From assembly GCF_029961145.1 (NCBI RefSeq), contig NZ_JASBRG010000001.1, forward strand, positions 372,001-436,000: a stretch of DNA of 64,000 bases, in the 5' to 3' direction. This DNA is from Pinibacter soli. Lineage in GTDB: Bacteria; Bacteroidota; Bacteroidia; Chitinophagales; Chitinophagaceae. Positions 1 to 64,000 of the stretch are shown here, in pieces; positions within the stretch are counted from its first letter, which is position 1, and every line of letters begins with the position of its first letter. The notes under the pieces are model-generated. The model saw only the letters and a program-made list of their open reading frames with translations, was not told the DNA's origin and did no database searches. Both the position numbers and the translations under genes were made by a program.

Positions 1-614
1 TGTTTTACCGGCTTTATATTATTCTTTGGCAGCAGATCCGGAAAGATGCGGTACGTTATGCTTCGATTTTCGAGCATGTACGATACACCGGAGGGCGTGC
101 GCAAATTATCTTCCAGCACATAAAATTCTCCATCGTAATCTCGGATGAGATCGACACCTGCGATATGTGTGTAAATGTCAAACGGCACGTTCACGTTTGT
201 CATTTCCCGTAAAAAATTCGGGGAAGAGTAAATGAGCTTGGCCGGAACAATTCCATCTTTTATAATGAACTGGTGGTGGTAAATATCTTTCAGGAAAACA
301 TTGAGTGCTTTAAGTCGTTGCTTTATTCCGGCTTCAATTCTTTTCCACTCGTCGCCCATAATGATCCTCGGAATAATGTCGAAGGGAAATATTTTTTCTA
401 TGCCCTCGCCGCTGTTGTAAACCGTAAAAGTGACTCCCTGGCTCATGAATAATTTCTTGGCCATTTCATCTTTGTGGGTCATTTCGTCGGACGAAAGGTC
501 CTGGATGGCACCCACGAAGTTTTTATAGTGGTCGCGTACACCTTCCTGGCTAAACATTTCATCCCAAACGCCTGGCTGATCGCTGTAAGATTGGAGTAAA
601 GTGTTTTCTGTCAT
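1..614 (-). CDS. Circularly permuted ATP-grasp protein (COG2308 type), N-terminal part, cut by window edge
   Basis: An open frame starts with ATG at 614 and runs without a stop to base 1, giving about 204 residues of a longer protein. It contains KIFPFDIIPRII, the GDEWKRIEAGIKQR block and LEDNLRTPSGVSYMLENR, which are hallmarks of the circularly permuted ATP-grasp type 2 family (formerly DUF404/DUF407). These proteins resemble the ligase half of glutathionylspermidine synthase and are usually encoded with an alpha-E protein and a transglutaminase, probably making or attaching a small peptide. The partner genes would lie outside the window to the left. The substrate is unknown. The 173 bp upstream, to the XRE gene, is AT-rich and non-coding. 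Confidence 0.85.
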   Translation of the reverse strand, partial: MTENTLLQSYSDQPGVWDEMFSQEGVRDHYKNFVGAIQDLSSDEMTHKDEMAKKLFMSQGVTFTVYNSGEGIEKIFPFDIIPRIIMGDEWKRIEAGIKQRLKALNVFLKDIYHHQFIIKDGIVPAKLIYSSPNFLREMTNVNVPFDIYTHIAGVDLIRDYDGEFYVLEDNLRTPSGVSYMLENRSITYRIFPDLLPKNNIKPVK

Positions 615-787
615 AGTTAATTAAATATAGCAAATACTTTGAAAAAATATTAAAATATTTGAGTCAGACAGAAAATAAATGCATTATTATGCTAAACAGA
701 GCCACCATAAACGAATTACACCACTAAAACATTAATATATTTTTAATTATAATTTATCAGCAACATTCGAATATTTCTGGCAAAAGG

Positions 788-1129
788 CTACTTGCGAACT
801 TTTTTCACCTTCTCTTTCGCAGGCAAACTTTCGTGATCGCGCACGACCTGCAGATCATCCTTAAATAATGGAAAAGAGATAAGCTCTACGCCAAGTGCTT
901 CTGAGATTTTTGCAATTGTTTCCAGTGTCAAATTCTCGTTACCACTTACTACCTTACTTATGTATTGGGGAGACACTCCAATTTTTTCAGCTAAAACTTT
1001 TTGATTAACCGTTTCGCTGTCTTCCAGTGCAGCAAGTATTCGCTGCGCGATATTTCCTGAATAACCAAGCCACTTTCTATTTTTCAGTCTATATCTCGCA
1101 TTTTCAATGAATGCACTTTTCTTTACCAT
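788..1129 (-). CDS. XRE-family helix-turn-helix protein, probable antitoxin
   Basis: A protein of 113 residues. The central part, from QKVLAEKIGVSPQYISKVVSG to LETIAKISEALGVELI, is a classic Xre/Cro helix-turn-helix of the HigA type. The C-terminus is short, charged and lysine-rich. I chose ATG at 1129, seven bases after the stop of the upstream gene; a TTG at 1147 in the same frame would add six residues and overlap that gene by 11 bp. The tight link to the 186-residue gene upstream suggests a toxin/antitoxin operon with the toxin gene first, as in higBA, in which this protein would bind and neutralise the toxin and repress the operon. That pairing is inference from order and family. Confidence 0.75.
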   Translation of the reverse strand: MVKKSAFIENARYRLKNRKWLGYSGNIAQRILAALEDSETVNQKVLAEKIGVSPQYISKVVSGNENLTLETIAKISEALGVELISFPLFKDDLQVVRDHESLPAKEKVKKVRK

Positions 1130-1136
1130 AAAATAT

Positions 1137-1697
1137 TTATTTGTCAATTAAACCTTGCACGTCGGCTATGCCATGTGCTTTTAAAAACACCTTAACTCTT
1201 TTAACATTGTCAAACTCAACCTTAAATTCCGGACCTATCATTGCTTTATACAGCTTTATCGTTCCACCTGTAACCAAATAGGTTCCATCATCCAACAAGA
1301 TCGCATACAAGCGCAAAATAGAACCTTGTATACTCGGCCGCGCTTTCCTTTCATCGTCATGATCAAAATGCAGCGATTCGACGTTACCGTAAAGACGCTT
1401 AAAAAGTTGATCCAGTGATTTGCAGCCTTCAATTTCTTCGTTTGCGTTGAGAAGTTCAACTGCAAATTTCACAACTTCCAATTTGATGGTACTAATGATA
1501 TTTGAAACGGTAGCATCTTTAAAAAATATACTGTCGAGTGAATCAAATCTTTCATTCACAAAGGATCTTATAAACTCTTCATTGCTCCAGTTGCGGTAAC
1601 AAGCGTCGAAAATATCAATCTCATGTTCAGGGTATATCACCGCCCACAGCCTGCATTCTAATTCGTTTTCGGTTTCAAAGATAGGACAAAATTCCAT
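1137..1697 (-). CDS. Putative toxin partner of the downstream XRE protein
   Basis: A protein of 186 residues starting at ATG 1697. The N-terminal half is acidic with many aromatic residues. The C-terminal half has the segment LRLYAILLDDGTYLVTGG followed by TIKL, then a basic end. A beta-hairpin of this kind (arginine, leucine, tyrosine, then a TGG turn) is typical of Bacteroidota proteins paired with Xre regulators and recalls the core of HigB/Gp49-like RNase toxins, but I cannot confirm membership by eye. The stop at 1137 is directly followed by the HTH gene, so the two are almost certainly co-transcribed. It could instead be a non-toxic partner of the regulator. Confidence 0.5.
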   Translation of the reverse strand: MEFCPIFETENELECRLWAVIYPEHEIDIFDACYRNWSNEEFIRSFVNERFDSLDSIFFKDATVSNIISTIKLEVVKFAVELLNANEEIEGCKSLDQLFKRLYGNVESLHFDHDDERKARPSIQGSILRLYAILLDDGTYLVTGGTIKLYKAMIGPEFKVEFDNVKRVKVFLKAHGIADVQGLIDK

Positions 1698-1821
1698 TAA
1701 ATCAACTTATAGGTTTAGTCTTAAAAATATTTAAGCAAGTTGATTGACCATGGTAACCTTTTATTTATCAGTATTTTAAAAAGATGGGGCGGCAAATATA
1801 ATCCCGATTACTTGTATAAAT

Positions 1822-1852
1822 AAAAAGTCCAAAGAAGCAGCCTCCTTTGGAC
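1822..1852 (-). terminator. Rho-independent terminator after the B12-binding gene
   Basis: On the minus strand GTCCAAAG and CTTTGGAC form an 8-bp stem (plus-strand bases 1827-1834 and 1845-1852) followed by a run of U. It lies about 65 bases past the stop of the cobalamin-binding gene. Confidence 0.75.
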
Positions 1853-1915
1853 CTAATAATATATGAAACGCATTTAACCGCTACTTCATTTTCAATTTCA
1901 ACTTTCAACTTTCAA

Positions 1916-2335
1916 TTAAAAATCCCTGTGCTCGCCCACCCAACCTTGTATATAATTAATGATCTCTGTCGTTTCTGTGCCAGGAGCGAATAATTTGCCT
2001 ACGCCCATGGTGTTTAACTCTTGCATATCGTCATCCGGAATAATGCCGCCGCCAGTAAGTAGCACGTCGTTCATATCCCTTTCTTTCATCAGTTGGATGA
2101 TTTTTGGGAAAACGGTCATGTGAGCGCCGGATAAAATGCTTACACCAATTGCATCCACGTCTTCCTGTAAAGCAGCATTCACCACCATTTCAGGTGTTTG
2201 GCGAAGGCCCGTGTAAATTACTTCCATACCACCATCGCGCAGTGCAGTGGCAATCACTTTGGCGCCGCGGTCATGACCATCAAGGCCCACTTTGGCTACC
2301 AGTACACGAATCGGTCTTTTTGCTGTTTTCGTCAT
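1916..2335 (-). CDS. Free-standing cobalamin-binding subunit (methylmalonyl/isobutyryl-CoA mutase small-subunit type)
   Basis: A protein of 139 residues starting at ATG 2335 ([17 protein letters not shown]). Upstream in-frame codons are only a low-complexity intergenic repeat, so I excluded them. It is a whole B12-binding Rossmann domain and nothing else. LDGHDRG (residues 18-24) is the DxHxxG motif whose histidine (H21) is the lower axial ligand of cobalt; SILSGAH and LTGGG are the usual nucleotide-loop motifs. The length matches small subunits of isobutyryl- or 2-hydroxyisobutyryl-CoA mutase and the split C-terminal domain of methylmalonyl-CoA mutase. It would act in the cytoplasm with a separate large catalytic subunit, which is not visible here. 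The mutase chaperone MeaB is encoded at the far right of this window. Confidence 0.85.
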
Positions 2336-2353
2336 GCAATCGTATTTCAGGCA

Positions 2354-2463
2354 AAGAAAGTAAAAATTAAAAAGTAAAAAGTAAAAAGTCGAGCAGGTCG
2401 ATGTCAATTTTACTGTTTGAGATTAGACATTTTTTGAGTTTTTACTTTTGCCTTTTGACTTTA
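2354..2463. repeat. Intergenic inverted repeat, AAAAAGT words
   Basis: Left arm 2354-2390 is made of repeated AAAAAGT-like words. The right arm 2436-2463 is its imperfect reverse complement (TTTTTACTTTTGCCTTTTGA). The element fills the gap between two minus-strand genes. Confidence 0.6.
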
Positions 2464-3999
2464 TCTAATAAATCTTTTCTTATGTCCAGCAATTATGCGT
2501 TCAATAACTTCATTTACTGAATCAGAGGGATTTCTGAATACGGCGAATTTTAATCCATTTTCTCTTGCAAGAGGCATACTCAGGGAATCGACGACAGTAT
2601 AAGTAGCGAATTGTCTGTAAGCGGTTTCTGAGCTATCAGGCATGTTGTGCCCAATAAGAATGATTGCTCTCACTTTATATACATCCGGCATCCAGAGTAA
2701 AAAAGTAGCGTTGTCGCTATACACTTCCGGCAAGTGGTATTCGCGGCCATAGTAGTTGATAGCGCCGGCAACACCATACGATCTGCAATAGATCAACGTG
2801 TGAATTCGAATGGAATCATGCAGTCCATAATAAACATCTGCAGTTTTCAATGCTATCTCCTTCCAACCCATCATGTCGGCAAAGTCCTGAGGCAAGGGAT
2901 GTTTTTTTTGATCTTCCCAGGTTAACGCTCCTGTATTTGCCACGCCAGATTTCTCATAATACTTATGCAATGTTTCCGGCTTTGCTACCGGAAGCGCTAC
3001 AGGCATAGCGTACGCGCCCAATGTCAGACCAAAGATCAACATGGCATAACGTGTCCACTTCAACCTTCCGGTTGTTACTGCTTCTAAATGATAGGCGCCG
3101 AAGGCAAACAAGATAGGATAAGCACCGAGTGCGTAATAGTCTTTGCCATGCATCACTAATAGAAAAAGTATGATGAGTATATACGCCCAACCAAATGCAC
3201 GATAGAGTTTTCCTCTTTCTGCAAACACCAAAAAGAACAAGCCCGCGATCCACACAAAAATCATTGGCAGGTTCATAAATATTTGCCCTGCAATAAATGA
3301 AACGGGACTAACATATTGCAACTGGTATTCCTGCAATTCATGCATGTGAAAAAACACCGGAAAGCGATGATTGTATTGCCATACAAGATTGGGAAGAAAA
3401 GTTAGAAAGGCAATCGCACCAGCATAATACAAGTGCTTATTGAGAAATATTTTTCTATGCCTTGTAATGAGTAACGAAACCAATATACTCGTTGTGTAAA
3501 ACGCTACTGTGTATTTGCTAAGCAATCCCAAGCCCACAGCAACCCCAAAGAGATATAACCATTTGTTCTGCAAAGTTTGAATGTAACGCACAAGGCTAAA
3601 GCCTATCAGCGTCCAAAAAAATATTTCAATGCAATTGGGTTGAAATAAAAAGAACACCCGCACATAACCGTCAATCAAAAACGGCAACCAGCCAAGTATC
3701 AACGCAAACGCTCTTCCGCCCAATGACAGAATAATTCTTCCTACTAATAAAAATGTAAGCGAGCCAAAAAGTGATGGCCAGAATTTTATCCAGAACATAC
3801 TACCTCCAAACAAATTGGTGAGCCATGCAAACACCGACAACATCGGCGGCACTTCCATGTATCCCCACGCCATGTGACTTCCTTCAGATAAATAAAGGAA
3901 TTCATCTCTGTGCGGTTGGTAAATACTATTCTGTAAAAAATAAGGAATGATGAGGCGAAGCAGAGCGAGTAAGTATAACAGCCTGGTGTACTGTTTCAT
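2461..3999 (-). CDS. GT39-type (ArnT/PMT-like) membrane glycosyltransferase
   Basis: A protein of 512 residues with many hydrophobic helices. Near the N-terminus HRDEFLYLSEGSHMAWGYME and VPPMLSVFAWL form the first periplasmic loop of the GT-C PMT_2 family, with the acidic residue pair used in catalysis. About ten membrane spans fill residues 1-330 and a soluble domain of about 170 residues follows. Such enzymes move a sugar from a polyprenyl-phosphate donor to lipid, glycan or protein on the outer face of the inner membrane. No neighbour identifies the acceptor. It runs in the same direction as the B12-binding gene but a repeat element separates them. Confidence 0.8.
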   Translation of the reverse strand: MKQYTRLLYLLALLRLIIPYFLQNSIYQPHRDEFLYLSEGSHMAWGYMEVPPMLSVFAWLTNLFGGSMFWIKFWPSLFGSLTFLLVGRIILSLGGRAFALILGWLPFLIDGYVRVFFLFQPNCIEIFFWTLIGFSLVRYIQTLQNKWLYLFGVAVGLGLLSKYTVAFYTTSILVSLLITRHRKIFLNKHLYYAGAIAFLTFLPNLVWQYNHRFPVFFHMHELQEYQLQYVSPVSFIAGQIFMNLPMIFVWIAGLFFLVFAERGKLYRAFGWAYILIILFLLVMHGKDYYALGAYPILFAFGAYHLEAVTTGRLKWTRYAMLIFGLTLGAYAMPVALPVAKPETLHKYYEKSGVANTGALTWEDQKKHPLPQDFADMMGWKEIALKTADVYYGLHDSIRIHTLIYCRSYGVAGAINYYGREYHLPEVYSDNATFLLWMPDVYKVRAIILIGHNMPDSSETAYRQFATYTVVDSLSMPLARENGLKFAVFRNPSDSVNEVIERIIAGHKKRFIR

Positions 4000-4028
4000 G
4001 TAAGGTTGTTTGAAACAAGATAGAAAAC

Positions 4029-4206
4029 GGAACGCAGATTTTCATGATTTGAGGGATTAAAATACAGAACCCAGATTTTCATGATTCTCATGATTTACTA
4101 AGATTTTTAATAAAAAAATGCTGGCTGTTATGGATAGAACCAAGACAACCAGCATTCCTATATTTCACTCATAAAAAATCATAACAATCATGAAAATCTG
4201 CGTTCC
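4029..4206. repeat. Intergenic inverted repeat with perfect 21-bp outer arms (ATCATGAAAATCTGCGTT word)
   Basis: Bases 4029-4049 and 4186-4206 are exact reverse complements over 21 bp. A second, degenerate copy of the left arm follows at about 4072-4093. The gltX terminator lies inside. The 19-nt core of the right arm recurs exactly at 43737-43755. Confidence 0.8.
4113..4157 (-). terminator. Terminator of gltX
   Basis: On the minus strand AATGCTGGTTGTC pairs with ACAGCCAGCATT around a loop of about 14 bases and is followed by TTTTTTT. It lies about 60 bases after the gltX stop. Confidence 0.8.
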
Positions 4207-4212
4207 TTCTCT

Positions 4213-5739
4213 CTAAGCGAGCAACGCGATTGTATGCTTGATCCTCGCGATCGTTTCATCTTTCCCGATGATCGCTGCGATGTCGAATACGCCGGGACCG
4301 AATTTCCCGCCTACGAGCATTACACGCAAAGGCATCATGAGTTCGCCGGGTTTCATTTGATTGGCGGCTACTATTTCTTTAAATTCTTTTTCAAGATCAT
4401 CGTGTTGCCATGTTGGAAGCAATTCATATCCACGAATCAATTCTGCAAAAAATTGTTGTTTCTTTTCATCCCACTTTGGCTCGATGGCAGCGGTGTCAAT
4501 TTCTTTTGGAGATTGGAAGAAGAAAGATGCCTGCGGTACAAAGTCGTTTAACAATGTGCAGCGATCTTTTACCAACTCTAACACTTTCGCAAACTGATCA
4601 TCATTTGTAATGGCGATGTTATTGTCTGCAAATATTTTCATTACCTGATCTTTATATTCTGCAACCGGTAATTTCTTAATCCACTCATGGTTGAACCATT
4701 TTGCTTTTTCAAAATCAAAAATGGCTCCGCTGTGGCTTACGCGGCTGATATCAAATCGCTGGATTAATTCTTCCATAGAGAAAACTTCCTGCTCTGTTCC
4801 GTCGTTCCAACCCAGCATTGCCAGCAGGTTGACAAAGGCTTGCGATAAAAATCCTCTTTCGTAAAAACCTTCTGTCAACTCTTGTGATTTCGGATCTGTC
4901 CAGTTCATGGCAAAGATCGGAAAGCCATATTTGTTACCATGACGCTTGCTCAGTTTGGAACTATCAGGTCCTAAGATCAACGGCAAGTGCGCCCATTGCG
5001 GCATGTCATTTTCCCAGCCCAAATATTTCCATAGCAAAATATGAACAGGTGCGCTTGGCAGCCATTCTTCACCGCGGAATGCGTGAGATATTTTCATGGA
5101 GAAATCATCTACTACCACTGCGAGGTGATAAGTAGGCATGCCATCAGCCTTCAGCAAAACTTTATCATCGACAAGGCTGCTGTTGAAGCTTACTTCGCCA
5201 CGAATCATATCGGTGAATTTCACTTCTTCATTCTGCGGCATTTTAATACGTACTACGTGAGGGGCACCTTCTGCAAGCAATTTTTGCGTTTCAGCTTCAC
5301 CCAGCGTTAAAGAGTTTTTCATCTTTTCGCGGATCACATAATTGTATTGTGGCGATGGATTTTCGTCTGTTTTAAAATCTGTGCGCATTTTTTCCAACTC
5401 CTCCGCTGTATCGAATGCGTAGTAAGCATTGCCTTGTTTTATCAACTGCTCTGCATACTGGCGATACATTTCTTTTCTTTCGCTTTGGCGGTATGGCGCA
5501 TATGGGCCGCCGTGTTTCGGGCTTTCATCAGGTGTAAGTCCGCACCACGCGAGGCAATTGAAAATATATTCTTCCGCTCCAGGCACAAAACGTGTCTGGT
5601 CCGTATCTTCTATTCTTAATATAAAATCTCCGCCATTTTGTTTGGCAAATAAATAATTATACAACACTGTGCGAACGCCGCCCAGATGCAAGCCGCCGGT
5701 TGGGCTTGGGGCGAATCTTACTCTTACTTTTTTGCTCAT
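4213..5739 (-). CDS. gltX: Glutamyl-tRNA synthetase
   Basis: A protein of 508 residues that charges tRNA(Glu) with glutamate in the cytoplasm. The N-terminus MSKKVRVRFAPSPTGGLHLG holds the HIGH-class signature (HLGG), and SKLSKRHG near residue 260 is the KMSKS-class loop. IEDTD and the anticodon-binding C-terminal part are also visible. I set the start at ATG 5739; an open extension further upstream (to 5841) is a translation of the TTTGAAAAT repeat and not protein. The gene is single, with its own terminator, and diverges from the EptA-like gene. Confidence 0.97.
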   Translation of the reverse strand: MSKKVRVRFAPSPTGGLHLGGVRTVLYNYLFAKQNGGDFILRIEDTDQTRFVPGAEEYIFNCLAWCGLTPDESPKHGGPYAPYRQSERKEMYRQYAEQLIKQGNAYYAFDTAEELEKMRTDFKTDENPSPQYNYVIREKMKNSLTLGEAETQKLLAEGAPHVVRIKMPQNEEVKFTDMIRGEVSFNSSLVDDKVLLKADGMPTYHLAVVVDDFSMKISHAFRGEEWLPSAPVHILLWKYLGWENDMPQWAHLPLILGPDSSKLSKRHGNKYGFPIFAMNWTDPKSQELTEGFYERGFLSQAFVNLLAMLGWNDGTEQEVFSMEELIQRFDISRVSHSGAIFDFEKAKWFNHEWIKKLPVAEYKDQVMKIFADNNIAITNDDQFAKVLELVKDRCTLLNDFVPQASFFFQSPKEIDTAAIEPKWDEKKQQFFAELIRGYELLPTWQHDDLEKEFKEIVAANQMKPGELMMPLRVMLVGGKFGPGVFDIAAIIGKDETIARIKHTIALLA

Positions 5740-5755
5740 AGGCTGCAAAGTAATG

Positions 5756-5954
5756 TGGAAATTTGAAAATATGGAAATTTGAAAATGAGGGACGATTTGA
5801 AGATTTGAACATACGAGAATTTGAAAATTGGGGAGCCGCAACTTTAAGTACTATAATAAATTGATTTAATTATTTATTCTTTAACATTCAGGATGCCTTT
5901 TCTAAATAAAATCCCCCCGCGCAGAAGGCATTTTCAAATTCTCAAATTTTCAAA
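5756..5954. repeat. Inverted repeat of AAATTTGAAAAT words in a divergent promoter region
   Basis: The left arm 5756-5832 holds several copies of GAAAATTTGAAAAT-like words. The right arm 5929-5954 has CATTTTCAAATTCTCAAATT. The gap lies between the starts of gltX and the EptA-like gene, so no transcript from either gene ends here. Inside, ATGCCTT (5893) and AAGGCAT (5925) form a further hairpin. Confidence 0.6.
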
Positions 5955-5990
5955 GTATATATTTGTAATCCACAAAATGGTTTATCAATA

Positions 5991-7685
5991 ATGAACAAGC
6001 TCAGGCTGAAGGATTTCTTCACTTTATATATTCCCTTTTTTCTATTATCGCTGATCATTATCTCGCCCAAATTGTATTTCTTTTTTAAGGACAAGGATTT
6101 TGTTAACTTGTTTATCAACTTATTACTGATTCAAGCTCTCATACTTTTGCCTACTATATTTTTCTGCTTGCGCATAAAAGTTTACTATATTTTGTTAGCT
6201 TTTTTTTGCAGCATCATCTCTCTTTTTTTCATTCCGTTAATGCTGCTGCATAAAGAAATTCATAAGGGCTTGCTGGGCCTGGTTGTAAATAGCAGCATTA
6301 GAGAAGCGACGGAATTACTTGGGTGGCTCATTGTTCCCATATTAGCAATCGTGATCACTGCTTTTTTTGCAGGCTTCTATCTAATGAAGCAGCTTCCGCA
6401 AAAGATAAATGTAAAAACCGGATTTGTTGCTTCGATTATTGGCCTGATGCTGCTTTCAATACTGGGCCTGGCAAATATCAGGTACTACGACAATTTCTAC
6501 AACGCAGTGAGCGCAAACTTTAAGAACTCATTTCCCACAAGATATTACTTCGATTTTTTGAATGATTACAGAAACACATGGAAAATTTCAAATGAAGAAT
6601 ATTTGCGTGCAACCAAAGACTTCAAGTTCGGGGCAATAAGAACCTCCTCTACAAACAAGCGAAGAATTGTTGTTCTGGTAATTGGCGAAAGTTGCAGATA
6701 TGATCACTGGCAAATAAACGGGTACTCGCGGCAAACCTCACCTCTGCTTGCAAAGGAACATAACTTATTTTCCTTTCATAATGTGGCTTCCGGAGCCAGT
6801 GTAACTCACAGATCCGTACCAATGCTAATTACAAGGGCGGGTGTAGAAACCTGGTCAGATCATTTTACACAAAAGGGATTGCTTTATGCTTTCAGAGAAG
6901 CTGGTTATTATACCGCGTGGGTAAGCAACCAGGAAAAAGAAATATCAACTGCAAATCTTCACATTGCAGATGCAGATACTGCTTTAATTAAAGACTATAA
7001 TGACAATAACAATTTTATGGTAGCCAATAACTACGACGAAAATTTATTGCACCCTTTAACCAGGCTGATAAAGGAAAAATCTTCGGATATTTTTATTGTT
7101 TTGCACACGTTGGGAAGTCATTGGGATTATCGCTTCAGAGTGCCTGCGGGTAAAGAGAAATTTCCGGTAAAAGATTTCTACATTTTCAATCATTCTTTGG
7201 CAGACAAACAAAACATTGTTAATGCTTACGACAACACAATTGCATACACCGATGAATTTCTGGATAGTGTAATTACAACGCTGAAAATGACATCTGAAGA
7301 AGCATGCCTTTTATTCATTTCCGATCACGGGGAAAGCTTAATGGATAACGGCGACTACAATATTCTTCATGCCTTTGAACCATGCTATTATTCAATACAG
7401 GTGCCTTTGTTCTTTTGGTTCTCTGATGCGCTTGTTAACGCAAATCCGCATTTTACTGATGGGTTAACCGGCAATCAAAATAAGGCGGTGTCAAGTGCTG
7501 AATCTATTTTTTATACAACTCTTCACCTTGGAAATATTGACATTCCCTCTGATCCAAATTTCAAAAAGCGTGATTTATTTTCTTCTTCTTTTGTGGAAAG
7601 CAAACAAAAGGTTTTAAAAGAAAATAACACCATAACCACATTGCCAGTGCTCAAAGCAGAAATGAACAGCGAAAAACGGAATTAA
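5991..7685 (+). CDS. EptA/CptA-like phosphoethanolamine transferase (sulfatase fold)
   Basis: A protein of 564 residues. Residues 1-165 hold about five membrane helices; the rest is a periplasmic alkaline-phosphatase/sulfatase-fold domain. VVLVIGESCRYDHW (glutamate near 233) and FISDHGESLMDNG (near 442) are the metal-binding signatures of the EptA/CptA/LtaS group. The threonine in GASVTHRSVP (near 271) fits the phosphoethanolamine-accepting nucleophile. The enzyme would transfer phosphoethanolamine from phosphatidylethanolamine to lipid A or another envelope glycan, which affects resistance to cationic peptides. A TATATTTG box at 5958-5965 is a likely -7 element. The exact acceptor cannot be read from the sequence. 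Confidence 0.85.
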   Translation: MNKLRLKDFFTLYIPFFLLSLIIISPKLYFFFKDKDFVNLFINLLLIQALILLPTIFFCLRIKVYYILLAFFCSIISLFFIPLMLLHKEIHKGLLGLVVNSSIREATELLGWLIVPILAIVITAFFAGFYLMKQLPQKINVKTGFVASIIGLMLLSILGLANIRYYDNFYNAVSANFKNSFPTRYYFDFLNDYRNTWKISNEEYLRATKDFKFGAIRTSSTNKRRIVVLVIGESCRYDHWQINGYSRQTSPLLAKEHNLFSFHNVASGASVTHRSVPMLITRAGVETWSDHFTQKGLLYAFREAGYYTAWVSNQEKEISTANLHIADADTALIKDYNDNNNFMVANNYDENLLHPLTRLIKEKSSDIFIVLHTLGSHWDYRFRVPAGKEKFPVKDFYIFNHSLADKQNIVNAYDNTIAYTDEFLDSVITTLKMTSEEACLLFISDHGESLMDNGDYNILHAFEPCYYSIQVPLFFWFSDALVNANPHFTDGLTGNQNKAVSSAESIFYTTLHLGNIDIPSDPNFKKRDLFSSSFVESKQKVLKENNTITTLPVLKAEMNSEKRN

Positions 7686-7809
7686 CCTGTTATATTTTCC
7701 ATAATCGCCATGCACGTCATTTTCAAATTTCCATATTTCAAAATTTTCAAATTACCTTCGCCTCCCACATATTTACCTGCAACAATTTTTTCCTCTTGTA
7801 AATTATTTT

Positions 7810-9351
7810 ATGTTAGTTAAAACGTTTGGAAGCGCTGTGTATGGCGTGGAGGCTATTACTATAACTATTGAAGTAAATGTAAGCGAAGGCAGTTTTTTCG
7901 CGGTAGTTGGTTTGCCGGATGTTGCGGTGAAGGAAAGCGCACAACGTATTGACAGCGCCATTAAAACCAACGGCTATCGCATGCCGCGTACCAAAGTGGT
8001 TATCAATCTTGCGCCCGCTGATATTAAAAAATCGGGTTCTGCGTTTGATCTGCCAATTGCCATGGGTTTGCTTGGCGCTTCCGAACAGGTGGAACGTATT
8101 GATGCGCTGAAGGATTATATTATGATGGGCGAATTAAGCCTCGATGGCACCATTCAACCAATAAAAGGAGCACTGCCTATTGCTATCACTGCGCGTAAAG
8201 AAGGATTCAAAGGTTTGATCGTGCCGACACAGAATGCCCGGGAAGCTGCAATGGTCAATACTCTTGAGGTGTATGGCGTATCACACATTAATGAGGTTAT
8301 CGAGTTCTTTCAGTCAGGAACAAATTTGCAACCTGTTGTTGTTGATACAAGGGACGAATTTTTCAATTCGCAATATTCTTTCGACTTCGATTTCAGCGAT
8401 GTTAAGGGCCAGGAAAACATTAAACGTGCATTGGAAATTGCGGCGGCTGGTGGACATAATGCCATTCTGATCGGACCTCCGGGTGCAGGTAAAACAATGC
8501 TGGCGAAACGATTGCCTACTATTTTACCGCCGCTCACTTTGCACGAAGCGCTTGAAACAACAAAGATCCACAGCGTTGCCGGCAAGCTGCCAGACAATGC
8601 CACACTTATATCCAAGCGTCCGTTTCGTTCGCCGCACCACACAGTTTCTGATGCAGCGCTGGTGGGCGGAGGCAGCGTACCTCAGCCGGGTGAAATTTCG
8701 CTTGCGCATAACGGTGTGTTGTTCCTGGATGAGTTGCCGGAATTTAAACGAACTGCCCTTGAGGTGATGCGCCAGCCTATGGAAGAACGACGCGTCACAA
8801 TTTCACGTGCCAAAGTTGCACTTGATTTTCCTGCCAGTTTTATGTTGATAGCATCCATGAACCCCTGCCCTTGCGGATACTACAATCATCCCGTTAAAGC
8901 GTGTACCTGCCCGCCCGGTGCGGTTCAAAAATATCTCAACAAAATCTCCGGTCCATTGCTGGACAGGATAGACCTTCACGTGGAAGTAACGCCGGTTCCG
9001 TTCAATGAATTATCGTCTTCCAAAAACGGCGAATCGTCAGAAGACATCCGCAGCCGCGTGATCTCAGCGAGGGAAATTCAGGCAGAACGCTATAAAGAAA
9101 CCACCGGCATCTACTGCAATGCGCAAATGAATAGCAGGCATTTAAAGGAGATTTGTGTACTGGATAACGCGTGTTCTAATTTGCTCAAAATCGCCATGAA
9201 TAAATTGAATCTTTCCGCCCGAGCCTACGACCGTATCCTGAAAGTCTCCAGAACCATAGCTGACCTGTCCGCCTGCGAAACCATTAAGGCAGAGCATGTA
9301 GCCGAAGCCATTCAGTATCGAAGTTTGGACCGGGAAGGTTGGGCGGGCTAA
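7810..9351 (+). CDS. comM: YifB/ComM family Mg-chelatase-like AAA+ ATPase
   Basis: A protein of 513 residues with the full ComM layout: an N-terminal ChlI-like domain (residues 1-170, beginning MLVKTFGSAVYGVEAI), a AAA+ core with Walker A GPPGAGKTML near residue 222 and Walker B LFLDELPEF, a zinc-type cysteine cluster (NPCPCGYYNHPVKACTCPPG) and a C-terminal helical domain. In other bacteria ComM is a hexameric helicase that promotes branch migration during natural transformation. A TACCTTCG box lies at about 7755, right after a repeat arm. A short hairpin (9348-9366) overlaps the stop codon. Confidence 0.92.
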   Translation: MLVKTFGSAVYGVEAITITIEVNVSEGSFFAVVGLPDVAVKESAQRIDSAIKTNGYRMPRTKVVINLAPADIKKSGSAFDLPIAMGLLGASEQVERIDALKDYIMMGELSLDGTIQPIKGALPIAITARKEGFKGLIVPTQNAREAAMVNTLEVYGVSHINEVIEFFQSGTNLQPVVVDTRDEFFNSQYSFDFDFSDVKGQENIKRALEIAAAGGHNAILIGPPGAGKTMLAKRLPTILPPLTLHEALETTKIHSVAGKLPDNATLISKRPFRSPHHTVSDAALVGGGSVPQPGEISLAHNGVLFLDELPEFKRTALEVMRQPMEERRVTISRAKVALDFPASFMLIASMNPCPCGYYNHPVKACTCPPGAVQKYLNKISGPLLDRIDLHVEVTPVPFNELSSSKNGESSEDIRSRVISAREIQAERYKETTGIYCNAQMNSRHLKEICVLDNACSNLLKIAMNKLNLSARAYDRILKVSRTIADLSACETIKAEHVAEAIQYRSLDREGWAG

Positions 9352-9366
9352 AGCCTTCGGCTTTAG
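9348..9366 (+). terminator. Hairpin overlapping the comM stop codon
   Basis: CTAAAGCC, TTC loop, GGCTTTAG: a perfect 8-bp stem that contains the TAA of comM. There is no U run, so it may protect the 3' end rather than terminate. Confidence 0.45.
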
Positions 9367-9368
9367 TA

Positions 9369-9537
9369 ATTTGAAAATGTGGAAATGTGAAAATTTGAAA
9401 ATTCATTCTGTGTAGCGGAATGACTAGTTTTGGAGAACATGAGTATATGATAGTTAATTAATTGCGACCAATTTGTGGAGCGATTATAGTTTCGGCGCGC
9501 CCATTTTCAAATTTTCAAATCCTCAAATTTTCAAATT
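9369..9537. repeat. Intergenic inverted repeat, AAATTTGAAAAT words
   Basis: The left arm 9369-9403 (several TTTGAAAAT words) matches, as reverse complement, the right arm 9502-9537 (ATTTTCAAATTTTCAAATCC and onward). The element separates comM from the ABC transporter gene. Confidence 0.65.
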
Positions 9538-9626
9538 AATCGGAATTTTTGTCACTTTGAGTATCTCGCACGTTGTTTGCTGTTGGAACATCCTTGCCCT
9601 TCTTTTTGTTATAATTTTAAGTTATC

Positions 9627-11429
9627 ATGAAAATTCTGTTACAATATTTAAAGCCGTATAAATGGCTAATAGGGTTGGCGTTGTTTTTGGCGACGATCAA
9701 CCAGGTGTTTTCTTTGTTCGATCCGTTGATATTTGGTAAGCTGTTTGACAAATTGCTTATTCACGCACATGAATATGGAAGCGTTGATAAAGACAAAATT
9801 TTCCATGCGGAAGGCACTCGCTCATGGAACGAATTCTTTTGGAGTCTTTTGAAATACCTGGGAATGCTTATTGGTGTTGCGATGGTTTCACGTATCGCAA
9901 AGGCTTTCCAGGATTATTTTGTAAATGTTATTGTGCAAAAGTTCGGTGCGAAAATTTTTACAGATGGTCTTCAACATTCGATGAAACTTCCTTACCAGGA
10001 ATTCGAAGATCAGAGAAGTGGTGAAACATTGTCGATACTTACCAAAGTGCGTACAGACACGGAAAAGTTCATCACCATGTTTATCAATGTTCTATTTGGG
10101 ATTATTGTGGGCATCGTGTTTGTTACGGTTTACTCTTTTAGTCTGCATTGGTCCATCATGCCAATCTATGTAGTGGGTGCTGCAATACTAGCGTGGCTCA
10201 CAAGTGCACTGAGTAAAAAAATAAAGATTATTCAAAAACGTATCGTGGCTGAAACAACTTCGCTTGCAGGCTCTACAACTGAGTCGTTGCGCAATATTGA
10301 ATTGTTGAAAAGCCTCGGACTTACCAACCAGGAAGTGAAGCGCTTGAATGCAAATACTTACAAAATACTTGGACTGGAATTGAAGAAGGTTAAAAGTCTT
10401 AGAGCGCTCAACTTCATCCAGGGTACGTTTGTAAACTTCCTTAGACAATCGATCGTTTTTGTGTTGGCACTGCTGGTATTTAGAAACAGCATTACTCCGG
10501 GACAGGTATTAACGCTTACATTTTATTCATTCTTCATTTTCGGACCATTGCAGGAAATAGGAAACATCATTCTCGCTTATCGCGAGGCTGAAGCTTCGCT
10601 CATTAACTTTCACAACCTGATGGAGAAAGAGCCGGAGAAACAACCGGAGCATGCGAAACATTTGGGCGACATAAAATCGCTGAGTTTTAACGACGTAAGC
10701 TTTAAGCACCAAACGGCACACTACCGCGCCATTGAAGATATCAGCTTTAGTGTGAACAAGGGTGAGACTGTTGCATTTGTTGGCCCTTCGGGTTCAGGTA
10801 AAACAACCTTGATGAAATTGCTGGTTGGTTTGTACAGACCGAAGGAAGGAAAAATTTTATACAACGGCATCGATGAAAGCTCTATCAATTTTGATGACCT
10901 GCGAAATCAGATAGGCTTTGTAACGCAGGATACGCAACTGTTTGCAGGCACTATTAAAGAGAACCTGATGTTTGTAAATCCAAATGCGACAGAAGAAGAC
11001 CTAATGGACGTACTGCAAAAAGCTTCCTGTCAAAAATTATTAAACCGTGCGGAGAAAGGTTTGGATACAATGATCGGTGAAGGAGGCTTGAAATTAAGCG
11101 GTGGTGAGAAACAGCGTTTGTCAATCGCCCGCGCATTGCTGCGCAAGCCGAAGGTTTTAATTTTTGATGAAGCCACTTCTGCATTGGATTCTATTACCGA
11201 AGAAGAAATTACATCAACTATCAGATCGGTATCTGCTGAAGGTGATCAGATCACTATCTTAATTGCGCACAGGCTTTCTACTATTATGCATGCTGACAGA
11301 ATTTATGTGCTGGAGCAGGGTAATGTTGTAGAAACTGGTAACCACGAATATTTGCTGGAACAAAAAGGCTTGTATTATGCAATGTGGAGACAGCAAATTG
11401 GAGAAAGAAAGAATTTGAAGATAGCGTAA
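9627..11429 (+). CDS. ABC transporter, fused permease and ATPase (exporter type)
   Basis: A protein of 600 residues, the usual size of a half-transporter. Residues 1-330 form a six-helix ABC_membrane domain. The ATPase half has Walker A GPSGSGKTTL near 387, signature LKLSGGEKQR near 489 and Walker B VLIFDEATSALD near 512, followed by the H-loop IAHRLSTI. It would work as a homodimer exporting lipids, peptides or drugs from the inner membrane. No neighbour indicates the substrate. Confidence 0.9.
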   Translation: MKILLQYLKPYKWLIGLALFLATINQVFSLFDPLIFGKLFDKLLIHAHEYGSVDKDKIFHAEGTRSWNEFFWSLLKYLGMLIGVAMVSRIAKAFQDYFVNVIVQKFGAKIFTDGLQHSMKLPYQEFEDQRSGETLSILTKVRTDTEKFITMFINVLFGIIVGIVFVTVYSFSLHWSIMPIYVVGAAILAWLTSALSKKIKIIQKRIVAETTSLAGSTTESLRNIELLKSLGLTNQEVKRLNANTYKILGLELKKVKSLRALNFIQGTFVNFLRQSIVFVLALLVFRNSITPGQVLTLTFYSFFIFGPLQEIGNIILAYREAEASLINFHNLMEKEPEKQPEHAKHLGDIKSLSFNDVSFKHQTAHYRAIEDISFSVNKGETVAFVGPSGSGKTTLMKLLVGLYRPKEGKILYNGIDESSINFDDLRNQIGFVTQDTQLFAGTIKENLMFVNPNATEEDLMDVLQKASCQKLLNRAEKGLDTMIGEGGLKLSGGEKQRLSIARALLRKPKVLIFDEATSALDSITEEEITSTIRSVSAEGDQITILIAHRLSTIMHADRIYVLEQGNVVETGNHEYLLEQKGLYYAMWRQQIGERKNLKIA

Positions 11430-11440
11430 TGCTTCGCATC

Positions 11441-11626
11441 TTTTTGCCACTGAGGCACAGAAAACACAGAGTTTACTAAAATATTATTGAACTGCAGGGG
11501 AAATTTATTTTCCTTGCCTTGGCTTACTACAATTTTCCGTAGTTCGAATGTTTGTCCGCACTTTTTGCGATCAAATCAAACCATGTTTTAACTAACCTCT
11601 GTTTTCCTTTGTGCCTCTGTGGCAAA
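11441..11626. repeat. Intergenic inverted repeat, GCCACTGAGGCACAGA words
   Basis: The left arm 11441-11471 reads GCCACTGAGGCACAGAAAAC and onward; the right arm 11597-11626 is its imperfect reverse complement ending TGTGCCTCTGTGGCAAA. The 345-bp gap between the ABC gene and the lipoprotein gene holds this element and no gene. The same words recur at 38165-38318. Confidence 0.7.
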
Positions 11627-11774
11627 CTCACGGGCGAAGCCCCGAATTCAAATTTTTAAACTTTTCTTTAGAAATAATTGTTTTTTTTAGGTGCCGGTTT
11701 GAGGTGGATGCAACGTTTCAGGTTTTGGGAAGCTCAATATTTCTTTACGCATTTGTACCGTTTAAAACCTTATT

Positions 11775-12575
11775 ATGATAAGAGCATTTTACAGCCTCGT
11801 TATTCTGACAGCTTTGGTCTTTTTTCAAAGCTGCTCAAAGAACGATGACCCTGTTCCTCAAAATGCTTCGGGCCCTTTGCTCACAAAAATTGAATGGAAA
11901 GATCAAAATGCTTCTGCCAGTTTCGAGTACAATACTGATAACTCACAGAGGCAAATTATCTATGATACACCCTACGGAATTGACACTTTAAATTTTGCTT
12001 ACGCAAATAGCAAACTGGCCACCATCACCAGCACTAGGTCATTGAAAATTAGTCAGTATGCATACAATGAAAAGAACCAGGTGAGCAATATTACCATGTC
12101 AAGCATTTATTCGATTGCAAAATATCAGTTTGAGTATACTTATACATCTATCGGCAAAGTCGCATCGCTAAAATATTACCTGCTGAATGAAGGTGGCAAA
12201 CATCTTATTTACAATTCTGTGTATGACTACGACAGTGCAGGTGATCTTTCAAAAATTACCTCAACTGATAAAAACAAGCAGCAAATCATCATCCTGATCA
12301 AATCTTATTCAGAAAAGACCCTTTTTAATCCGTGGCCATTTATAAGCACAACAGATCTTGAAGAGATGTATGAACTATACAATTATCCGGTGCTGAACAG
12401 TTTGAAGAAATTGCCGAAGAGAGTTGAAAAAATCATACAGGGTAACAAATCTATCTACGAAACTGATTTCACCATAAACTCGTTAAAACTTGGAAAAACC
12501 TTATCCTCTAATTATTACGAGGACGATCCCGGAAACAAGGTAACTATGGAAGCGACGTATTTTTATAATAACTGA
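11775..12575 (+). CDS. Putative lipoprotein with YD-repeat-like strands
   Basis: A protein of 266 residues. A signal peptide ends in VFFQSCSKNDD, a type II lipobox with Cys near residue 20, so the protein is probably lipid-anchored in the envelope. The rest has repeated tyrosine-rich strands (FEYNTDNSQRQIIYD, YAYNEKNQVSNI, YTYTSIGKVASLKY, YDYDSAGDLSKI) that look like the YD/RHS-type strands found in many Bacteroidota lipoproteins. I do not recognise a specific function. It is convergent with the next gene. Confidence 0.75.
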   Translation: MIRAFYSLVILTALVFFQSCSKNDDPVPQNASGPLLTKIEWKDQNASASFEYNTDNSQRQIIYDTPYGIDTLNFAYANSKLATITSTRSLKISQYAYNEKNQVSNITMSSIYSIAKYQFEYTYTSIGKVASLKYYLLNEGGKHLIYNSVYDYDSAGDLSKITSTDKNKQQIIILIKSYSEKTLFNPWPFISTTDLEEMYELYNYPVLNSLKKLPKRVEKIIQGNKSIYETDFTINSLKLGKTLSSNYYEDDPGNKVTMEATYFYNN

Positions 12576-12594
12576 ATCATTGAATAATTCAGTT
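12570..12594. terminator. Shared hairpin between convergent genes
   Basis: AACTGAAT (12570-12577) pairs with ATTCAGTT (12587-12594), with ATTGAAT/ATTCAAT-like words inside. It contains the stop of the lipoprotein gene and touches the stop of the DUF3857 gene, so it could form the 3' end of both transcripts. Confidence 0.5.
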
Positions 12595-14644
12595 ATTTGT
12601 TTAAAAAATGTCTTATCGTTAAAAATATTCCTACTCCAACAATCAACATCATAAACATATGTTTGTTGCTTATGCCTTTGGATGAATCAGATGTTCTTAC
12701 TTGTGTTTGTCCTTTTTCATCATAACTGAATTCGTACTCCAGATTCTCTACCATTTTCTTATAATCCTCTTTGTACTTATCGACTTCTTCGGCAGGTATA
12801 TGATCTTTAAAAGTTTTGAAGTGATAGGTTAGATTAACCCGGGAGCCTATAATCTCAGGTTCGAAATCAAATTCAAAAGCGTCATTCCTGATATGCAATT
12901 CATTTGCGTCAAGCGCCCAATCCTCGTAAAAATTAATCCTGATCGTGTTGGTAAGATCAAACGGGTAAGGTAGAGCAAGCGGCGCATCTTTCACGAGGCC
13001 CTTTGGATCCGGAAGCTGATCATAGATCCGCTGACCAAGTACACTAAATTTATCTGTGCCTTTTTCATTTTTCCAGATGGATGGTATCAAATAGCTTTTG
13101 GTAACGTTAATGGTATTCGTCTCGCTATCATCTTTTATCTCCCAATCTTTATCCTGTTTAATACTTTCATAGCTGGACGCATAATATTGAAGGGAACTTT
13201 TCTCAAGATCGCGAATGCTGTTTTCCGCAAAGGAACTGCGTGCATCATCTGCCATTCCTCCCTTGTAATTACAGTTGACCTCGAGTGTGCTTTTTTCTCC
13301 TTTTTTACCTATCCGGAAAGTTTCCGAAATCCTCGATGTAGGCAAGCCGGGAAGTTCGATTGCCGTTAGTGCGTTGATGCCATCACGCACAATAAGTGCC
13401 TGACCATAAGCTGGCAAAAACGTATTGATGAGGTCGCCGCCCTGGTGCGTGTAAGTGGGATCCACGAAAACATAAACTCCCGCAGATCTTTCTATTGCGA
13501 CAATCGCATGATCAAAATGACCTGGCGCTGGCGTTGCGTCCAGCAATTTATTTCTCAAAGTAGTATTTACAAGCGCCACGTAGGCTTTGAGACCTCCTTT
13601 TTGCAGAATGGATGCGTACAACAATGCCTTGTCCTTACAATCACCGAATCTGTTTTTGAAAACTTCTTCCGGCGAATGCGGTTTGTGAGAGTTTTCCCCA
13701 ATCTCCAATCCAAGATAGCGCACCTCGTCCTGAACGAACCGTAAAGCAAGAGAAGCAAAATCATCGTTGTAGCCTTTCGCCTGATTGTACCAGTAGGTAA
13801 TCTTTGCATTTAACGCCGGCGAAAATGTGTACTGGTAGTTATTAAATGTTTTTAGTCCCCAGTCGACCACTTCTTTCCAGTTGCCATATTCAGTTACGCT
13901 TACGTAAGGCACATTAATATACCAACCGGGTATTTCACCTTCACTCTCCCAAAGTTGCGTTGCAGGGTTGTTCCAGTGATATATTGTGACCCCAGATTCA
14001 TTCGTTTGCGTCGGTGCCTGTGCGTTATTAAAATACTTGAAGTTGAGTTTTGTGGAAGCAGGTGCGATCAATGTGAGAAAATAATTACACAAAGCAGTCG
14101 CACTTGTGAAATAGTAACTGTTGTCAAACCGGTTTCCAAACACCGGGTTAAATCCAATTACAGAATAGGAGGCTTCTATGCGATCGTCTTTTCTTACATC
14201 TTTTAAAATGATAAAGGCTCTCTTCATGCCGTTGTATTGCAAATTGGCCGCTTCAGTTTCTTCCTGTATCACCTGTATTGCGCTCTGGGTAAGCTGATTG
14301 ATCATTTTACCATCGCGCCAGATAGCAACTTTATGAAAGATCACCTTCTGGTATTCCGGTGAGAAACTCACAGAGACTTCCGAGGTATTTTCAACGCCCG
14401 ACTCATTTATAATATGTCTTATCAAGTGTGTGTACTCAGTTTGCAGTGGAATGTTTACCTGATCATCCATAAGCTCCAAATAGTAACCGTTACTGATGTT
14501 TCGGGCTTCTGGCTTCTTGTCGGGATTAGGGTTCACTTTATAAAGCCACGTAGGCATGGCCGTTATTGAAACCTTTTCTGCCGCCCGTGTGTTATTATAG
14601 AAATTGGCCGCCAAAAAAGAAATTAAAACGAGTTTCCGGAGCAT
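12593..14644 (-). CDS. DUF3857 / transglutaminase-like domain protein
   Basis: A protein of 683 residues. A signal peptide (MLRKLVLISFLAANFYNNTR) precedes a DUF3857 domain (about 60-230). A transglutaminase-like core follows with Cys in FGDCKDKALLYASIL, His in HFDHAIVAI and Asp in VDPTYTHQGG, the expected catalytic triad. A further beta-rich domain leads to a single C-terminal membrane helix (MFMMLIVGVGIFLTI). Proteins of this layout are common in Bacteroidota and are thought to be periplasmic or outer-surface, with unknown substrates. The gene is alone in its direction. Confidence 0.85.
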   Translation of the reverse strand: MLRKLVLISFLAANFYNNTRAAEKVSITAMPTWLYKVNPNPDKKPEARNISNGYYLELMDDQVNIPLQTEYTHLIRHIINESGVENTSEVSVSFSPEYQKVIFHKVAIWRDGKMINQLTQSAIQVIQEETEAANLQYNGMKRAFIILKDVRKDDRIEASYSVIGFNPVFGNRFDNSYYFTSATALCNYFLTLIAPASTKLNFKYFNNAQAPTQTNESGVTIYHWNNPATQLWESEGEIPGWYINVPYVSVTEYGNWKEVVDWGLKTFNNYQYTFSPALNAKITYWYNQAKGYNDDFASLALRFVQDEVRYLGLEIGENSHKPHSPEEVFKNRFGDCKDKALLYASILQKGGLKAYVALVNTTLRNKLLDATPAPGHFDHAIVAIERSAGVYVFVDPTYTHQGGDLINTFLPAYGQALIVRDGINALTAIELPGLPTSRISETFRIGKKGEKSTLEVNCNYKGGMADDARSSFAENSIRDLEKSSLQYYASSYESIKQDKDWEIKDDSETNTINVTKSYLIPSIWKNEKGTDKFSVLGQRIYDQLPDPKGLVKDAPLALPYPFDLTNTIRINFYEDWALDANELHIRNDAFEFDFEPEIIGSRVNLTYHFKTFKDHIPAEEVDKYKEDYKKMVENLEYEFSYDEKGQTQVRTSDSSKGISNKHMFMMLIVGVGIFLTIRHFLNK

Positions 14645-14968
14645 ATCAAGGGTTTAGGTTAAACGCAATTGTAAATATGCACAAAAGTACTTAGACTGGG
14701 TTGGGATAAGTATAAATACCTATAACGTGTTGACAATGAGGGCGCACTTTTTGCAATTACGAATTGATTTTTTTCGGGAACTGTTTTAAATGTCCAAATA
14801 AGTTTCTACTTTAGCGGTATCTATCTTTATTCCTATAGTAAGCCACGCGACCTTTAATCTCGTTTCCGCCAAGTCTTATCCTCCTATCTAAAGACCACAT
14901 TTTTAGTAAGTCCCATTTCCTTTCTTTTTATCATCTGAAACTACATTTCGAAAACTAAAATTTGGTTT
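14645..14968. other. Divergent intergenic region, no gene found
   Basis: A 324-bp gap between the starts of the DUF3857 gene and the beta-helix gene. It must carry both promoters, but I found no clear TAnnTTTG box, no repeat arm and no RNA structure. TACTTTAG at about 14808 is the nearest thing to a -7 element. Confidence 0.5.
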
Positions 14969-17365
14969 ATGAAACACTTGTACTCATCTTACAAGAGGGT
15001 CTTCGCCACCTTGTTGTTCTTTTTTATCATCATCTATTCAAAAGCTAACATCTACCTCGTAACCAACACAAATGTGAGTGGCCCGGGTTCGTTTGGCGAC
15101 GCTCTTAACCAGGCAAACTGGCATGTTGGCAAGGATACGATTAACTTCAACATTGCTGGCTCTGGCCCGTTTGTACTTAAGCCTGACGCAAATGGCTTTC
15201 CCAACATTATCGACGGAGTGTACATTAACGGTTACTCACAACCGGGTTCGACCGCTGGTGCCTTTACCTCGCGAAAAATCTTAATTATTCTCGACGGCGC
15301 CAATCTGCCGGTATATTTAAGCGGCCTGGACATTATCTCCAGCAACGTCGAAATTGCCGGTCTGAACGTCAGAAATTTTGGCGAATCCGGCATCGTTATT
15401 GGCGGCGGCGTGCAAAATATCAGCGTCTGGGGTTCATTCATCGGAACAAACGAAACCGGTACTGCGGCTGCTTCTAATGGCAGAAACGGTGTAAGGTCCG
15501 ATCCTTTTGCTACTGCCAACTCAACGAACATTACGATTGGTACAAATGGTGATGGCGTTCAGGATGCATGGGAAGGCAATATCATCAGTGGCAACCGTGA
15601 TAATGGTGTTGCCTTTATGTTGGTGAAAAATTCCAAAATCTCAGGTAACTATATAGGAATCGGAGCTACCGGTACTGAAGTTATCGGCAACAGCACTGCC
15701 GGTATCGTTTTAGACAAAAGCTCTAAAAGCAATCTAATTGGTACCGATGGAAATGGTACCAGCGATGCTCTGGAAGGAAACGTTATTGGCAACAACGGCA
15801 AGTATGGTGTTTGGCTGTATAATTCTTCTGATTCAAATACAGTTGCTGGTAATAAAATAGGTTTGAATACTTCAAACAATGCGGCTCCAAATTCTATGGG
15901 TATTATTGTTTGGAACTCCAGTGCCAACATAATTGGTGTTACCAACAATGCAGTACAATCGAACACAGTTTCCTCTAATACTGATTATGGTATTAAACTG
16001 CAAGCGGGTGATTACTTCGCAATACTTGGGGGCAATACTACTACACATAACATGATCTCTGGTAACAATATCGGAACCTTTGCTCCGGGTGTAGCAGACA
16101 GAGGTAATGGTATCTTTGGCGTGTACGCCGAGTCTTTAAGCGGTTACGATGTTATCAACAACTGGATTGGTAGCAATAATGATGGCGTTAACGATGCACT
16201 GGAAGGAAACACTATTGCGTTTAATAAACAATCGGGTGTTTCTACATATACAGGCTTTGCAGGTACGGGTAAACTTACCGGTTTAACCATTTCCAAAAAC
16301 AGAATGTATGGCAATGTAGAACTTGGTATCGATTTGAAAACCGATTTAGTTGCAGGAAGAGGGGTTAGTAATAACCACAATGGTCCATTAACAGGGCCTA
16401 ACAACTATATGAACGCTCCTGTGTTGCTGAACATCGTTGAAAGTGGAGATAATTTTGTCATCAATGGATTCAGTGATCCGGGCGCCATTATCGAGTTCTA
16501 CAAAGCAGATGGCACACACCCTTCAAATCCGCTTCCAACGGGCTTTACAAGAAGCTTTGGGGAAGGCGTTATTGCATATATGCGTGTACGTGAAGATGGT
16601 ATTCTGGATAACATTACTGATAACTCTAACGTAGTGGGAACTTATGACAGAACATTTGAAGGAGATAACAATCCTGCTATTATCACCGCAAACCGTTTCC
16701 AATTCACTATTCCCAAAGCGTTGTTTGCAGGCCTGACAACTACTTCAGGTTTGACGGCAACAGCTACAGATGCAAACGGCAATACTTCAGAATTCAGTGG
16801 TGTTGTTTATCCTCCGGTAAATGCAGCTCCGCTGCCTGTTGATTTCATTTCTTTCAAAGCAGTATTGAATGCCGGCAAAGCTAATTTGACATGGTCAACA
16901 GAAAACGAAGTAAGCAATGATCACTTTGATGTGGAAAGAAGCAGTGATGGCAGAACATTCGCCAAACTTGGTGCTGTAGCTGCGTCTCACGCTCCTGTTG
17001 GCAACTATACATTTGTTGATGCATCTCCGCTTAACAACAACTACTACCGTTTGAAACAAGTTGATGTGAACGGCGACTTTAAATACAGCAAAGTAGTTTA
17101 CCTGCAAGCGCTGGCATTGCAAATGCAGATCAGTCCGAATCCATTTGTGGATCACCTGAATGTATCATACAATCTTGATAACGCAGGTAAAGTGAAAGTA
17201 TACGTTTATGATATGGTGGGCAGACTGATTAAACAAGTTGATCTGCAGGGAAACAAAGGTTATAACTCACAATCTGTTTCAAGCCTTGGTTACTTACCAT
17301 CAGGTCAGTATGTACTCAAACTGGTTGGCGACAACTTACAGACACAAGTAAGACTTGTGAAGTAA
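14969..17365 (+). CDS. Secreted right-handed beta-helix protein with T9SS type A sorting domain
   Basis: A protein of 798 residues. It has a signal peptide (residues 1-27), then Asn/Gly-rich repeats such as IIGNNGKYGV, ISGNRDNGVAF and IGTDGNGTSDALEGNVI to about residue 480. These are NosD/pectate-lyase-like parallel beta-helix rungs. A middle beta-sandwich contains a segment common in T9SS cargo (LPVDFISFKAVLNAGKANLT). The C-terminal 80 residues (ISPNPFVDHLNVSY, VKVYVYDMVGRLIKQV, LPSGQYVLKLV) are a Por secretion tail, so the protein should cross the outer membrane by the type IX system. No catalytic residues were recognised; adhesion or polysaccharide binding is possible. Confidence 0.88.
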   Translation: MKHLYSSYKRVFATLLFFFIIIYSKANIYLVTNTNVSGPGSFGDALNQANWHVGKDTINFNIAGSGPFVLKPDANGFPNIIDGVYINGYSQPGSTAGAFTSRKILIILDGANLPVYLSGLDIISSNVEIAGLNVRNFGESGIVIGGGVQNISVWGSFIGTNETGTAAASNGRNGVRSDPFATANSTNITIGTNGDGVQDAWEGNIISGNRDNGVAFMLVKNSKISGNYIGIGATGTEVIGNSTAGIVLDKSSKSNLIGTDGNGTSDALEGNVIGNNGKYGVWLYNSSDSNTVAGNKIGLNTSNNAAPNSMGIIVWNSSANIIGVTNNAVQSNTVSSNTDYGIKLQAGDYFAILGGNTTTHNMISGNNIGTFAPGVADRGNGIFGVYAESLSGYDVINNWIGSNNDGVNDALEGNTIAFNKQSGVSTYTGFAGTGKLTGLTISKNRMYGNVELGIDLKTDLVAGRGVSNNHNGPLTGPNNYMNAPVLLNIVESGDNFVINGFSDPGAIIEFYKADGTHPSNPLPTGFTRSFGEGVIAYMRVREDGILDNITDNSNVVGTYDRTFEGDNNPAIITANRFQFTIPKALFAGLTTTSGLTATATDANGNTSEFSGVVYPPVNAAPLPVDFISFKAVLNAGKANLTWSTENEVSNDHFDVERSSDGRTFAKLGAVAASHAPVGNYTFVDASPLNNNYYRLKQVDVNGDFKYSKVVYLQALALQMQISPNPFVDHLNVSYNLDNAGKVKVYVYDMVGRLIKQVDLQGNKGYNSQSVSSLGYLPSGQYVLKLVGDNLQTQVRLVK

Positions 17366-17391
17366 AATAAGTTTTAATGATCGATTGAATG

Positions 17392-17424
17392 AAGGCTGTC
17401 TCGAAAAGAGGCAGCCTTTTTTTA
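17392..17424 (+). terminator. Terminator of the beta-helix gene
   Basis: AAGGCTGTCTC pairs with GAGGCAGCCTT around GAAAA, followed by TTTTT. It lies 27 bases after the stop. Confidence 0.9.
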
Positions 17425-17592
17425 ATTGAGTTATTGAATTCCAGATTGTGTCCATTGAACTCCACACACTCCCTCTTTTCACATTACAACTTTCATTTAT
17501 TATAAAAAAAAACATTAACCTGCTTTTAACTGCCCGGTTTAACACCTTTTGAAGACAGCCAGCATCTACTCTGCACTAAAAAAACAAACGCT

Positions 17593-17952
17593 ATGAAAAA
17601 AAGAACAATTGTACTGGCTGCATTTTTTCTTACAGGATCGATCACATTTGCACAAAGCAGCAAACCTCCGGCAACCAATCAAAGCGCCCCTAAACATGAA
17701 CAGCACAAAAATGTAACCTTCACCGCAGAGCAGCAAAAGAAACTGGAAGCGATCATGGCCGATACTAAAGATAAATCTGACGCCATTAAAAGCAATGAAT
17801 CTTTGACGAAGGAACAAAAGCAGCAACAAATGCTTTTGCTTATACAAAGCAGCAAGCAACAATCCAATGCTGTTTTAACGGCTGAGCAGCAGGCACAACT
17901 AAAGAGCCAAAGAAGTGAGACTATAAAAAAACGGAATGCCAATAACTATTAA
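17593..17952 (+). CDS. Small secreted Gln/Lys-rich protein (DUF4890/Spy-like)
   Basis: A protein of 119 residues with a clean signal peptide (MKKRTIVLAAFFLTGSITFA, then QSS). The mature part is hydrophilic and helical, with repeated TAEQQKKLEAI, TKEQKQQQ and TAEQQAQLKS segments, recalling the LTxxQ repeats of periplasmic Spy/CpxP proteins and the DUF4890 group. A periplasmic chaperone or stress role is possible but unproven. It stands alone, with a terminator on each side. Confidence 0.7.
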   Translation: MKKRTIVLAAFFLTGSITFAQSSKPPATNQSAPKHEQHKNVTFTAEQQKKLEAIMADTKDKSDAIKSNESLTKEQKQQQMLLLIQSSKQQSNAVLTAEQQAQLKSQRSETIKKRNANNY

Positions 17953-17980
17953 ATCTAAATCGCCTTTTCATAAGTAAACG

Positions 17981-18013
17981 AAAGGGAGCAAGTGTACGTC
18001 TTGCTCCCTTTTG
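17981..18013 (+). terminator. Terminator of the small secreted protein gene
   Basis: AAAGGGAGCAAG pairs with CTTGCTCCCTTT around TGTACGT. It begins about 30 bases after the stop. Confidence 0.85.
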
Positions 18014-18063
18014 CATTTAAAACGACTAAACAATTCAATTATTTAATCATTCAATTATTTATT

Positions 18064-18094
18064 AAAAAAGAGGGCCGGCAAGAATGCCGGCCCG
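18064..18094 (-). terminator. Terminator downstream of susCD operon 1, copy of the operon 2 terminator
   Basis: On the minus strand GGGCCGGC, ATTCTT, GCCGGCCC is followed by TCTTTTTT. It lies 130-160 bases beyond the susD1 stop. The hairpin and about 55 flanking bases are nearly identical to 23211-23296. Confidence 0.9.
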
Positions 18095-18121
18095 AAAAAT
18101 CAACCTATTGTAACACACTTT

Positions 18122-18148
18122 TTAATTGAAATACCAAAACATTTTGGT
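18122..18148 (-). pseudogene. Relic of a susD 3' end (about nine codons)
   Basis: Read on the minus strand, these bases encode ETKMFWYFN... with the frame ending TKMFWYFN and a TAA stop. The second SusD ends STKVFWDVN with TAA at the same distance from the same terminator. This indicates that a SusD of the second type once ended here. The fragment is too short for a database call by itself; the flanking identity makes the case. Confidence 0.6.
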
Positions 18149-18180
18149 TTCAAATTTTATTTCCTCTACAGATAATTTAG

Positions 18181-18207
18181 AGAAAATCGCCCCTTGGGCG
18201 ATTTTCT
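18181..18207. repeat. Perfect 12-bp hairpin after susD1
   Basis: AGAAAATCGCCC, CTT loop, GGGCGATTTTCT. It lies between the susD1 stop and the susD relic. There is no strong U run on either side. Confidence 0.7.
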
Positions 18208-18225
18208 GCGAAAACTATTTTCGAA

Positions 18226-19647
18226 TTAGTAACCAGGATTGGGAGCCAGGTTAGGATTTTTCTGAATGTCGTAGTCCGGTATTGGCATTATACTTCTTTG
18301 AGATGCCCAAGGCAGCGCATTAATACCGTAGTGAGCAGGCAATGTTCTACCTGTTCTCTGGAATTCGATAATGCCATGTCCCTCAAACGCCAGCTCAATT
18401 CTTCTTTCTTTCAAAATAGAATCAACCAGTGCAGGCTGAGTAGCAGCAACTACTGGCATCGCTGGGTTTGACCTTGTACGAACCTGGTTCAAATAACCGA
18501 GTGCGCTTGCATCTACAGCAGCAGTATTTAATCTTGCAAGAGCTTCTGCTTTTGTTAACAGAATTTCTGAATAGCGAAGTACCGGTACAAAATCCGTCGT
18601 GATGCCAGGATATTTTTTTGTCCAGTATAATCCGTTATAAATCTCCATCAGTTTCGTGTAACGTGCATCATGCAACGTATCAAATAGCTTCACATAGTCA
18701 GTAGAGATATTAATATCACCACGTGCTCGTGCGCCATAGTGCTGACCGAGTGAGTTATTCGTATTAGGATTATCCGCACCATTCATAGCAACAGAGAAGA
18801 TAGATTCACCTGTTGTATATGGGCTTGCGAAAGTAAGTTCAGGCGACGTATTCAGTTTCAAAATTGAAGAATAAGTCATTACTGAATCCGCATAGTCAGA
18901 TGCTTTTTTCCACTGGCCTTCATACAAATAAATACGTGCAAGCAATGCTAAAGCAGAACTTCTGTTAGCTCTTGCAGTACGTGTAAATGCATCAGTAGAA
19001 GAAGGCGCCGGTAATTTACTTTTTGCATCCAGCAAATCAGCTTCAATCTGTGCGTACACCTCTGTGACTTTAGCACGGGCTACCTGGTTGCTTGCAGCAA
19101 ACGGATCGGTAGCGGCGGTCAGTACTAAAGGTACTCCCAGCGTTGTTGTGTCTGTGTTGCTCCAGGTTTTGTTAACCGGTTGCGCCCAAAGATTAACAAG
19201 GTAAGTATAGCACAACGCTCTGATGAATTTTGCTTCACCTATATACTGGTTGGCTTTGTCTGGTGTAACCACTGACGAGTGCGCCTGTAAGTTCTGAAGA
19301 AAGTTATTGGCGACAAAAATCGTGTTGTAACCATCGCGCCATGATGCCCCAACGGTTCCATCACTTGCTGTCAGGTTTGGTAAAAACCCTACGTTTCCAA
19401 AGTATGAATTCGGCGCTTCATCGATACCTCTTTGATCTGCATAAATCAAAATCCTTCCACAAAGGAAATTGAGGTTTTGCAAAGCGTCATACATACCCAC
19501 AGCAGACTTTTCAACTTTGTCAGCGGTTGAAAACGCCGCATCCTGACTGATAGCGTTAAACGGATCTTCAAAAATGGTCGACTTTTTACATGCACTCGCT
19601 GCAAATAAAAGTGCGAGAGAAATATTTATTATTTTTTTACTTTTCAT
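18226..19647 (-). CDS. SusD/RagB family outer-membrane lipoprotein (pair 1)
   Basis: A protein of 473 residues from ATG 19647; an ATG three codons upstream is equally possible. The signal peptide ends in LLFAASACKKS, a lipobox with Cys at 20. The body has the TPR-like helices of the SusD/RagB family and the conserved C-terminal segment KERRIELAFEGHGIIEFQRTGR. SusD proteins sit on the cell surface as a lid over the SusC barrel and bind the nutrient. It begins 28 bases after the susC1 stop in the same operon. It is canonical SusD_RagB, unlike the other two SusD proteins here. The ligand is unknown. Confidence 0.92.
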   Translation of the reverse strand: MKSKKIINISLALLFAASACKKSTIFEDPFNAISQDAAFSTADKVEKSAVGMYDALQNLNFLCGRILIYADQRGIDEAPNSYFGNVGFLPNLTASDGTVGASWRDGYNTIFVANNFLQNLQAHSSVVTPDKANQYIGEAKFIRALCYTYLVNLWAQPVNKTWSNTDTTTLGVPLVLTAATDPFAASNQVARAKVTEVYAQIEADLLDAKSKLPAPSSTDAFTRTARANRSSALALLARIYLYEGQWKKASDYADSVMTYSSILKLNTSPELTFASPYTTGESIFSVAMNGADNPNTNNSLGQHYGARARGDINISTDYVKLFDTLHDARYTKLMEIYNGLYWTKKYPGITTDFVPVLRYSEILLTKAEALARLNTAAVDASALGYLNQVRTRSNPAMPVVAATQPALVDSILKERRIELAFEGHGIIEFQRTGRTLPAHYGINALPWASQRSIMPIPDYDIQKNPNLAPNPGY

Positions 19648-19675
19648 GTTTTTCATTTTTTTAATATGCCTCACA

Positions 19676-22600
19676 TTAGAAACCAACATTCAATCCTACG
19701 GTAAACACTTTCATCTGCGGAGTCGCACGGTTATCTACACCAAGTGTAAGGTTAGCTGTGTTAGTTGAAGATTGAATAATGTAGTTTACATCAGGATCCA
19801 TTCCACTGTATTTTGTAATGATAAATGGATTGTAAACCTGAGCATACACTCTGAATTTCTCAAGGTCCATTTTTCTTAAAAGAGAAGCAGGCAAAGTATA
19901 TCCAAGAGAGATCGTTCTCACTCTCAAATAATCACCTTTCTCCAGGAATCTTGTTGAAGCTGCGTTAGCGGCATTGTCAATTGCATACAGTCTTGGAATA
20001 TCTGTTACATCTCCTTTTTTCTGCCAGCGATTCAGCAAAACGCTAAAGTTGTTGCTGAAAGCATTCGTAAGCATTCCCGCTTTGGTAGAATTGTAAATGT
20101 AGTTACCACCGCTATAGTTTACTGCGAAGCCTAAATCAAAACTTTTGTATGTGAATGTGTTATCCCATCCACCATACCATGTAGGCAATCCGGATTTTCC
20201 AGTGTAAACATTATCAGCAATACCAAGTGCAGATGCAGCAGTACCGTCATCCTTCATCCATTTTTGGCCTGTAAAATCCCAGATTTTATGAGAGCCATCC
20301 GCTGCATACCACATTGGGTTACCTGTGTTTGCATCAACGCCTGCCCAGCGAGGCATCCAGAATGAACCCAATGGTCTGCCAACACTTGCCACTGTATAAG
20401 CAAAGGCACCGGTAATGTCTGCGTTCTTGTTAGCAGAAACTAACTCTGTAACGCGGTTTTTAATTGTTGTGAAATTAAATGAAGTGGTCCATGTGAAATC
20501 TTTTGAAGACACCGGAGTTGCATTGATTGTGAATTCCCAACCTTTGTTATACATTTTACCCACGTTGTAAGAAATGCTTGAGTTAGGAATACCTACAGTA
20601 TAAATTACCGGTGCGTTCAATAACAACTTGTCTACGTTGTTGTCGAAATAATCAACAGTTGCAGATAATTTGCCATTCAGGAACGTCGCATCGAAACCGA
20701 TATCCATTTTCTTTGCACTTTCCCACTGCAAAGCAGAGTTACCGGCCTGTTTAATACCTAGACCTGTTAAGCTGGTATAAGCTTTACCACTATACAATGT
20801 TCTTGAATCGTACGGCCCGATTCCACCTGAGTTACCAACCGTACCGTAGCTTCCACGAAGTTTCAGGTAGTTGATAAATTTAAGAGATTCCATGAAATGC
20901 TCTTTAGTTAACTCCCATCCTAATGAAATGCTTGGGAAGGTACCAAACTGATTATCAGCACCGAACCCTGAATAACCATCTCTACGAACAGAAAGTTCTA
21001 CAAAATATTTGTTAGCATAAGCATAGTTTGCTCTTCCAAAATAAGAGATCATTCCTCTGCTGTTCAAATCACCACCTGTGTTATCCAACACAGTAGTTTG
21101 ACCAGGTTGTGTATTAGTATAAGCACCATCAATAATGTGAGTAAAGAATGGATCGCTGAAGTTAGCAGCACCTGTGTACCAGTATTGATATTTCGTGTAT
21201 TGATTTTCTATACCGGCTACTACTCCCAATTTATGATCTGAACCAAAGGTTTTATCATAATTGATGTAGTTCTGCCATGTCCACTGGTTCCATGTACGAT
21301 TCTGATCCTGAACCAAACCACCGTATGTAGTACCTAAACCGGAAATGATAGGAGCAGTATACTGATCTTCAAGGTTGCCTAAATATTGCAAACCTAATTT
21401 AGATGTATACTTTAATCCTTTCAATGGTTGGATCTCTCCATAAATATTAGCTCTGAGGTCCTGCGCTGTGTTGTCGTTACGACCTGTTTTAAGCACAGCA
21501 AGCACGTTAGAGTAATAAGATGCTGAAGGCAGCAAAGAAACAGTTGTACCCGAAGATGTCTTAGCTGACGGTACGTTGTTTCCAAGATTCAACAGACCAT
21601 TAGCGGCAAGATTGTAACCACTTGGACCGTCTGGGTTAAATGGAGACACGTTTGGTGGCGCCTGCCATCCTGATACGGAAACACCCGCGATATAACCATC
21701 AGAAAGAACACCATTATTCAAAGTTCTTGAATAAGATGTTTGCAAACCAGCTTTGAACCATGATTTAGGTACGAAATCCAAATTCAATCGGATCTGGCCG
21801 GTTTTTAACTGGTTAGTTATTATGATACCTTCTTGCTTTAAATATCTTGCAGAACCGTAAACAGTTATTTTATCTGCACCGCCTGAAAATGAAATACTAT
21901 TGTCATATGTCATACCTGTGCGATATAACACACTGTTCCAATCCGTATTGTCACTTACACCATCTTTATTGATATCGCTTGGTCTTGCAGGAGGATAAGT
22001 TCCGTAAGTAGTACCATAACGGTTCGCTACTTTTTCGTTCTGAATAGTTGTAAACTGATCTACGTTTAACAAAGAAGGCAGTTTAGAGGCAGAAGCCCAG
22101 CCAACTTTAGAGTCAACAGATGTTTTAACTGTTCCTTTTTTACCTCTTTTGGTTGTAATTAATATTACACCATTTGATGCACGCGAACCGTATACTACTG
22201 CAGAGCCCGCATCTTTTAAAACTTCTACAGATTCAATATCTGCAGTGTTTACCAATGCCAACGGATCGAACCTTGTTCCGTTACCACTGTTAAAACCATT
22301 CAGGTTACCAGAAACGTCCAGCTGTGGAATACCGTCGATTACCACGAGCGGTTGAGCAGAGGCACTTATGGAGTTAACCCCTCTGATTCTTATTTGTGTA
22401 CGGTCGGCAAGTGTACCGGTAGATAATCCGATTTGTACACCAGCAGCCTTACCTGCCAAAGCCTGATCGAAGCTCGCAAGAGGCTCCGATACAATTTTTT
22501 CAGCTTTTACCTTTGCTATGGAACCCGTAACTTCTTTAACGGTTTTTGTTCCATAACCAACAACAACGATTTCATCTAATTTTTTGTCGTCTTTTTCTAA

Positions 22601-22876
22601 AGAGACATTAATTGCTCCAGTTCCTACAGCAATTCTTTTTTCAGTAAAGCCAACGCCAGATACGATCAACGTTTTCGCAGCCGCCGGAGCGTTGAACGAA
22701 AATGTTCCATCTTCTTTTGTTACTGTACCAATTTTGGAATCTTTAACGATCACCGATACTCCTACAATCGGACTACCTTTTTCATCGGTGACTTTACCGG
22801 AAATCTGCCGGGTTTGGGCGAAAGAGAAGACGCTAAGCAAAACAATGCTTAGGAGCATCAACAGCTTCTTTCTCAT
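19676..22876 (-). CDS. SusC/RagA family TonB-dependent receptor (pair 1)
   Basis: A protein of 1066 residues. The signal peptide ends in SVFSFAQ. It is followed by a carboxypeptidase-regulatory-like domain (ISGKVTDEKGSPIVGVSVIV), then the plug with the SusC signature: IVVVGYGTKTVKEVTGS, QPLVVIDGIPQLD and ESVEVLKDAGSAVVYGSRA. A 22-strand barrel ends in the expected aromatic residue (VGLNVGF). It imports a SusD-bound nutrient across the outer membrane using TonB energy. There is no N-terminal STN domain, so no FecR-type signalling is expected. A TTG-18-TATTTTTG promoter lies just upstream. Confidence 0.96.
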   Translation of the reverse strand: MRKKLLMLLSIVLLSVFSFAQTRQISGKVTDEKGSPIVGVSVIVKDSKIGTVTKEDGTFSFNAPAAAKTLIVSGVGFTEKRIAVGTGAINVSLEKDDKKLDEIVVVGYGTKTVKEVTGSIAKVKAEKIVSEPLASFDQALAGKAAGVQIGLSTGTLADRTQIRIRGVNSISASAQPLVVIDGIPQLDVSGNLNGFNSGNGTRFDPLALVNTADIESVEVLKDAGSAVVYGSRASNGVILITTKRGKKGTVKTSVDSKVGWASASKLPSLLNVDQFTTIQNEKVANRYGTTYGTYPPARPSDINKDGVSDNTDWNSVLYRTGMTYDNSISFSGGADKITVYGSARYLKQEGIIITNQLKTGQIRLNLDFVPKSWFKAGLQTSYSRTLNNGVLSDGYIAGVSVSGWQAPPNVSPFNPDGPSGYNLAANGLLNLGNNVPSAKTSSGTTVSLLPSASYYSNVLAVLKTGRNDNTAQDLRANIYGEIQPLKGLKYTSKLGLQYLGNLEDQYTAPIISGLGTTYGGLVQDQNRTWNQWTWQNYINYDKTFGSDHKLGVVAGIENQYTKYQYWYTGAANFSDPFFTHIIDGAYTNTQPGQTTVLDNTGGDLNSRGMISYFGRANYAYANKYFVELSVRRDGYSGFGADNQFGTFPSISLGWELTKEHFMESLKFINYLKLRGSYGTVGNSGGIGPYDSRTLYSGKAYTSLTGLGIKQAGNSALQWESAKKMDIGFDATFLNGKLSATVDYFDNNVDKLLLNAPVIYTVGIPNSSISYNVGKMYNKGWEFTINATPVSSKDFTWTTSFNFTTIKNRVTELVSANKNADITGAFAYTVASVGRPLGSFWMPRWAGVDANTGNPMWYAADGSHKIWDFTGQKWMKDDGTAASALGIADNVYTGKSGLPTWYGGWDNTFTYKSFDLGFAVNYSGGNYIYNSTKAGMLTNAFSNNFSVLLNRWQKKGDVTDIPRLYAIDNAANAASTRFLEKGDYLRVRTISLGYTLPASLLRKMDLEKFRVYAQVYNPFIITKYSGMDPDVNYIIQSSTNTANLTLGVDNRATPQMKVFTVGLNVGF

Positions 22877-22914
22877 GTGTGTTTAGTATTTGATTAAGAA
22901 AAATAGGTTACAAC

Positions 22915-22943
22915 CAAAAATAAAGAAATGTTAAATAACACAA
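22915..22943 (-). promoter_or_regulatory. Promoter of susC1
   Basis: On the minus strand TTG (plus 22941-22943), an 18-base spacer and TATTTTTG (22915-22922) match the Bacteroidota TTG / TAnnTTTG promoter. The start codon is about 40 bases downstream. Confidence 0.6.
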
Positions 22944-23208
22944 GATTTACTAACCATTTATTTCAAATTTTTTTTTTCCTCAAAAAATATGAGCTAAAAA
23001 CCGCTAATAAATAGATTTTTTCAAATATTTGACAATGAACATATTAGATAAATTCTAAATAATACGTTGGGTAAAATTCATTTTTTGTGGTGTTTGGGCA
23101 CGATTTTAAAATTAAGGCATAAAGATTGCAGATCCAATTATGTATTAGTTGATATGATCTAATAGGTTACACTTAACATCAATTAATCATTTAGTAGTTC
23201 ATCAGCTA
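22944..23208. other. Intergenic region between susCD operons 2 and 1, no gene
   Basis: AT-rich DNA with poly-T tracts (around 22968-22980). Apart from the promoter on its left and the operon 2 terminator on its right I see nothing. Confidence 0.5.
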
Positions 23209-23210
23209 TT

Positions 23211-23242
23211 AAAAAAAGAGGGCCGGCAAGAATGCCAGCCCG
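23211..23242 (-). terminator. Terminator of susCD operon 2
   Basis: On the minus strand GGGCTGGCATTCTTGCCGGC with closing CC and TCTTTTTT, 28 bases after the susD2 stop. One base of the stem differs from the copy at 18064-18094. Confidence 0.9.
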
Positions 23243-23269
23243 AAAAATCAACCTATTGTAACACACACT

Positions 23270-24697
23270 TTAATTGACATCCCAAAACACTTTGGTGGAT
23301 GCTTTGTCACCACCTATTGCTTTGGCTGCTTCAGCATAGTGCTGATTGTTCAAAGTTTGTTCATTGGTTGGGTATGCGAAACGATTTGGATAATCTCCTT
23401 TAGGAGCCGCAGGTACAGGAAGTACAGGGAAATCAAGTCTTCTGCGTTCTGTCCATGTTTCATATCCCCTGTTATATAAGGCTATCCATTTTTGAGTTCC
23501 TATTTTTTGTCGCCATGTGCCTGTAGCTGTTGCATAAGCCACAGAAGGCTGAGCCAAATAAACAGTTGCGTCTGCTGTGGTTCCACCCCAATAAAGAATG
23601 GACGCAGTGATTGCATTGTTGTAGTGCTGCGCAGCAGTTCCAGCAACAGTAAAGCCACGTTCAATAGCTTCTGCTCTGTAAAATTCTATTTCTACATAGT
23701 CCATAAGCATTCCTGGGAAATCCATGGCAGTGATCTTATCATTTGCCTTGGCAAACAAAGAGAAAGTGTTTGTTGCACCCGGCACTCCGCCAACATATAT
23801 CTTATTATCATTCGGCTTGAAGTAGTTTGACAAACGAGGATCGCTCAACGAATTCAATTTATCTATCAACAAATTTGCTGCGATAAAATCCTGGCGCTTG
23901 CTCTGTACAAGATCTGTCCAGATAGGATTGTTATTTGGTGTGATGGCGTAGTATTTGAACACGGCGTTATCCACTGCACTTCCAAACGCTTTCGTGTCAG
24001 CAGCTTCAACTGCGGATTTGGCTTTTGCCGCATTTACATCAGCCACAGTCATTGCCATTCTGATCTTTAAAGAATTGGCAAATTTTATCCAGGCACTTAC
24101 GCTACCACCATAAACAATATCCTGAGATGCATCGAAACCTTTTTCAGCAGTATTCAATGCAGCGATATCTGCATCCAATCTTGTGAAAAGATCATCATAG
24201 ATTGTTTTTGCATCATCATATGCCGGGAACAAATTATCATAGTCAAGCGCTTTTGTATAGGGCACATTTCCAAATGTGTTCACCAAAACAGAATATGTGT
24301 ACACCATCATAATATCTGCCATAGCATTCTGATTTGTTTTTGTGCCGGCGGTAGCGCCTGTTGAGCCTGGCAATAAACGCTTGCATTCTTTAAGGTCTGA
24401 CAAGACATCTCTATACAGGTTTGTCCACCATGTCTGCGGAATATTACGGGTATAAACATCGTAGTTTGGCTCATCCGTATAAGTTGTCGTTGTCCAGTGT
24501 TGCTCCGTAAGCCTGAAGATGTTTGTGTTCACGCTGGAACTTGTCAAAACATCTGCGAGGTTTCTCACTGCATTTGAGAAAAGAGTTGCAGGAGGCGCAG
24601 ACGATGCTGCTTTTGTTTGGTCGTTATAGCTGTCAATGTTCTTTGTGCAAGCCGCCAAAGAGACCATTGACGCGAATATTATTAAATACTTCTTCAT
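23270..24697 (-). CDS. SusD-like lipoprotein of the SusD-like_2 type (pair 2)
   Basis: A protein of 475 residues. The signal peptide is MKKYLIIFASMVSLAACTKN, with the lipobox Cys at 17. The N-terminal core (IDSYNDQTKA, PPATLFSNAVRNLAD) and the segment GNVPYTKALDYDNLFPAYDD are typical of the nutrient-binding SusD-like_2 family (PF12771), as is the C-terminal ETWTERRRLDFPVL. It starts 11 bases after susC2 and would form the lid of that transporter. The last codons and downstream terminator recur behind susD1. Confidence 0.92.
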   Translation of the reverse strand: MKKYLIIFASMVSLAACTKNIDSYNDQTKAASSAPPATLFSNAVRNLADVLTSSSVNTNIFRLTEQHWTTTTYTDEPNYDVYTRNIPQTWWTNLYRDVLSDLKECKRLLPGSTGATAGTKTNQNAMADIMMVYTYSVLVNTFGNVPYTKALDYDNLFPAYDDAKTIYDDLFTRLDADIAALNTAEKGFDASQDIVYGGSVSAWIKFANSLKIRMAMTVADVNAAKAKSAVEAADTKAFGSAVDNAVFKYYAITPNNNPIWTDLVQSKRQDFIAANLLIDKLNSLSDPRLSNYFKPNDNKIYVGGVPGATNTFSLFAKANDKITAMDFPGMLMDYVEIEFYRAEAIERGFTVAGTAAQHYNNAITASILYWGGTTADATVYLAQPSVAYATATGTWRQKIGTQKWIALYNRGYETWTERRRLDFPVLPVPAAPKGDYPNRFAYPTNEQTLNNQHYAEAAKAIGGDKASTKVFWDVN

Positions 24698-24708
24698 TGT
24701 GTTACAAT

Positions 24709-27700
24709 TTAAAATTTCAGTTTAAGGTTTACACCGAGGCTTCTTGTTGTTGGATAAGCACCACTTTGATATCCTTGCACATTACCTGCAGAAAGATTTT
24801 CTTCAGGATCAGAGTAAGGAAGATTTTTGTGAATGATCCAAAGGTTTCTTCCTATCACAGAAATGTCAATTCCTTTAAAAGCTTTTGTTTTAGAAATAAA
24901 AGATTGCGGGAATGAATAGGTAAAATTCAGCTCTCTCAATTTTACGTAGCTCGCATCATACACAAACGCTGCTGCAGGATTGTAAACGTATCCATAGTAA
25001 CCATAAGATGTATTATCAACGCGTTTAGTATTTGCTTTACCATCTGCTGTTACACCAGGCACAATCAAGCCACCGCCACTAGCAAGCGGCGCACGTTTTG
25101 GATTTCCCAAATCATTGTTACCAACTGTTTCAGGATACAGACCTGTTGCCATGCCATAGTAAAGATCAAGTGAGAATACATCTCCGCCCTTGCGCACATC
25201 GATCAAAAATCCCAATGAAAGATTTTTATATCTTAAAGTGTTGTAGATACCACCGATCCAGTCAGGGTTGATATTACCAATTACGTTATTTGTAGTTGAC
25301 GTGATGGAATAATAACCATTAGACCCAACCAGTTTTTGACCGGTTGTTTTTTCATAGTTCCATGTTTTGCCCTGGATGGTTCCGTATGGTTCACCCAGCG
25401 TAGCATTGATAGATACACCACCTTGCAGGTTAGCCTGGTTGATCTGAAGGTTTTTACTGCTGTCATACAAAGACAATACTTTGTTTCTGTTTGATGTAAA
25501 ATTCAGATTGATTGTCCAGGAGAAGTCTTTGGTTTTAACCGGTGTAGCAAATACTGACAGCTCAATCCCTCTGTTTCTGATTGTACCGGCGTTTACATAT
25601 TTATTGCTGTAACCTGTGGCTGCAGAAACGGCAACCGGGAATATCTGATCTATACTTTTTGTATCATAGTAAGTAACATCAAATCCCAGGCGATTTTGAA
25701 AGAATGCCATTTCTAGACCAACTTCGGCACTCTTTGTTCTTTCAGGCTTTAGAGCTGGGTTGTTCTTTGTACCCGGCAGTGAAAACAGGGTGGCATTACC
25801 AAACACAGTTGGTTTGTCATATACATCTTTCAACTTGCTGAAAGGGGCACTATTACCCACTTCTGCGTAGTTCGCTCTAAGTTTTCCGGAAGACAACCAT
25901 GATGCCTCAGGCAACAATTTGGCGAAGTTGAAGCTACCGGAAATTGATGGGTAGAAGTAAGTGTTGTTATCAGAAGGCAAAGTTGACGAATGGTCAATTC
26001 TACCTGAAACATCCAATGACAATAACTCTTTGTAAGTTAAAGTGGCGTTTGCATAATAACCGTCTACAAATATTTTGTCATCAGCTTCTGCTGGCGCAGA
26101 AATAGGACTCACTGAGTTACCCAGGAAGTAAAGATCCGGAACTACTAACCCACCGTTTGTGATGGCATAGATGGAGTTAACGTAATTTCTTCTAAGATTC
26201 ATACCTGCTACCGCTTTCAGGTTCAGGTCAGAATTCAGATCCTTGTTTACAGTAGCCATCAAATCGTAGTTAAACTCTCTGAAGGTTCTGTTGAAACGGC
26301 TGTAAGAAGGTACAGCAACGCTACCTACTGCGATGCGCTCTTCTTCAAGTTCATCGTAGGAGTCGAGAGAAACACGACCCAAAACGTTCAACCAGCTGTT
26401 CACGTTATAATTTACAGAAGCATTACCAAACCATCTGTAACGTGAATCTGTCTCGTAGCTTTTATTACGTATGAAATATGGGTTGTCTGTATAGATGGGA
26501 TACAATCCTGAGGGCTTGGTAGGATCGGCCCAGTTCCAGGTAATGTTTTGTCCCGTTCTGTTGTATGCATCTTTCAATTCCTGCACATCAACGTTGGTTT
26601 CCCACCACTGACGGAAGGCCTGATTTACGTTGTACTTGCTGTACCCTGTTCCGTATCTTCCGCGACCGTCAACTTTAGAAAAGTTCAGGTTGCCGGCGAT
26701 GGATAGTTTTTCTGTTAGCTTATAAGTAGCGCCAAAGTTCAAAAGGTTTTTTATCAAACGGCTGTTTGGCAATACACCTCTTTCATCGGTTCTTGTATAA
26801 CCCATTTTGAAGGTAGCCTGATCATTACCGCCATCAACAAAAACACTGGTGTTGGTAGCAATAGCCGTTTCATAGAAAGAAACAGGGTTGTTGTCAGCAG
26901 CCACCCAGGGCTTTTGTTTTTTATAGAATTGAGATGTTGAGTCAAACGAGTCCCAATGGTATACCATCAGGCTTGGATCGAACCTTGCACCGTAAGAAGC
27001 ATCTTCTGTAGTAGGAACGATCAAGCTGTTTGAACCTGTACCAAAAGCATCTTTCCACCAGAAAGAAGTGTTAGGGGAACCATCGGAAGTTTTGCTATAG
27101 CCCCCTTGCTGATAGCCCGCACCGTATTCTCTCTGATATTTTGTAAATGTAGATTGATCGATCTTGCCCGCGGTTACACCGGCATTAACCACGATACCCA
27201 AACCTCTTTTGGATTTTTTAGTGGTGATCATTACAACCCCGTTTGCTGCACGTGAACCATAAAGAGCGGTAGAAGCCGCACCCTTCAATACCGTGATAGT
27301 TTCAATGTCATCAGGGTTAATATCAGCAGCAGCATTACCGTAGTCATAACCGCCACGACCACTTGTTTGGTCATTAGAAGTAGTAGAGCTTTTGTTTGCG
27401 CTGTTATTATTGGAGTTATCTACCGGAACCCCATCGATAACGAACAACGCCTGGTTTGAACTCAGGAAAGATTTTGCACCGCGAATTACAACGTTTGTTG
27501 ATGCCCCCATTGCATTACCTTGCCTTACTTCCAAGCCTGAAATTTTTCCGGATAAGCTTGTAACAAAGTTGTTACTTCTTGTTGCGCTTACCTGGTCGCC
27601 GCTTATCTGTTGCGCAGCATACGGCAAAACATTTTTGTTTCTTTTGATACCCAGAGCGGTTACCACAACTTCGTTCATTGAAGATTGTGATTTCAATACA

Positions 27701-27975
27701 ACGCCCACTGTGTTGCTTTCGGTTACCGCAAGTTCAGATGCATCAAAACCGGCAGCACTTACCAGCAGCGAAGGCTTGGCTCCTGTTACCTCAATTTTGA
27801 AATTACCATTCTGATCTGCGGAAGTTGCGTTTTTGGCGCCTTTGACTTTTACTGTAGCGTAAGGGATGGGTTGCCCTTTTTCGTCTTTGATTTGCCCGGA
27901 GACTTGCCGAGTTTGGGCAATGGTGCTGAGGCTAAGCAATACAATGCCTAGCAGCAGCGACAGCTGTTTTCTCAT
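24709..27975 (-). CDS. SusC/RagA family TonB-dependent receptor (pair 2)
   Basis: A protein of 1088 residues with the same build as pair 1: signal peptide (LLGIVLLSLSTIAQ), regulatory beta-sandwich (VSGQIKDEKGQPIPYATVKV), plug with NEVVVTALGIKR, QALFVIDGVPVDNSN and ETITVLKGAASTALYGSRA, and a barrel ending LGVNLKLKF. Its N-terminus and the 80 bases upstream of its start resemble those of susC1. The VVVTALGIKR form of the plug start is shared with pair 3 rather than pair 1. The substrate is unknown. Confidence 0.96.
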   Translation of the reverse strand: MRKQLSLLLGIVLLSLSTIAQTRQVSGQIKDEKGQPIPYATVKVKGAKNATSADQNGNFKIEVTGAKPSLLVSAAGFDASELAVTESNTVGVVLKSQSSMNEVVVTALGIKRNKNVLPYAAQQISGDQVSATRSNNFVTSLSGKISGLEVRQGNAMGASTNVVIRGAKSFLSSNQALFVIDGVPVDNSNNNSANKSSTTSNDQTSGRGGYDYGNAAADINPDDIETITVLKGAASTALYGSRAANGVVMITTKKSKRGLGIVVNAGVTAGKIDQSTFTKYQREYGAGYQQGGYSKTSDGSPNTSFWWKDAFGTGSNSLIVPTTEDASYGARFDPSLMVYHWDSFDSTSQFYKKQKPWVAADNNPVSFYETAIATNTSVFVDGGNDQATFKMGYTRTDERGVLPNSRLIKNLLNFGATYKLTEKLSIAGNLNFSKVDGRGRYGTGYSKYNVNQAFRQWWETNVDVQELKDAYNRTGQNITWNWADPTKPSGLYPIYTDNPYFIRNKSYETDSRYRWFGNASVNYNVNSWLNVLGRVSLDSYDELEEERIAVGSVAVPSYSRFNRTFREFNYDLMATVNKDLNSDLNLKAVAGMNLRRNYVNSIYAITNGGLVVPDLYFLGNSVSPISAPAEADDKIFVDGYYANATLTYKELLSLDVSGRIDHSSTLPSDNNTYFYPSISGSFNFAKLLPEASWLSSGKLRANYAEVGNSAPFSKLKDVYDKPTVFGNATLFSLPGTKNNPALKPERTKSAEVGLEMAFFQNRLGFDVTYYDTKSIDQIFPVAVSAATGYSNKYVNAGTIRNRGIELSVFATPVKTKDFSWTINLNFTSNRNKVLSLYDSSKNLQINQANLQGGVSINATLGEPYGTIQGKTWNYEKTTGQKLVGSNGYYSITSTTNNVIGNINPDWIGGIYNTLRYKNLSLGFLIDVRKGGDVFSLDLYYGMATGLYPETVGNNDLGNPKRAPLASGGGLIVPGVTADGKANTKRVDNTSYGYYGYVYNPAAAFVYDASYVKLRELNFTYSFPQSFISKTKAFKGIDISVIGRNLWIIHKNLPYSDPEENLSAGNVQGYQSGAYPTTRSLGVNLKLKF

Positions 27976-28373
27976 GTGTGTGTTAGTGTTTAATTAAGAA
28001 AAATCGGTACTAACAAAATTTAATAATTTGTTAAATAAATCAAAATTTACATCTTGATAATTTGAAAAATTTGGTTTTGTCAAATATTCCGATTTGTTAA
28101 TTGACGGCGAATTAATTTTTTCAGTAATATTTTAGACAAAACGCATTCACAAAAACAACAACTTTCAAAATTCCAAATTTATTTTATTGTTTTTTAGGTA
28201 GAAAACACTGAAGAAGGGTTGGTAAATCGTTTTTATTTTTTACAAACTTATCTTGATTTAAAACAAGAAGTATATAGGCAAAAATGTGAGTTGGGTAATA
28301 AATAATGAAAGACGAAGCAGAAAGATTATTGAAATTGAATGACCAGGACAATATGGCATGTTTTTAAAAGGAA
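27976..28373. other. Intergenic region between susCD operons 3 and 2
   Basis: About 400 AT-rich bases. The first 80 (27976-28055) are a leader resembling that upstream of susC1. The rest shows no convincing gene; a 77-codon open frame across the right end lacks coding character. Confidence 0.5.
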
Positions 28374-28399
28374 AAAACCGCTTCGATTGAAGCGGTTTT
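28374..28399 (-). terminator. Terminator of susCD operon 3
   Basis: On the minus strand AAAACCGCTTC, AATC, GAAGCGGTTTT is followed by a T-rich run, 34 bases after the susD3 stop. Confidence 0.88.
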
Positions 28400-28432
28400 A
28401 GGAAAAGCGGTACTAATACGGCGCCACTAAAA

Positions 28433-29872
28433 TTACCTGGATCCCCCTGCCCACCACACTGGCTGAGAATAAACATAAGTACCGTCGCCATAAGCTTCCC
28501 TTATGTTCTTGTTTGCAGAAACATCATCTGATCCATATGTAAATCTTAAAGGAAACATCCCTTTTTGATTTAATGGGTTCTCCAGAGTAATAAAATCATT
28601 GCCCATTGCTTTTAGTCTACGATAATCATCATATGCTTCTATTCCCTCGTCATCATAAAAAGCGAGATACTTCTGATTCATTATTTCTTTTAGGGGGTTA
28701 GCGTCAAATAAAGGCTTGACACTTGATGCATAATAACTTTGTGCGCTGGACGTCGAAAGATGCACTTTTACAAAGGCCGCCGAGATCGCATTCTTCAAAG
28801 CCAATTCGGCATTAGTAAGATCATTGAGGCGTGCATATGCTTCGGCTTTTAGAAACTGAATCTCGTGATAGCTTTGCAAATAGGTTGGGGCTGTTGCTGA
28901 AATAAGTACAGATCCCCCATACAAAGATTGACTCGCACTCACATTACCGTTAGGTGCAAAGGAAGCAGGGTCAAAATCAAAGAAGGCTTTATCTCTCGGA
29001 TCTTTTCTCGACAACAACTTGTTATCTAAACTTTTGCTGCTTCCAAAATACCACCTGTCATTGGCAAGACTATAAAATGGATTTTGTGACGACGATCCAT
29101 CATAGCCAAATTGAAAATCTTCCGCACTTGTAGTAAATGAATTTGCAATGTTGTCAATTACTGCCTGATAGTTTGGATTGCGGAATGATAAGCGCATAAG
29201 ATATCTCGCTTTCAATCCGTAAGCCGCTTTTTGCCAACTGCTCGCCTTTCCCTTATAAATTAAATCCTGCGTTCCGATCAGATAAGTCGAAGAACATGTA
29301 TTTGTTTTCCCGAGATTAATGATGGCGCTATCCAAAAGAGCAAAGACAGTATCATACAAAGCCTGCTGCTTATCGAGCTTTGGTTGGAAGATTACACCAG
29401 GCTGCAAAGCTTCTGAATAAGGAACGTCACCCATCAAATCCGTTAATATCGCAAGATTATAACCGGTTAAAACCTGAGCGATACCCAAACTTGTATAGTT
29501 ACCTTTTTCTACTCCGTTTGGCCCACATTTTTGCCTTGCAATTTTTAATTCGTAAAGGTTCTCATATTGGTTGCCCCAGGTATTGTTATATGTACTGGAT
29601 GCGGAAGGTTCTCCATTTCGCATTTCTGCGTCATACATCTGGCTATACACCCCGGCATTTAACTCCATATAGACAGACGAGTAAAAAGCGTAATCAGAAC
29701 CAGTTATATTGAATGCTGTTGACGTCATTACATCCGTAAGAATAAATTTACTTGACACATCTTGCGGATTGTTCGGATTCTCGTTTATTTTATCCATCAC
29801 TTTTTTACTGCACGACGCCAACAGAGTGCTACACGCAGCAATTGCAACAAACCTATTTATGTACTTTTTCAT
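28433..29872 (-). CDS. SusD-like lipoprotein of the SusD-like_2 type (pair 3)
   Basis: A protein of 479 residues. The signal peptide is MKKYINRFVAIAACSTLLAS with the lipobox Cys right after. NENPNNPQDVSSKFILTDVM and GDVPYSEALQPGVIFQPKLD are signatures of the same SusD-like_2 family as pair 2. It begins 17 bases after the susC3 stop. It lacks the shared terminator of pairs 1 and 2, which suggests that pair 3 is a separate, older unit. Confidence 0.92.
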   Translation of the reverse strand: MKKYINRFVAIAACSTLLASCSKKVMDKINENPNNPQDVSSKFILTDVMTSTAFNITGSDYAFYSSVYMELNAGVYSQMYDAEMRNGEPSASSTYNNTWGNQYENLYELKIARQKCGPNGVEKGNYTSLGIAQVLTGYNLAILTDLMGDVPYSEALQPGVIFQPKLDKQQALYDTVFALLDSAIINLGKTNTCSSTYLIGTQDLIYKGKASSWQKAAYGLKARYLMRLSFRNPNYQAVIDNIANSFTTSAEDFQFGYDGSSSQNPFYSLANDRWYFGSSKSLDNKLLSRKDPRDKAFFDFDPASFAPNGNVSASQSLYGGSVLISATAPTYLQSYHEIQFLKAEAYARLNDLTNAELALKNAISAAFVKVHLSTSSAQSYYASSVKPLFDANPLKEIMNQKYLAFYDDEGIEAYDDYRRLKAMGNDFITLENPLNQKGMFPLRFTYGSDDVSANKNIREAYGDGTYVYSQPVWWAGGSR

Positions 29873-29889
29873 TTTTTTATATTAATATT

Positions 29890-32800
29890 TTAGAAAACCA
29901 GATTAACGCCCAACCCAAAGCTTTTTGTTTGCGGCAAAGAAAACCGCTCAAATGAACCTGCCATGTTGGTATTTCCCTGGGACGTTTCAGGGTCAAGGTT
30001 TGGATAATTTGTCCACAACAAAATATTTCTGGCAAATACCGACACGTTAATATCAAGAGTTTTGTAAACTTTTGAGAACTTATAACTAAGCGATAATTCG
30101 CGCATTTTCACAAAAGAAGATTTGAAAATAGCTGCCTCATCTATTGTGCCCAGCCTTGAAGCAAGATCATAGTAGGCCTTCTTATCATTTTCTCCACCTC
30201 TTAGAATGTCATTCACTTTGCCATCTTGCGTGTAGCCTGCATATGTAAAAGGAGTGCTGCGATCTTCAGATGTTTTATCCAAACCATAGTTATACATCAG
30301 CAAACCGTTGGTTCCTGAATACATTTGACCGCCATTCTTCCAATCAAATGTTGTAGCCAGCAGCAATTTTTTCCAACGCAATGAAGTTCCTCCACCCAAA
30401 GTAAACTTTGGGGAAACCACACCAATTACATTGGGTGCGCCTGCCATTGGCAGCCCTTTATCATCAACAAGAATTCGTCCTTGTTCGTCGCGGGCAAATG
30501 CAGTACCATAAATAACAGGAAATGTATAACCAATACCTGCGCGAACCTGTGGAGTTACGAAACCTCCAAGAAAAATGCTTTCGACGCCCGGTGCAAGCTT
30601 GTCAACATAATTTTGAATCTTGCTAAAATTGAAGTTTAGGTTCCAGTCAAAATCTCTTGTTTCAATAGCATTTGCTGTTAGAACAATCTCGTGAACATTC
30701 GTATGTATAGATCCTCCGTTCATCACTTGTGCAGCAGAACCTGTTGATGCTGCCAGTGGCACCTGGAATATCTGATCTTTTACATTTTGACGGGAGAATG
30801 TGTATTCCAGACCAATTCTGTTATTTAAGAACTTAAGATCAATGCCCCCCTCATATGAAATGGTGTTTTGCGGTTTTAATTGAGGGTCATAAATAACATT
30901 GTTAGGAATATAAGCACTTTTGCCGCCCAAAGGATATTGGATATGTGTGTCTGTCCACCAGCCTCCGGTATAAGAAGGTGTTGTATAATAGTTATTATAG
31001 TAACTGCCAGGTTGCCCCACTTCTGCATAGGAAGCTCTAAGTTTTGCGAAAGAAAGAACATCATTGCCTTTAAGTCCGTTCAACTGTGTTAACACAAAAC
31101 CTGCTGAAAAAGATGGATAGAAAAATGACCTGTTGTTTGATGGCATAGTTGAGACAATATCATTACGACCTGTTACATTTAGGAATAACATGTCCTTGTA
31201 AGCCAGACCTACGTTTCCAAAAACACCAACAGTTCTGTTGCGATATTTTGATTCATCCGCATTTTTCACAGTGGCATTATTGATCTGGGGCCATCCACCA
31301 AAATTCAGGCTCGTTCCGTATTCTTCGTAAAGCTTTTGATTTCTGTCATTGATCTCATTACCCAGCAGCGCCGTTAACTTCAAATCGTGTGTGAGATCCA
31401 TTGAATAGTTTGCAGTTAGCAACGAGTTCCAGGTCGTTGATGTTATACCCCTTAGATCTACAGATCCTGTACCCGTTTTACTTCCGTACTCATTGATGTC
31501 TTGCAAATGTGTCGTATAAGCATCTACACCCAACTGATAGCGAAATGACAACTTCTTGCCATTGTCTTTACTAATAATTGGAACAAATTCAATAAATGTA
31601 TTGCCGAAAACACGATCAGTTTTTTCATCAAACAGATTGTGATTGGCAGACCAATAAGGATTATTAAATGTTGCCTTCCTGTACAAGATTTGAGTGTATG
31701 GGTCTTTGGAGTTCTCAGATGGAATGCCATTCAAATCATAATTTCTGGGTGTGGCATATACCGTTGCCAACGATCCGTCATTCGCAGAAGGCGCCTTTTT
31801 AATATAAGAGTGCGCATAGTTAGCAGAAAAACCGGTTTTCCAAAGATCATTAACTTTTATTTCCGCGACGCCTTTTGCATTGTAGCGTTCCATGGAAGTG
31901 TTAGGTACAATTCCTTTCTGTTCCACATTTGCCAGGCCAAATGAATAATTAGTTCCTTTCATTGCCTGGCTAATATTCAATGAAGTATTTGTACTGGTTC
32001 CTGTCTTAAAAAATCCTCCGAAGTTATCGTATGCCTGTGGCTTCGCCCATGGATCCAAACCCGCCGATGCTCTTTGTGGTACGTAATACATTCCCTTGTG
32101 AGTTTCCAAATCTCCGTTGGTGTATGTATTGTTTGTATTACCTCCATATTTTGGATCATTTGGCAAATCTGAAATTTTAGGCCCCCAGCTCGCCGAGTTG
32201 TTTGGATCAAAAGAATAAACACCTGCCGCATTTACTGTTCCTTGTGCCCATGTAGATTGATAGTTGGGCTTACGCGAAACCTTATCTATGTTGCTATAAT
32301 TGGAAACAGTGATTACTGGCTTACCCACCTGCAGCCCCTTACCGCTTTTAGTTGTGATGATGACTACGCCGTTTGAAGCCCGTGTTCCGTAAATTGCAGA
32401 CGCTGCTTGCCCTTTTAATACATTTATACTCTCGATGTCATTTGGATCAATATCGATCGACCTGTTTGCAACATCGGTTCCCGAAACGCCAGCACCGCCG
32501 TTTCCAGCATCAAAATCAGAAGTTGTGGAAACAGGCATTCCGTCTATTACGTATAAAGGCGTATTGTTTCCTGTAAAAGAGCGGGCTCCTCTAATAACAA
32601 TTTGCGAAGATGCCCCCGGCATTCCGCTTGATGGTTTTATTTCGACTCCTGCCAGCTTTCCCTGCATTGCTGTTGCAAGATTTGCATTACCTGTGCGTGT
32701 CAAGTCAGCAGTCTTAATCTCCTGAGTTGCGTACCCTAAAGACTTTTTGTCCTTTTTCATTCCTAAGGCCGTTACCACCACTTCAACCAGCTTCTTATCA

Positions 32801-33087
32801 TCATTTTCCAATGCAACATTAACAACGCCATTTCCTATCGAAGCACTCTTTTCAATAAATCCAACTCCTGAAACAACTAGTGCTTTTGTGTCTGCCGGAA
32901 CACTAAACGAAAAGCTTCCATCTTCTTTTGTGGTGGTTCCAATTTTTGAATCTTTAATGGTAACCGATGCGCCAGCAACCGGGTTACCTTTGTCGTCGGT
33001 CACTTTGCCCGAGACTTGACGGCTTTGTGCGAGTACCTGCGTTATCAGGCCAATCATGACCGTTAGCAGCAATAAAAGTTTTCTCAT
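29890..33087 (-). CDS. SusC/RagA family TonB-dependent receptor (pair 3)
   Basis: A protein of 1065 residues from ATG 33087 (MRKLLLLLTVMIGLITQVLA, then Q); an in-frame extension to 33111 would disrupt the signal peptide. It has a regulatory domain (VSGKVTDDKGNPVAGASVTI), a plug with VEVVVTALGMKKDKKSLGYA, TPLYVIDGMPVSTTS and ESINVLKGQAASAIYGTRA, and a barrel ending LGVNLVF. The regulatory domain resembles pair 1 while the plug resembles pair 2, as expected of an old paralogue family with recombination. Confidence 0.96.
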   Translation of the reverse strand: MRKLLLLLTVMIGLITQVLAQSRQVSGKVTDDKGNPVAGASVTIKDSKIGTTTKEDGSFSFSVPADTKALVVSGVGFIEKSASIGNGVVNVALENDDKKLVEVVVTALGMKKDKKSLGYATQEIKTADLTRTGNANLATAMQGKLAGVEIKPSSGMPGASSQIVIRGARSFTGNNTPLYVIDGMPVSTTSDFDAGNGGAGVSGTDVANRSIDIDPNDIESINVLKGQAASAIYGTRASNGVVIITTKSGKGLQVGKPVITVSNYSNIDKVSRKPNYQSTWAQGTVNAAGVYSFDPNNSASWGPKISDLPNDPKYGGNTNNTYTNGDLETHKGMYYVPQRASAGLDPWAKPQAYDNFGGFFKTGTSTNTSLNISQAMKGTNYSFGLANVEQKGIVPNTSMERYNAKGVAEIKVNDLWKTGFSANYAHSYIKKAPSANDGSLATVYATPRNYDLNGIPSENSKDPYTQILYRKATFNNPYWSANHNLFDEKTDRVFGNTFIEFVPIISKDNGKKLSFRYQLGVDAYTTHLQDINEYGSKTGTGSVDLRGITSTTWNSLLTANYSMDLTHDLKLTALLGNEINDRNQKLYEEYGTSLNFGGWPQINNATVKNADESKYRNRTVGVFGNVGLAYKDMLFLNVTGRNDIVSTMPSNNRSFFYPSFSAGFVLTQLNGLKGNDVLSFAKLRASYAEVGQPGSYYNNYYTTPSYTGGWWTDTHIQYPLGGKSAYIPNNVIYDPQLKPQNTISYEGGIDLKFLNNRIGLEYTFSRQNVKDQIFQVPLAASTGSAAQVMNGGSIHTNVHEIVLTANAIETRDFDWNLNFNFSKIQNYVDKLAPGVESIFLGGFVTPQVRAGIGYTFPVIYGTAFARDEQGRILVDDKGLPMAGAPNVIGVVSPKFTLGGGTSLRWKKLLLATTFDWKNGGQMYSGTNGLLMYNYGLDKTSEDRSTPFTYAGYTQDGKVNDILRGGENDKKAYYDLASRLGTIDEAAIFKSSFVKMRELSLSYKFSKVYKTLDINVSVFARNILLWTNYPNLDPETSQGNTNMAGSFERFSLPQTKSFGLGVNLVF

Positions 33088-33360
33088 GTACAAGGTTTTA
33101 TTAATTAACAAATCAGAATTTGGAAATTAACCTGTACATAACATGTCATGAAGCCGCAGCGCAATTTTGAACCTTTTGTCGCAGAAAATTGATCCATAAA
33201 AGTCATCCACGTATAAAGCGTGTATACGTTAGCGTTTTACAACAGCTGAATTTTAACAAACAAACAATCTCGTTTTCTTCTTTTATTTAGACACGCATTA
33301 AAAATCTATGCCTTTTTTTAACCGCGATTTTAATTGTTAACAAGATTGGAATAATTAAAT
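33088..33360. other. Upstream region of susC3, no gene
   Basis: Non-coding, AT-rich, and must hold the susC3 promoter. CGTATA / TATACG words around 33209-33228 form a weak inverted repeat. I see no other structure. Confidence 0.4.
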
Positions 33361-33415
33361 GGTCCGTTTATTAAATAGCCGGACCAAAAATAAAAAAGCC
33401 GCCACAAGGCGGCTT
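33361..33415 (-). terminator. Terminator of the MMPL exporter gene
   Basis: On the minus strand AAGCCGCC, TTGT, GGCGGCTT is followed by TTTTA (33392-33415), 20 bases after the stop. A second hairpin, GGTCCG with CGGACC, lies just beyond (33361-33385). Confidence 0.85.
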
Positions 33416-33434
33416 CAAAAAGCTTTAAACACAA

Positions 33435-35789
33435 CTATACTACTTTCTTTAACTCGTTATCTTTCTTTTTCGTGGTGCTGATCAACAATGCCGGCAGCAA
33501 TATCAGGTTTGTAAAAGTTGCAGCAACCAATGTAAGAGAAATCAACCAGCCCAAAGATTTTGTACCGCCAAATCCGCTGAAGCAGAATATTACAAATCCA
33601 GCAATCAACACCAACGATGTGTAGATGATGCTAATACCCGTTGTGTGAATCGTATCGATTACCAGTTGCCTGTAATCTTTTTCTTTGTCCTCATCTTTTT
33701 CTTGCTTATAGTTTACAAGAAAACGGATGGTGATATCTATCGCAATACCAAGTGCAACACTAAACACCAGTACAGTTGACGGTTTTAGACGAACACCCAA
33801 CCAACCCATCACACCTGCGGTGATCAATAAAGGGATAATGTTTGGTATCAATGAACAGATCAAAATGCGCAATGATTTAAAAAGATAAAGCATACAAAGC
33901 GCTATCAAAAGAAACGCCCACATGATACTTTCTTTCAAACCATTTATAATAAAACTGCTTCCTTCGAGAAATGTTACGCTGCTTCCGGTAAACTGCACGC
34001 TGTATTTGCTGCTGTCAAAATATTGATTGGCTTTCTGTTTTACATCACTGATGATCTTTGGCAATTCTGCACTTCCAACGTCTTTCATGTTTACACTTAT
34101 ACGAGCCACTTGTTTCGAACTGTCCATGAAAGAGCTCACCAATTTTGTAAACGTGTTTTGAGGTTTCGCACTTCCACTGTCTGCTTTCATGTTCAAATAA
34201 CCGGAAAGAAATGCCACATCAAATGAATTCGGCAAACTGTAATAACTGCTGTCGCCATCATAGTATGCTTGTCTTGCGAACTTCATACCTTCTACGATCG
34301 ACAAAGGCTTCGCCATCTCCGGTCTCGAATCAATATAGACACTCAAAGAATCCATTGCCCCCAATATTTCGAGTGGCTTCGCCCGAAAGCCATTTTTTCT
34401 TTTTGTATCCACAGCAATTTCCAAAGGCATCACACCATTGAAGTTGCTTTCAAAATATTTGAGGTCCTTGTAAATTCTGTCTGTTTTTGGAAGGTCGTCT
34501 ACAATAAACCCTTCAGATTTCAATCTCAACATTCCCAATATTGACACGACAGAAATGATGGCAGTGAAAGCGTAAATTGTTTTACGGTGATCTAATGACC
34601 AGTCCTCCAATTTATCGAGCAAAGACAGCAACCATCTGTTGTCCAGATAGCGTACATGTTTCGGTTTAGGAGCTGGAAGAAAACTTAATACTGTAGGAAT
34701 GAAAATAAACGAGATCACAAATATCACCATAATGCTGATACCTGCTACCACTCCAAACTCTTTCAGCAAGGGGCTTTTCGTTAATGCAAAAACCGCGAAA
34801 CCAATTGCTGCTGCTATATTACAGAACAATGTTACGATTCCCATTTTAGCGATCATTTGTATAAGTGCCGCATGTTTATCTTTCGTATCGCGCCATGATA
34901 AATGATATTTGTTGAGGAAATAAATGCAATTTGGAATGCCAATTACAACAACCAGTGGTGGAATCAAAGCATTGAGCAATGTAATTTTGTAATGAAATAA
35001 TTCCATGGTGCCCGTTGCCCATATTACACCGAAGATCACCACAAGCAGTGACATAACTGTCGCACTCACGCTTCTGAAAAACACCATGAGGATGACTGCA
35101 GATAAGATCAAAGAACCAATTAGCAACCAACGCATTTCAAATGCAATTCTATCGGCTACCTGTGTACGGATCAACGGCAGACCGCTGTAGTGCATTTCTA
35201 TTCCTGTGGCTTTGCTGAAGGTATCTCCCGCTGCAACAATGTTGTTTACAACTGTTGTTCTCAGCTTAGAGGCCATCGCCTCTTTGTTAATATGTACACC
35301 AGTCAGGTATGCATTTGTTTCGGGATTAAATAAAAAACCGCGATAAAAAGGAAGATTTAAAAATTTGGCTTTGCCGCTATCCAGGTCTTGCTGAGAGAGA
35401 TTGCCTTTGGGAAATATTTGTACTGCTTTTAATTTTTCCGAGCTGTCGTTTTTTGCGAGTGTAATGGAATTGGCCACGCTGATAACATCTTCAACCTTAT
35501 TTACTTTTTTAAGATTTTCTACCAGTTTCCTGTATTCGTTAAAAACATTTTCTTTGAACAGGTCTTTTGTTTCAAAACCAATCACCAGCATGTTTCCGTC
35601 TTCACCAAATTTCTGCTTAAAAGCAAGATATTCCTGGTACTTCGCGTTGTCTGTAGGAACGGCCCTCGAAAAGTCATAGCTCAACTGCAATTTGCTTGTA
35701 TGGTAGCCCATAAAACCCGTTGCCGCTAAAAGTAGTACTAGTAAAATAACTCTGTTTTTCAGTACAAATTGGCCCAGTTTCTCCCACAT
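33435..35789 (-). CDS. MMPL/RND superfamily exporter (HAE3-like)
   Basis: A protein of 784 residues with the duplicated RND layout: one membrane helix, a periplasmic domain, five helices (about 220-360), then a second helix, a periplasmic domain and a second five-helix block (about 620-780). ALIPPLVVVIGIPNCIYFLN and VFSVALGIAIDITIRFLVNY are the sterol-sensing-like helices of the MMPL branch. It probably exports lipids or hopanoid-like molecules from the inner membrane using the proton gradient. It has no adaptor or porin gene next to it, which fits this branch. It is a single gene, divergent from recO. Confidence 0.88.
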   Translation of the reverse strand: MWEKLGQFVLKNRVILLVLLLAATGFMGYHTSKLQLSYDFSRAVPTDNAKYQEYLAFKQKFGEDGNMLVIGFETKDLFKENVFNEYRKLVENLKKVNKVEDVISVANSITLAKNDSSEKLKAVQIFPKGNLSQQDLDSGKAKFLNLPFYRGFLFNPETNAYLTGVHINKEAMASKLRTTVVNNIVAAGDTFSKATGIEMHYSGLPLIRTQVADRIAFEMRWLLIGSLILSAVILMVFFRSVSATVMSLLVVIFGVIWATGTMELFHYKITLLNALIPPLVVVIGIPNCIYFLNKYHLSWRDTKDKHAALIQMIAKMGIVTLFCNIAAAIGFAVFALTKSPLLKEFGVVAGISIMVIFVISFIFIPTVLSFLPAPKPKHVRYLDNRWLLSLLDKLEDWSLDHRKTIYAFTAIISVVSILGMLRLKSEGFIVDDLPKTDRIYKDLKYFESNFNGVMPLEIAVDTKRKNGFRAKPLEILGAMDSLSVYIDSRPEMAKPLSIVEGMKFARQAYYDGDSSYYSLPNSFDVAFLSGYLNMKADSGSAKPQNTFTKLVSSFMDSSKQVARISVNMKDVGSAELPKIISDVKQKANQYFDSSKYSVQFTGSSVTFLEGSSFIINGLKESIMWAFLLIALCMLYLFKSLRILICSLIPNIIPLLITAGVMGWLGVRLKPSTVLVFSVALGIAIDITIRFLVNYKQEKDEDKEKDYRQLVIDTIHTTGISIIYTSLVLIAGFVIFCFSGFGGTKSLGWLISLTLVAATFTNLILLPALLISTTKKKDNELKKVV

Positions 35790-35835
35790 AGGTTTGTATT
35801 ATTATATTGAGAGCAAAGAAAAGGAAAATAGGCAA

Positions 35836-36013
35836 GGAATTAGGATTTAGAAATTAGGAATTGGGAATTAGAGGCAGATCGCAAGCTGCAGGCAGCAAAA
35901 CCTTTTGTGCAATCCGTGCCGATTTTTTGCTGCTATCATTAAAAGGCTGCCTCCTAACAACTATCGACCAACAACTAACAACTCCCCTCTAATTTCTAAT
36001 TCCTAATTCCTAA
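35836..36013. repeat. Inverted repeat of AATTAGGAATT words in a divergent gap
   Basis: The left arm 35836-35872 (TTAGAAATTAGGAATTGGGA) and the right arm 35984-36013 (CTAATTTCTAATTCCTAATT) are imperfect reverse complements. The gap separates the starts of the MMPL gene and recO. Right-arm words recur at 45512-45542. Confidence 0.65.
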
Positions 36014-36024
36014 CTTGCTTTCGT

Positions 36025-36765
36025 ATGATCACATTCAAAACCAAAGGGCTTGTTTTAAAAACGGTAAAATATGGGGAAACCAGCGTGATCGTTACCGTGT
36101 TTACAGAGCTTTTTGGTACGCAAACTTACCTGCAAAACGGCGTAAGAACGGGCAACAAAAAGGGACAGGGAAAAGCAAATCTATTTCAGCCTGGCGCCAT
36201 TCTCGACCTTGTCGTTTACCATAATGAGTTAAAAAATATCCAACGCATAAAGGAGTACAAATGGGGCTTTTTGTATCAGCATATTTTCTTTGATGTATAT
36301 AAAAATGCTGTTGTTCTGTTTATTGTGGAGCTATTGCAAAAATGCCTCAAGCTTCCCGAAGCAAATGCTGAGCTGTATTATTTCATCGAAGATGCGATGA
36401 TCCATTTGGATGAAGCGGAAGATCCTGTCGTGGCAAATTATCCGCTCTTTTTCGCGCTGAACCTTGCCAACTTTTTCGGTTTTAAAATCTATGATGATTA
36501 CGAATTGGGAAATAACATTTTGAATTTACAGGAAGGTGTTTTCCAAAAAGAATATCCACTGCATCAATCCTTCATTGAGGGCGATCTTAGTTATACTGTT
36601 TCCCAACTGCTCAAAGTGCAGCAACCTTCGGAACTATCGCAAATAAAGCTTAACAGACAAACCCGCCAATCACTAATGCATTCTTTGGAGCTATTTTACG
36701 CATTGCATATCCCCGAGTTCGGACACATGAGGACGCTGGCTGTGTTGCAGGAAGTGTTGTCATAA
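36025..36765 (+). CDS. recO: DNA repair protein RecO
   Basis: A protein of 246 residues. The N-terminal OB-fold (MITFKTKGLVLKTVKYGETS, VTVFTELFGTQTYLQNGVR) and the helical C-terminal half fit RecO. This protein anneals SSB-coated single strands and loads RecA with RecR. The zinc cysteines found in some RecO proteins are absent, which is common in Bacteroidota. Single gene, convergent with the SDR gene across a repeat element. Confidence 0.92.
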   Translation: MITFKTKGLVLKTVKYGETSVIVTVFTELFGTQTYLQNGVRTGNKKGQGKANLFQPGAILDLVVYHNELKNIQRIKEYKWGFLYQHIFFDVYKNAVVLFIVELLQKCLKLPEANAELYYFIEDAMIHLDEAEDPVVANYPLFFALNLANFFGFKIYDDYELGNNILNLQEGVFQKEYPLHQSFIEGDLSYTVSQLLKVQQPSELSQIKLNRQTRQSLMHSLELFYALHIPEFGHMRTLAVLQEVLS

Positions 36766-36862
36766 TGCCCAACGCATAATGCCTAACGCTAAACGCGGCA
36801 TCTGTGTAGCGATCCACACATTCAGCGATCTGCGTTAAGCGTTAGGCATTGAGCATTTTGCC
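36764..36862. repeat. Inverted repeat of AATGCCTAACGC words between convergent genes
   Basis: The left arm 36764-36798 (AATGCCCAACGCATAATGCC and onward) and the right arm 36832-36862 (GCGTTAGGCATTGAGCATTT) are imperfect reverse complements. The element spans the whole gap from the recO stop to the SDR stop. Confidence 0.7.
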
Positions 36863-37683
36863 TACAAGAATAAATCCGGCATCAACTTATTATCCGTATT
36901 TACTGCATATTTCTTGAAATCTGTAATGCCTTCGGCGGTCAACACTTCTTCGTCAATAAAGAAGTTGCCAGAGCATTCATAAGAAGGTCTTTGCAATATG
37001 TAAAATGCGGCATCTGCCACTATTTCGGGTGTGCGGCTACGTTGTATGAGAAAATCCCCGCCAAGCAAATTTTGTACGGCAGCCGTGGCAATGGTAGTTT
37101 TCGGCCAAAGCGTATTTGCCGCAATACGGTGAGTAGCTAACTCTTCCGCCAGTCCCATGGCGATCATACTCATTCCGTACTTGCTCATCGTATAGGCAAG
37201 GTGTTTTGCAAACCAATGCGGATCAAGATTTAACGGGGGAGATAAATTTAAAATATGCGGATTATTCGCTTTTTTCAGGTAGGGAATGCAGGCCTGGCTC
37301 ATGAAGAATGTGCCGCGAACATTGATGTCGTGCATCAAATCGAATCGTTTGGCTTCCAGCTGCTCTGTGTTGGCCAGGTTTATGGCGCTTGCATTATTAA
37401 TTAATATATCAATACCATTAAAAGTGTCAACGGCTTTTCTTACCGCACTTACAATGTCCTGCTCAAAGCGCACATCCAGCTGAAGCGGCAATACATTACC
37501 CGGCCCTTGTTTATCTATTTCTTCAGCGGCGGTAAAAATAGTTCCTTCCAGTTTGGGATTGGGATCCACGGTTTTAGCGGCAATTACGATGTTGGCTCCT
37601 TCGCTGGCCAGCTTCATTGCAATGGCTTTGCCAATGCCGCGGCTTCCTCCGGTGATAAAGACAGTCTTGTTTAAAAACTTCAT
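36862..37683 (-). CDS. Short-chain dehydrogenase, HSDL2-like
   Basis: A protein of 273 residues with a Rossmann fold. TGGSRGIG (12-19) binds NAD(P) and YTMSK has the catalytic Tyr (near 165) and Lys. ILNLSPPLNLDPHWF, LAYTMSKYGMSMIAMG and ANTLWPKTTIATAAV are nearly diagnostic of the HSDL2 branch (hydroxysteroid dehydrogenase-like 2), whose substrate is uncertain but probably a lipid. It lacks the SCP2 domain of the animal protein. A 25-bp near-palindrome upstream may be a repressor site. Confidence 0.9.
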   Translation of the reverse strand: MKFLNKTVFITGGSRGIGKAIAMKLASEGANIVIAAKTVDPNPKLEGTIFTAAEEIDKQGPGNVLPLQLDVRFEQDIVSAVRKAVDTFNGIDILINNASAINLANTEQLEAKRFDLMHDINVRGTFFMSQACIPYLKKANNPHILNLSPPLNLDPHWFAKHLAYTMSKYGMSMIAMGLAEELATHRIAANTLWPKTTIATAAVQNLLGGDFLIQRSRTPEIVADAAFYILQRPSYECSGNFFIDEEVLTAEGITDFKKYAVNTDNKLMPDLFL

Positions 37684-37746
37684 TCGACATTTTTTGAATA
37701 GGGTTTTTGCGGAAAAATCTCCTCATGTGTATGCATGCATTCCTGA

Positions 37747-37771
37747 ATTTATCAAATATTATTCGATAAAT
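37747..37771. promoter_or_regulatory. Near-perfect 25-bp palindrome upstream of the SDR gene
   Basis: ATTTATC and GATAAAT flank an 11-base centre that is itself palindromic except for one base pair. It lies 64 bases upstream of the start codon, where a TetR-type dimer could cover the promoter. The regulator is unknown. Confidence 0.5.
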
Positions 37772-38322
37772 ACCTAGTTATCTTGACCGTTCATGTAAAA
37801 ATGGGTAATTATCCGAGACTGGCAAATAGTAATGTTACTATTTTTTGCAGGAAAACTGAAAAATAAAATAGAGCGTTTATGCTCTTGCAAAGCATGTGCC
37901 TTCTAAATACTTTTGTAATAGAAATTGATTGATAAGCGGAAGAAATCCATATCCAAGACCAAATATCCAAAATCCAGAATTACCGTTATTATCCAGTTTA
38001 TCTCTCAATTAGAAATTTATCCAATATCATTGAAGCCTAATCCAAACCTAGGAAGAAACCGTCCTAAAATTTGTACCTATTGATGGCCCCCGAGTAGTTG
38101 GTTAAAGTTTTGTACAAAGAATTTAAAAGTCCTGAAGCATGTCTTCGGGACTTTTTCGTTTTGTTTTGCCACAGAAACACAGATGAAACAGAAGTATTGA
38201 AAGAGTTTCATAAAAAGCGACATCAAGATGTAAAAAAGTGTTTGAAAAAAGATGCTCCCATGACTTTACTCTATCGTCCACTTAAAACATCTCTGTGTCT
38301 TCAGTGCCTCTGTGGCTAATAT
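37772..38322. repeat. Long non-coding gap with repeat arms and a hairpin
   Basis: More than 500 bases without a credible gene. It holds GGGTAATTATCCG (37803-37815), similar to the efflux operators; a hairpin AAAAGTCC...GGACTTTT (38125-38157); and an inverted repeat whose left arm (38166-38187, GCCACAGAAACACAGATG) and right arm (38291-38318, CTCTGTG...CTCTGTGGC) share words with 11441-11626. A 73-codon open frame over the repeats looks spurious. Confidence 0.55.
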
Positions 38323-38353
38323 AAAAAAATCCCGAAGTGTATAACCCCGGGAC
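38323..38353 (-). terminator. Terminator of the efflux operon
   Basis: On the minus strand TCCCGGGG pairs with TTCGGGA across TTATACAC and is followed by TTTTTT. It lies about 145 bases after the mfs stop. Confidence 0.75.
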
Positions 38354-38374
38354 ATTTTCTATAGAGTCTATGAC

Positions 38375-38495
38375 TTATTGATTAATTGATCAACTGAATA
38401 ACTGAGGTTTTGTGATTATTTCTTACCGTAAGTTTTTGTTCATCCGTTATTCCTGTTCCACATCAGTTATTGAATCGATCAATTATTCAATTATT
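38375..38495. repeat. Inverted repeat of ACTGAATAACTGA words
   Basis: The left arm 38375-38407 (ATCAACTGAATAACTGAGG) and the right arm 38461-38495 (CAGTTATTGAATCGATCAAT and onward) are imperfect reverse complements. The element lies between the efflux operon stop and its terminator. The words recur at 45999-46105. Confidence 0.65.
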
Positions 38496-38497
38496 TT

Positions 38498-40078
38498 CTA
38501 GTGAGCCATCGATGTATCTATTTTTTCGCCTTTGTTCTTTTTAGCTTTTATCATTAATACAAATGGTACGCACAAAAGGAACAGTAAGCCAATGTATAAG
38601 AATACGTCCATGTAAGTCAACACGATCGACTGTTTCATTACCATGTAATCCAAAGATTGGTAAGCATCCTTGAGTGCTGTTTGAGCTTCGATGCCTTTTC
38701 CAATGAAACTCTGCTGCATCCCGTGTATTCGTTGCATTACAGTAGGATCGTCTATCGATAATTTAGAAACGAGATTGTTTCTGTGTTGCATACTTTGTCT
38801 GGCGATAAAGGTTGTGATCAGCGCCACACCAAACGATCCGCCCAACTGCCTCATCATACCGGTGAAGGCGGCACCCTGACCGATCTGTTTTCCTTTTAAT
38901 GTAGACAGAGAAAGAGTTGTAATCGGCACGAACAACAGACCCATACCAATACCCCGGAACATTAACATCCAAGTGAAAGCTTCCTTACTTGTGTCCGGTG
39001 TAATAATCTTATAACCCCACATACAAAAGAAGAAAAAGATCACCATACCCAATGCTACAAGTATCTGCTGTTTGGCGCCTCGCTGCAGCAACTGACCAAC
39101 GATCGGCATCATGAATGCTGTTACAAGTGAAGCCGGAATCATCAGCATACCAGACTGCGTGGCCGTCCAGCCGAGTGTTGCCTGTGTGTACAAGGGAATG
39201 ATGAACGTTGTTCCATACAACCCAAAACCAAGTATGAATGAGAGGATCGTACCGGTCCGAAGGTTACCGTTGCCCAACACACGAAGTTCCACAATCGGAT
39301 TTTTCGCCCGAAGCTCTCTCCATATAAAGAAGAATATACCTAATACGGTTGTTACAGCTAATAAAGTGATCATCGGATCACTGAACCAGTCATCTTCCTG
39401 TCCTTTTTCCAATACATATTGCAATGAACCTACCGACAGTGCGAGCAATGCTATACCAGCCCAGTCCACCTGCTTAACACTCAACTTATCGCCATATTTG
39501 GGACTGCGAACAAATTGCAGTGTAAGCAGCATAGCAATAATACCTAAAGGAATGTTGATGTAGAATATATACGGCCATGAATAGTTATCGGTAATAAAAC
39601 CACCTAAAGGAGGGCCAAGCGTTGGACCCACAATTACGCCCATACCATAGATGGCCTGTGCCATACCACGTTTTTCAGGAGGATAACTTTCAGTGATCAG
39701 CGTTTGTGAAGTTACCAGTAAGGCACCTCCGCCCACACCTTGCATAAACCTGAAGGCTACGAGCTCCCAGATGCCGTTTGCGTTACCGCATAAAAATGAA
39801 AATATCGTGAATATAAGAATGGAAGCTGCAAAATAGTTGCGGCGTCCGAATTGTTGTGAGAGCCAGCTGGTCATTGGCACGATGATTACGTTACCAATGG
39901 CGTATGCAGTCACCACCCATCCCACTTCCAGTGTAGTGGCGCCAAGGTTACCCTGCATATCGTGCAGTGCCACGTTCACAATGGTGGTGTCTACAATTTC
40001 AAGCAGTGCGCACATTACCGCGGTAATGGTAATGATCACACGCCTGGAACCATATTCTACCAATGAATTCTGTTGCAT
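38498..40078 (-). CDS. DHA2-family MFS multidrug transporter (EmrB-like)
   Basis: A protein of 526 residues with 14 predicted helices. The first helix carries LLEIVDTTIVNVALHDMQ, the DHA2 (EmrB/QacA) signature. LSQQFGRRNYF is motif A, and GVGGGALLVTSQTLITESYP and GPTLGPPLGGFI are motif C-type. It exports drugs with proton exchange and would pass them to the HlyD adaptor and TolC channel encoded just upstream. It is the last gene of the operon tetR-tolC-hlyD-mfs. Confidence 0.93.
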   Translation of the reverse strand: MQQNSLVEYGSRRVIITITAVMCALLEIVDTTIVNVALHDMQGNLGATTLEVGWVVTAYAIGNVIIVPMTSWLSQQFGRRNYFAASILIFTIFSFLCGNANGIWELVAFRFMQGVGGGALLVTSQTLITESYPPEKRGMAQAIYGMGVIVGPTLGPPLGGFITDNYSWPYIFYINIPLGIIAMLLTLQFVRSPKYGDKLSVKQVDWAGIALLALSVGSLQYVLEKGQEDDWFSDPMITLLAVTTVLGIFFFIWRELRAKNPIVELRVLGNGNLRTGTILSFILGFGLYGTTFIIPLYTQATLGWTATQSGMLMIPASLVTAFMMPIVGQLLQRGAKQQILVALGMVIFFFFCMWGYKIITPDTSKEAFTWMLMFRGIGMGLLFVPITTLSLSTLKGKQIGQGAAFTGMMRQLGGSFGVALITTFIARQSMQHRNNLVSKLSIDDPTVMQRIHGMQQSFIGKGIEAQTALKDAYQSLDYMVMKQSIVLTYMDVFLYIGLLFLLCVPFVLMIKAKKNKGEKIDTSMAH

Positions 40079-40115
40079 GTAAATAATATTTTAAAAGAAA
40101 GCGTAAGTGATCGGG

Positions 40116-40182
40116 AAATCGTGAACGGTGAATCGTGAATGGAAGTTGCCCATTATTCACGATTCACAATTGACGTTTCTCG
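40116..40182. repeat. Inverted repeat of GTGAATCGTGAA words inside the efflux operon
   Basis: The left arm 40116-40142 (CGTGAACGGTGAATCGTGAA) and the right arm 40150-40182 (CCATTATTCACGATTCACAA) pair around a short loop. It fills the 107-bp gap between hlyD and mfs, which must be read through for co-transcription. Confidence 0.65.
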
Positions 40183-40185
40183 TTC

Positions 40186-41325
40186 TTAGTCCAAATGCAC
40201 ATCCACATTCACGTTCATACCAGGACGCAGTTGCTTAACAAGAGAGTCAGAAGGGTTTGTAAACTCAAGTTTTACCGGCAAACGTTGAACAACTTTTACG
40301 AAGTTACCAGTTGCGTTGTCGGGAGGCAATAGCGCGAAGCGTGAACCTGTTGCAGGCGAGAATGAAGTCAATGTTGTTTCAAATTTGTGACCAGGAAATG
40401 CATCTATAGTAACAATTGCTTTTTGACCAACTCTCATTTTACTCAACTGAGTTTCTTTAAAGTTCGCAGTTACCCAGTTTGACTGATCCAACACTACGCT
40501 GAACAATGACTGACCTGCTTGCAAGTACTGACCAACCTGTGCACTTACTTTTGAAATTTTTCCATCTGCAGGAGCCAATACCACTGCATAAGAAAGATTC
40601 AATTTTGCATTTGCCAAATCAGCTTCACGTTGTTTGATCACCGCATTTGCTACAGCAATTTGTTGAGATGTTGCATTGCTTTGAGAAGCAGTAGCAGCAG
40701 TTTGTTTAGCAGCTGCATTTTTTTGTTCTACCAAAACTTGCAACTGACGTTCAGCAGTTTGTTTAGCCGCAAGCGCTTGCTCGTATTGTTGTTGAGTGAT
40801 TGAATGATCTTTGATCAAATTTGCATAACGCTCGTAATCCTGTGTTGCTCTCCAAACGTTAACTTTTGCTGCTTCAATTTGCGCGTCTGCAGTTGAAATG
40901 CTAGCTTGTGAAGTTGCAATGTTTGCTTTAGAAGCATTGGTTGTTGCTTCTGCTACAGAAAGATTGCTTTTTGCACCAAGCAAAGCTGCTTCTGATTCTT
41001 CTACTTTAATAAGTAGATCGCGGTTATCAAGAATAATAAGTGTATCACCTTTTTTTACAAACTGGTTATCTTTTGCACGCACTTCAGTTACATAGCCAGA
41101 TACGCGAGGTATCACAGGGCTGATGTTTGCATCAATTTGCGCATCGTCTGTTTCTTCGTGGTGCTGACCATGAATGTATTTTGACACACCGAAAGTACCA
41201 CCGCCAATTACAAGCGCAGCGAGTACAATAATAAAACCAAAGTTTCTTTTCTTAGGTTGCTCCTGACCATGAGCACCTTCTGTATGATTAGATGAAGCCA
41301 CTTTATTTTGAGTTTGAGTTTCCAT
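40186..41325 (-). CDS. HlyD/EmrA-type membrane fusion protein
   Basis: A protein of 379 residues. After a charged tail one membrane helix (FGFIIVLAALVIGGGTFGVS, about 28-50) anchors it in the inner membrane. A biotinyl-lipoyl-like domain (ISPVIPRVSGYVTEVRAKDN, DTLIILD) is split by a long Ala/Gln-rich coiled coil (about 100-235), and the second half (LAPADGKISKVSAQVGQYLQ) follows. It links the MFS pump to TolC. A perfect 20-bp palindrome lies in the 61-bp gap just upstream. Confidence 0.93.
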   Translation of the reverse strand: METQTQNKVASSNHTEGAHGQEQPKKRNFGFIIVLAALVIGGGTFGVSKYIHGQHHEETDDAQIDANISPVIPRVSGYVTEVRAKDNQFVKKGDTLIILDNRDLLIKVEESEAALLGAKSNLSVAEATTNASKANIATSQASISTADAQIEAAKVNVWRATQDYERYANLIKDHSITQQQYEQALAAKQTAERQLQVLVEQKNAAAKQTAATASQSNATSQQIAVANAVIKQREADLANAKLNLSYAVVLAPADGKISKVSAQVGQYLQAGQSLFSVVLDQSNWVTANFKETQLSKMRVGQKAIVTIDAFPGHKFETTLTSFSPATGSRFALLPPDNATGNFVKVVQRLPVKLEFTNPSDSLVKQLRPGMNVNVDVHLD

Positions 41326-41353
41326 TTTATGAAGTTGTGAGTTTTAAGTTTTG

Positions 41354-41373
41354 AGACGGATAATTATCCGTCT
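41354..41373. promoter_or_regulatory. Perfect 20-bp palindrome upstream of hlyD, probable TetR operator
   Basis: AGACGGATAATTATCCGTCT lies between tolC and hlyD. Variants at 43384-43403 and 43506-43524 flank the tetR promoter, so this is very likely the binding site of the operon's own regulator. Confidence 0.75.
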
Positions 41374-41386
41374 GTACCGAGTTTTC

Positions 41387-42748
41387 TTATTTGCTTATAC
41401 CTTTTTCTGTTGCAATAATTCCCGATGCTTGCAACAGTTTGTTGTAAGCCACCACCGCATCTGCTTTCGCGTGATTGTAATTGATCTTTGACGTAAGTGA
41501 TGCAACGTCCGCGTCAAGCAAGTCTGTAGTTGTAGCAAGATTGTTCGCCTGTTTGTTCTTTGTTATTCTGTAGTTCTCATCTGCCTGTTCTACTGCTTTT
41601 GTGTACACATCTATTTTCTTCATTGCTAAATAGTAAGCTTCATATGCTTTAGTAATGTCAAGACGAATATTATCATCCAGCATTTCCTGGTGCACCTGAA
41701 CTTCCTGCAATTGAGAATTCGCTTTATTCAGTTTTGCTTTTGTTTTCCACAAAGAAGAAACGTTGTACTTCACCCCTACGCCCGCTGTGAAGGCTGTTGT
41801 AACCGTTACAAAATTTGGAATGTCCAATCCTACATAACCAGCTGTTAAAGCAAGTGAAGGATACATATCACCTTTTACAGCTTTAATATTTGAATTAGCT
41901 GCTTTTTCATTCAAAGAAAGCACCTGGATATCTTTTCTGTTTTGGTGAGCCAGTTGTTCCCACTCATCTATTGTCTTGTTCTGCGTCAGTAGTTTGAAAC
42001 CTGTTGTGTCGACCACCAGTTTCGTGCTTTCAGGAAGACCTAGCATAAGATTCATATTCACTGTAGTGATCTTCAGCTCTGTTTGGGCGTTCATTAATGC
42101 AAGCTCAACATTGTATGCTTCCAGTTGTACCTTCAACAGGTCGTTACGGGCAAGAAGACCATTTTTCTCAAGGCTTTCAAAATCTGCTACGCGTTGTTGA
42201 GAACGTACAAGATTTTCTTTTACCAGATCAACTGATACTCCTGCTTTGTACAGGTTTGCATAAGCAGAAACTGCGTTTGCAATAATCGCATCTCTGTCAT
42301 TATCCGCATCGAGCCTTGCAGCTTCAGCCAGATATTGTGCAGATTCGATACTCGATTTGATTTTGAAACCGGTGAATAACGGAAGTGATCCGTTCACCAT
42401 TGCATACATCGCCTGGTTGATACTAGGCGTCGAAGATCCGCTGCTTGAGCCACCCCCATTATCAGGCTTTTGATTTTTTAAAGTCAAACCCGGATCAGTT
42501 AACCTCAAGTAAGAAGCAGACACACTCAAATCCGGAAGTCTTGCATCTTTCGCTTCGCGAAGAGTAGCAAGAGCCTCGTCTATTTTTGCGTGGTTCAACT
42601 TCAGTTCTTTACTGTTTTTAATACTTAGATCAATTGCTTCCGAAAGCGAAAGCAATTTGGCCGAATCTGATGATTGGGCCGAAGCGCCTAGCGTCATAAA
42701 ACTGATGATAAGCGCTAACGCTGTGTGATACCAAAATTTACGCTTCAT
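41387..42748 (-). CDS. TolC-family outer-membrane efflux protein
   Basis: A protein of 453 residues. The signal peptide is MKRKFWYHTALALIISFMTL with cleavage near GASAQS. The two OEP repeats with long helices (LSLSEAIDLSIKNSKELKLN at the start of the first, QEMLDDNIRLDITKAYEAYY in the second) are typical of TolC/OprM channels. As a trimer it would span the outer membrane and periplasm for the HlyD/MFS pump. Its start overlaps the end of tetR by 11 bases, so the two are translationally linked. Confidence 0.93.
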   Translation of the reverse strand: MKRKFWYHTALALIISFMTLGASAQSSDSAKLLSLSEAIDLSIKNSKELKLNHAKIDEALATLREAKDARLPDLSVSASYLRLTDPGLTLKNQKPDNGGGSSSGSSTPSINQAMYAMVNGSLPLFTGFKIKSSIESAQYLAEAARLDADNDRDAIIANAVSAYANLYKAGVSVDLVKENLVRSQQRVADFESLEKNGLLARNDLLKVQLEAYNVELALMNAQTELKITTVNMNLMLGLPESTKLVVDTTGFKLLTQNKTIDEWEQLAHQNRKDIQVLSLNEKAANSNIKAVKGDMYPSLALTAGYVGLDIPNFVTVTTAFTAGVGVKYNVSSLWKTKAKLNKANSQLQEVQVHQEMLDDNIRLDITKAYEAYYLAMKKIDVYTKAVEQADENYRITKNKQANNLATTTDLLDADVASLTSKINYNHAKADAVVAYNKLLQASGIIATEKGISK

Positions 42749-43370
42749 GTGTCAATATTGCTTTGAATAGTAGTTTTAAATGCTCGAAAAGCTTGTCTTT
42801 CATTATGGCTTTGAATTCGTCTTCCGGCAAGTCTTTCAGCTCATCGTTCATATACCTGTAGAAATCCATGGTACTGATTAAATGATTAGTGGTTCCGGTC
42901 ATTGTGAGTACGAGCATTTGGAGATCAATATCCTTTCTAAATACCCCTTTATTTACCCCTTCTTCAATTAACTGCTGTATCGTATTAAGGCTTTTCTTTT
43001 TAAAAACCTTCAGCATTTCGCCGAGCTCATTATCGTGATTACGCATTTGCTCTCTCACCATAATCTTGTGAAAACATTGCTGATTGAAAACCTTATCCAT
43101 ATAGCTTGCAATCATGTGATTCACCTTTTCCAGCGGCGTCATTTTCTCGTCGTTCAACACCCTTTCCAACTGATATGCATTGCTTCTGTATTCAAACAGT
43201 GCCTGCATCAATTTTTCTTTCGATCCGAAATAATATGATATCATGGCAAGATTCACGCCCGCTTCATGTGCTATATCCCGAACCGAGGTGCCAGAAAAAC
43301 CATTGGTTGCAAACAGCTTTTCAGCAGCCTCAATAATGTGTATTTTCTTTTCTGAATATTCCATAGTCAT
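42738..43370 (-). CDS. TetR/AcrR-family repressor of the efflux operon
   Basis: A protein of 210 residues from ATG 43370 (MTMEYSEKK); the ATG two codons later is also possible. The N-terminal helix-turn-helix (IIEAAEKLFATNGFSGTSVR, DIAHEAGVNLAMISYYFGSK) is classic TetR. The C-terminal ligand domain is all helical. It is the first gene of the operon, and palindromic sites lie on both sides of its promoter and inside the operon, so autorepression relieved by a pumped substrate is the likely scheme. Confidence 0.93.
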   Translation of the reverse strand: MTMEYSEKKIHIIEAAEKLFATNGFSGTSVRDIAHEAGVNLAMISYYFGSKEKLMQALFEYRSNAYQLERVLNDEKMTPLEKVNHMIASYMDKVFNQQCFHKIMVREQMRNHDNELGEMLKVFKKKSLNTIQQLIEEGVNKGVFRKDIDLQMLVLTMTGTTNHLISTMDFYRYMNDELKDLPEDEFKAIMKDKLFEHLKLLFKAILTHEA

Positions 43371-43383
43371 TTTTGTGTCGTAG

Positions 43384-43403
43384 AGACGGATAATTATCAG
43401 TCT
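43384..43403. promoter_or_regulatory. Imperfect copy of the efflux operator upstream of tetR
   Basis: AGACGGATAATTATCAGTCT differs in one base from the perfect palindrome at 41354-41373. A further half site (TAATAATCCGTC) follows at 43412-43424. It lies 14 bases from the tetR start codon. Confidence 0.7.
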
Positions 43404-43445
43404 GATAGAATATAATAATCCGTCAATTCTGAAAACAAAATTAAA

Positions 43446-43472
43446 CAAACGTTTGAATTAAACAAACGTTTG
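43446..43472. promoter_or_regulatory. Tandem CAAACGTTTG palindromes upstream of tetR
   Basis: Two copies of CAAACGTTTG at 43446-43455 and 43463-43472, 17 bases centre to centre, set in a repeated TTAAACAAACGTTTGA context. They sit where the tetR promoter should be. Confidence 0.65.
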
Positions 43473-43505
43473 ATCAATTTCTACCATGAATAGTGTATGA
43501 AATAC

Positions 43506-43524
43506 AGACGGATGATAATCGACT
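43506..43524. promoter_or_regulatory. Degenerate efflux operator upstream of tetR
   Basis: AGACGGATGATAATCGACT keeps the left half of the operator and most of the right. It is about 120 bases from the site at 43384. Confidence 0.5.
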
Positions 43525-43539
43525 AAACCGAAAAATTGA

Positions 43540-43755
43540 AAGGCTGCTTTCTCAAGCAGCCTTAACCGTTTTTTACGGTTTTCCACAGGGTTTTGGATTA
43601 ACCCTAAATATTTAGGAGAATGGGACTCAGTTTTTTATGATTGCATGATTTCTTTAGAAAAATCAGAATCCGATAAGGTGCAATGGTACGTTCTACTTGT
43701 TACTTATAGCTATTTGAAAATCATAACAATCTTAACAATCATGAAAATCTGCGTT
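43540..43755. repeat. Hairpins and the dispersed ATCATGAAAATCTGCGTT word in a divergent gap
   Basis: AAGGCTGCTT / AAGCAGCCTT (43540-43563) and AACCGT / ACGGTT (43564-43580) form two hairpins between divergent genes, where no transcript should end. Bases 43737-43755 repeat exactly 19 nt of the arm at 4186-4206; a loose left partner (TTATGATTGCATGATTTC) is at about 43635. Confidence 0.6.
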
Positions 43756-43905
43756 ATGTCTTATTAGAATGTAAAACTAAAATTGATTTAGACTGCCTCA
43801 AAAGCACATTCACCCGATTTTAAATAGTGGTAAAAATGCCAGGGTTATGCATCTTTGCACCTGCTAGCCTGCTTTTATACGTTCACATATTCGCGTAAAA
43901 ACACA

Positions 43906-44940
43906 ATGGAATTATTTTTAGACGCTTCCGCAATTGATATACAAGAAAAGGAATACATATTACAAGTATATAAATCATTTATTTATAAAGATTCAGAAGA
44001 TGTTACGCTGATTGTGAATAACGCTTCAGATATCCACAACGCATTTTCCTGCCTGGGTAAAATTGCACAAGCCCCCAAGCCTTCCCTTATCGACAAGCTG
44101 AAAGCGGACGCTGGTTTTGGCGATTTTGTCTCCAAAACGCTTAAAAAGGCATCTAACGGCAGGTGGATCACCAATCATCCGCTTCACATTTTACCAAATA
44201 CCGCTAAACAGGTTTTACTGGTAGCAAATCTTGAGTTTTTACAAAACCCCGCTGGATTCGACAAGAAGATTTTTAATAAGAAAAATCTTACGGCCGCTGT
44301 TCAAAAGGCAGGACTCATTGTAACACCTTCCGAGCATTACAAGGCTATCCTGGTAAATGACTTTAAGTTGCCAGAGACCAAAATTCAGGTGGAAAAGCCG
44401 CAGCCGTCGTCATTTGCAAAGCCGTTGAGTTGGGATGAGAAGCAAAAAATAAAGGACAGATACACCGCAGGCAAAGATTATTTCGTTTCCATTATTTCAA
44501 ATGAACAGCACGAATTCATCAATTTGCTTAAGGCCTTTACCATCTTTAAAAAGTGGCAGCAGTCTTCTATGCAACTGATCGTTATGTATGATGACAATGC
44601 GCACAAAGATTTCTCTAAGCTGGAAACCTACAAACACAAAAGCGATGTGCATTTACTTCAACTGGTAGGTGAAGAAAAATTGAATGTCCTTGCTTCCGCA
44701 TACGCCTGTATGCACACCGTGACACATGAAAGTGTTCCATTTACAGTGATCAATGCGATTTTTTGCGAAACGCCAATTATCACTTCTGAACTTCCTGCGA
44801 TTAGAGAACTGGCAGGCGATGCAGCTCTTTACACGCTCCCAACCAATGTGGATGATATTTCCAGAAATATGATCACTATTTACAAAGATGAGAGCCTAAG
44901 AAAGAAGCAAGTGGAGAAAATGAGAGAGATGGCTAAGTAA
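43906..44940 (+). CDS. GT-B-like glycosyltransferase family protein
   Basis: A protein of 344 residues from ATG 43906 (MELFLDASAIDIQEK). The layout resembles a GT4-type glycosyltransferase with a degenerate N-terminal domain. The C-terminal part has the donor-site pattern: DVHLLQLVGEEKLNVLASAY, then ESVPFTVINAIFCETPIITS and IRELAGDAALYTLP, where the E-x7-E motif would sit. The first glutamate of that motif is present (HESVPF) but the second is replaced (ETPI), so activity is uncertain. No partner genes. Confidence 0.6.
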   Translation: MELFLDASAIDIQEKEYILQVYKSFIYKDSEDVTLIVNNASDIHNAFSCLGKIAQAPKPSLIDKLKADAGFGDFVSKTLKKASNGRWITNHPLHILPNTAKQVLLVANLEFLQNPAGFDKKIFNKKNLTAAVQKAGLIVTPSEHYKAILVNDFKLPETKIQVEKPQPSSFAKPLSWDEKQKIKDRYTAGKDYFVSIISNEQHEFINLLKAFTIFKKWQQSSMQLIVMYDDNAHKDFSKLETYKHKSDVHLLQLVGEEKLNVLASAYACMHTVTHESVPFTVINAIFCETPIITSELPAIRELAGDAALYTLPTNVDDISRNMITIYKDESLRKKQVEKMREMAK

Positions 44941-44941
44941 A

Positions 44942-45020
44942 AATTAAGAAAATCAAAAGTCAAAAAGGTTGCCCATAGGAAACAGTCCTTTTGACTTTTT
45001 ACTTTCGAATTTTGACTTTC
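44942..45020. repeat. Inverted repeat of CAAAAGTCAAAAAG words
   Basis: The left arm 44942-44969 and the right arm 44987-45020 (CCTTTTGACTTTTTACTTTC) are imperfect reverse complements. A TACCTTCG box (45026-45033) ahead of gldC follows directly. Confidence 0.65.
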
Positions 45021-45051
45021 CATCCTACCTTCGCACATTCAACTATAAACT

Positions 45052-45402
45052 ATGGATCAATCAACCATTACAATTGATGTAATATTAGACCGTGATAAAA
45101 CGCCCGAAAACATTCTGTGGAGCGCATCCAACAGCACGGCAGACGGCAAACAAAAAGCAAAAGCTGTGATGCTTTCTCTGTGGGACGGAACTGACAAAAC
45201 CGCTCTTCGTATAGATTTGTGGACCAAGGAAATGATGGTCGACGAAATGGCCGATTTCTTCTATCAAACACTGATGACCATGGCCGACACCTACAACCGC
45301 GCCACAAAGCATACAGAACTGGTGAACGATATGAAAAACTTCGCAAAGGACTTCTACAACAAGTTCCGCGAAGAACAAATGAAAGAAAACAGCTTGAAAT
45401 AA
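45052..45402 (+). CDS. gldC: Gliding motility protein GldC
   Basis: A protein of 116 residues. STITIDVILDRDKTPENILW, then the segment KAKAVMLSLWDGTDKTALRI and the following DLWTKEMMVDEMADFFYQTL, fit GldC, a small cytoplasmic protein found in gliding Bacteroidota and non-gliding relatives. Its exact role is not known; gldB, its usual neighbour, is not next to it. With the T9SS cargo at 14969 it supports the presence of a type IX secretion/gliding system in this genome. Confidence 0.88.
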   Translation: MDQSTITIDVILDRDKTPENILWSASNSTADGKQKAKAVMLSLWDGTDKTALRIDLWTKEMMVDEMADFFYQTLMTMADTYNRATKHTELVNDMKNFAKDFYNKFREEQMKENSLK

Positions 45403-45409
45403 TGGAAAA

Positions 45410-45542
45410 TTGAAAGTTTAAAATCGGGCCTAAACCAATACAGCCTTACTTTCAACACTGTCACGCACAAAGCATTTTCAACTTTTAATTTTCAATTTTC
45501 AACTCTCTACCAATTCCTAATTTCTAATTACTAATTCCTAAT
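45410..45542. repeat. Inverted repeat of GAAAATTGAAAGTT words plus an AATTCCTAATTTC arm
   Basis: The left arm 45402-45424 (GGAAAATTGAAAGTTTAAAA) and the right arm 45477-45503 (TTTTCAACTTTTAATTTTCA) are imperfect reverse complements. A second, unpaired arm 45512-45542 uses the words of the element at 35984-36013. Confidence 0.6.
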
Positions 45543-45545
45543 AAA

Positions 45546-45998
45546 ATGAGTCTCGAACAACAAGTAATGGCAGAAATGAAAGATGCCATGAAAGCAAAAG
45601 ATGAAGCATTATTGCGTGGCCTGAGAGCAATCAAAGCAGAAATTATAAAAGCGAAAACAGAACCTGGCGCAAATGGCGAAGTTTCTACTGAAGGCGAATT
45701 GAAACTTTTACAAAAGTTGGTGAAGCAACGTAAAGATTCTCTTGAGATCTTCACGCAGCAAAACCGTGCAGATCTTGCTCAAAAAGAACAAGATGAAATC
45801 ACTGTAATCGAGCGTTTTCTTCCAAAGCAGCTATCTGCAGAAGAACTGAAAGCGGCACTTGAAAAAATTATTGCTGAAACAGGCGCTGCATCTCCTGCAG
45901 ATCTTGGTAAAGTAATGGGCGTTGCCTCTAAACAATTGGCTGGCAAAGCAGACGGTAAAGCAATAAGTGCAACCGTGAAAGAATTGCTCACGAAATAA
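45546..45998 (+). CDS. yqeY: GatB/YqeY domain protein
   Basis: A protein of 150 residues, the usual size of YqeY. MSLEQQVMAEMKDAMKAKDE, IVERFLPKQLS-like residues (VIERFLPKQLSAEELKAAL) and DLGKVMGVASKQLAGKADGK fit the family, which shares its helical domain with the tail of GatB of the tRNA amidotransferase. It may bind tRNA; its function is not settled. Confidence 0.92.
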   Translation: MSLEQQVMAEMKDAMKAKDEALLRGLRAIKAEIIKAKTEPGANGEVSTEGELKLLQKLVKQRKDSLEIFTQQNRADLAQKEQDEITVIERFLPKQLSAEELKAALEKIIAETGAASPADLGKVMGVASKQLAGKADGKAISATVKELLTK

Positions 45999-46105
45999 CG
46001 ACTGAATTACTAACTAACTGAATAACTGAATATCTTATTCTCGATTTTGCTTTACGACAGTCGACCACTCAGTTATTCAGCTAGTCAGTTATTCAATTAT
46101 TATTC
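45999..46105. repeat. Inverted repeat of ACTGAATAACTGAATA words
   Basis: The left arm 45999-46034 (ACTAACTGAATAACTGAATA) and the right arm 46059-46105 (ACTCAGTTATTCAGCTAGTC and onward) are imperfect reverse complements. The right arm stops one base before the cvpA-like start codon, so the element would occupy the 5' leader of that gene. Confidence 0.7.
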
Positions 46106-46106
46106 T

Positions 46107-46658
46107 ATGATAATCGATATCCTCTTCATAATTATTCTCGTTTTCGCTCTTTACAAAGGTTGGCGAAACGGTTTTGTGGTGGCAATTCTCTCAGTAGTAG
46201 GATTGATAATTGGTCTGGTGGCCGCCATGAAATTGTCCGCGGTTACCGCTAATTACTTAAAGGACAGTACCAATATATCTCTTCGCTGGCTGCCTTTCAT
46301 TTCCTTTCTTATCGTTTTTATTGCAGTCATGCTGCTCATTCGCCTGTTGGCCTCACTCATTACAAAGACCATGGAAGTAGTGGCATTGGGGTGGGCAAAC
46401 AAACTCGCTGGTATCATTTTATATGCAGTTGTCTATACGATCGCTTTAAGTGTTGTTCTTTTTTATATACAAAAGGTGCATATAATCAGCGATAAAACAG
46501 TTGAAGAATCGCATTTTTATGGTTTCATACAACCATTGGGCCCTGTTGCCATTAATGGCATCGGGAAAGTATTGCCGTGGTTTAAAGACATGTTTTCGCA
46601 ACTTGAAAGTTTTTTCGACAACCTCGCAGCTAAAGGTGCAAAAGCAGTAATTTTTTAA
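46107..46658 (+). CDS. CvpA-family inner-membrane protein
   Basis: A protein of 183 residues from ATG 46107 (MIIDILFIIILVFALYKGWR, then NGF). Codons further upstream are repeat sequence. Four hydrophobic helices and the N-terminal GWRNGFV pattern fit CvpA, a protein linked to colicin V export and envelope stress resistance. A single gene after yqeY. Confidence 0.85.
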   Translation: MIIDILFIIILVFALYKGWRNGFVVAILSVVGLIIGLVAAMKLSAVTANYLKDSTNISLRWLPFISFLIVFIAVMLLIRLLASLITKTMEVVALGWANKLAGIILYAVVYTIALSVVLFYIQKVHIISDKTVEESHFYGFIQPLGPVAINGIGKVLPWFKDMFSQLESFFDNLAAKGAKAVIF

Positions 46659-46859
46659 GATTGACAGAAAATAAAAACTGCGGCGATATTTTTAAATTAC
46701 TCTCTATTGTATTATTTTTAGTTACAGAAAAACCTCGTCAATACACTTAACAGAAGCTTACCGTTCAATGTTTTAGCTTTGTATTTCTAAAGCAAGGCTT
46801 TTTTTGGCGCAAAACAACTATTTTAGCGCATAATTGAATAAGTGATATTTACAGAACAG

Positions 46860-47636
46860 ATGAATTACGAAATCAAACATCAGGATAAATTCAGATTTAT
46901 TGAAGAAGGTGAAGGAGAGCCCCTAGTATTGCTTCATGGATTATTTGGAGCCCTAAGCAACTTCATGGATTTGATTGAATATTTTAAGCACCACTACAAA
47001 GTAGTGGTTCCCATGTTACCCCTATTCGAGCTCGACATTTTGCATACTTCCGTAAGCGGTTTGGAGAAATTCGTGCACAAGTTTATAGAAACCAGGAACT
47101 ATCAGAATATTAACCTTCTCGGAAACTCTTTAGGCGGTCACGTGGCCCTGGTACATATATTGAAGCATCCTGAAAGGATCAAGTCACTTATTCTTACAGG
47201 TAGTTCTGGTTTGTTTGAAAATGGAATGGGTGACACCTATCCTAAACGTGGAGATTATGAATATATCCGCAAAAAAACCGAACTTACTTTTTATGATCCC
47301 AAGATGGCCACAAAAGAGTTAGTTGACGAAGTATACGACATTGTAAATGTGCGTCTTAAAGTCATAAAGATTATTGCGTTGGCAAAAAGTGCCATTCGAA
47401 ATAACCTTGGCGAAGAAATAAGCCAGATTAAACAACCCACATTATTGATTTGGGGTAATAACGACACAATTACGCCGCCGTTTGTTGGCCGCGAATTCAA
47501 CAGACTTATCCCAAATAGCGAACTGCATTTTATTGATAAATGCGGCCATGCTCCAATGATGGAGGTTCCCGCAGAATTTAACGTGATCCTTCACAAATTT
47601 TTAAAGAAACTAAACGAACCGGCCACAGTGGCTTAA
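46860..47636 (+). CDS. Alpha/beta-fold hydrolase
   Basis: A protein of 258 residues from ATG 46860; a GTG six codons earlier is less likely. The oxyanion segment LVLLHGLFGALSNF, nucleophile elbow NLLGNSLGGH (Ser near 91), Asp in WGNNDTITPP (near 201) and His in DKCGHAPMME (near 230) form a complete triad. The substrate is unknown. A TAGCTTTG box at 46774-46781 is a likely -7 element. It leads the envelope cluster and is followed 24 bases later by the CBS gene. Confidence 0.85.
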   Translation: MNYEIKHQDKFRFIEEGEGEPLVLLHGLFGALSNFMDLIEYFKHHYKVVVPMLPLFELDILHTSVSGLEKFVHKFIETRNYQNINLLGNSLGGHVALVHILKHPERIKSLILTGSSGLFENGMGDTYPKRGDYEYIRKKTELTFYDPKMATKELVDEVYDIVNVRLKVIKIIALAKSAIRNNLGEEISQIKQPTLLIWGNNDTITPPFVGREFNRLIPNSELHFIDKCGHAPMMEVPAEFNVILHKFLKKLNEPATVA

Positions 47637-47660
47637 CGTATATACTTATAAACAAGCAAT

Positions 47661-48320
47661 TTGCTAAATAAAGAACTCATATCAACTTCGATTCCCGTAT
47701 TGGCGCCAACCGATAGCGTGGACAAGGCTTTGCAGTTAATGTCAGACTATCATTTATCTCAATTACCTGTAATCGCTGAAGATAAATTTGTGGGACTTAT
47801 TGACGAAGAAGAGTTGCTTAACACAGACACAAACGCAACTGTTATCCAGCTTCAGGCGTCTTTTGTGAAGCTAGCCGTACAGGATAATAAATATTTTTTT
47901 GAAGCGGTAAAACTCTCAACAGAATATAACCTTTGCGTTATTCCCGTTATAGAACAGGACCTCACATGGGTAGGCGCTATTAACGCCTATGACCTTTTGA
48001 AAGAATTTGCGCGAATGACCGGTGTTAACGACCCCGGCGGCTTGATTGTACTGGAAATAGAAAAACAGAATTTTTCTTTTTCTGAGATCAGTAAACTTGT
48101 CGAAACGAACGATGCGCAAATCACTCAGATGAATACTTACTACGATTCAAATAATTCTGTGTTCTTAGTAACAATTAAGATTAACAAATTGGAAATTTCA
48201 GACATCATAGCAACCTTCCAGCGCTATGAGTATGTTGTTCGATATTATTTTGGGGAAGAACTCTACGAAAACGAGCTTAGGAACAATTACGACCACCTGA
48301 TGAATTATTTGAATATTTAG
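47661..48320 (+). CDS. CBS-domain protein (AcuB-like)
   Basis: A protein of 219 residues. It starts at TTG 47661, because an in-frame stop lies just upstream and the first ATG would remove half of the first CBS domain. Two CBS motifs (VDKALQLMSDYHLSQLPVIA and the later FFEAVKLSTEYNLCVIPVIE) would bind adenine nucleotides. An ACT-like tail follows (VFLVTIKINKLEISDIIATF). In Bacteroidota this gene is typically next to nadK, as here, and may sense energy or NAD state; that role is inference. Confidence 0.85.
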   Translation: MLNKELISTSIPVLAPTDSVDKALQLMSDYHLSQLPVIAEDKFVGLIDEEELLNTDTNATVIQLQASFVKLAVQDNKYFFEAVKLSTEYNLCVIPVIEQDLTWVGAINAYDLLKEFARMTGVNDPGGLIVLEIEKQNFSFSEISKLVETNDAQITQMNTYYDSNNSVFLVTIKINKLEISDIIATFQRYEYVVRYYFGEELYENELRNNYDHLMNYLNI

Positions 48321-48385
48321 ACAAATAAATATTTCGGTTTTTGATGAGAGAAAACATTTTTGTTTTCTATTTAGAAATATTGATA

Positions 48386-49858
48386 ATGGGCAGAAAAAAT
48401 TACTTGGTTGTCGTATTATTGTTTTTTGTTCCGGGCATCTTATTTGCCAGGAATAGTTTTTCTTTAAACAATGCTGTTAACTTAATTTCTTCAACAGACA
48501 GCCTTCCTTCCGCGGCCAGTTTTGATTCTACAAATGACCACAAGCTAATTGTCGGTGACATTTACATTACCGGCAATAAAAAAACAAGACCTTACATTAT
48601 CGAGCGGGAACTCCCGTTTAAAAAGGGTGACACTCTTTCATTGCAGGATCTTACCCAAAGATTTGTAACCGGGCGCCAGCAACTGATCAACACACAACTG
48701 TTTCACGAAGTGGTAATTTACATAAAAAAATTTCACGGCTTCGTAACAGATATTCAAATTGAAGTGAAAGAACGATGGTACATTATCCCTCTTCCATATG
48801 TAAAACCCGTTGACAGAAACTTTTCTGCATGGGCCGACAAAGGCTACAAACTTGACAGGCTCAACTATGGTTTGAAATTCTACTACGACAATTTTACCGG
48901 AAGAAACGATAAGCTGAAGCTAATGTTCATAACCGGATATACCCATCAGTACTCTATTTCTTACGATCAGCCGTATGCCGACAACAGTTTAAAACATGGC
49001 TTTGGAGCAAGTGCATCCTATTCGGCAGTAAAAGAATTAAACGTAAGTACTGTTAACAATAAACAGTTTTTTCTTAATGTAGATTCTGTTGATAATTCAA
49101 ACAAGTATATCAATGAGCTGTTCAACGTTACGTTAAGTTATTATTATCGCCCGGCTATTTACACCAGGCATGTTTTTCGAATAGGCTACACCGTTAATAA
49201 AGTTGACAATTCAGTATTGGAGCACAACCCCAAGTATTTTCCCAACGGATCTACAAGCATGTCCTATCCTGAGTTCAGCTACACCTGGCGCTATCAAAAT
49301 ATTGACTACATGGCTTATCCAAGAATAGGAAAAGCAACAGAGATTAATTTTTTAAAGCGGGGTTTCTCCCAGGAGATGAACCTGTGGCAATTAGCCGCCA
49401 AGTATACCCAGGCATGGCCGCTCGGCTGGAAACTATTCTATGTGGGTCAGTTGAATGGTGCGGTTAAACTGCCATTTGACCAGCCTTATTACAATCAAAG
49501 ATTAATCGGCTACGGAGATTTTTCTTTTCGTGGCCTGGAGAAATATGTGGTAGACGGTGTTGCAGGCGTTGCAGCTTTCAACACCATCAAAAGGGAAATA
49601 ATAAACACTAGTTTCGACAACTTCCTCCCGCTTTCTACCTCAAGAATTCCTTTACAGGTTTTTGTAAAAACATTTACTGATATAGGTTACTCGTACTCAA
49701 AACCTCCAGTATACAATTCTTTGCAAAACAGTTTTCTTTACACCTATGGAGTGGGTCTTGATGTTGTGACCTTTTATGATCTGGTTTTCAGATTTGAATA
49801 CAGCTTTAATCAACTCGGAGAAAAAGGATTGTTTTTTCACCTAAGGAATGATTTTTAA
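48386..49858 (+). CDS. Omp85/BamA-superfamily outer-membrane protein with POTRA domain
   Basis: A protein of 490 residues from ATG 48386, which gives a clean signal peptide (MGRKNYLVVVLLFFVPGILF, then AR). One POTRA-like domain (IVGDIYITGNKKTRPYIIER through FVTDIQIEVKERW, about 55-140) precedes a 16-strand-type barrel, with the Omp85 lid motif represented by IGYGDFSFRGLEKYVVDG near 400. It is half the size of BamA, which is encoded 3.2 kb downstream. It is probably a TamA/patatin-like translocation barrel of the cluster; the cargo is unknown. Confidence 0.8.
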   Translation: MGRKNYLVVVLLFFVPGILFARNSFSLNNAVNLISSTDSLPSAASFDSTNDHKLIVGDIYITGNKKTRPYIIERELPFKKGDTLSLQDLTQRFVTGRQQLINTQLFHEVVIYIKKFHGFVTDIQIEVKERWYIIPLPYVKPVDRNFSAWADKGYKLDRLNYGLKFYYDNFTGRNDKLKLMFITGYTHQYSISYDQPYADNSLKHGFGASASYSAVKELNVSTVNNKQFFLNVDSVDNSNKYINELFNVTLSYYYRPAIYTRHVFRIGYTVNKVDNSVLEHNPKYFPNGSTSMSYPEFSYTWRYQNIDYMAYPRIGKATEINFLKRGFSQEMNLWQLAAKYTQAWPLGWKLFYVGQLNGAVKLPFDQPYYNQRLIGYGDFSFRGLEKYVVDGVAGVAAFNTIKREIINTSFDNFLPLSTSRIPLQVFVKTFTDIGYSYSKPPVYNSLQNSFLYTYGVGLDVVTFYDLVFRFEYSFNQLGEKGLFFHLRNDF

Positions 49859-49993
49859 AGTTTTGGGTCGTGAGTTCTAAGTTGTGAGTTCTGGCTAAAC
49901 AATATAATCACATCATAAATGTCCTTTGCCCGCGTATTTAAACTCAAAACTTACTAGTTTTGAGGATACCGAAAATTAACAGCACCACAGCAT

Positions 49994-50872
49994 ATGAAAG
50001 TTGCCATCTATAGCCGGGTTTTAGATTTTCAATTTAAGGATGAAGTACAAAGCTTATTCAATGAACTGACTCGTTATAATATCGAGCCAATTATTTATCA
50101 GCCATTCTTTGAACAGATCATTAGCTCGGTTCATTTGAGCAATAACATCACCACTTTTAACTCTTATTCAGATCTTGATAATTCAATTGAGTTCCTGATA
50201 AGTCTTGGCGGCGATGGCACCATGCTTGACACTGTTACATTGGTTCGCGATCAGAACATTCCAATACTCGGCATCAACTTCGGAAGATTGGGATTTCTTG
50301 CAAGCATTGGTAAAAACGAATTGGAGAGTGCTGTGGCATCTCTTGTTCACCGCACGTTTGTGGTTGACAAAAGATCACTTATACACCTTGATGCAAATAT
50401 TCCTCTGTTTGGCGATACGTCATATGCCCTAAATGAGTTCGCCATCCAAAAAAGAGATTCGTCTTCGATGATAAAAATTCACACGTACATGAACGGTGAA
50501 TTCTTAAATACGTACTGGGCAGATGGCCTGATCGTTTCCACACCTACCGGTTCCACTGGCTATTCATTAAGTTGTGCCGGCCCGATCGTTTTCCCCCAGT
50601 CCGGCAGTTTTGTAATTACTCCCGTGGCACCACATAACCTGAATGTGCGTCCTATAGTGGTTCCTGACAACAATATAATTTCTTTCGAGGTAGAAGGCAG
50701 AACAGATGATTTTATTTGTACATTAGATTCCAGAAAAGAAGTTGTTGAAAAAAGTGTACAGCTCGCCATCAGAAAAGAATCCTTTACAGTAAGCCTCGTA
50801 CGATTAAATGAAAACAATTTCTTACAGACATTACGCAACAAATTGTCGTGGGGTCTGGATAGAAGAAATTGA
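49994..50872 (+). CDS. nadK: NAD kinase
   Basis: A protein of 292 residues that phosphorylates NAD to NADP. SLGGDGTMLDTV (GGDG near 71-74) is the ATP/NAD kinase signature, followed by GINFGRLGFLA and by TPTGSTGYSLSCAGPIV. The place between the CBS/Omp85 genes and the DUF6089 gene is the usual one in Bacteroidota. TAGTTTTG at 49955-49962 is a likely -7 box. Confidence 0.96.
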   Translation: MKVAIYSRVLDFQFKDEVQSLFNELTRYNIEPIIYQPFFEQIISSVHLSNNITTFNSYSDLDNSIEFLISLGGDGTMLDTVTLVRDQNIPILGINFGRLGFLASIGKNELESAVASLVHRTFVVDKRSLIHLDANIPLFGDTSYALNEFAIQKRDSSSMIKIHTYMNGEFLNTYWADGLIVSTPTGSTGYSLSCAGPIVFPQSGSFVITPVAPHNLNVRPIVVPDNNIISFEVEGRTDDFICTLDSRKEVVEKSVQLAIRKESFTVSLVRLNENNFLQTLRNKLSWGLDRRN

Positions 50873-51153
50873 TCACTTAAATCCTTTGACGTATACGAAC
50901 ATTAAAAATGTATTACATTTCACATCTTTAATACAATTATGTGGAATGAATTTCGTTGTTAGAGACCGGCGTGTTTTAAATGCAGGAAATTTTTTGTTTA
51001 TTACTGCATAAATTGGAATTCAACCTTAGATTTGTGCGCCTTTAAAGTATATAGGGTTCAATAACCAACTCCCATTATCCAATTACCTAGGATTCACCAC
51101 AATTTTTTACCTGTGCTTTAAACAACAGAAAGACAAACTAATTTATTGCATTT

Positions 51154-52008
51154 ATGAAACTACTTAGTCTATTTACGGTGAGCCTTCTGCTTTTGATCCA
51201 AACTACTACCCAGGCTCAGATGGAAAGCATTGTTCATGAAGGAGAATTTGGTATTGGCATTGGCGCAGCACATTATTTTGGCGACATTAATACCCGCGCA
51301 AGGATCAACCGTCCAAAACCTGCAGTAACTGCATTTTTCCGTAAACAATTTGGCAATTATATTGCTCTTCGCGTAGGGGCCACTTTTGCACAACTTGGTT
51401 ATTCTGATATTTACAACAAGGACAATGAATACCAGCAACGTAGAAACCTCAGCTTCAATACCAATATTTGGGAGCTTGCGGTTCAGGGCGATTTCAATTT
51501 CTTTAAATATGTTCCCGGCGATCCGTTGTATGCTTTCACTCCTTATGTTACAATAGGTTTAGGCGCATTTAACTACGACCCATATACTTATTTAAAAGGT
51601 CAAAAATATTTCCTGCGTCCGTTGGGCACAGAAGGTCAGGGTTCTCCATTGTATCCTGATAGAAAACAGTACAGCACTATGGCAATGTGTTTGCCAATAG
51701 GTGTAGGTATTAAATATAGCCTTACAGACAAAATAAACTTGGGCCTCGAGATTTTGTATCGTTTTACTACAACAGATTATCTTGATGATGTGAGTAAAAC
51801 ATATGCTCCCGATGCATTTGCTCAAACGCTTCCTGATGGCACCCCTACAGTTTGGTATCAATTGCAGGACAGAAGCTACGAAACAGGCGACCCGATTGGC
51901 ATCAAAGGACGCCAGCGCGGTTATCAAAATCAAAAAGATCAGTATGTAACAGCAATGATCACAGCTTCATTCAACCTTACATCTTACAGATGCCCGTCAG
52001 CTAACTAA
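51154..52008 (+). CDS. DUF6089-family outer-membrane beta-barrel protein
   Basis: A protein of 284 residues. A signal peptide (MKLLSLFTVSLLLLIQTTTQ, cleavage near AQM) precedes beta-strands. HEGEFGIGIGAAHYFGDINT and FTPYVTIGLGAFNYDPYTYL are typical of the DUF6089 family, almost always encoded directly before uppS and bamA. It is probably an eight-strand outer-membrane barrel. A TAGATTTG box at 51027-51034 lies upstream. Confidence 0.88.
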   Translation: MKLLSLFTVSLLLLIQTTTQAQMESIVHEGEFGIGIGAAHYFGDINTRARINRPKPAVTAFFRKQFGNYIALRVGATFAQLGYSDIYNKDNEYQQRRNLSFNTNIWELAVQGDFNFFKYVPGDPLYAFTPYVTIGLGAFNYDPYTYLKGQKYFLRPLGTEGQGSPLYPDRKQYSTMAMCLPIGVGIKYSLTDKINLGLEILYRFTTTDYLDDVSKTYAPDAFAQTLPDGTPTVWYQLQDRSYETGDPIGIKGRQRGYQNQKDQYVTAMITASFNLTSYRCPSAN

Positions 52009-52143
52009 TTAATAATTAACAATTAATAATTAATATGGGCCGCATTCATTTAAGAATGCGGCTCTTCAATTATTGCCCAGACAATAGCATATATTCCTTT
52101 GGGCTGCCACACCTATTAATTATTCTTTATTAATTATTAATTA
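52006..52143. repeat. Inverted repeat of AATTAATAATTAA words with an inner terminator
   Basis: The left arm 52006-52035 (TAATTAATAATTAACAATTA) and the right arm 52114-52143 (TATTAATTATTCTTTATTAA) are imperfect reverse complements. Inside, GCCGCATTC and GAATGCGGC (52039-52062) form a strong hairpin followed by TCTTC. The left arm overlaps the stop codon of the DUF6089 gene. Confidence 0.75.
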
Positions 52144-52225
52144 CCTACCCCTCCTCGTATATTTCCAGATTTAAATATTTACATAACGAATTTTTGTAAC
52201 TTCGCTCCCTTCTAAAATCCGGTTT

Positions 52226-53005
52226 ATGGAATCGCTCAAAGAGAGCATAATCAGTCAGAAATTACCGCGCCACATAGCTATAATTATGGATGGCAACGGC
52301 AGATGGGCCAAAGAAAAGGGCCAGGACCGCCTCTATGGCCATTTTCATGGCGTGGAGAGTGTGCGCACAATCGTGGAAGGCTGTGCCGAACTGGGCATTG
52401 GTTATCTCACTTTGTATGCTTTTTCTACCGAAAACTGGGACAGACCAGAACAGGAAGTTACTGGCCTGATGGAACTACTTGTTGAAACCATTCGAAAAGA
52501 AGTAGATACTCTTAATAAAAACAACATCAGGCTTCACGTAATCGGTAATATGGAAATGTTGCCGGCTTACGCACAAAACGAGCTTAATGAAGCCCTTTCT
52601 CTTACTTCGAAAAATACAGGACTTAACCTGGTAATGGCATTGAGCTATAGCAGTAGATGGGAAATGGTGAACGCCGTTAAAAATATTGCTATAGATGTAA
52701 AGAATGGCAAGGTTGACCCGCAATCAATTACGCAAGATACTTTACAACAATATTTGTGCACCAGCAATTTTCCTGATCCGGAACTAATGATCCGCACAAG
52801 TGGAGAGTACAGGATCAGTAACTTTTTATTGTACCAGCTTGCCTATGCGGAGCTTTATTTCACGCCGGTTCGCTGGCCGGATTTTTCTAAAGAACATCTC
52901 TATGAGGCTATCATTGATTTCCAGAATCGCGAAAGGCGCTTTGGGAAAACAAGTGCCCAGATAGAGCAGGAAGACGGCGATGCCGATCAATTAGTTAGTC
53001 GTTAA
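52226..53005 (+). CDS. uppS: Undecaprenyl diphosphate synthase (cis-prenyl transferase)
   Basis: A protein of 259 residues. HIAIIMDGNGRWAKEKGQDR holds the catalytic Asp (residue 22), and GVESVRTIVEGCAELGIGYL, LYAFSTENWDRP and LMIRTSGEYRISNFLLYQLA are the other family blocks. It makes the C55 lipid carrier for cell wall and O-antigen. A TAACTTCG box lies at 52197-52204. It precedes bamA in the same direction. Confidence 0.97.
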   Translation: MESLKESIISQKLPRHIAIIMDGNGRWAKEKGQDRLYGHFHGVESVRTIVEGCAELGIGYLTLYAFSTENWDRPEQEVTGLMELLVETIRKEVDTLNKNNIRLHVIGNMEMLPAYAQNELNEALSLTSKNTGLNLVMALSYSSRWEMVNAVKNIAIDVKNGKVDPQSITQDTLQQYLCTSNFPDPELMIRTSGEYRISNFLLYQLAYAELYFTPVRWPDFSKEHLYEAIIDFQNRERRFGKTSAQIEQEDGDADQLVSR

Positions 53006-53118
53006 CAAATTTTCGTATTAACTAGATAAGAAACTGTCGCGTTTTAGCCTAATTTCCTATCTATTTAACAAATGCTTACGACAAATCCCTTTAATTTGCT
53101 TTTTTTTAAAACAACCAG

Positions 53119-55845
53119 ATGTTAAGAAGAATCCCTGTAGCTACGTCATTGTTGGTTTTTTGTTTGCTTACGATAACTGCTTTTTCGCAAGATACAACGC
53201 ATCCTACATCGATCGATCCGGAACTGGAAGCTATTCCCAACGCAAAACAGCCTAAGGAATATGTAATTGCAGATATAAAAGTTACAGGAACTCAAAAATA
53301 CGATGCCTCTATTATTACAAGTATCGCCGCGTTGAACGTGGGCGATAAAGTAATTATCCCCGGAGGTGACAATTTCAGCAAAGCCATTCAAAATCTTTGG
53401 AACCAAAAGCTATTCGCCAACGTAAAGATCTATTTTACAAAGGTTGACGGCAGAAACCTTTCCATAGAAATTAATATCACTGAACGTCCTACTCTCGCCA
53501 ACTACTATTTCAAAGGCATAAAGAAAACCGAAGAAGACGATCTTAAGAAAAAAATAGGGCTTGTAAAAGGCAGGGTAATCACGGAAAACATGACCCGTAC
53601 TGCAATTGAGCTCATTCAAAAATATTACAGCGAAAAAGGTTACAGAAGTGCAGACGTCAAAACAGAGTTGAAAAAAGAGCCTGGAATGGCAAACGCTCAA
53701 TCACTTACTTTCGACATCACTAAAGGACCTAAAGTACGTGTAAACGAAATCAGCTTCTTCGACAATCATAACGTCTCCGGTGACAAACTGAAGGGCCAAA
53801 TGAAGGGCACTAAAGAGATGACGCATTTAACGTTGTTCCCGCCCAAAGAAATGAAAGCTTACGGTACCAGCGAGCGCATGACCCTGGACAGCTTCGTTAG
53901 AGAGCATGACTACCTCTACCCTACAAAGATCAAGGAATACATAGACCCTTATTTCCGTTTTAAACTATTCAGTTCAGCTAAATTCAGCGAAAAGAAATAC
54001 GAGGAAGATAAGGACAAAATACTAGACTACTATAACTCCAAAGGTTATCGTGACGCCGGCATTGTGCAGGATACGCAATACTATACTTCCAAAGGAACTT
54101 TGAACGTAGATATCAAAGTTAGTGAAGGTCACAAATACTATTTTGGTAACATTTCCTGGAAGGGAAATACAAAATATTCCGACTCTCTTTTGACGCTGAT
54201 AATGGGCATCAAAAAAGGCGACGTATATAACCTTGAGATACTTAACAAAAAGCTTGGTAAACAAATGGCACCGGAAGGTGGTGACATCAGTGGATTGTAC
54301 ATGGATGATGGCTATCTGTTCTTCCAGGTAGATCCGGTGGAAACAGCCGTTTACAATGACACTATTGACTTCGAAATAAGAATGCGCGAAGGGCCGCAGG
54401 CTACTATCAAAAACATTCGTATTGCCGGTAACGAGAAAACTAAAGAGCACGTTATACGTCGTGAAATCAGAACCGTTCCTGGCGATAAATTCAGTCGCGA
54501 GGCACTGATCCGTTCTCAACGTGAGATTGCTAACCTTGGCTTTTTTAACCAGGAAAAAATTGGTATCAACCCTGTTCCAAACCCTGAGGATGGAACGGTG
54601 GACATCAACTACACGGTGGAAGAAAAGTCCGCTGACCAGCTTGAGCTTTCTGCCGGTTGGGGCGGCGGTATCGGCTTGACCGGTACAGTGGGTGTTACCT
54701 TCAACAACTTCTCCATTAAAAACATTTTCAATAAATCCGCGTGGGATCCATTACCTACAGGTGACGGACAAAAACTGAGCTTGAGAATTCAAAGTAACGG
54801 ACGTGCTTTCCGTTCTGAAAACATCTCATTTACCGAACCTTGGTTGGGTGGTAAAAAACGTAACTCATTAACGGTGAGTTTCTACAACACCCGCTATTCA
54901 AACTCATACGACTACCGCACGGGTACATACAGCCGTAAAGCCAGCGATACTTCATACCTGAGAACGTTTGGCGCGTCTATCGCGTTGGGTAAACAATTGA
55001 AATGGCCGGATGACTATTTCACATTGGTCTACTCTTTGAACTATACTCAGTATAAGTTGAGAAACTATCCGAACCTGTTCCCTGGTTTGAATAACTCTAC
55101 GTCGCACAACGTGAGCTTTAAAATAGCATTGAGCCGTAACTCGGTTGACCAGCCAATCTTCCCAAGAAGCGGTTCTAACTTCTTGTTAAGTGGCCAGTTT
55201 ACGCCTCCTTACTCATTGATAGATCCGTCTTTGGTAACATCAGCGCATCCGTACGAGCTGCCTGAGTTCCACAAATGGCGCTTCAACGGAGAATGGTACG
55301 TACCGTTGAGCAAACCAAGCGGTGCAGACAAGAGCCACCAGTTTGTATTGAAACTGGCTGCTAAATACGGCTTCATGGGTAAATACAATCGTAACCTGGA
55401 TTACTCTCCGTTCGAGCGTTTCCAATTGGGTGATGCCGGTTTGACAAACAACTTCGGTATCCTTGGTTACGACATCATTGCACACAGAGGTTATCCGATC
55501 TATGATAACTCAGATCCAAGTGTGAACCCTGATAAGAGCCAGGCGAGCAGATTCTTTACCATCTTCAATAAATATACTGCAGAGGTTCGCTATCCGTTTA
55601 CAACAAACCCAAGCAGCACTATTTATGGTCTGGCGTTCTTTGAAGCAGCGAATGGCTGGTTCGATTACAAAGACTACAATCCGTTCCGTTTGAGAAGAAG
55701 CGTTGGTCTTGGTGCAAGATTCTTCCTGCCAATGTTTGGTTTGTTAGGATTTGACTATGGTGTGGGTATTGATCGTATGCAACCCGGAGGCAAACTGAAA
55801 GACGCCGCTAAATTCACATTTATGCTGGGCTTTGAACCAGAATAA
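53119..55845 (+). CDS. bamA: Outer-membrane protein assembly factor BamA
   Basis: A protein of 908 residues. The signal peptide is MLRRIPVATSLLVFCLLTIT, cleavage near AFSQ. Five POTRA domains (about 50-490; for example YVIADIKVTGTQKYDASIIT and ATIKNIRIAGNEKTKEHVIR) lead to a 16-strand barrel. It is longer than the E. coli protein, mainly through insertions in the third POTRA and the barrel loops. It folds and inserts outer-membrane barrels, including the SusC proteins. The two ompH genes follow within 20 bases. Confidence 0.97.
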   Translation: MLRRIPVATSLLVFCLLTITAFSQDTTHPTSIDPELEAIPNAKQPKEYVIADIKVTGTQKYDASIITSIAALNVGDKVIIPGGDNFSKAIQNLWNQKLFANVKIYFTKVDGRNLSIEINITERPTLANYYFKGIKKTEEDDLKKKIGLVKGRVITENMTRTAIELIQKYYSEKGYRSADVKTELKKEPGMANAQSLTFDITKGPKVRVNEISFFDNHNVSGDKLKGQMKGTKEMTHLTLFPPKEMKAYGTSERMTLDSFVREHDYLYPTKIKEYIDPYFRFKLFSSAKFSEKKYEEDKDKILDYYNSKGYRDAGIVQDTQYYTSKGTLNVDIKVSEGHKYYFGNISWKGNTKYSDSLLTLIMGIKKGDVYNLEILNKKLGKQMAPEGGDISGLYMDDGYLFFQVDPVETAVYNDTIDFEIRMREGPQATIKNIRIAGNEKTKEHVIRREIRTVPGDKFSREALIRSQREIANLGFFNQEKIGINPVPNPEDGTVDINYTVEEKSADQLELSAGWGGGIGLTGTVGVTFNNFSIKNIFNKSAWDPLPTGDGQKLSLRIQSNGRAFRSENISFTEPWLGGKKRNSLTVSFYNTRYSNSYDYRTGTYSRKASDTSYLRTFGASIALGKQLKWPDDYFTLVYSLNYTQYKLRNYPNLFPGLNNSTSHNVSFKIALSRNSVDQPIFPRSGSNFLLSGQFTPPYSLIDPSLVTSAHPYELPEFHKWRFNGEWYVPLSKPSGADKSHQFVLKLAAKYGFMGKYNRNLDYSPFERFQLGDAGLTNNFGILGYDIIAHRGYPIYDNSDPSVNPDKSQASRFFTIFNKYTAEVRYPFTTNPSSTIYGLAFFEAANGWFDYKDYNPFRLRRSVGLGARFFLPMFGLLGFDYGVGIDRMQPGGKLKDAAKFTFMLGFEPE

Positions 55846-55865
55846 TAAACCTAAAAAGATTCTTT

Positions 55866-56378
55866 ATGAAAAAGCTAATTTTTTCAGCCTTATGCATTCT
55901 TGCTGTCATTTGTACAGCTTCTGCACAACGATATGCGATTGTTGACACCCGATATATTTTGGAGAAAATTCCGGATTACACCGATGCTCAAAAGAAACTG
56001 GATGACATCAGCGCACAATGGCAAAAAGAAATCGACACAAAACAACAGGCTTTGGATAAAATGTACAAAGACTTTGATGCAGAGCAGGTTATGCTGAGTG
56101 ACGTGTTGAAGAAAAAACGTGAGGATGAAATTTTCGTGAAAGAAAAAGAATTGAGAGATCTTCAAAGAAAGCGTTTTGGTTTCGAAGGCGATCTTTTTAA
56201 AAAGCGTCAGGAACTGGTAAAACCAATACAGGACAAAGTTTACACGGCTATTCAGAAACTCGCCGTGGCCAAGATGTATGATTTTATTTTAGATAAAAGT
56301 GAAGGAATTACCGTTATATTTGCCGACCCTAAACTGGATAAAAGCGAAGATGTGCTCCGGGAATTGGGTGTTAAATAA
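55866..56378 (+). CDS. OmpH/Skp-family periplasmic chaperone, first copy
   Basis: A protein of 170 residues. The signal peptide MKKLIFSALCILAVICTASA is followed by QRYAIVDTRYILEKIPDYTD, the OmpH start. A long coiled-coil pair of helices (about 40-120) forms the tentacle of the Skp trimer, which carries unfolded barrels to BamA. It starts 20 bases after bamA, so the two are co-transcribed. Confidence 0.93.
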   Translation: MKKLIFSALCILAVICTASAQRYAIVDTRYILEKIPDYTDAQKKLDDISAQWQKEIDTKQQALDKMYKDFDAEQVMLSDVLKKKREDEIFVKEKELRDLQRKRFGFEGDLFKKRQELVKPIQDKVYTAIQKLAVAKMYDFILDKSEGITVIFADPKLDKSEDVLRELGVK

Positions 56379-56453
56379 ACGTGAAAGCGAGTTTAGCAAA
56401 ACAACTAAAAACTAAGAAATAACAACTTCAAAAAAACACAATTTCAGAACACA

Positions 56454-56960
56454 ATGAAAAAATTATTAACAGTAGTGTTAATTGCTGGTGCCCTGATGGT
56501 AGCAAACAACAAGGCTAACGCTCAATCGAAAATTGGATATGTGAGTTTGAATGAGATTATCATGTCTATGCCTGAAGCTAAAAAAGCTGACTCTTCTTTA
56601 CAACAATTCCAACAAGCTCTTATAGAAAGTGCAAAAGAAAAACAAGCTGCTTTTGAAGAAAAAGCACAAAAATTTATTGCTGACTCGTCTAAAATGACTC
56701 AGGCAGTAAAAGATGTTAAAAGAAAAGAATTGCAAACTATCAGCCAGGAATTGGCAGGTGAAGAGCAACGCATTCAACAAGAATTGCAGAAAAGACAAGA
56801 TGAATTGACTGATCCAATTCAGAAAAAAGCAATGGATGCAATCCAGGCTACAGCTAAAGAAAACGGTTACAGCTATGTGTTCGTAAAAGAGCAATTGATC
56901 GTTTATCCACCGGCTGATGATTTGGCTCCGTTGGTAAAAAAGAAATTGGGAATTAAATAA
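56454..56960 (+). CDS. OmpH/Skp-family periplasmic chaperone, second copy
   Basis: A protein of 168 residues. The signal peptide is MKKLLTVVLIAGALMVANNK, cleavage near ANAQS, then KIGYVSLNEIIMSMPEAKKA and a long Gln/Lys-rich coiled coil. It is a diverged paralogue of the gene 76 bases upstream; the pair is usual in Bacteroidota and may form mixed trimers (inference). A strong terminator follows. Confidence 0.93.
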   Translation: MKKLLTVVLIAGALMVANNKANAQSKIGYVSLNEIIMSMPEAKKADSSLQQFQQALIESAKEKQAAFEEKAQKFIADSSKMTQAVKDVKRKELQTISQELAGEEQRIQQELQKRQDELTDPIQKKAMDAIQATAKENGYSYVFVKEQLIVYPPADDLAPLVKKKLGIK

Positions 56961-56981
56961 GTAATTTTCAAGAATATAGTT

Positions 56982-57018
56982 AAAACGTCCCGCTGGTTAA
57001 GCGGGACGTTTTATTTTT
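56982..57018 (+). terminator. Terminator of the bamA-ompH-ompH unit
   Basis: AAAACGTCCCGC, TGGTTAA, GCGGGACGTTTT, then ATTTTTG. A 12-bp perfect stem 21 bases after the stop. The TATTTTTG at 57012-57019 within its tail also fits a -7 box for murI. Confidence 0.92.
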
Positions 57019-57023
57019 GTTAC

Positions 57024-57851
57024 ATGTCAACAGAATATCATCCAATTGGCGTATTTGATTCGGGTTACGGCGGACTTACTGTTTTAAAAGAAATAGTGAA
57101 AGAATTGCCGCAGTACGATTACATGTATTTAGGCGACAATGCCCGCACACCATATGGTAACCGCTCCTATGAAACTGTTTACCAGTATACATTAGAGTGC
57201 GTTAAGCATTTGTTCAGCATGGGTTGCCGTCTTGTGATATTGGCTTGCAATACTGCATCTGCAAAGGCTTTGCGAAGCATTCAGCAAAATGATCTGCCAA
57301 ACATCAATCCTGATTATCGTGTGTTGGGCGTAATCAGGCCCTCCGCTGAAGTGATTGGCAATTATTCCAAAACAAATCACTTAGGAATACTTGCCACCAA
57401 GGGAACAGTCAATTCACGTTCATATATACTCGAAATAGAAAAGTTCTTCCCCGAAGCGCACGTGAGCCAGCTCGCCTGCCCTATGTGGGTGCCACTCGTA
57501 GAAAACGGAGAATATGCCAATGAAGGAACTGATTTTTTTGTAAAGAAATATGTTGACCAGGCAATGAACCAGGATAAAGAGGTCGATGCCATTTTGCTTG
57601 CCTGCACACATTATCCGTTGCTTTTGGACAAGATCAAGAAATACACTCCCGAGGGAGTAAAAGTCATTACTCAGGGAGATATTGTGGCCAAGAGCCTAAA
57701 GGGTTATCTCGAACGCCATCCTGAAATGGAAGCCCAGTGCTCTAAAGGTGGCAAGCTGGAATTCTACACAACCGACTCCACCGAAGATTTCAGCCGCCAG
57801 GCCGCAATATTTTTCGGAAGACCGTTGGAGGCGAAGAAGGTAGAGTTTTAA
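57024..57851 (+). CDS. murI: Glutamate racemase
   Basis: A protein of 275 residues that makes D-glutamate for peptidoglycan. GVFDSGYGGLTVLKEI holds the proton-relay Asp. The two catalytic cysteines are in VILACNTASAKAL (near 75) and LLACTHYPLL (near 194). Single gene with a likely promoter inside the preceding terminator tail. A repeat element separates it from rpmH. Confidence 0.96.
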   Translation: MSTEYHPIGVFDSGYGGLTVLKEIVKELPQYDYMYLGDNARTPYGNRSYETVYQYTLECVKHLFSMGCRLVILACNTASAKALRSIQQNDLPNINPDYRVLGVIRPSAEVIGNYSKTNHLGILATKGTVNSRSYILEIEKFFPEAHVSQLACPMWVPLVENGEYANEGTDFFVKKYVDQAMNQDKEVDAILLACTHYPLLLDKIKKYTPEGVKVITQGDIVAKSLKGYLERHPEMEAQCSKGGKLEFYTTDSTEDFSRQAAIFFGRPLEAKKVEF

Positions 57852-57952
57852 TGGAAAATTGAAAGTTGAAAATTGGATTTTTTTTATAGTAAACTCATTT
57901 CCAATAGTTTAACATCCTTCATTTTCAACTTTCAATTTTCAACTTTCAATTA
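57850..57952. repeat. Inverted repeat of GAAAATTGAAAGTTG words
   Basis: The left arm 57850-57876 (GGAAAATTGAAAGTTGAAAA) and the right arm 57920-57952 are imperfect reverse complements. The left arm begins at the murI stop; the right arm ends ten bases before the rpmH -33 box. Bases 57926-57951 recur exactly at 60658-60683. Confidence 0.75.
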
Positions 57953-57961
57953 CTAAAAATC

Positions 57962-57994
57962 TTTTTGAATTTTACCCTCCCTGATTTACCTTTG
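57962..57994 (+). promoter_or_regulatory. rpmH: Promoter of rpmH
   Basis: TTTTTG (57962-57967), a 19-base spacer and TACCTTTG (57987-57994): a close match to the Bacteroidota TTG / TAnnTTTG promoter. Transcription would begin near 58001. Confidence 0.75.
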
Positions 57995-58000
57995 CCGTCC

Positions 58001-58092
58001 CTTTCACGCCGACGGGTATGGTGACCCGTTGTGAAGTTGAAGTAAAATTGCCGCAAGGCGCATTAGTTAAAACGGGTTAAAAAAGTAATAAA
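58001..58092 (+). promoter_or_regulatory. Structured 5' leader of rpmH with alternative stems
   Basis: ACGGGT (58012-58017) can pair with ACCCGT (58024-58029); the same ACCCGTT (58024-58030) can pair with AACGGGT (58071-58077) near the ribosome-binding region. Between them GCC-GCAA-GGC (58050-58059) makes a GNRA-type mini-hairpin. The arrangement could switch translation of L34. This is read by eye, with no covariation test. Confidence 0.45.
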
Positions 58093-58248
58093 ATGAAACG
58101 TACATTTCAACCACACAAACGTCGTCGTAAAACCGTTCACGGTTTCCGTAAACGCATGCAAACTGCTAACGGACGTAAAGTATTGGCTTCCCGCCGTAAA
58201 AAGGGTCGTAAGAAACTAACTGTTTCTGACGAGAAAAAAGCGAAATAA
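58093..58248 (+). CDS. rpmH: 50S ribosomal protein L34
   Basis: A protein of 51 residues: [20 protein letters not shown], then a basic middle ([18 protein letters not shown]) and a short tail. This is unmistakably bacterial L34. It has its own promoter and is followed by rnpA, the conserved order; dnaA is not next to it, as is usual in this phylum. Confidence 0.97.
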
Positions 58249-58273
58249 AACTTAGCTTTATTCCAAATAATTT

Positions 58274-58302
58274 ATAGCTCCGCTGTTGTGGAGCTATTTT
58301 TG
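58274..58302 (+). terminator. Terminator or attenuator between rpmH and rnpA
   Basis: ATAGCTCC, GCTGTTGT, GGAGCTAT, then TTTTTG. It lies 25 bases after rpmH and ends 16 bases before the rnpA start, so it probably keeps rnpA far below rpmH in level. Confidence 0.8.
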
Positions 58303-58317
58303 TTTAAATCATATTCA

Positions 58318-58713
58318 TTGAACAAAGTACATACATTAGGAAAAACAGAACGGCTTAAAAGCAGAAAACTGATAGATTCACTTTTTCAAAAAGGTAAGTC
58401 TATGAACGTGTTTCCTTTTCGTGTGTACTACTTGTTCACCGAGTTGTCTGCCGATACCCCGGTGCAAGCCGGAGTTAGTGCCAGTAAGAAATATTTCAAG
58501 AGAGCTGTAGATAGAAACAGGATAAAGCGCCTTACCCGCGAGGCTTACAGGTTAAGAAAAATTCCTTTGAAGGAAATTCTTGAGGCAAAGAATCTGCAAC
58601 TTGCCGTGTTTTTTATTTACACAGGTAAAGTAATTCCTACCTATACCGAGGTGTGCGAGAAAATGGATATTATCATCACTAAACTTTCGGAACAAATTGT
58701 GCAGCGATCATAA
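58318..58713 (+). CDS. rnpA: Ribonuclease P protein component
   Basis: A protein of 131 residues. I use TTG 58318 (giving [20 protein letters not shown]); an earlier GTG lies inside the terminator hairpin. [16 protein letters not shown] is the RNR signature that contacts the RNA subunit. It helps cut the 5' leader of pre-tRNAs. It overlaps yidD by 17 bases. Confidence 0.9.
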
Positions 58714-58966
58714 CCATATTGAAGAAGTTGAGAAAGTAAGCCTGGTCAAGCGAATATTGATCTCTCCTTTTGTGTTATTGATCAAACTATATCAGTGGAT
58801 AATTTCGCCCATTCTGGGCCCTAAATGCCGCTTCACTCCTACTTGTTCCACTTATGCCTTGCAGGCTTTCAGAAAGTATGGCCCGCTAAAAGGTTTTTGG
58901 CTAGCCTTCAAAAGAATCATTCGCTGCCATCCGTGGGGAGGGCATGGGTATGATCCATTGCCGTAG
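58697..58966 (+). CDS. yidD: Membrane protein insertion efficiency factor YidD
   Basis: A protein of up to 89 residues. [20 protein letters not shown] and [16 protein letters not shown] are the family signature, with the three conserved cysteines. The start is uncertain: TTG 58697 overlaps rnpA, and no ATG or GTG lies between it and the core. It sits at the inner membrane and aids YidC-mediated insertion. yidC, often next in other phyla, is not here. Confidence 0.92.
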
Positions 58967-58971
58967 GCAAT

Positions 58972-59112
58972 GGCAATTAATAATTAATAATTTAAAATTA
59001 ATAGGTGTCACACTGTAAGTTTAGCACAAGCACACCTGTGTGCAAATAAAAATAGAGCGGCATTCAATAACGAACGCCGCTCTATTAATTCTTAATTATT
59101 AATTATTAATTG
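58972..59112. repeat. Inverted repeat of AATTAATAATTAA words with inner bidirectional terminator
   Basis: The left arm 58972-59005 (GGCAATTAATAATTAATAAT) and the right arm 59081-59112 (CTATTAATTCTTAATTATTA) are imperfect reverse complements. The inner stem AGAGCGGC / GCCGCTCT (59054-59083) has T-rich or A-rich flanks on both sides, suiting the convergent yidD and lipoprotein genes. It shares words with 52006-52143. Confidence 0.75.
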
Positions 59113-59116
59113 GTTC

Positions 59117-59725
59117 TTACTGCTTCAGCATCTTCACTGTTCTATCCAACACTTCTCTTGCATCTGGCGCTGTGTAGAATTTATATACCTCAGGAGCTTT
59201 ATCGTTATCAGAGCTGAAAGAACCTGGCAATTGATTGAATGGTCCGAAGATTTGTGCGTCTGTATTTGCACTAACTTTCTGCAATTTGCCCGGTACGATG
59301 AAGAAGTTCTTTTTGGCTTCTGTAACACCCTGACCATTTACCAACTGTTGCAAACTGTCAATTTTCTCCTGTAGCTGAGCCTGTGTGATTTTTGTTTCTC
59401 CAGGACCGCTACCGAAGTTTTTGTAACCGCCCACCAATGTATCTGTTTTCAAATTCAATACATACAAACCCGGAGCATCAACGGAAAAGCTTTGTTTGCC
59501 GGAAGGCGTTTCTACGTTCAATACAACTTTATCGCCTGTATTAAAAGTTACATATTGTTCGTTATGCTGAGTGCCTGGCTCTTGTTTAATGTTTGCCATG
59601 TTCTGTGCATCTACTGTAAGCTTGCCGCTCGACATGATCAATACTTTTTTAGTGTTGCTACCGCCTGAGCAGGATACAAGTGCTACAGAGGCAGCGATTG
59701 TTACCAGTGAAAATAGTTTTTTCAT
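59117..59725 (-). CDS. Putative lipoprotein of unknown function
   Basis: A protein of 202 residues. The signal peptide MKKLFSLVTIAASVALVSCS has the lipobox Cys at 19. The mature part starts with a small beta-domain (VLIMSSGKLTVDAQNMANIK, NTGDKVVLNVETPSGKQSFS) followed by a helical segment (TQAQLQEKIDSLQQLVNGQ) and a mixed end. I do not recognise the family; it looks like a Chitinophagaceae-type lipoprotein. No operon partner. Confidence 0.75.
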   Translation of the reverse strand: MKKLFSLVTIAASVALVSCSGGSNTKKVLIMSSGKLTVDAQNMANIKQEPGTQHNEQYVTFNTGDKVVLNVETPSGKQSFSVDAPGLYVLNLKTDTLVGGYKNFGSGPGETKITQAQLQEKIDSLQQLVNGQGVTEAKKNFFIVPGKLQKVSANTDAQIFGPFNQLPGSFSSDNDKAPEVYKFYTAPDAREVLDRTVKMLKQ

Positions 59726-59764
59726 TTTTGTGTTTTAAATGGTTATCAGGTTACTTCTTCGTGT

Positions 59765-59798
59765 TAAAAAGAATCCCGGAGCTAAAGTTCCGGGATCG
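59765..59798 (-). terminator. Terminator of the superoxide dismutase gene
   Basis: On the minus strand ATCCCGGA, ACTTTAGC, TCCGGGAT is followed by TCTTTTT. It lies about 35 bases past the sod stop. Confidence 0.85.
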
Positions 59799-59828
59799 CA
59801 AATAACAACTTTTTTTTATTACTACTGG

Positions 59829-60437
59829 TTATTTTGTAGCAGCGGCAAAACGCTCAGCTACTTTGTTCCAGTTAACTACGTTCCAGAAAGCTCCAAGATA
59901 TTCAGGACGACGGTTCTGATATTTCAGGTAGTAAGCATGTTCCCATACGTCAACACCCAAAATTGGCGCGCCTTTTACTTCAGCAACATCCATCAAGGGA
60001 TTGTCTTGGTTTGGAGTAGAAGAAACTTCCAGTTTGCCGTCTTTTACCAACAACCATGCCCAGCCGCTACCAAAACGTGTAGCACCCGCAGTATTGAATT
60101 TTTCTTTAAATGCATCGAAAGAACCGAAAGCAGCATTGATAGCATCAGCTAAAGCACCGCTTGGCTGACCACCTGCATTTGGTGCCAGTGATTCCCAGAA
60201 AAAGCTGTGGTTCCAGTGACCACCGCCATTGTTACGAACAGCAGGAGAAATAGTACCTGCAGCAGCAACTAACTCTTCAAGGCTTTTATTTTCGTTTGGA
60301 GTTCCTGTGATTGCTTTATTCAGATTATCTACATATGCCTGGTGGTGTTTACCATGGTGGATTTGCATAGTAAGCTCATCGATGTGAGGCTCCAGGGCAT
60401 TGTGCGCATACGGCAGCGCAGGTAATGTAAACGCCAT
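59829..60437 (-). CDS. Superoxide dismutase, Fe/Mn type
   Basis: A protein of 202 residues without a signal peptide, so cytoplasmic. The metal ligands are visible in [32 protein letters not shown] and [14 protein letters not shown]. It has the usual two-domain length. Whether it prefers iron or manganese cannot be settled by eye. Single gene with a strong terminator. Confidence 0.96.
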
Positions 60438-60508
60438 AATTATAGTTTTTAAAGTTAAATGATTGTTCTAAAATTCGTTGAACGGATAACAAATGTAATG
60501 GTTTTTTT

Positions 60509-60685
60509 GGGAGTTGAAAGTGAAGAGTTGAACGTTGTAAGACATTTGCCACAAACCCTTGAAAGCGGGCCACTGCCGACTGTTTTGTTTAGCAAATCGT
60601 TGTATTAAATTATCTTAAACAAAATTATGTGACCTGCCAACAACAACTCTCAACTCTCAACTTTCAATTTTCAACTTTCAATTCC
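60509..60685. repeat. Inverted repeat of GAGTTGAAAGTGAAGAG words
   Basis: The left arm 60509-60537 and the right arm 60640-60685 are imperfect reverse complements. The right arm contains the 26-nt sequence shared exactly with 57926-57951 and stops four bases before the tadA stop codon. The 250-bp gap holds no gene. Confidence 0.75.
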
Positions 60686-60688
60686 CGC

Positions 60689-61126
60689 CTATCTCCTTGC
60701 CTTAAAAAAACTTTTCATTAATTCCGAGCATTCCTGTTTCATGGTGCCGGTTGTAATCACCGTTTTGGGATGAAAAGGGAAATTGACACCGGTGATGCGC
60801 TTATGTCCATTTTTTTCATCATCGGCTCCCCACACAATGCGCCCCACTTTTGCCCAGTACAATGCACCGGCGCACATAAGGCACGGTTCTACGGTTACGT
60901 ATAAGGTAGCCTCCGGCAAATATTTTGCCCCGATGTAATTGAATGCCGAAGTAAGGGCAATAATCTCGGCGTGCGCAGTAGGATCGTTCAGTTTTTCTAC
61001 CTGATTATATCCTCTTGCTATAATCTTATCATTCATTACCACAATGGCTCCTACGGGCACTTCTCCTTCCTCAAAGGCCTTCTGCGCTTCCCGGTATGCC
61101 ATCTGCATGAAATATTCGTCTGTCAT
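60689..61126 (-). CDS. tadA: tRNA(adenine-34) deaminase TadA-like nucleoside deaminase
   Basis: A protein of 145 residues. HAE (52-54) and PCLMC (81-85) give the zinc ligands and catalytic Glu of the CDA fold. GEVPVGAIVV and GYNQVEKLNDPTAHAE are the typical TadA segments. It would convert A34 to inosine in tRNA(Arg). A guanine deaminase is the main alternative. Divergent from the aldehyde dehydrogenase gene. Confidence 0.88.
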   Translation of the reverse strand: MTDEYFMQMAYREAQKAFEEGEVPVGAIVVMNDKIIARGYNQVEKLNDPTAHAEIIALTSAFNYIGAKYLPEATLYVTVEPCLMCAGALYWAKVGRIVWGADDEKNGHKRITGVNFPFHPKTVITTGTMKQECSELMKSFFKARR

Positions 61127-61167
61127 TAAACGAAATTATTTATTTGCCCTGAATTAGCTGTAAATTG

Positions 61168-61228
61168 ATTTGAAATTTGAGAATGAAAAATGCTGCCTCA
61201 AATTTCAAATTTCAAATCTCAAATTGAG
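61168..61228. repeat. Compact inverted repeat of ATTTGAAATTTGAGA words in a divergent gap
   Basis: The left arm 61168-61190 and the right arm 61198-61228 (CTCAAATTTCAAATTTCAAA) pair around a loop of only seven bases (TGCTGCC). It fills most of the 105 bp between the starts of tadA and the aldehyde dehydrogenase gene. Confidence 0.7.
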
Positions 61229-61231
61229 TAT

Positions 61232-62653
61232 ATGCTTGCAAACGTTCCCGATATTGTTCCTGCTTCTGCGATGCCTTACACCACGTTAACGGGCAATGCA
61301 GAAAGGTTGCGCAGCTATTTCGAGTCCGGTGCAACGAGAAGTTATGAATTCAGAAAGCAACAATTGCAGCGTTTCAAGCAAGCAATCATTGAGCACGAGG
61401 AAGAAATCTTGCAGGCGCTTTTTACTGATCTCAAAAAAAATGCTGCTGAAGCATATGCCACAGAAATCGGACTAACACATGCAGAAATAAACAAGGCGCT
61501 TAAAAATCTGCATAAATGGATGCTTCCTGAAAAAGTAAGCACCAATCTTGTAAATCTTCCATCCAAAAGTTATTTGATTCGCGACCCATTAGGCGTGGTG
61601 TTTATTATTGCTCCGTGGAACTATCCTTTTCAACTTTGCATGCTGCCGATTGCGGGGGCCATTGCTGGTGGAAATTGTGTTGTCGTGAAACCGTCAGAAC
61701 TAGCACCGGCAAGTGCAGCGGTTATCGAAAAGATCATTACAAAAACTTTTCCGAGTGAATACATTTTTGTTGCGCAGGGAGATGGATCCGTTGTAGTTCC
61801 GGAGCTGATGAACACGTTCCGTTTTGACCATATCTTTTATACCGGAAGTGTTCCTGTTGGAAAAAGCGTTTATGAACTTGCTGCGAAAAAACTTGTGCCT
61901 GTTACGCTTGAGCTCGGTGGAAAAAGTCCCTGTATTGTAGAGAGCGATGCTGCGCTAAAAACGGCAGTGAAGAGAATTGCGTTAGGAAAATTTACTAATG
62001 CGGGTCAAACCTGTATTGCCCCAGACTATGTGCTCGTGCATGAGTCTATAAAGGATCAATTCATTCAGTCACTCACGGAAGCAATAAAACAAATGTATGG
62101 CAATGATCCATCTAACAGTAATGACTATGGTAAAATAATTACAAGAAGAAGATTTGATACCCTTGTAAAATATTTATCGCAGGGGAAACTAATTTACGGA
62201 GGAAAGACAGACGCTGAGACGCTTTACATTTCACCAACATTAATAACTGATATAAACCTTGATAGTTCTTTGATGAATGAGGAAATTTTTGGGCCCATCT
62301 TGCCTGTCATTTCTTATTCAACTTTTGAAGAAGCCAGAAAAATTGTTATGCAAAATCCAGATCCGCTGGCATTCTATGTTTTTACCAATTCGAAAAAGAA
62401 AGAACAGCAATGGCTGGGAAGTGTTAGTTTCGGCGGTGGTTGCGTAAACAATACGGCGCTGCATTTTACAAATGACAATTTACCTTTCGGCGGCATTCGT
62501 AATAGTGGCATCGGTCGTTATCATGGCAAATATTCTTTTGAAGCATTTACCCATACAAAGGCAGTTTTAAAAACACCTAACTGGATCGACCCTTCTCTAA
62601 AATATCCGCCGTACGAAGGCAAGCTGAAATGGCTGAAAAAAATATTGAAATAG
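61232..62653 (+). CDS. Aldehyde dehydrogenase, ALDH3-like
   Basis: A protein of 473 residues from ATG 61232; codons upstream are repeat sequence. VFIIAPWNYPFQLCMLPIAG, VTLELGGKSPCIV (catalytic Glu) and GKFTNAGQTCIAPDYVLV (catalytic Cys) are the ALDH motifs. The end GRYHGKYSFEAFTHTKAVLK fits the ALDH3 branch acting on fatty or aromatic aldehydes, often membrane-associated. The last residues are basic. It is followed 52 bases later by the glutathione peroxidase gene, which has its own promoter. Confidence 0.93.
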   Translation: MLANVPDIVPASAMPYTTLTGNAERLRSYFESGATRSYEFRKQQLQRFKQAIIEHEEEILQALFTDLKKNAAEAYATEIGLTHAEINKALKNLHKWMLPEKVSTNLVNLPSKSYLIRDPLGVVFIIAPWNYPFQLCMLPIAGAIAGGNCVVVKPSELAPASAAVIEKIITKTFPSEYIFVAQGDGSVVVPELMNTFRFDHIFYTGSVPVGKSVYELAAKKLVPVTLELGGKSPCIVESDAALKTAVKRIALGKFTNAGQTCIAPDYVLVHESIKDQFIQSLTEAIKQMYGNDPSNSNDYGKIITRRRFDTLVKYLSQGKLIYGGKTDAETLYISPTLITDINLDSSLMNEEIFGPILPVISYSTFEEARKIVMQNPDPLAFYVFTNSKKKEQQWLGSVSFGGGCVNNTALHFTNDNLPFGGIRNSGIGRYHGKYSFEAFTHTKAVLKTPNWIDPSLKYPPYEGKLKWLKKILK

Positions 62654-62658
62654 ACCCG

Positions 62659-62688
62659 TTGCCAAAGCTTTTCTAAGTTTTATTTTTG
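62659..62688 (+). promoter_or_regulatory. Promoter of the glutathione peroxidase gene
   Basis: TTG (62659-62661), a 19-base spacer, TATTTTTG (62681-62688): one of the best promoter matches in the window. The start codon is 18 bases further on. Confidence 0.7.
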
Positions 62689-62705
62689 CATTTTGAATTA
62701 CAACT

Positions 62706-63302
62706 ATGACGTTCAAACAAAAAATACTGAAAGCAGCTTATCCGTTGCTGATGAAGATGACAAACCGATTTGGCGCCAGAAATAAAGCATTGCAAAATAC
62801 AGGGAAGTTGAAATCCATTACATCTATCTACGATTTGTCTTTGCATTTAAATAATGGTCAACGCGTTTCCATGAATAGCTTTAAAGGCAAAAAAATACTC
62901 CTCGTAAATACAGCCAGCAATTGCGGCTATACGGGCCAGTACAGCGAATTACAAACACTACACGAAGTTTATAACAATCAACTCTTGATTATTGGGTTTC
63001 CTGCAAATGATTTTAAAGAACAGGAAAAAGGCAGCGACGAAGAAATTGCCGGCTTTTGCAAAATCAACTACGGCGTTACTTTTCCTCTTGCAGCGAAAAG
63101 CAGTGTAGTAAAAGGCGACGATCAAAATGCCATTTTTAATTGGTTAAGCAACAAGGGAAAAAATGGATGGAACGATCAGCAGCCGTCATGGAACTTCTCA
63201 AAATATCTTGTTGATGAAAAAGGAAATCTGACAAACTATTTTGACCCATCAGTGTCGCCATTGAGTGAGCAAATTGTTAGTGCAGTGAACGCTGCGAAAT
63301 AA
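62706..63302 (+). CDS. Glutathione peroxidase family thiol peroxidase, atypical active site
   Basis: A protein of 198 residues with an N-terminal extension of about 40 residues that looks partly amphipathic. The peroxidatic Cys is at 73 in NTASNCGYTGQY. The usual FPCNQF motif reads FPANDF (98-103), so the catalytic Gln position is Asp and the nearby Cys is Ala. The Trp/Asn pair is present in PSWNFSKYLVDEKGN. It probably reduces lipid or hydrogen peroxides with thioredoxin. It follows an aldehyde dehydrogenase, which suggests handling of lipid oxidation products (inference). Confidence 0.88.
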   Translation: MTFKQKILKAAYPLLMKMTNRFGARNKALQNTGKLKSITSIYDLSLHLNNGQRVSMNSFKGKKILLVNTASNCGYTGQYSELQTLHEVYNNQLLIIGFPANDFKEQEKGSDEEIAGFCKINYGVTFPLAAKSSVVKGDDQNAIFNWLSNKGKNGWNDQQPSWNFSKYLVDEKGNLTNYFDPSVSPLSEQIVSAVNAAK

Positions 63303-63304
63303 AT

Positions 63305-63395
63305 GGTGTACGAAGTACGATCTACGGTGTACGAAATTCGTTATGAAGTAACACTTTAATGACTTTCGTACACTGTACTCCGTACATCGTACATC
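63305..63395. repeat. Inverted repeat of TACGGTGTACGA words
   Basis: The left arm 63305-63340 (GGTGTACGAAGTACGATCTA and onward) and the right arm 63363-63395 (TCGTACACTGTACTCCGTAC and onward) are imperfect reverse complements, each made of GTAC-containing words. TAACTTTG (63405-63412), a likely -7 box of the next gene, follows. Confidence 0.7.
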
Positions 63396-63431
63396 TCAAA
63401 GTCTTAACTTTGCATCTTAATATTTTTGTGC

Positions 63432-63650
63432 ATGAAAAAGAGAATTGTGCCTGTTGTGTTGGTTATATTGTTGAGTTTCAGTCTGTCTGTGGCGAAAGCA
63501 CAATGTTCTATCTGTACAAAAACGGCGCAACAATTGGGAGAAAAACCCGCCAAGGCCCTCAACGTCGGCATTATCTATCTCGGATTTATGCCGCTGGCTA
63601 TTCTCGGATTTATTGGTTTTCAATGGTGGAAAAACAATAGAGAAGCTTAG
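63432..63650 (+). CDS. Small membrane protein with CxxC motif
   Basis: A protein of 72 residues from ATG 63432. A signal peptide or first helix (KKRIVPVVLVILLSFSLSVA) is followed by QCSICTKTAQQLGEKPAKAL, with a CxxC pair placed to lie in the periplasm, then a second hydrophobic helix (IIYLGFMPLAILGFIGFQWW). I do not recognise a function. Its stop overlaps the meaB stop by three bases (convergent). Confidence 0.65.
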   Translation: MKKRIVPVVLVILLSFSLSVAKAQCSICTKTAQQLGEKPAKALNVGIIYLGFMPLAILGFIGFQWWKNNREA

Positions 63651-64000
63651 TCTACAGTCTGCCATTTTTCTACAAACGCATATAAGTTAAAGCTCCTGTT
63701 TTCAAGGGCTTTTTTTATGTCCTGTTTTAAAGACACTTTGTCAATGTCCTTCATTCTTTTATGCTGAATTAAATGGAATGCTTTTTCCGTCAGCAGCCAT
63801 TCTCTTTTGTTATTGGCTGACTGCGTTTTCAATCTTGCATTGATGGTATGAAAAAGCTTATCCACTCCTTCTCCTTGCGAAGCAATTGTTTTTACAATTG
63901 CAGGCGGTTCGTTTTTATGATTGGTAGAGAGCAGCAATTGCAGATTTTTCATAAAAAGATCAGCAGCGGGCCTGTCGCTTTTGTTGACAACGAAAATGTC
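63647..64000 (-). CDS. meaB: Methylmalonyl-CoA mutase-associated GTPase MeaB, C-terminal part, cut by window edge
   Basis: The open frame enters from the right edge and covers 117 residues before the stop at 63647. The first residues DIFVVNKSDRPAADLFM contain the NKxD (G4) motif of G3E GTPases. The rest (GVDKLFHTINARLKTQSANN and the helical arm) fits the MeaB/ArgK dimerisation end. MeaB guards B12-dependent acyl-CoA mutases, loading and checking the cofactor. A B12-binding mutase subunit is encoded at 1916-2335. Confidence 0.9.
   Translation of the reverse strand, partial: DIFVVNKSDRPAADLFMKNLQLLLSTNHKNEPPAIVKTIASQGEGVDKLFHTINARLKTQSANNKREWLLTEKAFHLIQHKRMKDIDKVSLKQDIKKALENRSFNLYAFVEKWQTVD

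Follow-up and report, generated by a model that had tools for sequence, protein, structure and literature searches.

Families of intergenic hairpins in Pinibacter soli and the S23/IVP genes found between the same arm words

What are the long, imperfect inverted repeats that occupy so many gaps between the protein genes of Pinibacter soli? The question is raised by a stretch of 64,000 nucleotides (the window; G000:C1:372001-436000), in which an earlier note had described hairpins with arms made of short, quasi-tandem words. These hairpins probably belong to a superfamily of small mobile elements, as non-autonomous copies that lack a gene; the gene-carrying members encode proteins of PF05635, the S23/IVP family.

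Hairpin families in the window and the genome

Inverted repeats were sought without alignment gaps (match +1, mismatch -1.5, score of at least 14, loop of at most 220). The window yielded 18 pairs that did not overlap: 17 intergenic, one mixed and none coding. A looser search gave 29 pairs, and the elements are collected in Table 1. In the gaps of the window, all five dinucleotide shuffles were empty where the real sequence held 17 long imperfect inverted repeats. The gaps of a 400-kb comparison stretch (G000:C11:1-400000) held 123 pairs against 1, 0, 0, 0 and 0; of its 138 pairs in all, three were coding. The repeats are thus real, and they are nearly absent from shuffled intergenic DNA, the comparison that the earlier note had proposed as a check. 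Tandem Repeats Finder independently recovered arm words with periods of 7 and 8, in agreement with the description of the arms as chains of 7-12-base words. Among 126 elements in gaps of at least 100 nt (window plus 400 kb), the median arm was 30 nt, the median loop 73.5 nt and the median arm complementarity 90%, the last value being inflated by the score threshold. The 5' arm was more than 50% purine in 82% of the 126; this purine-richness, also reported earlier, is better read as a fixed polarity of each family, since arm pairs of ten families outside the window stood in canonical order 131 times and in reverse order never. By extrapolation, well over a thousand such hairpins are expected in the 5.9-Mb genome. 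As the earlier note had it, transposases are absent nearby: a scan of 29 distinct proteins, out of about 46 in the window, found no such domain. The window likewise contains no Rfam match and no IVP (PF05635) gene.

Table 1. Hairpin elements of the window (positions counted from its first letter)
Element	Position	Strand	Basis
Hairpin, AGTAAAA/AGTCAAAA words	2357..2462	.	Inverted-repeat search
Hairpin, GAACGCAGATTTTCATGATT words, left arm duplicated	4029..4206	.	Inverted-repeat search
Hairpin, TTTGAAAA words	5762..5954	.	Inverted-repeat search
Hairpin, TTTGAAAA words	9367..9538	.	Inverted-repeat search; ortholog in G001
Hairpin, CACAGAG words	11443..11626	.	Inverted-repeat search
Composite, AATTAGG outer arms and remnant AACAACT array	35824..36022	.	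Orthologs: GTTGTTAG left arm
Hairpin, TAACGC/TAATGC words	36755..36866	.	Inverted-repeat search
Hairpin, ACTGAATA words	38377..38491	.	Inverted-repeat search
Hairpin, GTGAATC words; other words in G002	40117..40178	.	Inverted-repeat search
Hairpin, AGTCAAAA words	44941..45013	.	Inverted-repeat search
Hairpin, TTGAAAG words	45401..45497	.	G001: TTGAGAG in both arms, loop kept
Hairpin, ACTGAATA words	45994..46104	.	Inverted-repeat search
Hairpin, AATTAATA words, internal GCNGCATTC..GAATGCNGC hairpin	52006..52143	.	Inverted-repeat search
Hairpin, TTGAAAG words; TTGAGAG in G001	57854..57951	.	Inverted-repeat search, comparison with G001
Hairpin, AATTAATA words	58974..59112	.	Full-length paralogs, >30 loci of three genomes
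Hairpin, TTGAAAG/TTGAGAG words	60514..60684	.	Inverted-repeat search, tandem repeats
Hairpin, GTACGA words; CACTAAG/CACAGAG in G001 and G002	63307..63393	.	Inverted-repeat search

The words had been taken to be specific to each locus, which proved not to be so: word sets are common to many loci and define families, about 20 sets having been encountered. The 18-base TTTGAAAA word occurs 130 times in the genome, against 0 for its reversed control. Profile models of ten families (those of TTGAAAR and TTGAGAR overlap), searched against 864 kb of the same genome and, for two genomes of its genus (G001 and G002), against 449-474 kb, gave 524 hits, 513 of them intergenic, with full-length copies in all three genomes. 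The AATTAAT element at 58974-59112 is matched over its full length, with 72-78% identity, at upwards of 30 further sites in the three genomes, and this whole-element homology rules out the possibility that loops are unique, non-homologous sequence. Loops of at least 40 nt with another match over half their length numbered 19/116, 9/50 and 14/52 in the three genomes, each loop being compared with the sampled part of the genome it came from. Elements are also nested within the loops of other elements. Intergenic heptamer words are known from the STRRs of cyanobacteria, which in that respect are like the word arms.

Other repeats share the gaps. Short, REP-like GACGGATAATTATCCGTCTGTA-type palindromes, separate from the word elements, occur in the window at 41326-41386 and 43371-43905, with one to several copies per gap, and are commoner in the sister genomes. 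A separate dispersed family consists of CTTGTCATCCCGAGGAACGAGGGATCTG palindromes with partly similar loops (C11 78508, 91248, 166261, 170685, 274389 and 348386). Chitinophagaceae RAYT (PF01797) genes at loci L242, L245, L256, L264, L265 and L058 have long flanking inverted repeats of their own, with hairpins, that are unlike word arms.

PF05635 genes between word arms

The earlier note had connected the class with no gene, a view that is wrong outside the window, where full-size copies carry PF05635 genes. In G000 (the own genome) and G001, AATTAAT arms enclose a gene for a 23S rRNA-intervening-sequence protein (PF05635; TIGR02436, four-helix bundle protein), the closest solved relative of which is the uncharacterised 2rld. 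There are 3, 9 and 6 PF05635 genes in G000, G001 and G002, the gene-carrying copies measuring about 0.47-0.73 kb, and 18/18 have word-arm inverted repeats on both sides that score above all 200 shuffles; at locus L352 the flank-arm score was 25.0 vs 13.0 in shuffles. The words of these arms are those of the short hairpins, namely TTGAAAG, TTGAGAG, TTTGAAAA, AATTAAT, ACTGAATA, AGTCAAAA/AAGTAAAA, TAACGC, AGTTGTT and GTGAATC. Short hairpins and IVP elements can be regarded with high confidence as one class.

A wider sample comprised 60 further loci, 56 of them testable, the family sample sharing one locus (L345) with the 18. Arms scored above all 100 shuffles at 24/28 PF05635 genes of the family and at 15/28 of the phylum, the other 13/28 being without a significant pair; the words differ at almost every locus of both samples. 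Among control small genes of 12 other genomes, 0/71 reached a score of at least 15. The same-genus control gave 23/359 small genes at score 15 in the three genomes, some of them IVP genes and others ordinary genes lying between two hairpins. Seven far-apart pairs of facing arms enclosed an IVP gene in two cases, another small gene in one, ordinary genes in three and no called gene in one. Above the cut-off, PF05635 occurs in 87/118 genomes of the phylum, 45/60 of the family and 0/14 named control genomes. At L015 (O 135017-135638; O is the own genome), TTTGAAAA arms stand around a small non-IVP gene with a frame of 115 aa, perhaps as two neighbouring hairpins.

Arm words track protein clades, and do so even between separate loci of one genome (L288 and L364). 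The closest relatives of TTGAAAG proteins are TTGAGAG proteins and vice versa (60-64% identity, the next at 45% or less), and these two words make up the clearest pair of dialects; AGTCAAAA and AAGTAAAA proteins are 58% identical, and three ACTGAAT proteins, two from different loci of one genome, are 80-94% identical. By word count, 5/6 families are denser in genomes that possess the matching IVP gene, the exception being AGTCAAAA (5/2/9 per Mb in O/A/B, that is G000/G001/G002, with the gene in O and A); the full-length model counts of AATTAAT (31/27/36, gene in O and A) also break the rule. Word similarity correlates weakly with protein identity over 16 genes (Mantel r=0.32, p=0.01), the value for 11 representatives being r=0.17 (p=0.16).

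For five word families, CACTAAG, CGGATT, CATGATT, CACAGAG and CGCAAAG, none of the three genomes has an IVP gene. CGGATT and CATGATT (G002:C1:1655001- and other loci) are composed of long-period words of 9-12 bases. A covariance model of the 99-nt CACTAAG element finds matches, with a patchy distribution, in at least 22/79 family and at least 11/148 phylum genomes, hit counts including both strands of the palindrome. At least 116 stretches from named genomes contain a 17-base word of this element, about 30 chance matches being expected; among the 80 matches listed, 32 lie at a hairpin, including those of Desulfuromonas (two loci) and Kiloniellaceae. A Chlorobiaceae match has its arms in opposite order, a Dehalococcoidia locus has a hairpin of a sister word (CACAAAG), and several other matches outside the Bacteroidota are without a hairpin. 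No match to the CACTAAG element was found on plasmids or phages.

Turnover of dialects between species

The genomes G001 and G002 are syntenic, with BLAST segments mostly 80-90% identical. In orthologous gaps with one element per side, the family is unchanged in 46/69, 39/65 and 31/58 pairs, where random pairing gives about 4-6. Hence 33-47% of paired loci have changed family or dialect at about 86% identity, which bears out the earlier description of a fast-changing class present in relatives. Exact swaps with near-identical flanks occur, as at 250624, and there is one clean presence/absence of an element, at O 71484; most of eight large indels examined alongside the latter are not element insertions.

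Related dialects are replaced in place by new ones. Across the three genomes, TTGAGAR pairs number 2, 247 and 31 per Mb and TTGAAAR pairs 71, 91 and 316. Of the single-element TTGAGAR loci of G001, 6/6 have TTGAAAR words in G002 (Fisher p=1.8e-6); likewise, 5/5 AATTAGR loci of G002 have AATTAAT words in G001 (p=1.1e-5). Both p-values are post hoc because the pairs were chosen after the family-turnover data had been seen. A third pair, ACTGAAT/TAACGC, showed no association (p=0.42). Loops are non-orthologous at 5/6 and 3/4 dialect-changed loci, and orthologous at 3/4, 6/8 and 8/9 unchanged loci; the whole element is therefore mostly replaced. There are exceptions: at window position 45403, GAAA has become GAGA in both arms with the loop kept, at O 115762 one arm has changed in G001 and the other has not, and at 58967 the loop is retained. 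Long TTGAGAG arrays have expanded in one arm.

Origin of the hairpins

Could the hairpins be RNA 3'-end structures, terminators or mRNA-stabilising hairpins held complementary by selection on the transcript? Their placement speaks for this: elements hug stop codons (median distance 10 nt, vs 56.5 nt to the start codon), 45/71 co-directional elements lie within 15 nt of the stop vs 15.5 expected, and density per kb is highest in convergent gaps (29 elements in 46 gaps, with 76 in 151 co-directional and 21 in 52 divergent gaps). The AATTAAT family, moreover, has an internal terminator-like hairpin that covaries, with 21 double-sided changes vs 10.3 when shuffled (0/500 as high). However, sense-strand arm mismatches are G.U in 263 and A.C in 268 cases (p=0.86; 316 co-directional elements), so that neither an RNA-strand bias nor RNA-level selection is visible. 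Neither the GC-rich stem nor the U-tract of intrinsic terminators is present, arms being AT-rich in most families and T after the 3' arm showing no excess (0.35 vs 0.33 on the other strand); the divergent gaps account for 21/126 elements, and arms with conserved loops do not coevolve. Selection on RNA ends is accordingly improbable as a general explanation, and elements may lie after stop codons because free space is found there, between the stop and the next promoter. The earlier note had also supposed that quasi-palindrome correction or hairpin selection holds the arms complementary, and a fuller version of the idea would have slippage make the words and template switching between arms keep the match, a mechanism known from the account in PMC8794818. 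The double GAAA to GAGA change at 45403, the one-arm expansion of TTGAGAG arrays and the closer match of arms to their own partners (23.4) than to other loci of the family (18.7, with calls selected for matching) are as this idea predicts. An initial test of arm coevolution on 185 pairs pointed the same way (23.8 within vs 16.4 across, p=1.8e-25). This signal was unreliable because the calling of elements had itself relied on pairing and 48/185 pairs had changed words, and it was gone in an unbiased test that called elements in a third genome and transferred them to the two under comparison, with loops conserved. At 32 loci, pairing within genomes was then 0.755 and pairing across genomes 0.757 (p=0.94); a second reference gave 0.758 vs 0.753 (26 loci, p=0.21) and a third 0.781 vs 0.767 (24 loci, p=0.05), the last a single borderline result favouring arm correction or selection. 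Maintenance of the arms is therefore unsupported for most loci, and with words common to dispersed loci and one arm changed alone at O 115762, self-correction is decidedly improbable as the source of the class.

Mobilisation of REP/REPIN-like elements by RAYT (Y1) transposases would agree with the three PF01797 genes of the genome, with the lack of target-site duplications that single-strand transposition predicts, and with other families here (GTAGAGACG, CATTGCGAG) that resemble classical REPs. It is barely credible for the word hairpins and was rejected: in a sample of 32 RAYT loci, 28 with a usable frame, eight genes have flanking repeats scoring at least 15.5 and 0/28 are flanked by word arms, word hairpins lying near, not flanking, a few of them (L056, L057, L058, L261). 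It might alternatively be supposed that IVP genes are cargo inserting into pre-existing hairpins, the arms being targets and not element ends; the intervening sequences (IVSs) at rRNA helix tips described in PMC4990558 recall this, and here too the IVP gene sits in the loop between arms. Yet words follow the protein clade even across loci of one genome (L288, L364), and IVSs bear terminal inverted repeats of their own according to the same account (PMC4990558), which leaves the cargo reading very improbable.

If the hairpins are instead gene-less copies of IVP elements, the element ends would be the long inverted arms of a family-specific 7-12-base word, which the IVP protein, a putative relative of Avd, may recognise. 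A trans-acting enzyme (reverse transcriptase or the replication/recombination machinery) would then, together with IVP, copy the element into gaps, preferentially into sites that already have related arms, and the arms would decay independently after insertion. Action of the IVP protein on the arms is slightly favoured by the analysis; copying through a reverse transcriptase is doubtful. The lack of target-site duplication, the replacement at sites with related arms and the conversion of single arms fit a homology-directed copying step. More tentatively still than IVP action on the arms, it is possible that S23/IVP proteins represent a large, previously unrecognised superfamily of transposase-less mobile elements, in which each protein reads its own arm word and elements spread through homology-directed replacement of the Avd-like, retrohoming type; word and protein would change in step, shifting whole genomes from one dialect to another, and the IVSs of 23S rRNA would be members that landed in rRNA genes.

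Comparison with known systems gives partial likenesses. The 23S rRNA IVS with its S23p/IVP gene is likewise a small element of patchy distribution with terminal inverted repeats (18/18 here) and a PF05635 reading frame inside (here in gene-carrying copies only); the present elements differ in being intergenic, dispersed by the hundred and mostly gene-less, with arms of quasi-tandem words, and their short copies lie between protein genes and not in a 23S rRNA helix. In the account of PMC4990558, IVSs are selfish elements with terminal inverted repeats, the reading frame was proposed early on as a mobility factor, and mobility had been suggested before (citing Ralph and McClelland 1993). The elements are short, non-coding, dispersed and bounded by terminal inverted repeats, as MITEs are, and like BrickBuilt of Porphyromonas, as presented in PMC4596501, they are intergenic, occur in Bacteroidota and have tandem repeats inside the inverted repeat. 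Unlike MITEs, they have word arms and dialects, and no target-site duplication was found in ten families (n of 9-54 per family), observed and shuffled values being nearly the same apart from small excesses for TTGAAAR at k4 (3 vs 1.2) and ACTGAAT at k5 (2 vs 0.5). Partners with the same ends are found in the IVP genes, IVP not being a known transposase. REP/REPIN sequences with RAYT, as outlined in PMC3116915 and PMC3733652, are also dispersed extragenic inverted repeats without coding capacity, whereas the word families have long word arms, no GTAG/CGTC tag and no position flanking RAYT genes. TAACTGA heptamer repeats are intergenic words, one of them near ACTGAATA, but the account in PMC4679880 describes direct repeats and one indirect repeat, and in that account there is no paired-arm element or link to IVP. 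A resemblance has been reported between PF05635 and Avd, an accessory protein that diversity-generating retroelements require for retrohoming (PMC10053308); the homology-directed replacement of these retroelements is similar to the turnover seen here. In openly accessible papers no description of the hairpin class or of word arms around IVP genes was found, which does not prove its absence, and papers printing arm words were, among the matches listed, all unrelated.

Broken 23S rRNA genes brought S23/IVP proteins to notice decades ago, and what these proteins do is a long-standing question. Their link to thousands of unexplained intergenic hairpins makes that question testable, namely whether each protein binds and moves its own word. 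The small hairpin repeats with which the gaps between genes are packed point to a large class of mobile DNA that has hardly been recognised. If the proposed relation is true, it would account for a large part of the non-coding DNA that changes so fast in these bacteria, and the elements would be mobile DNA of a new kind, with no recognised transposase.
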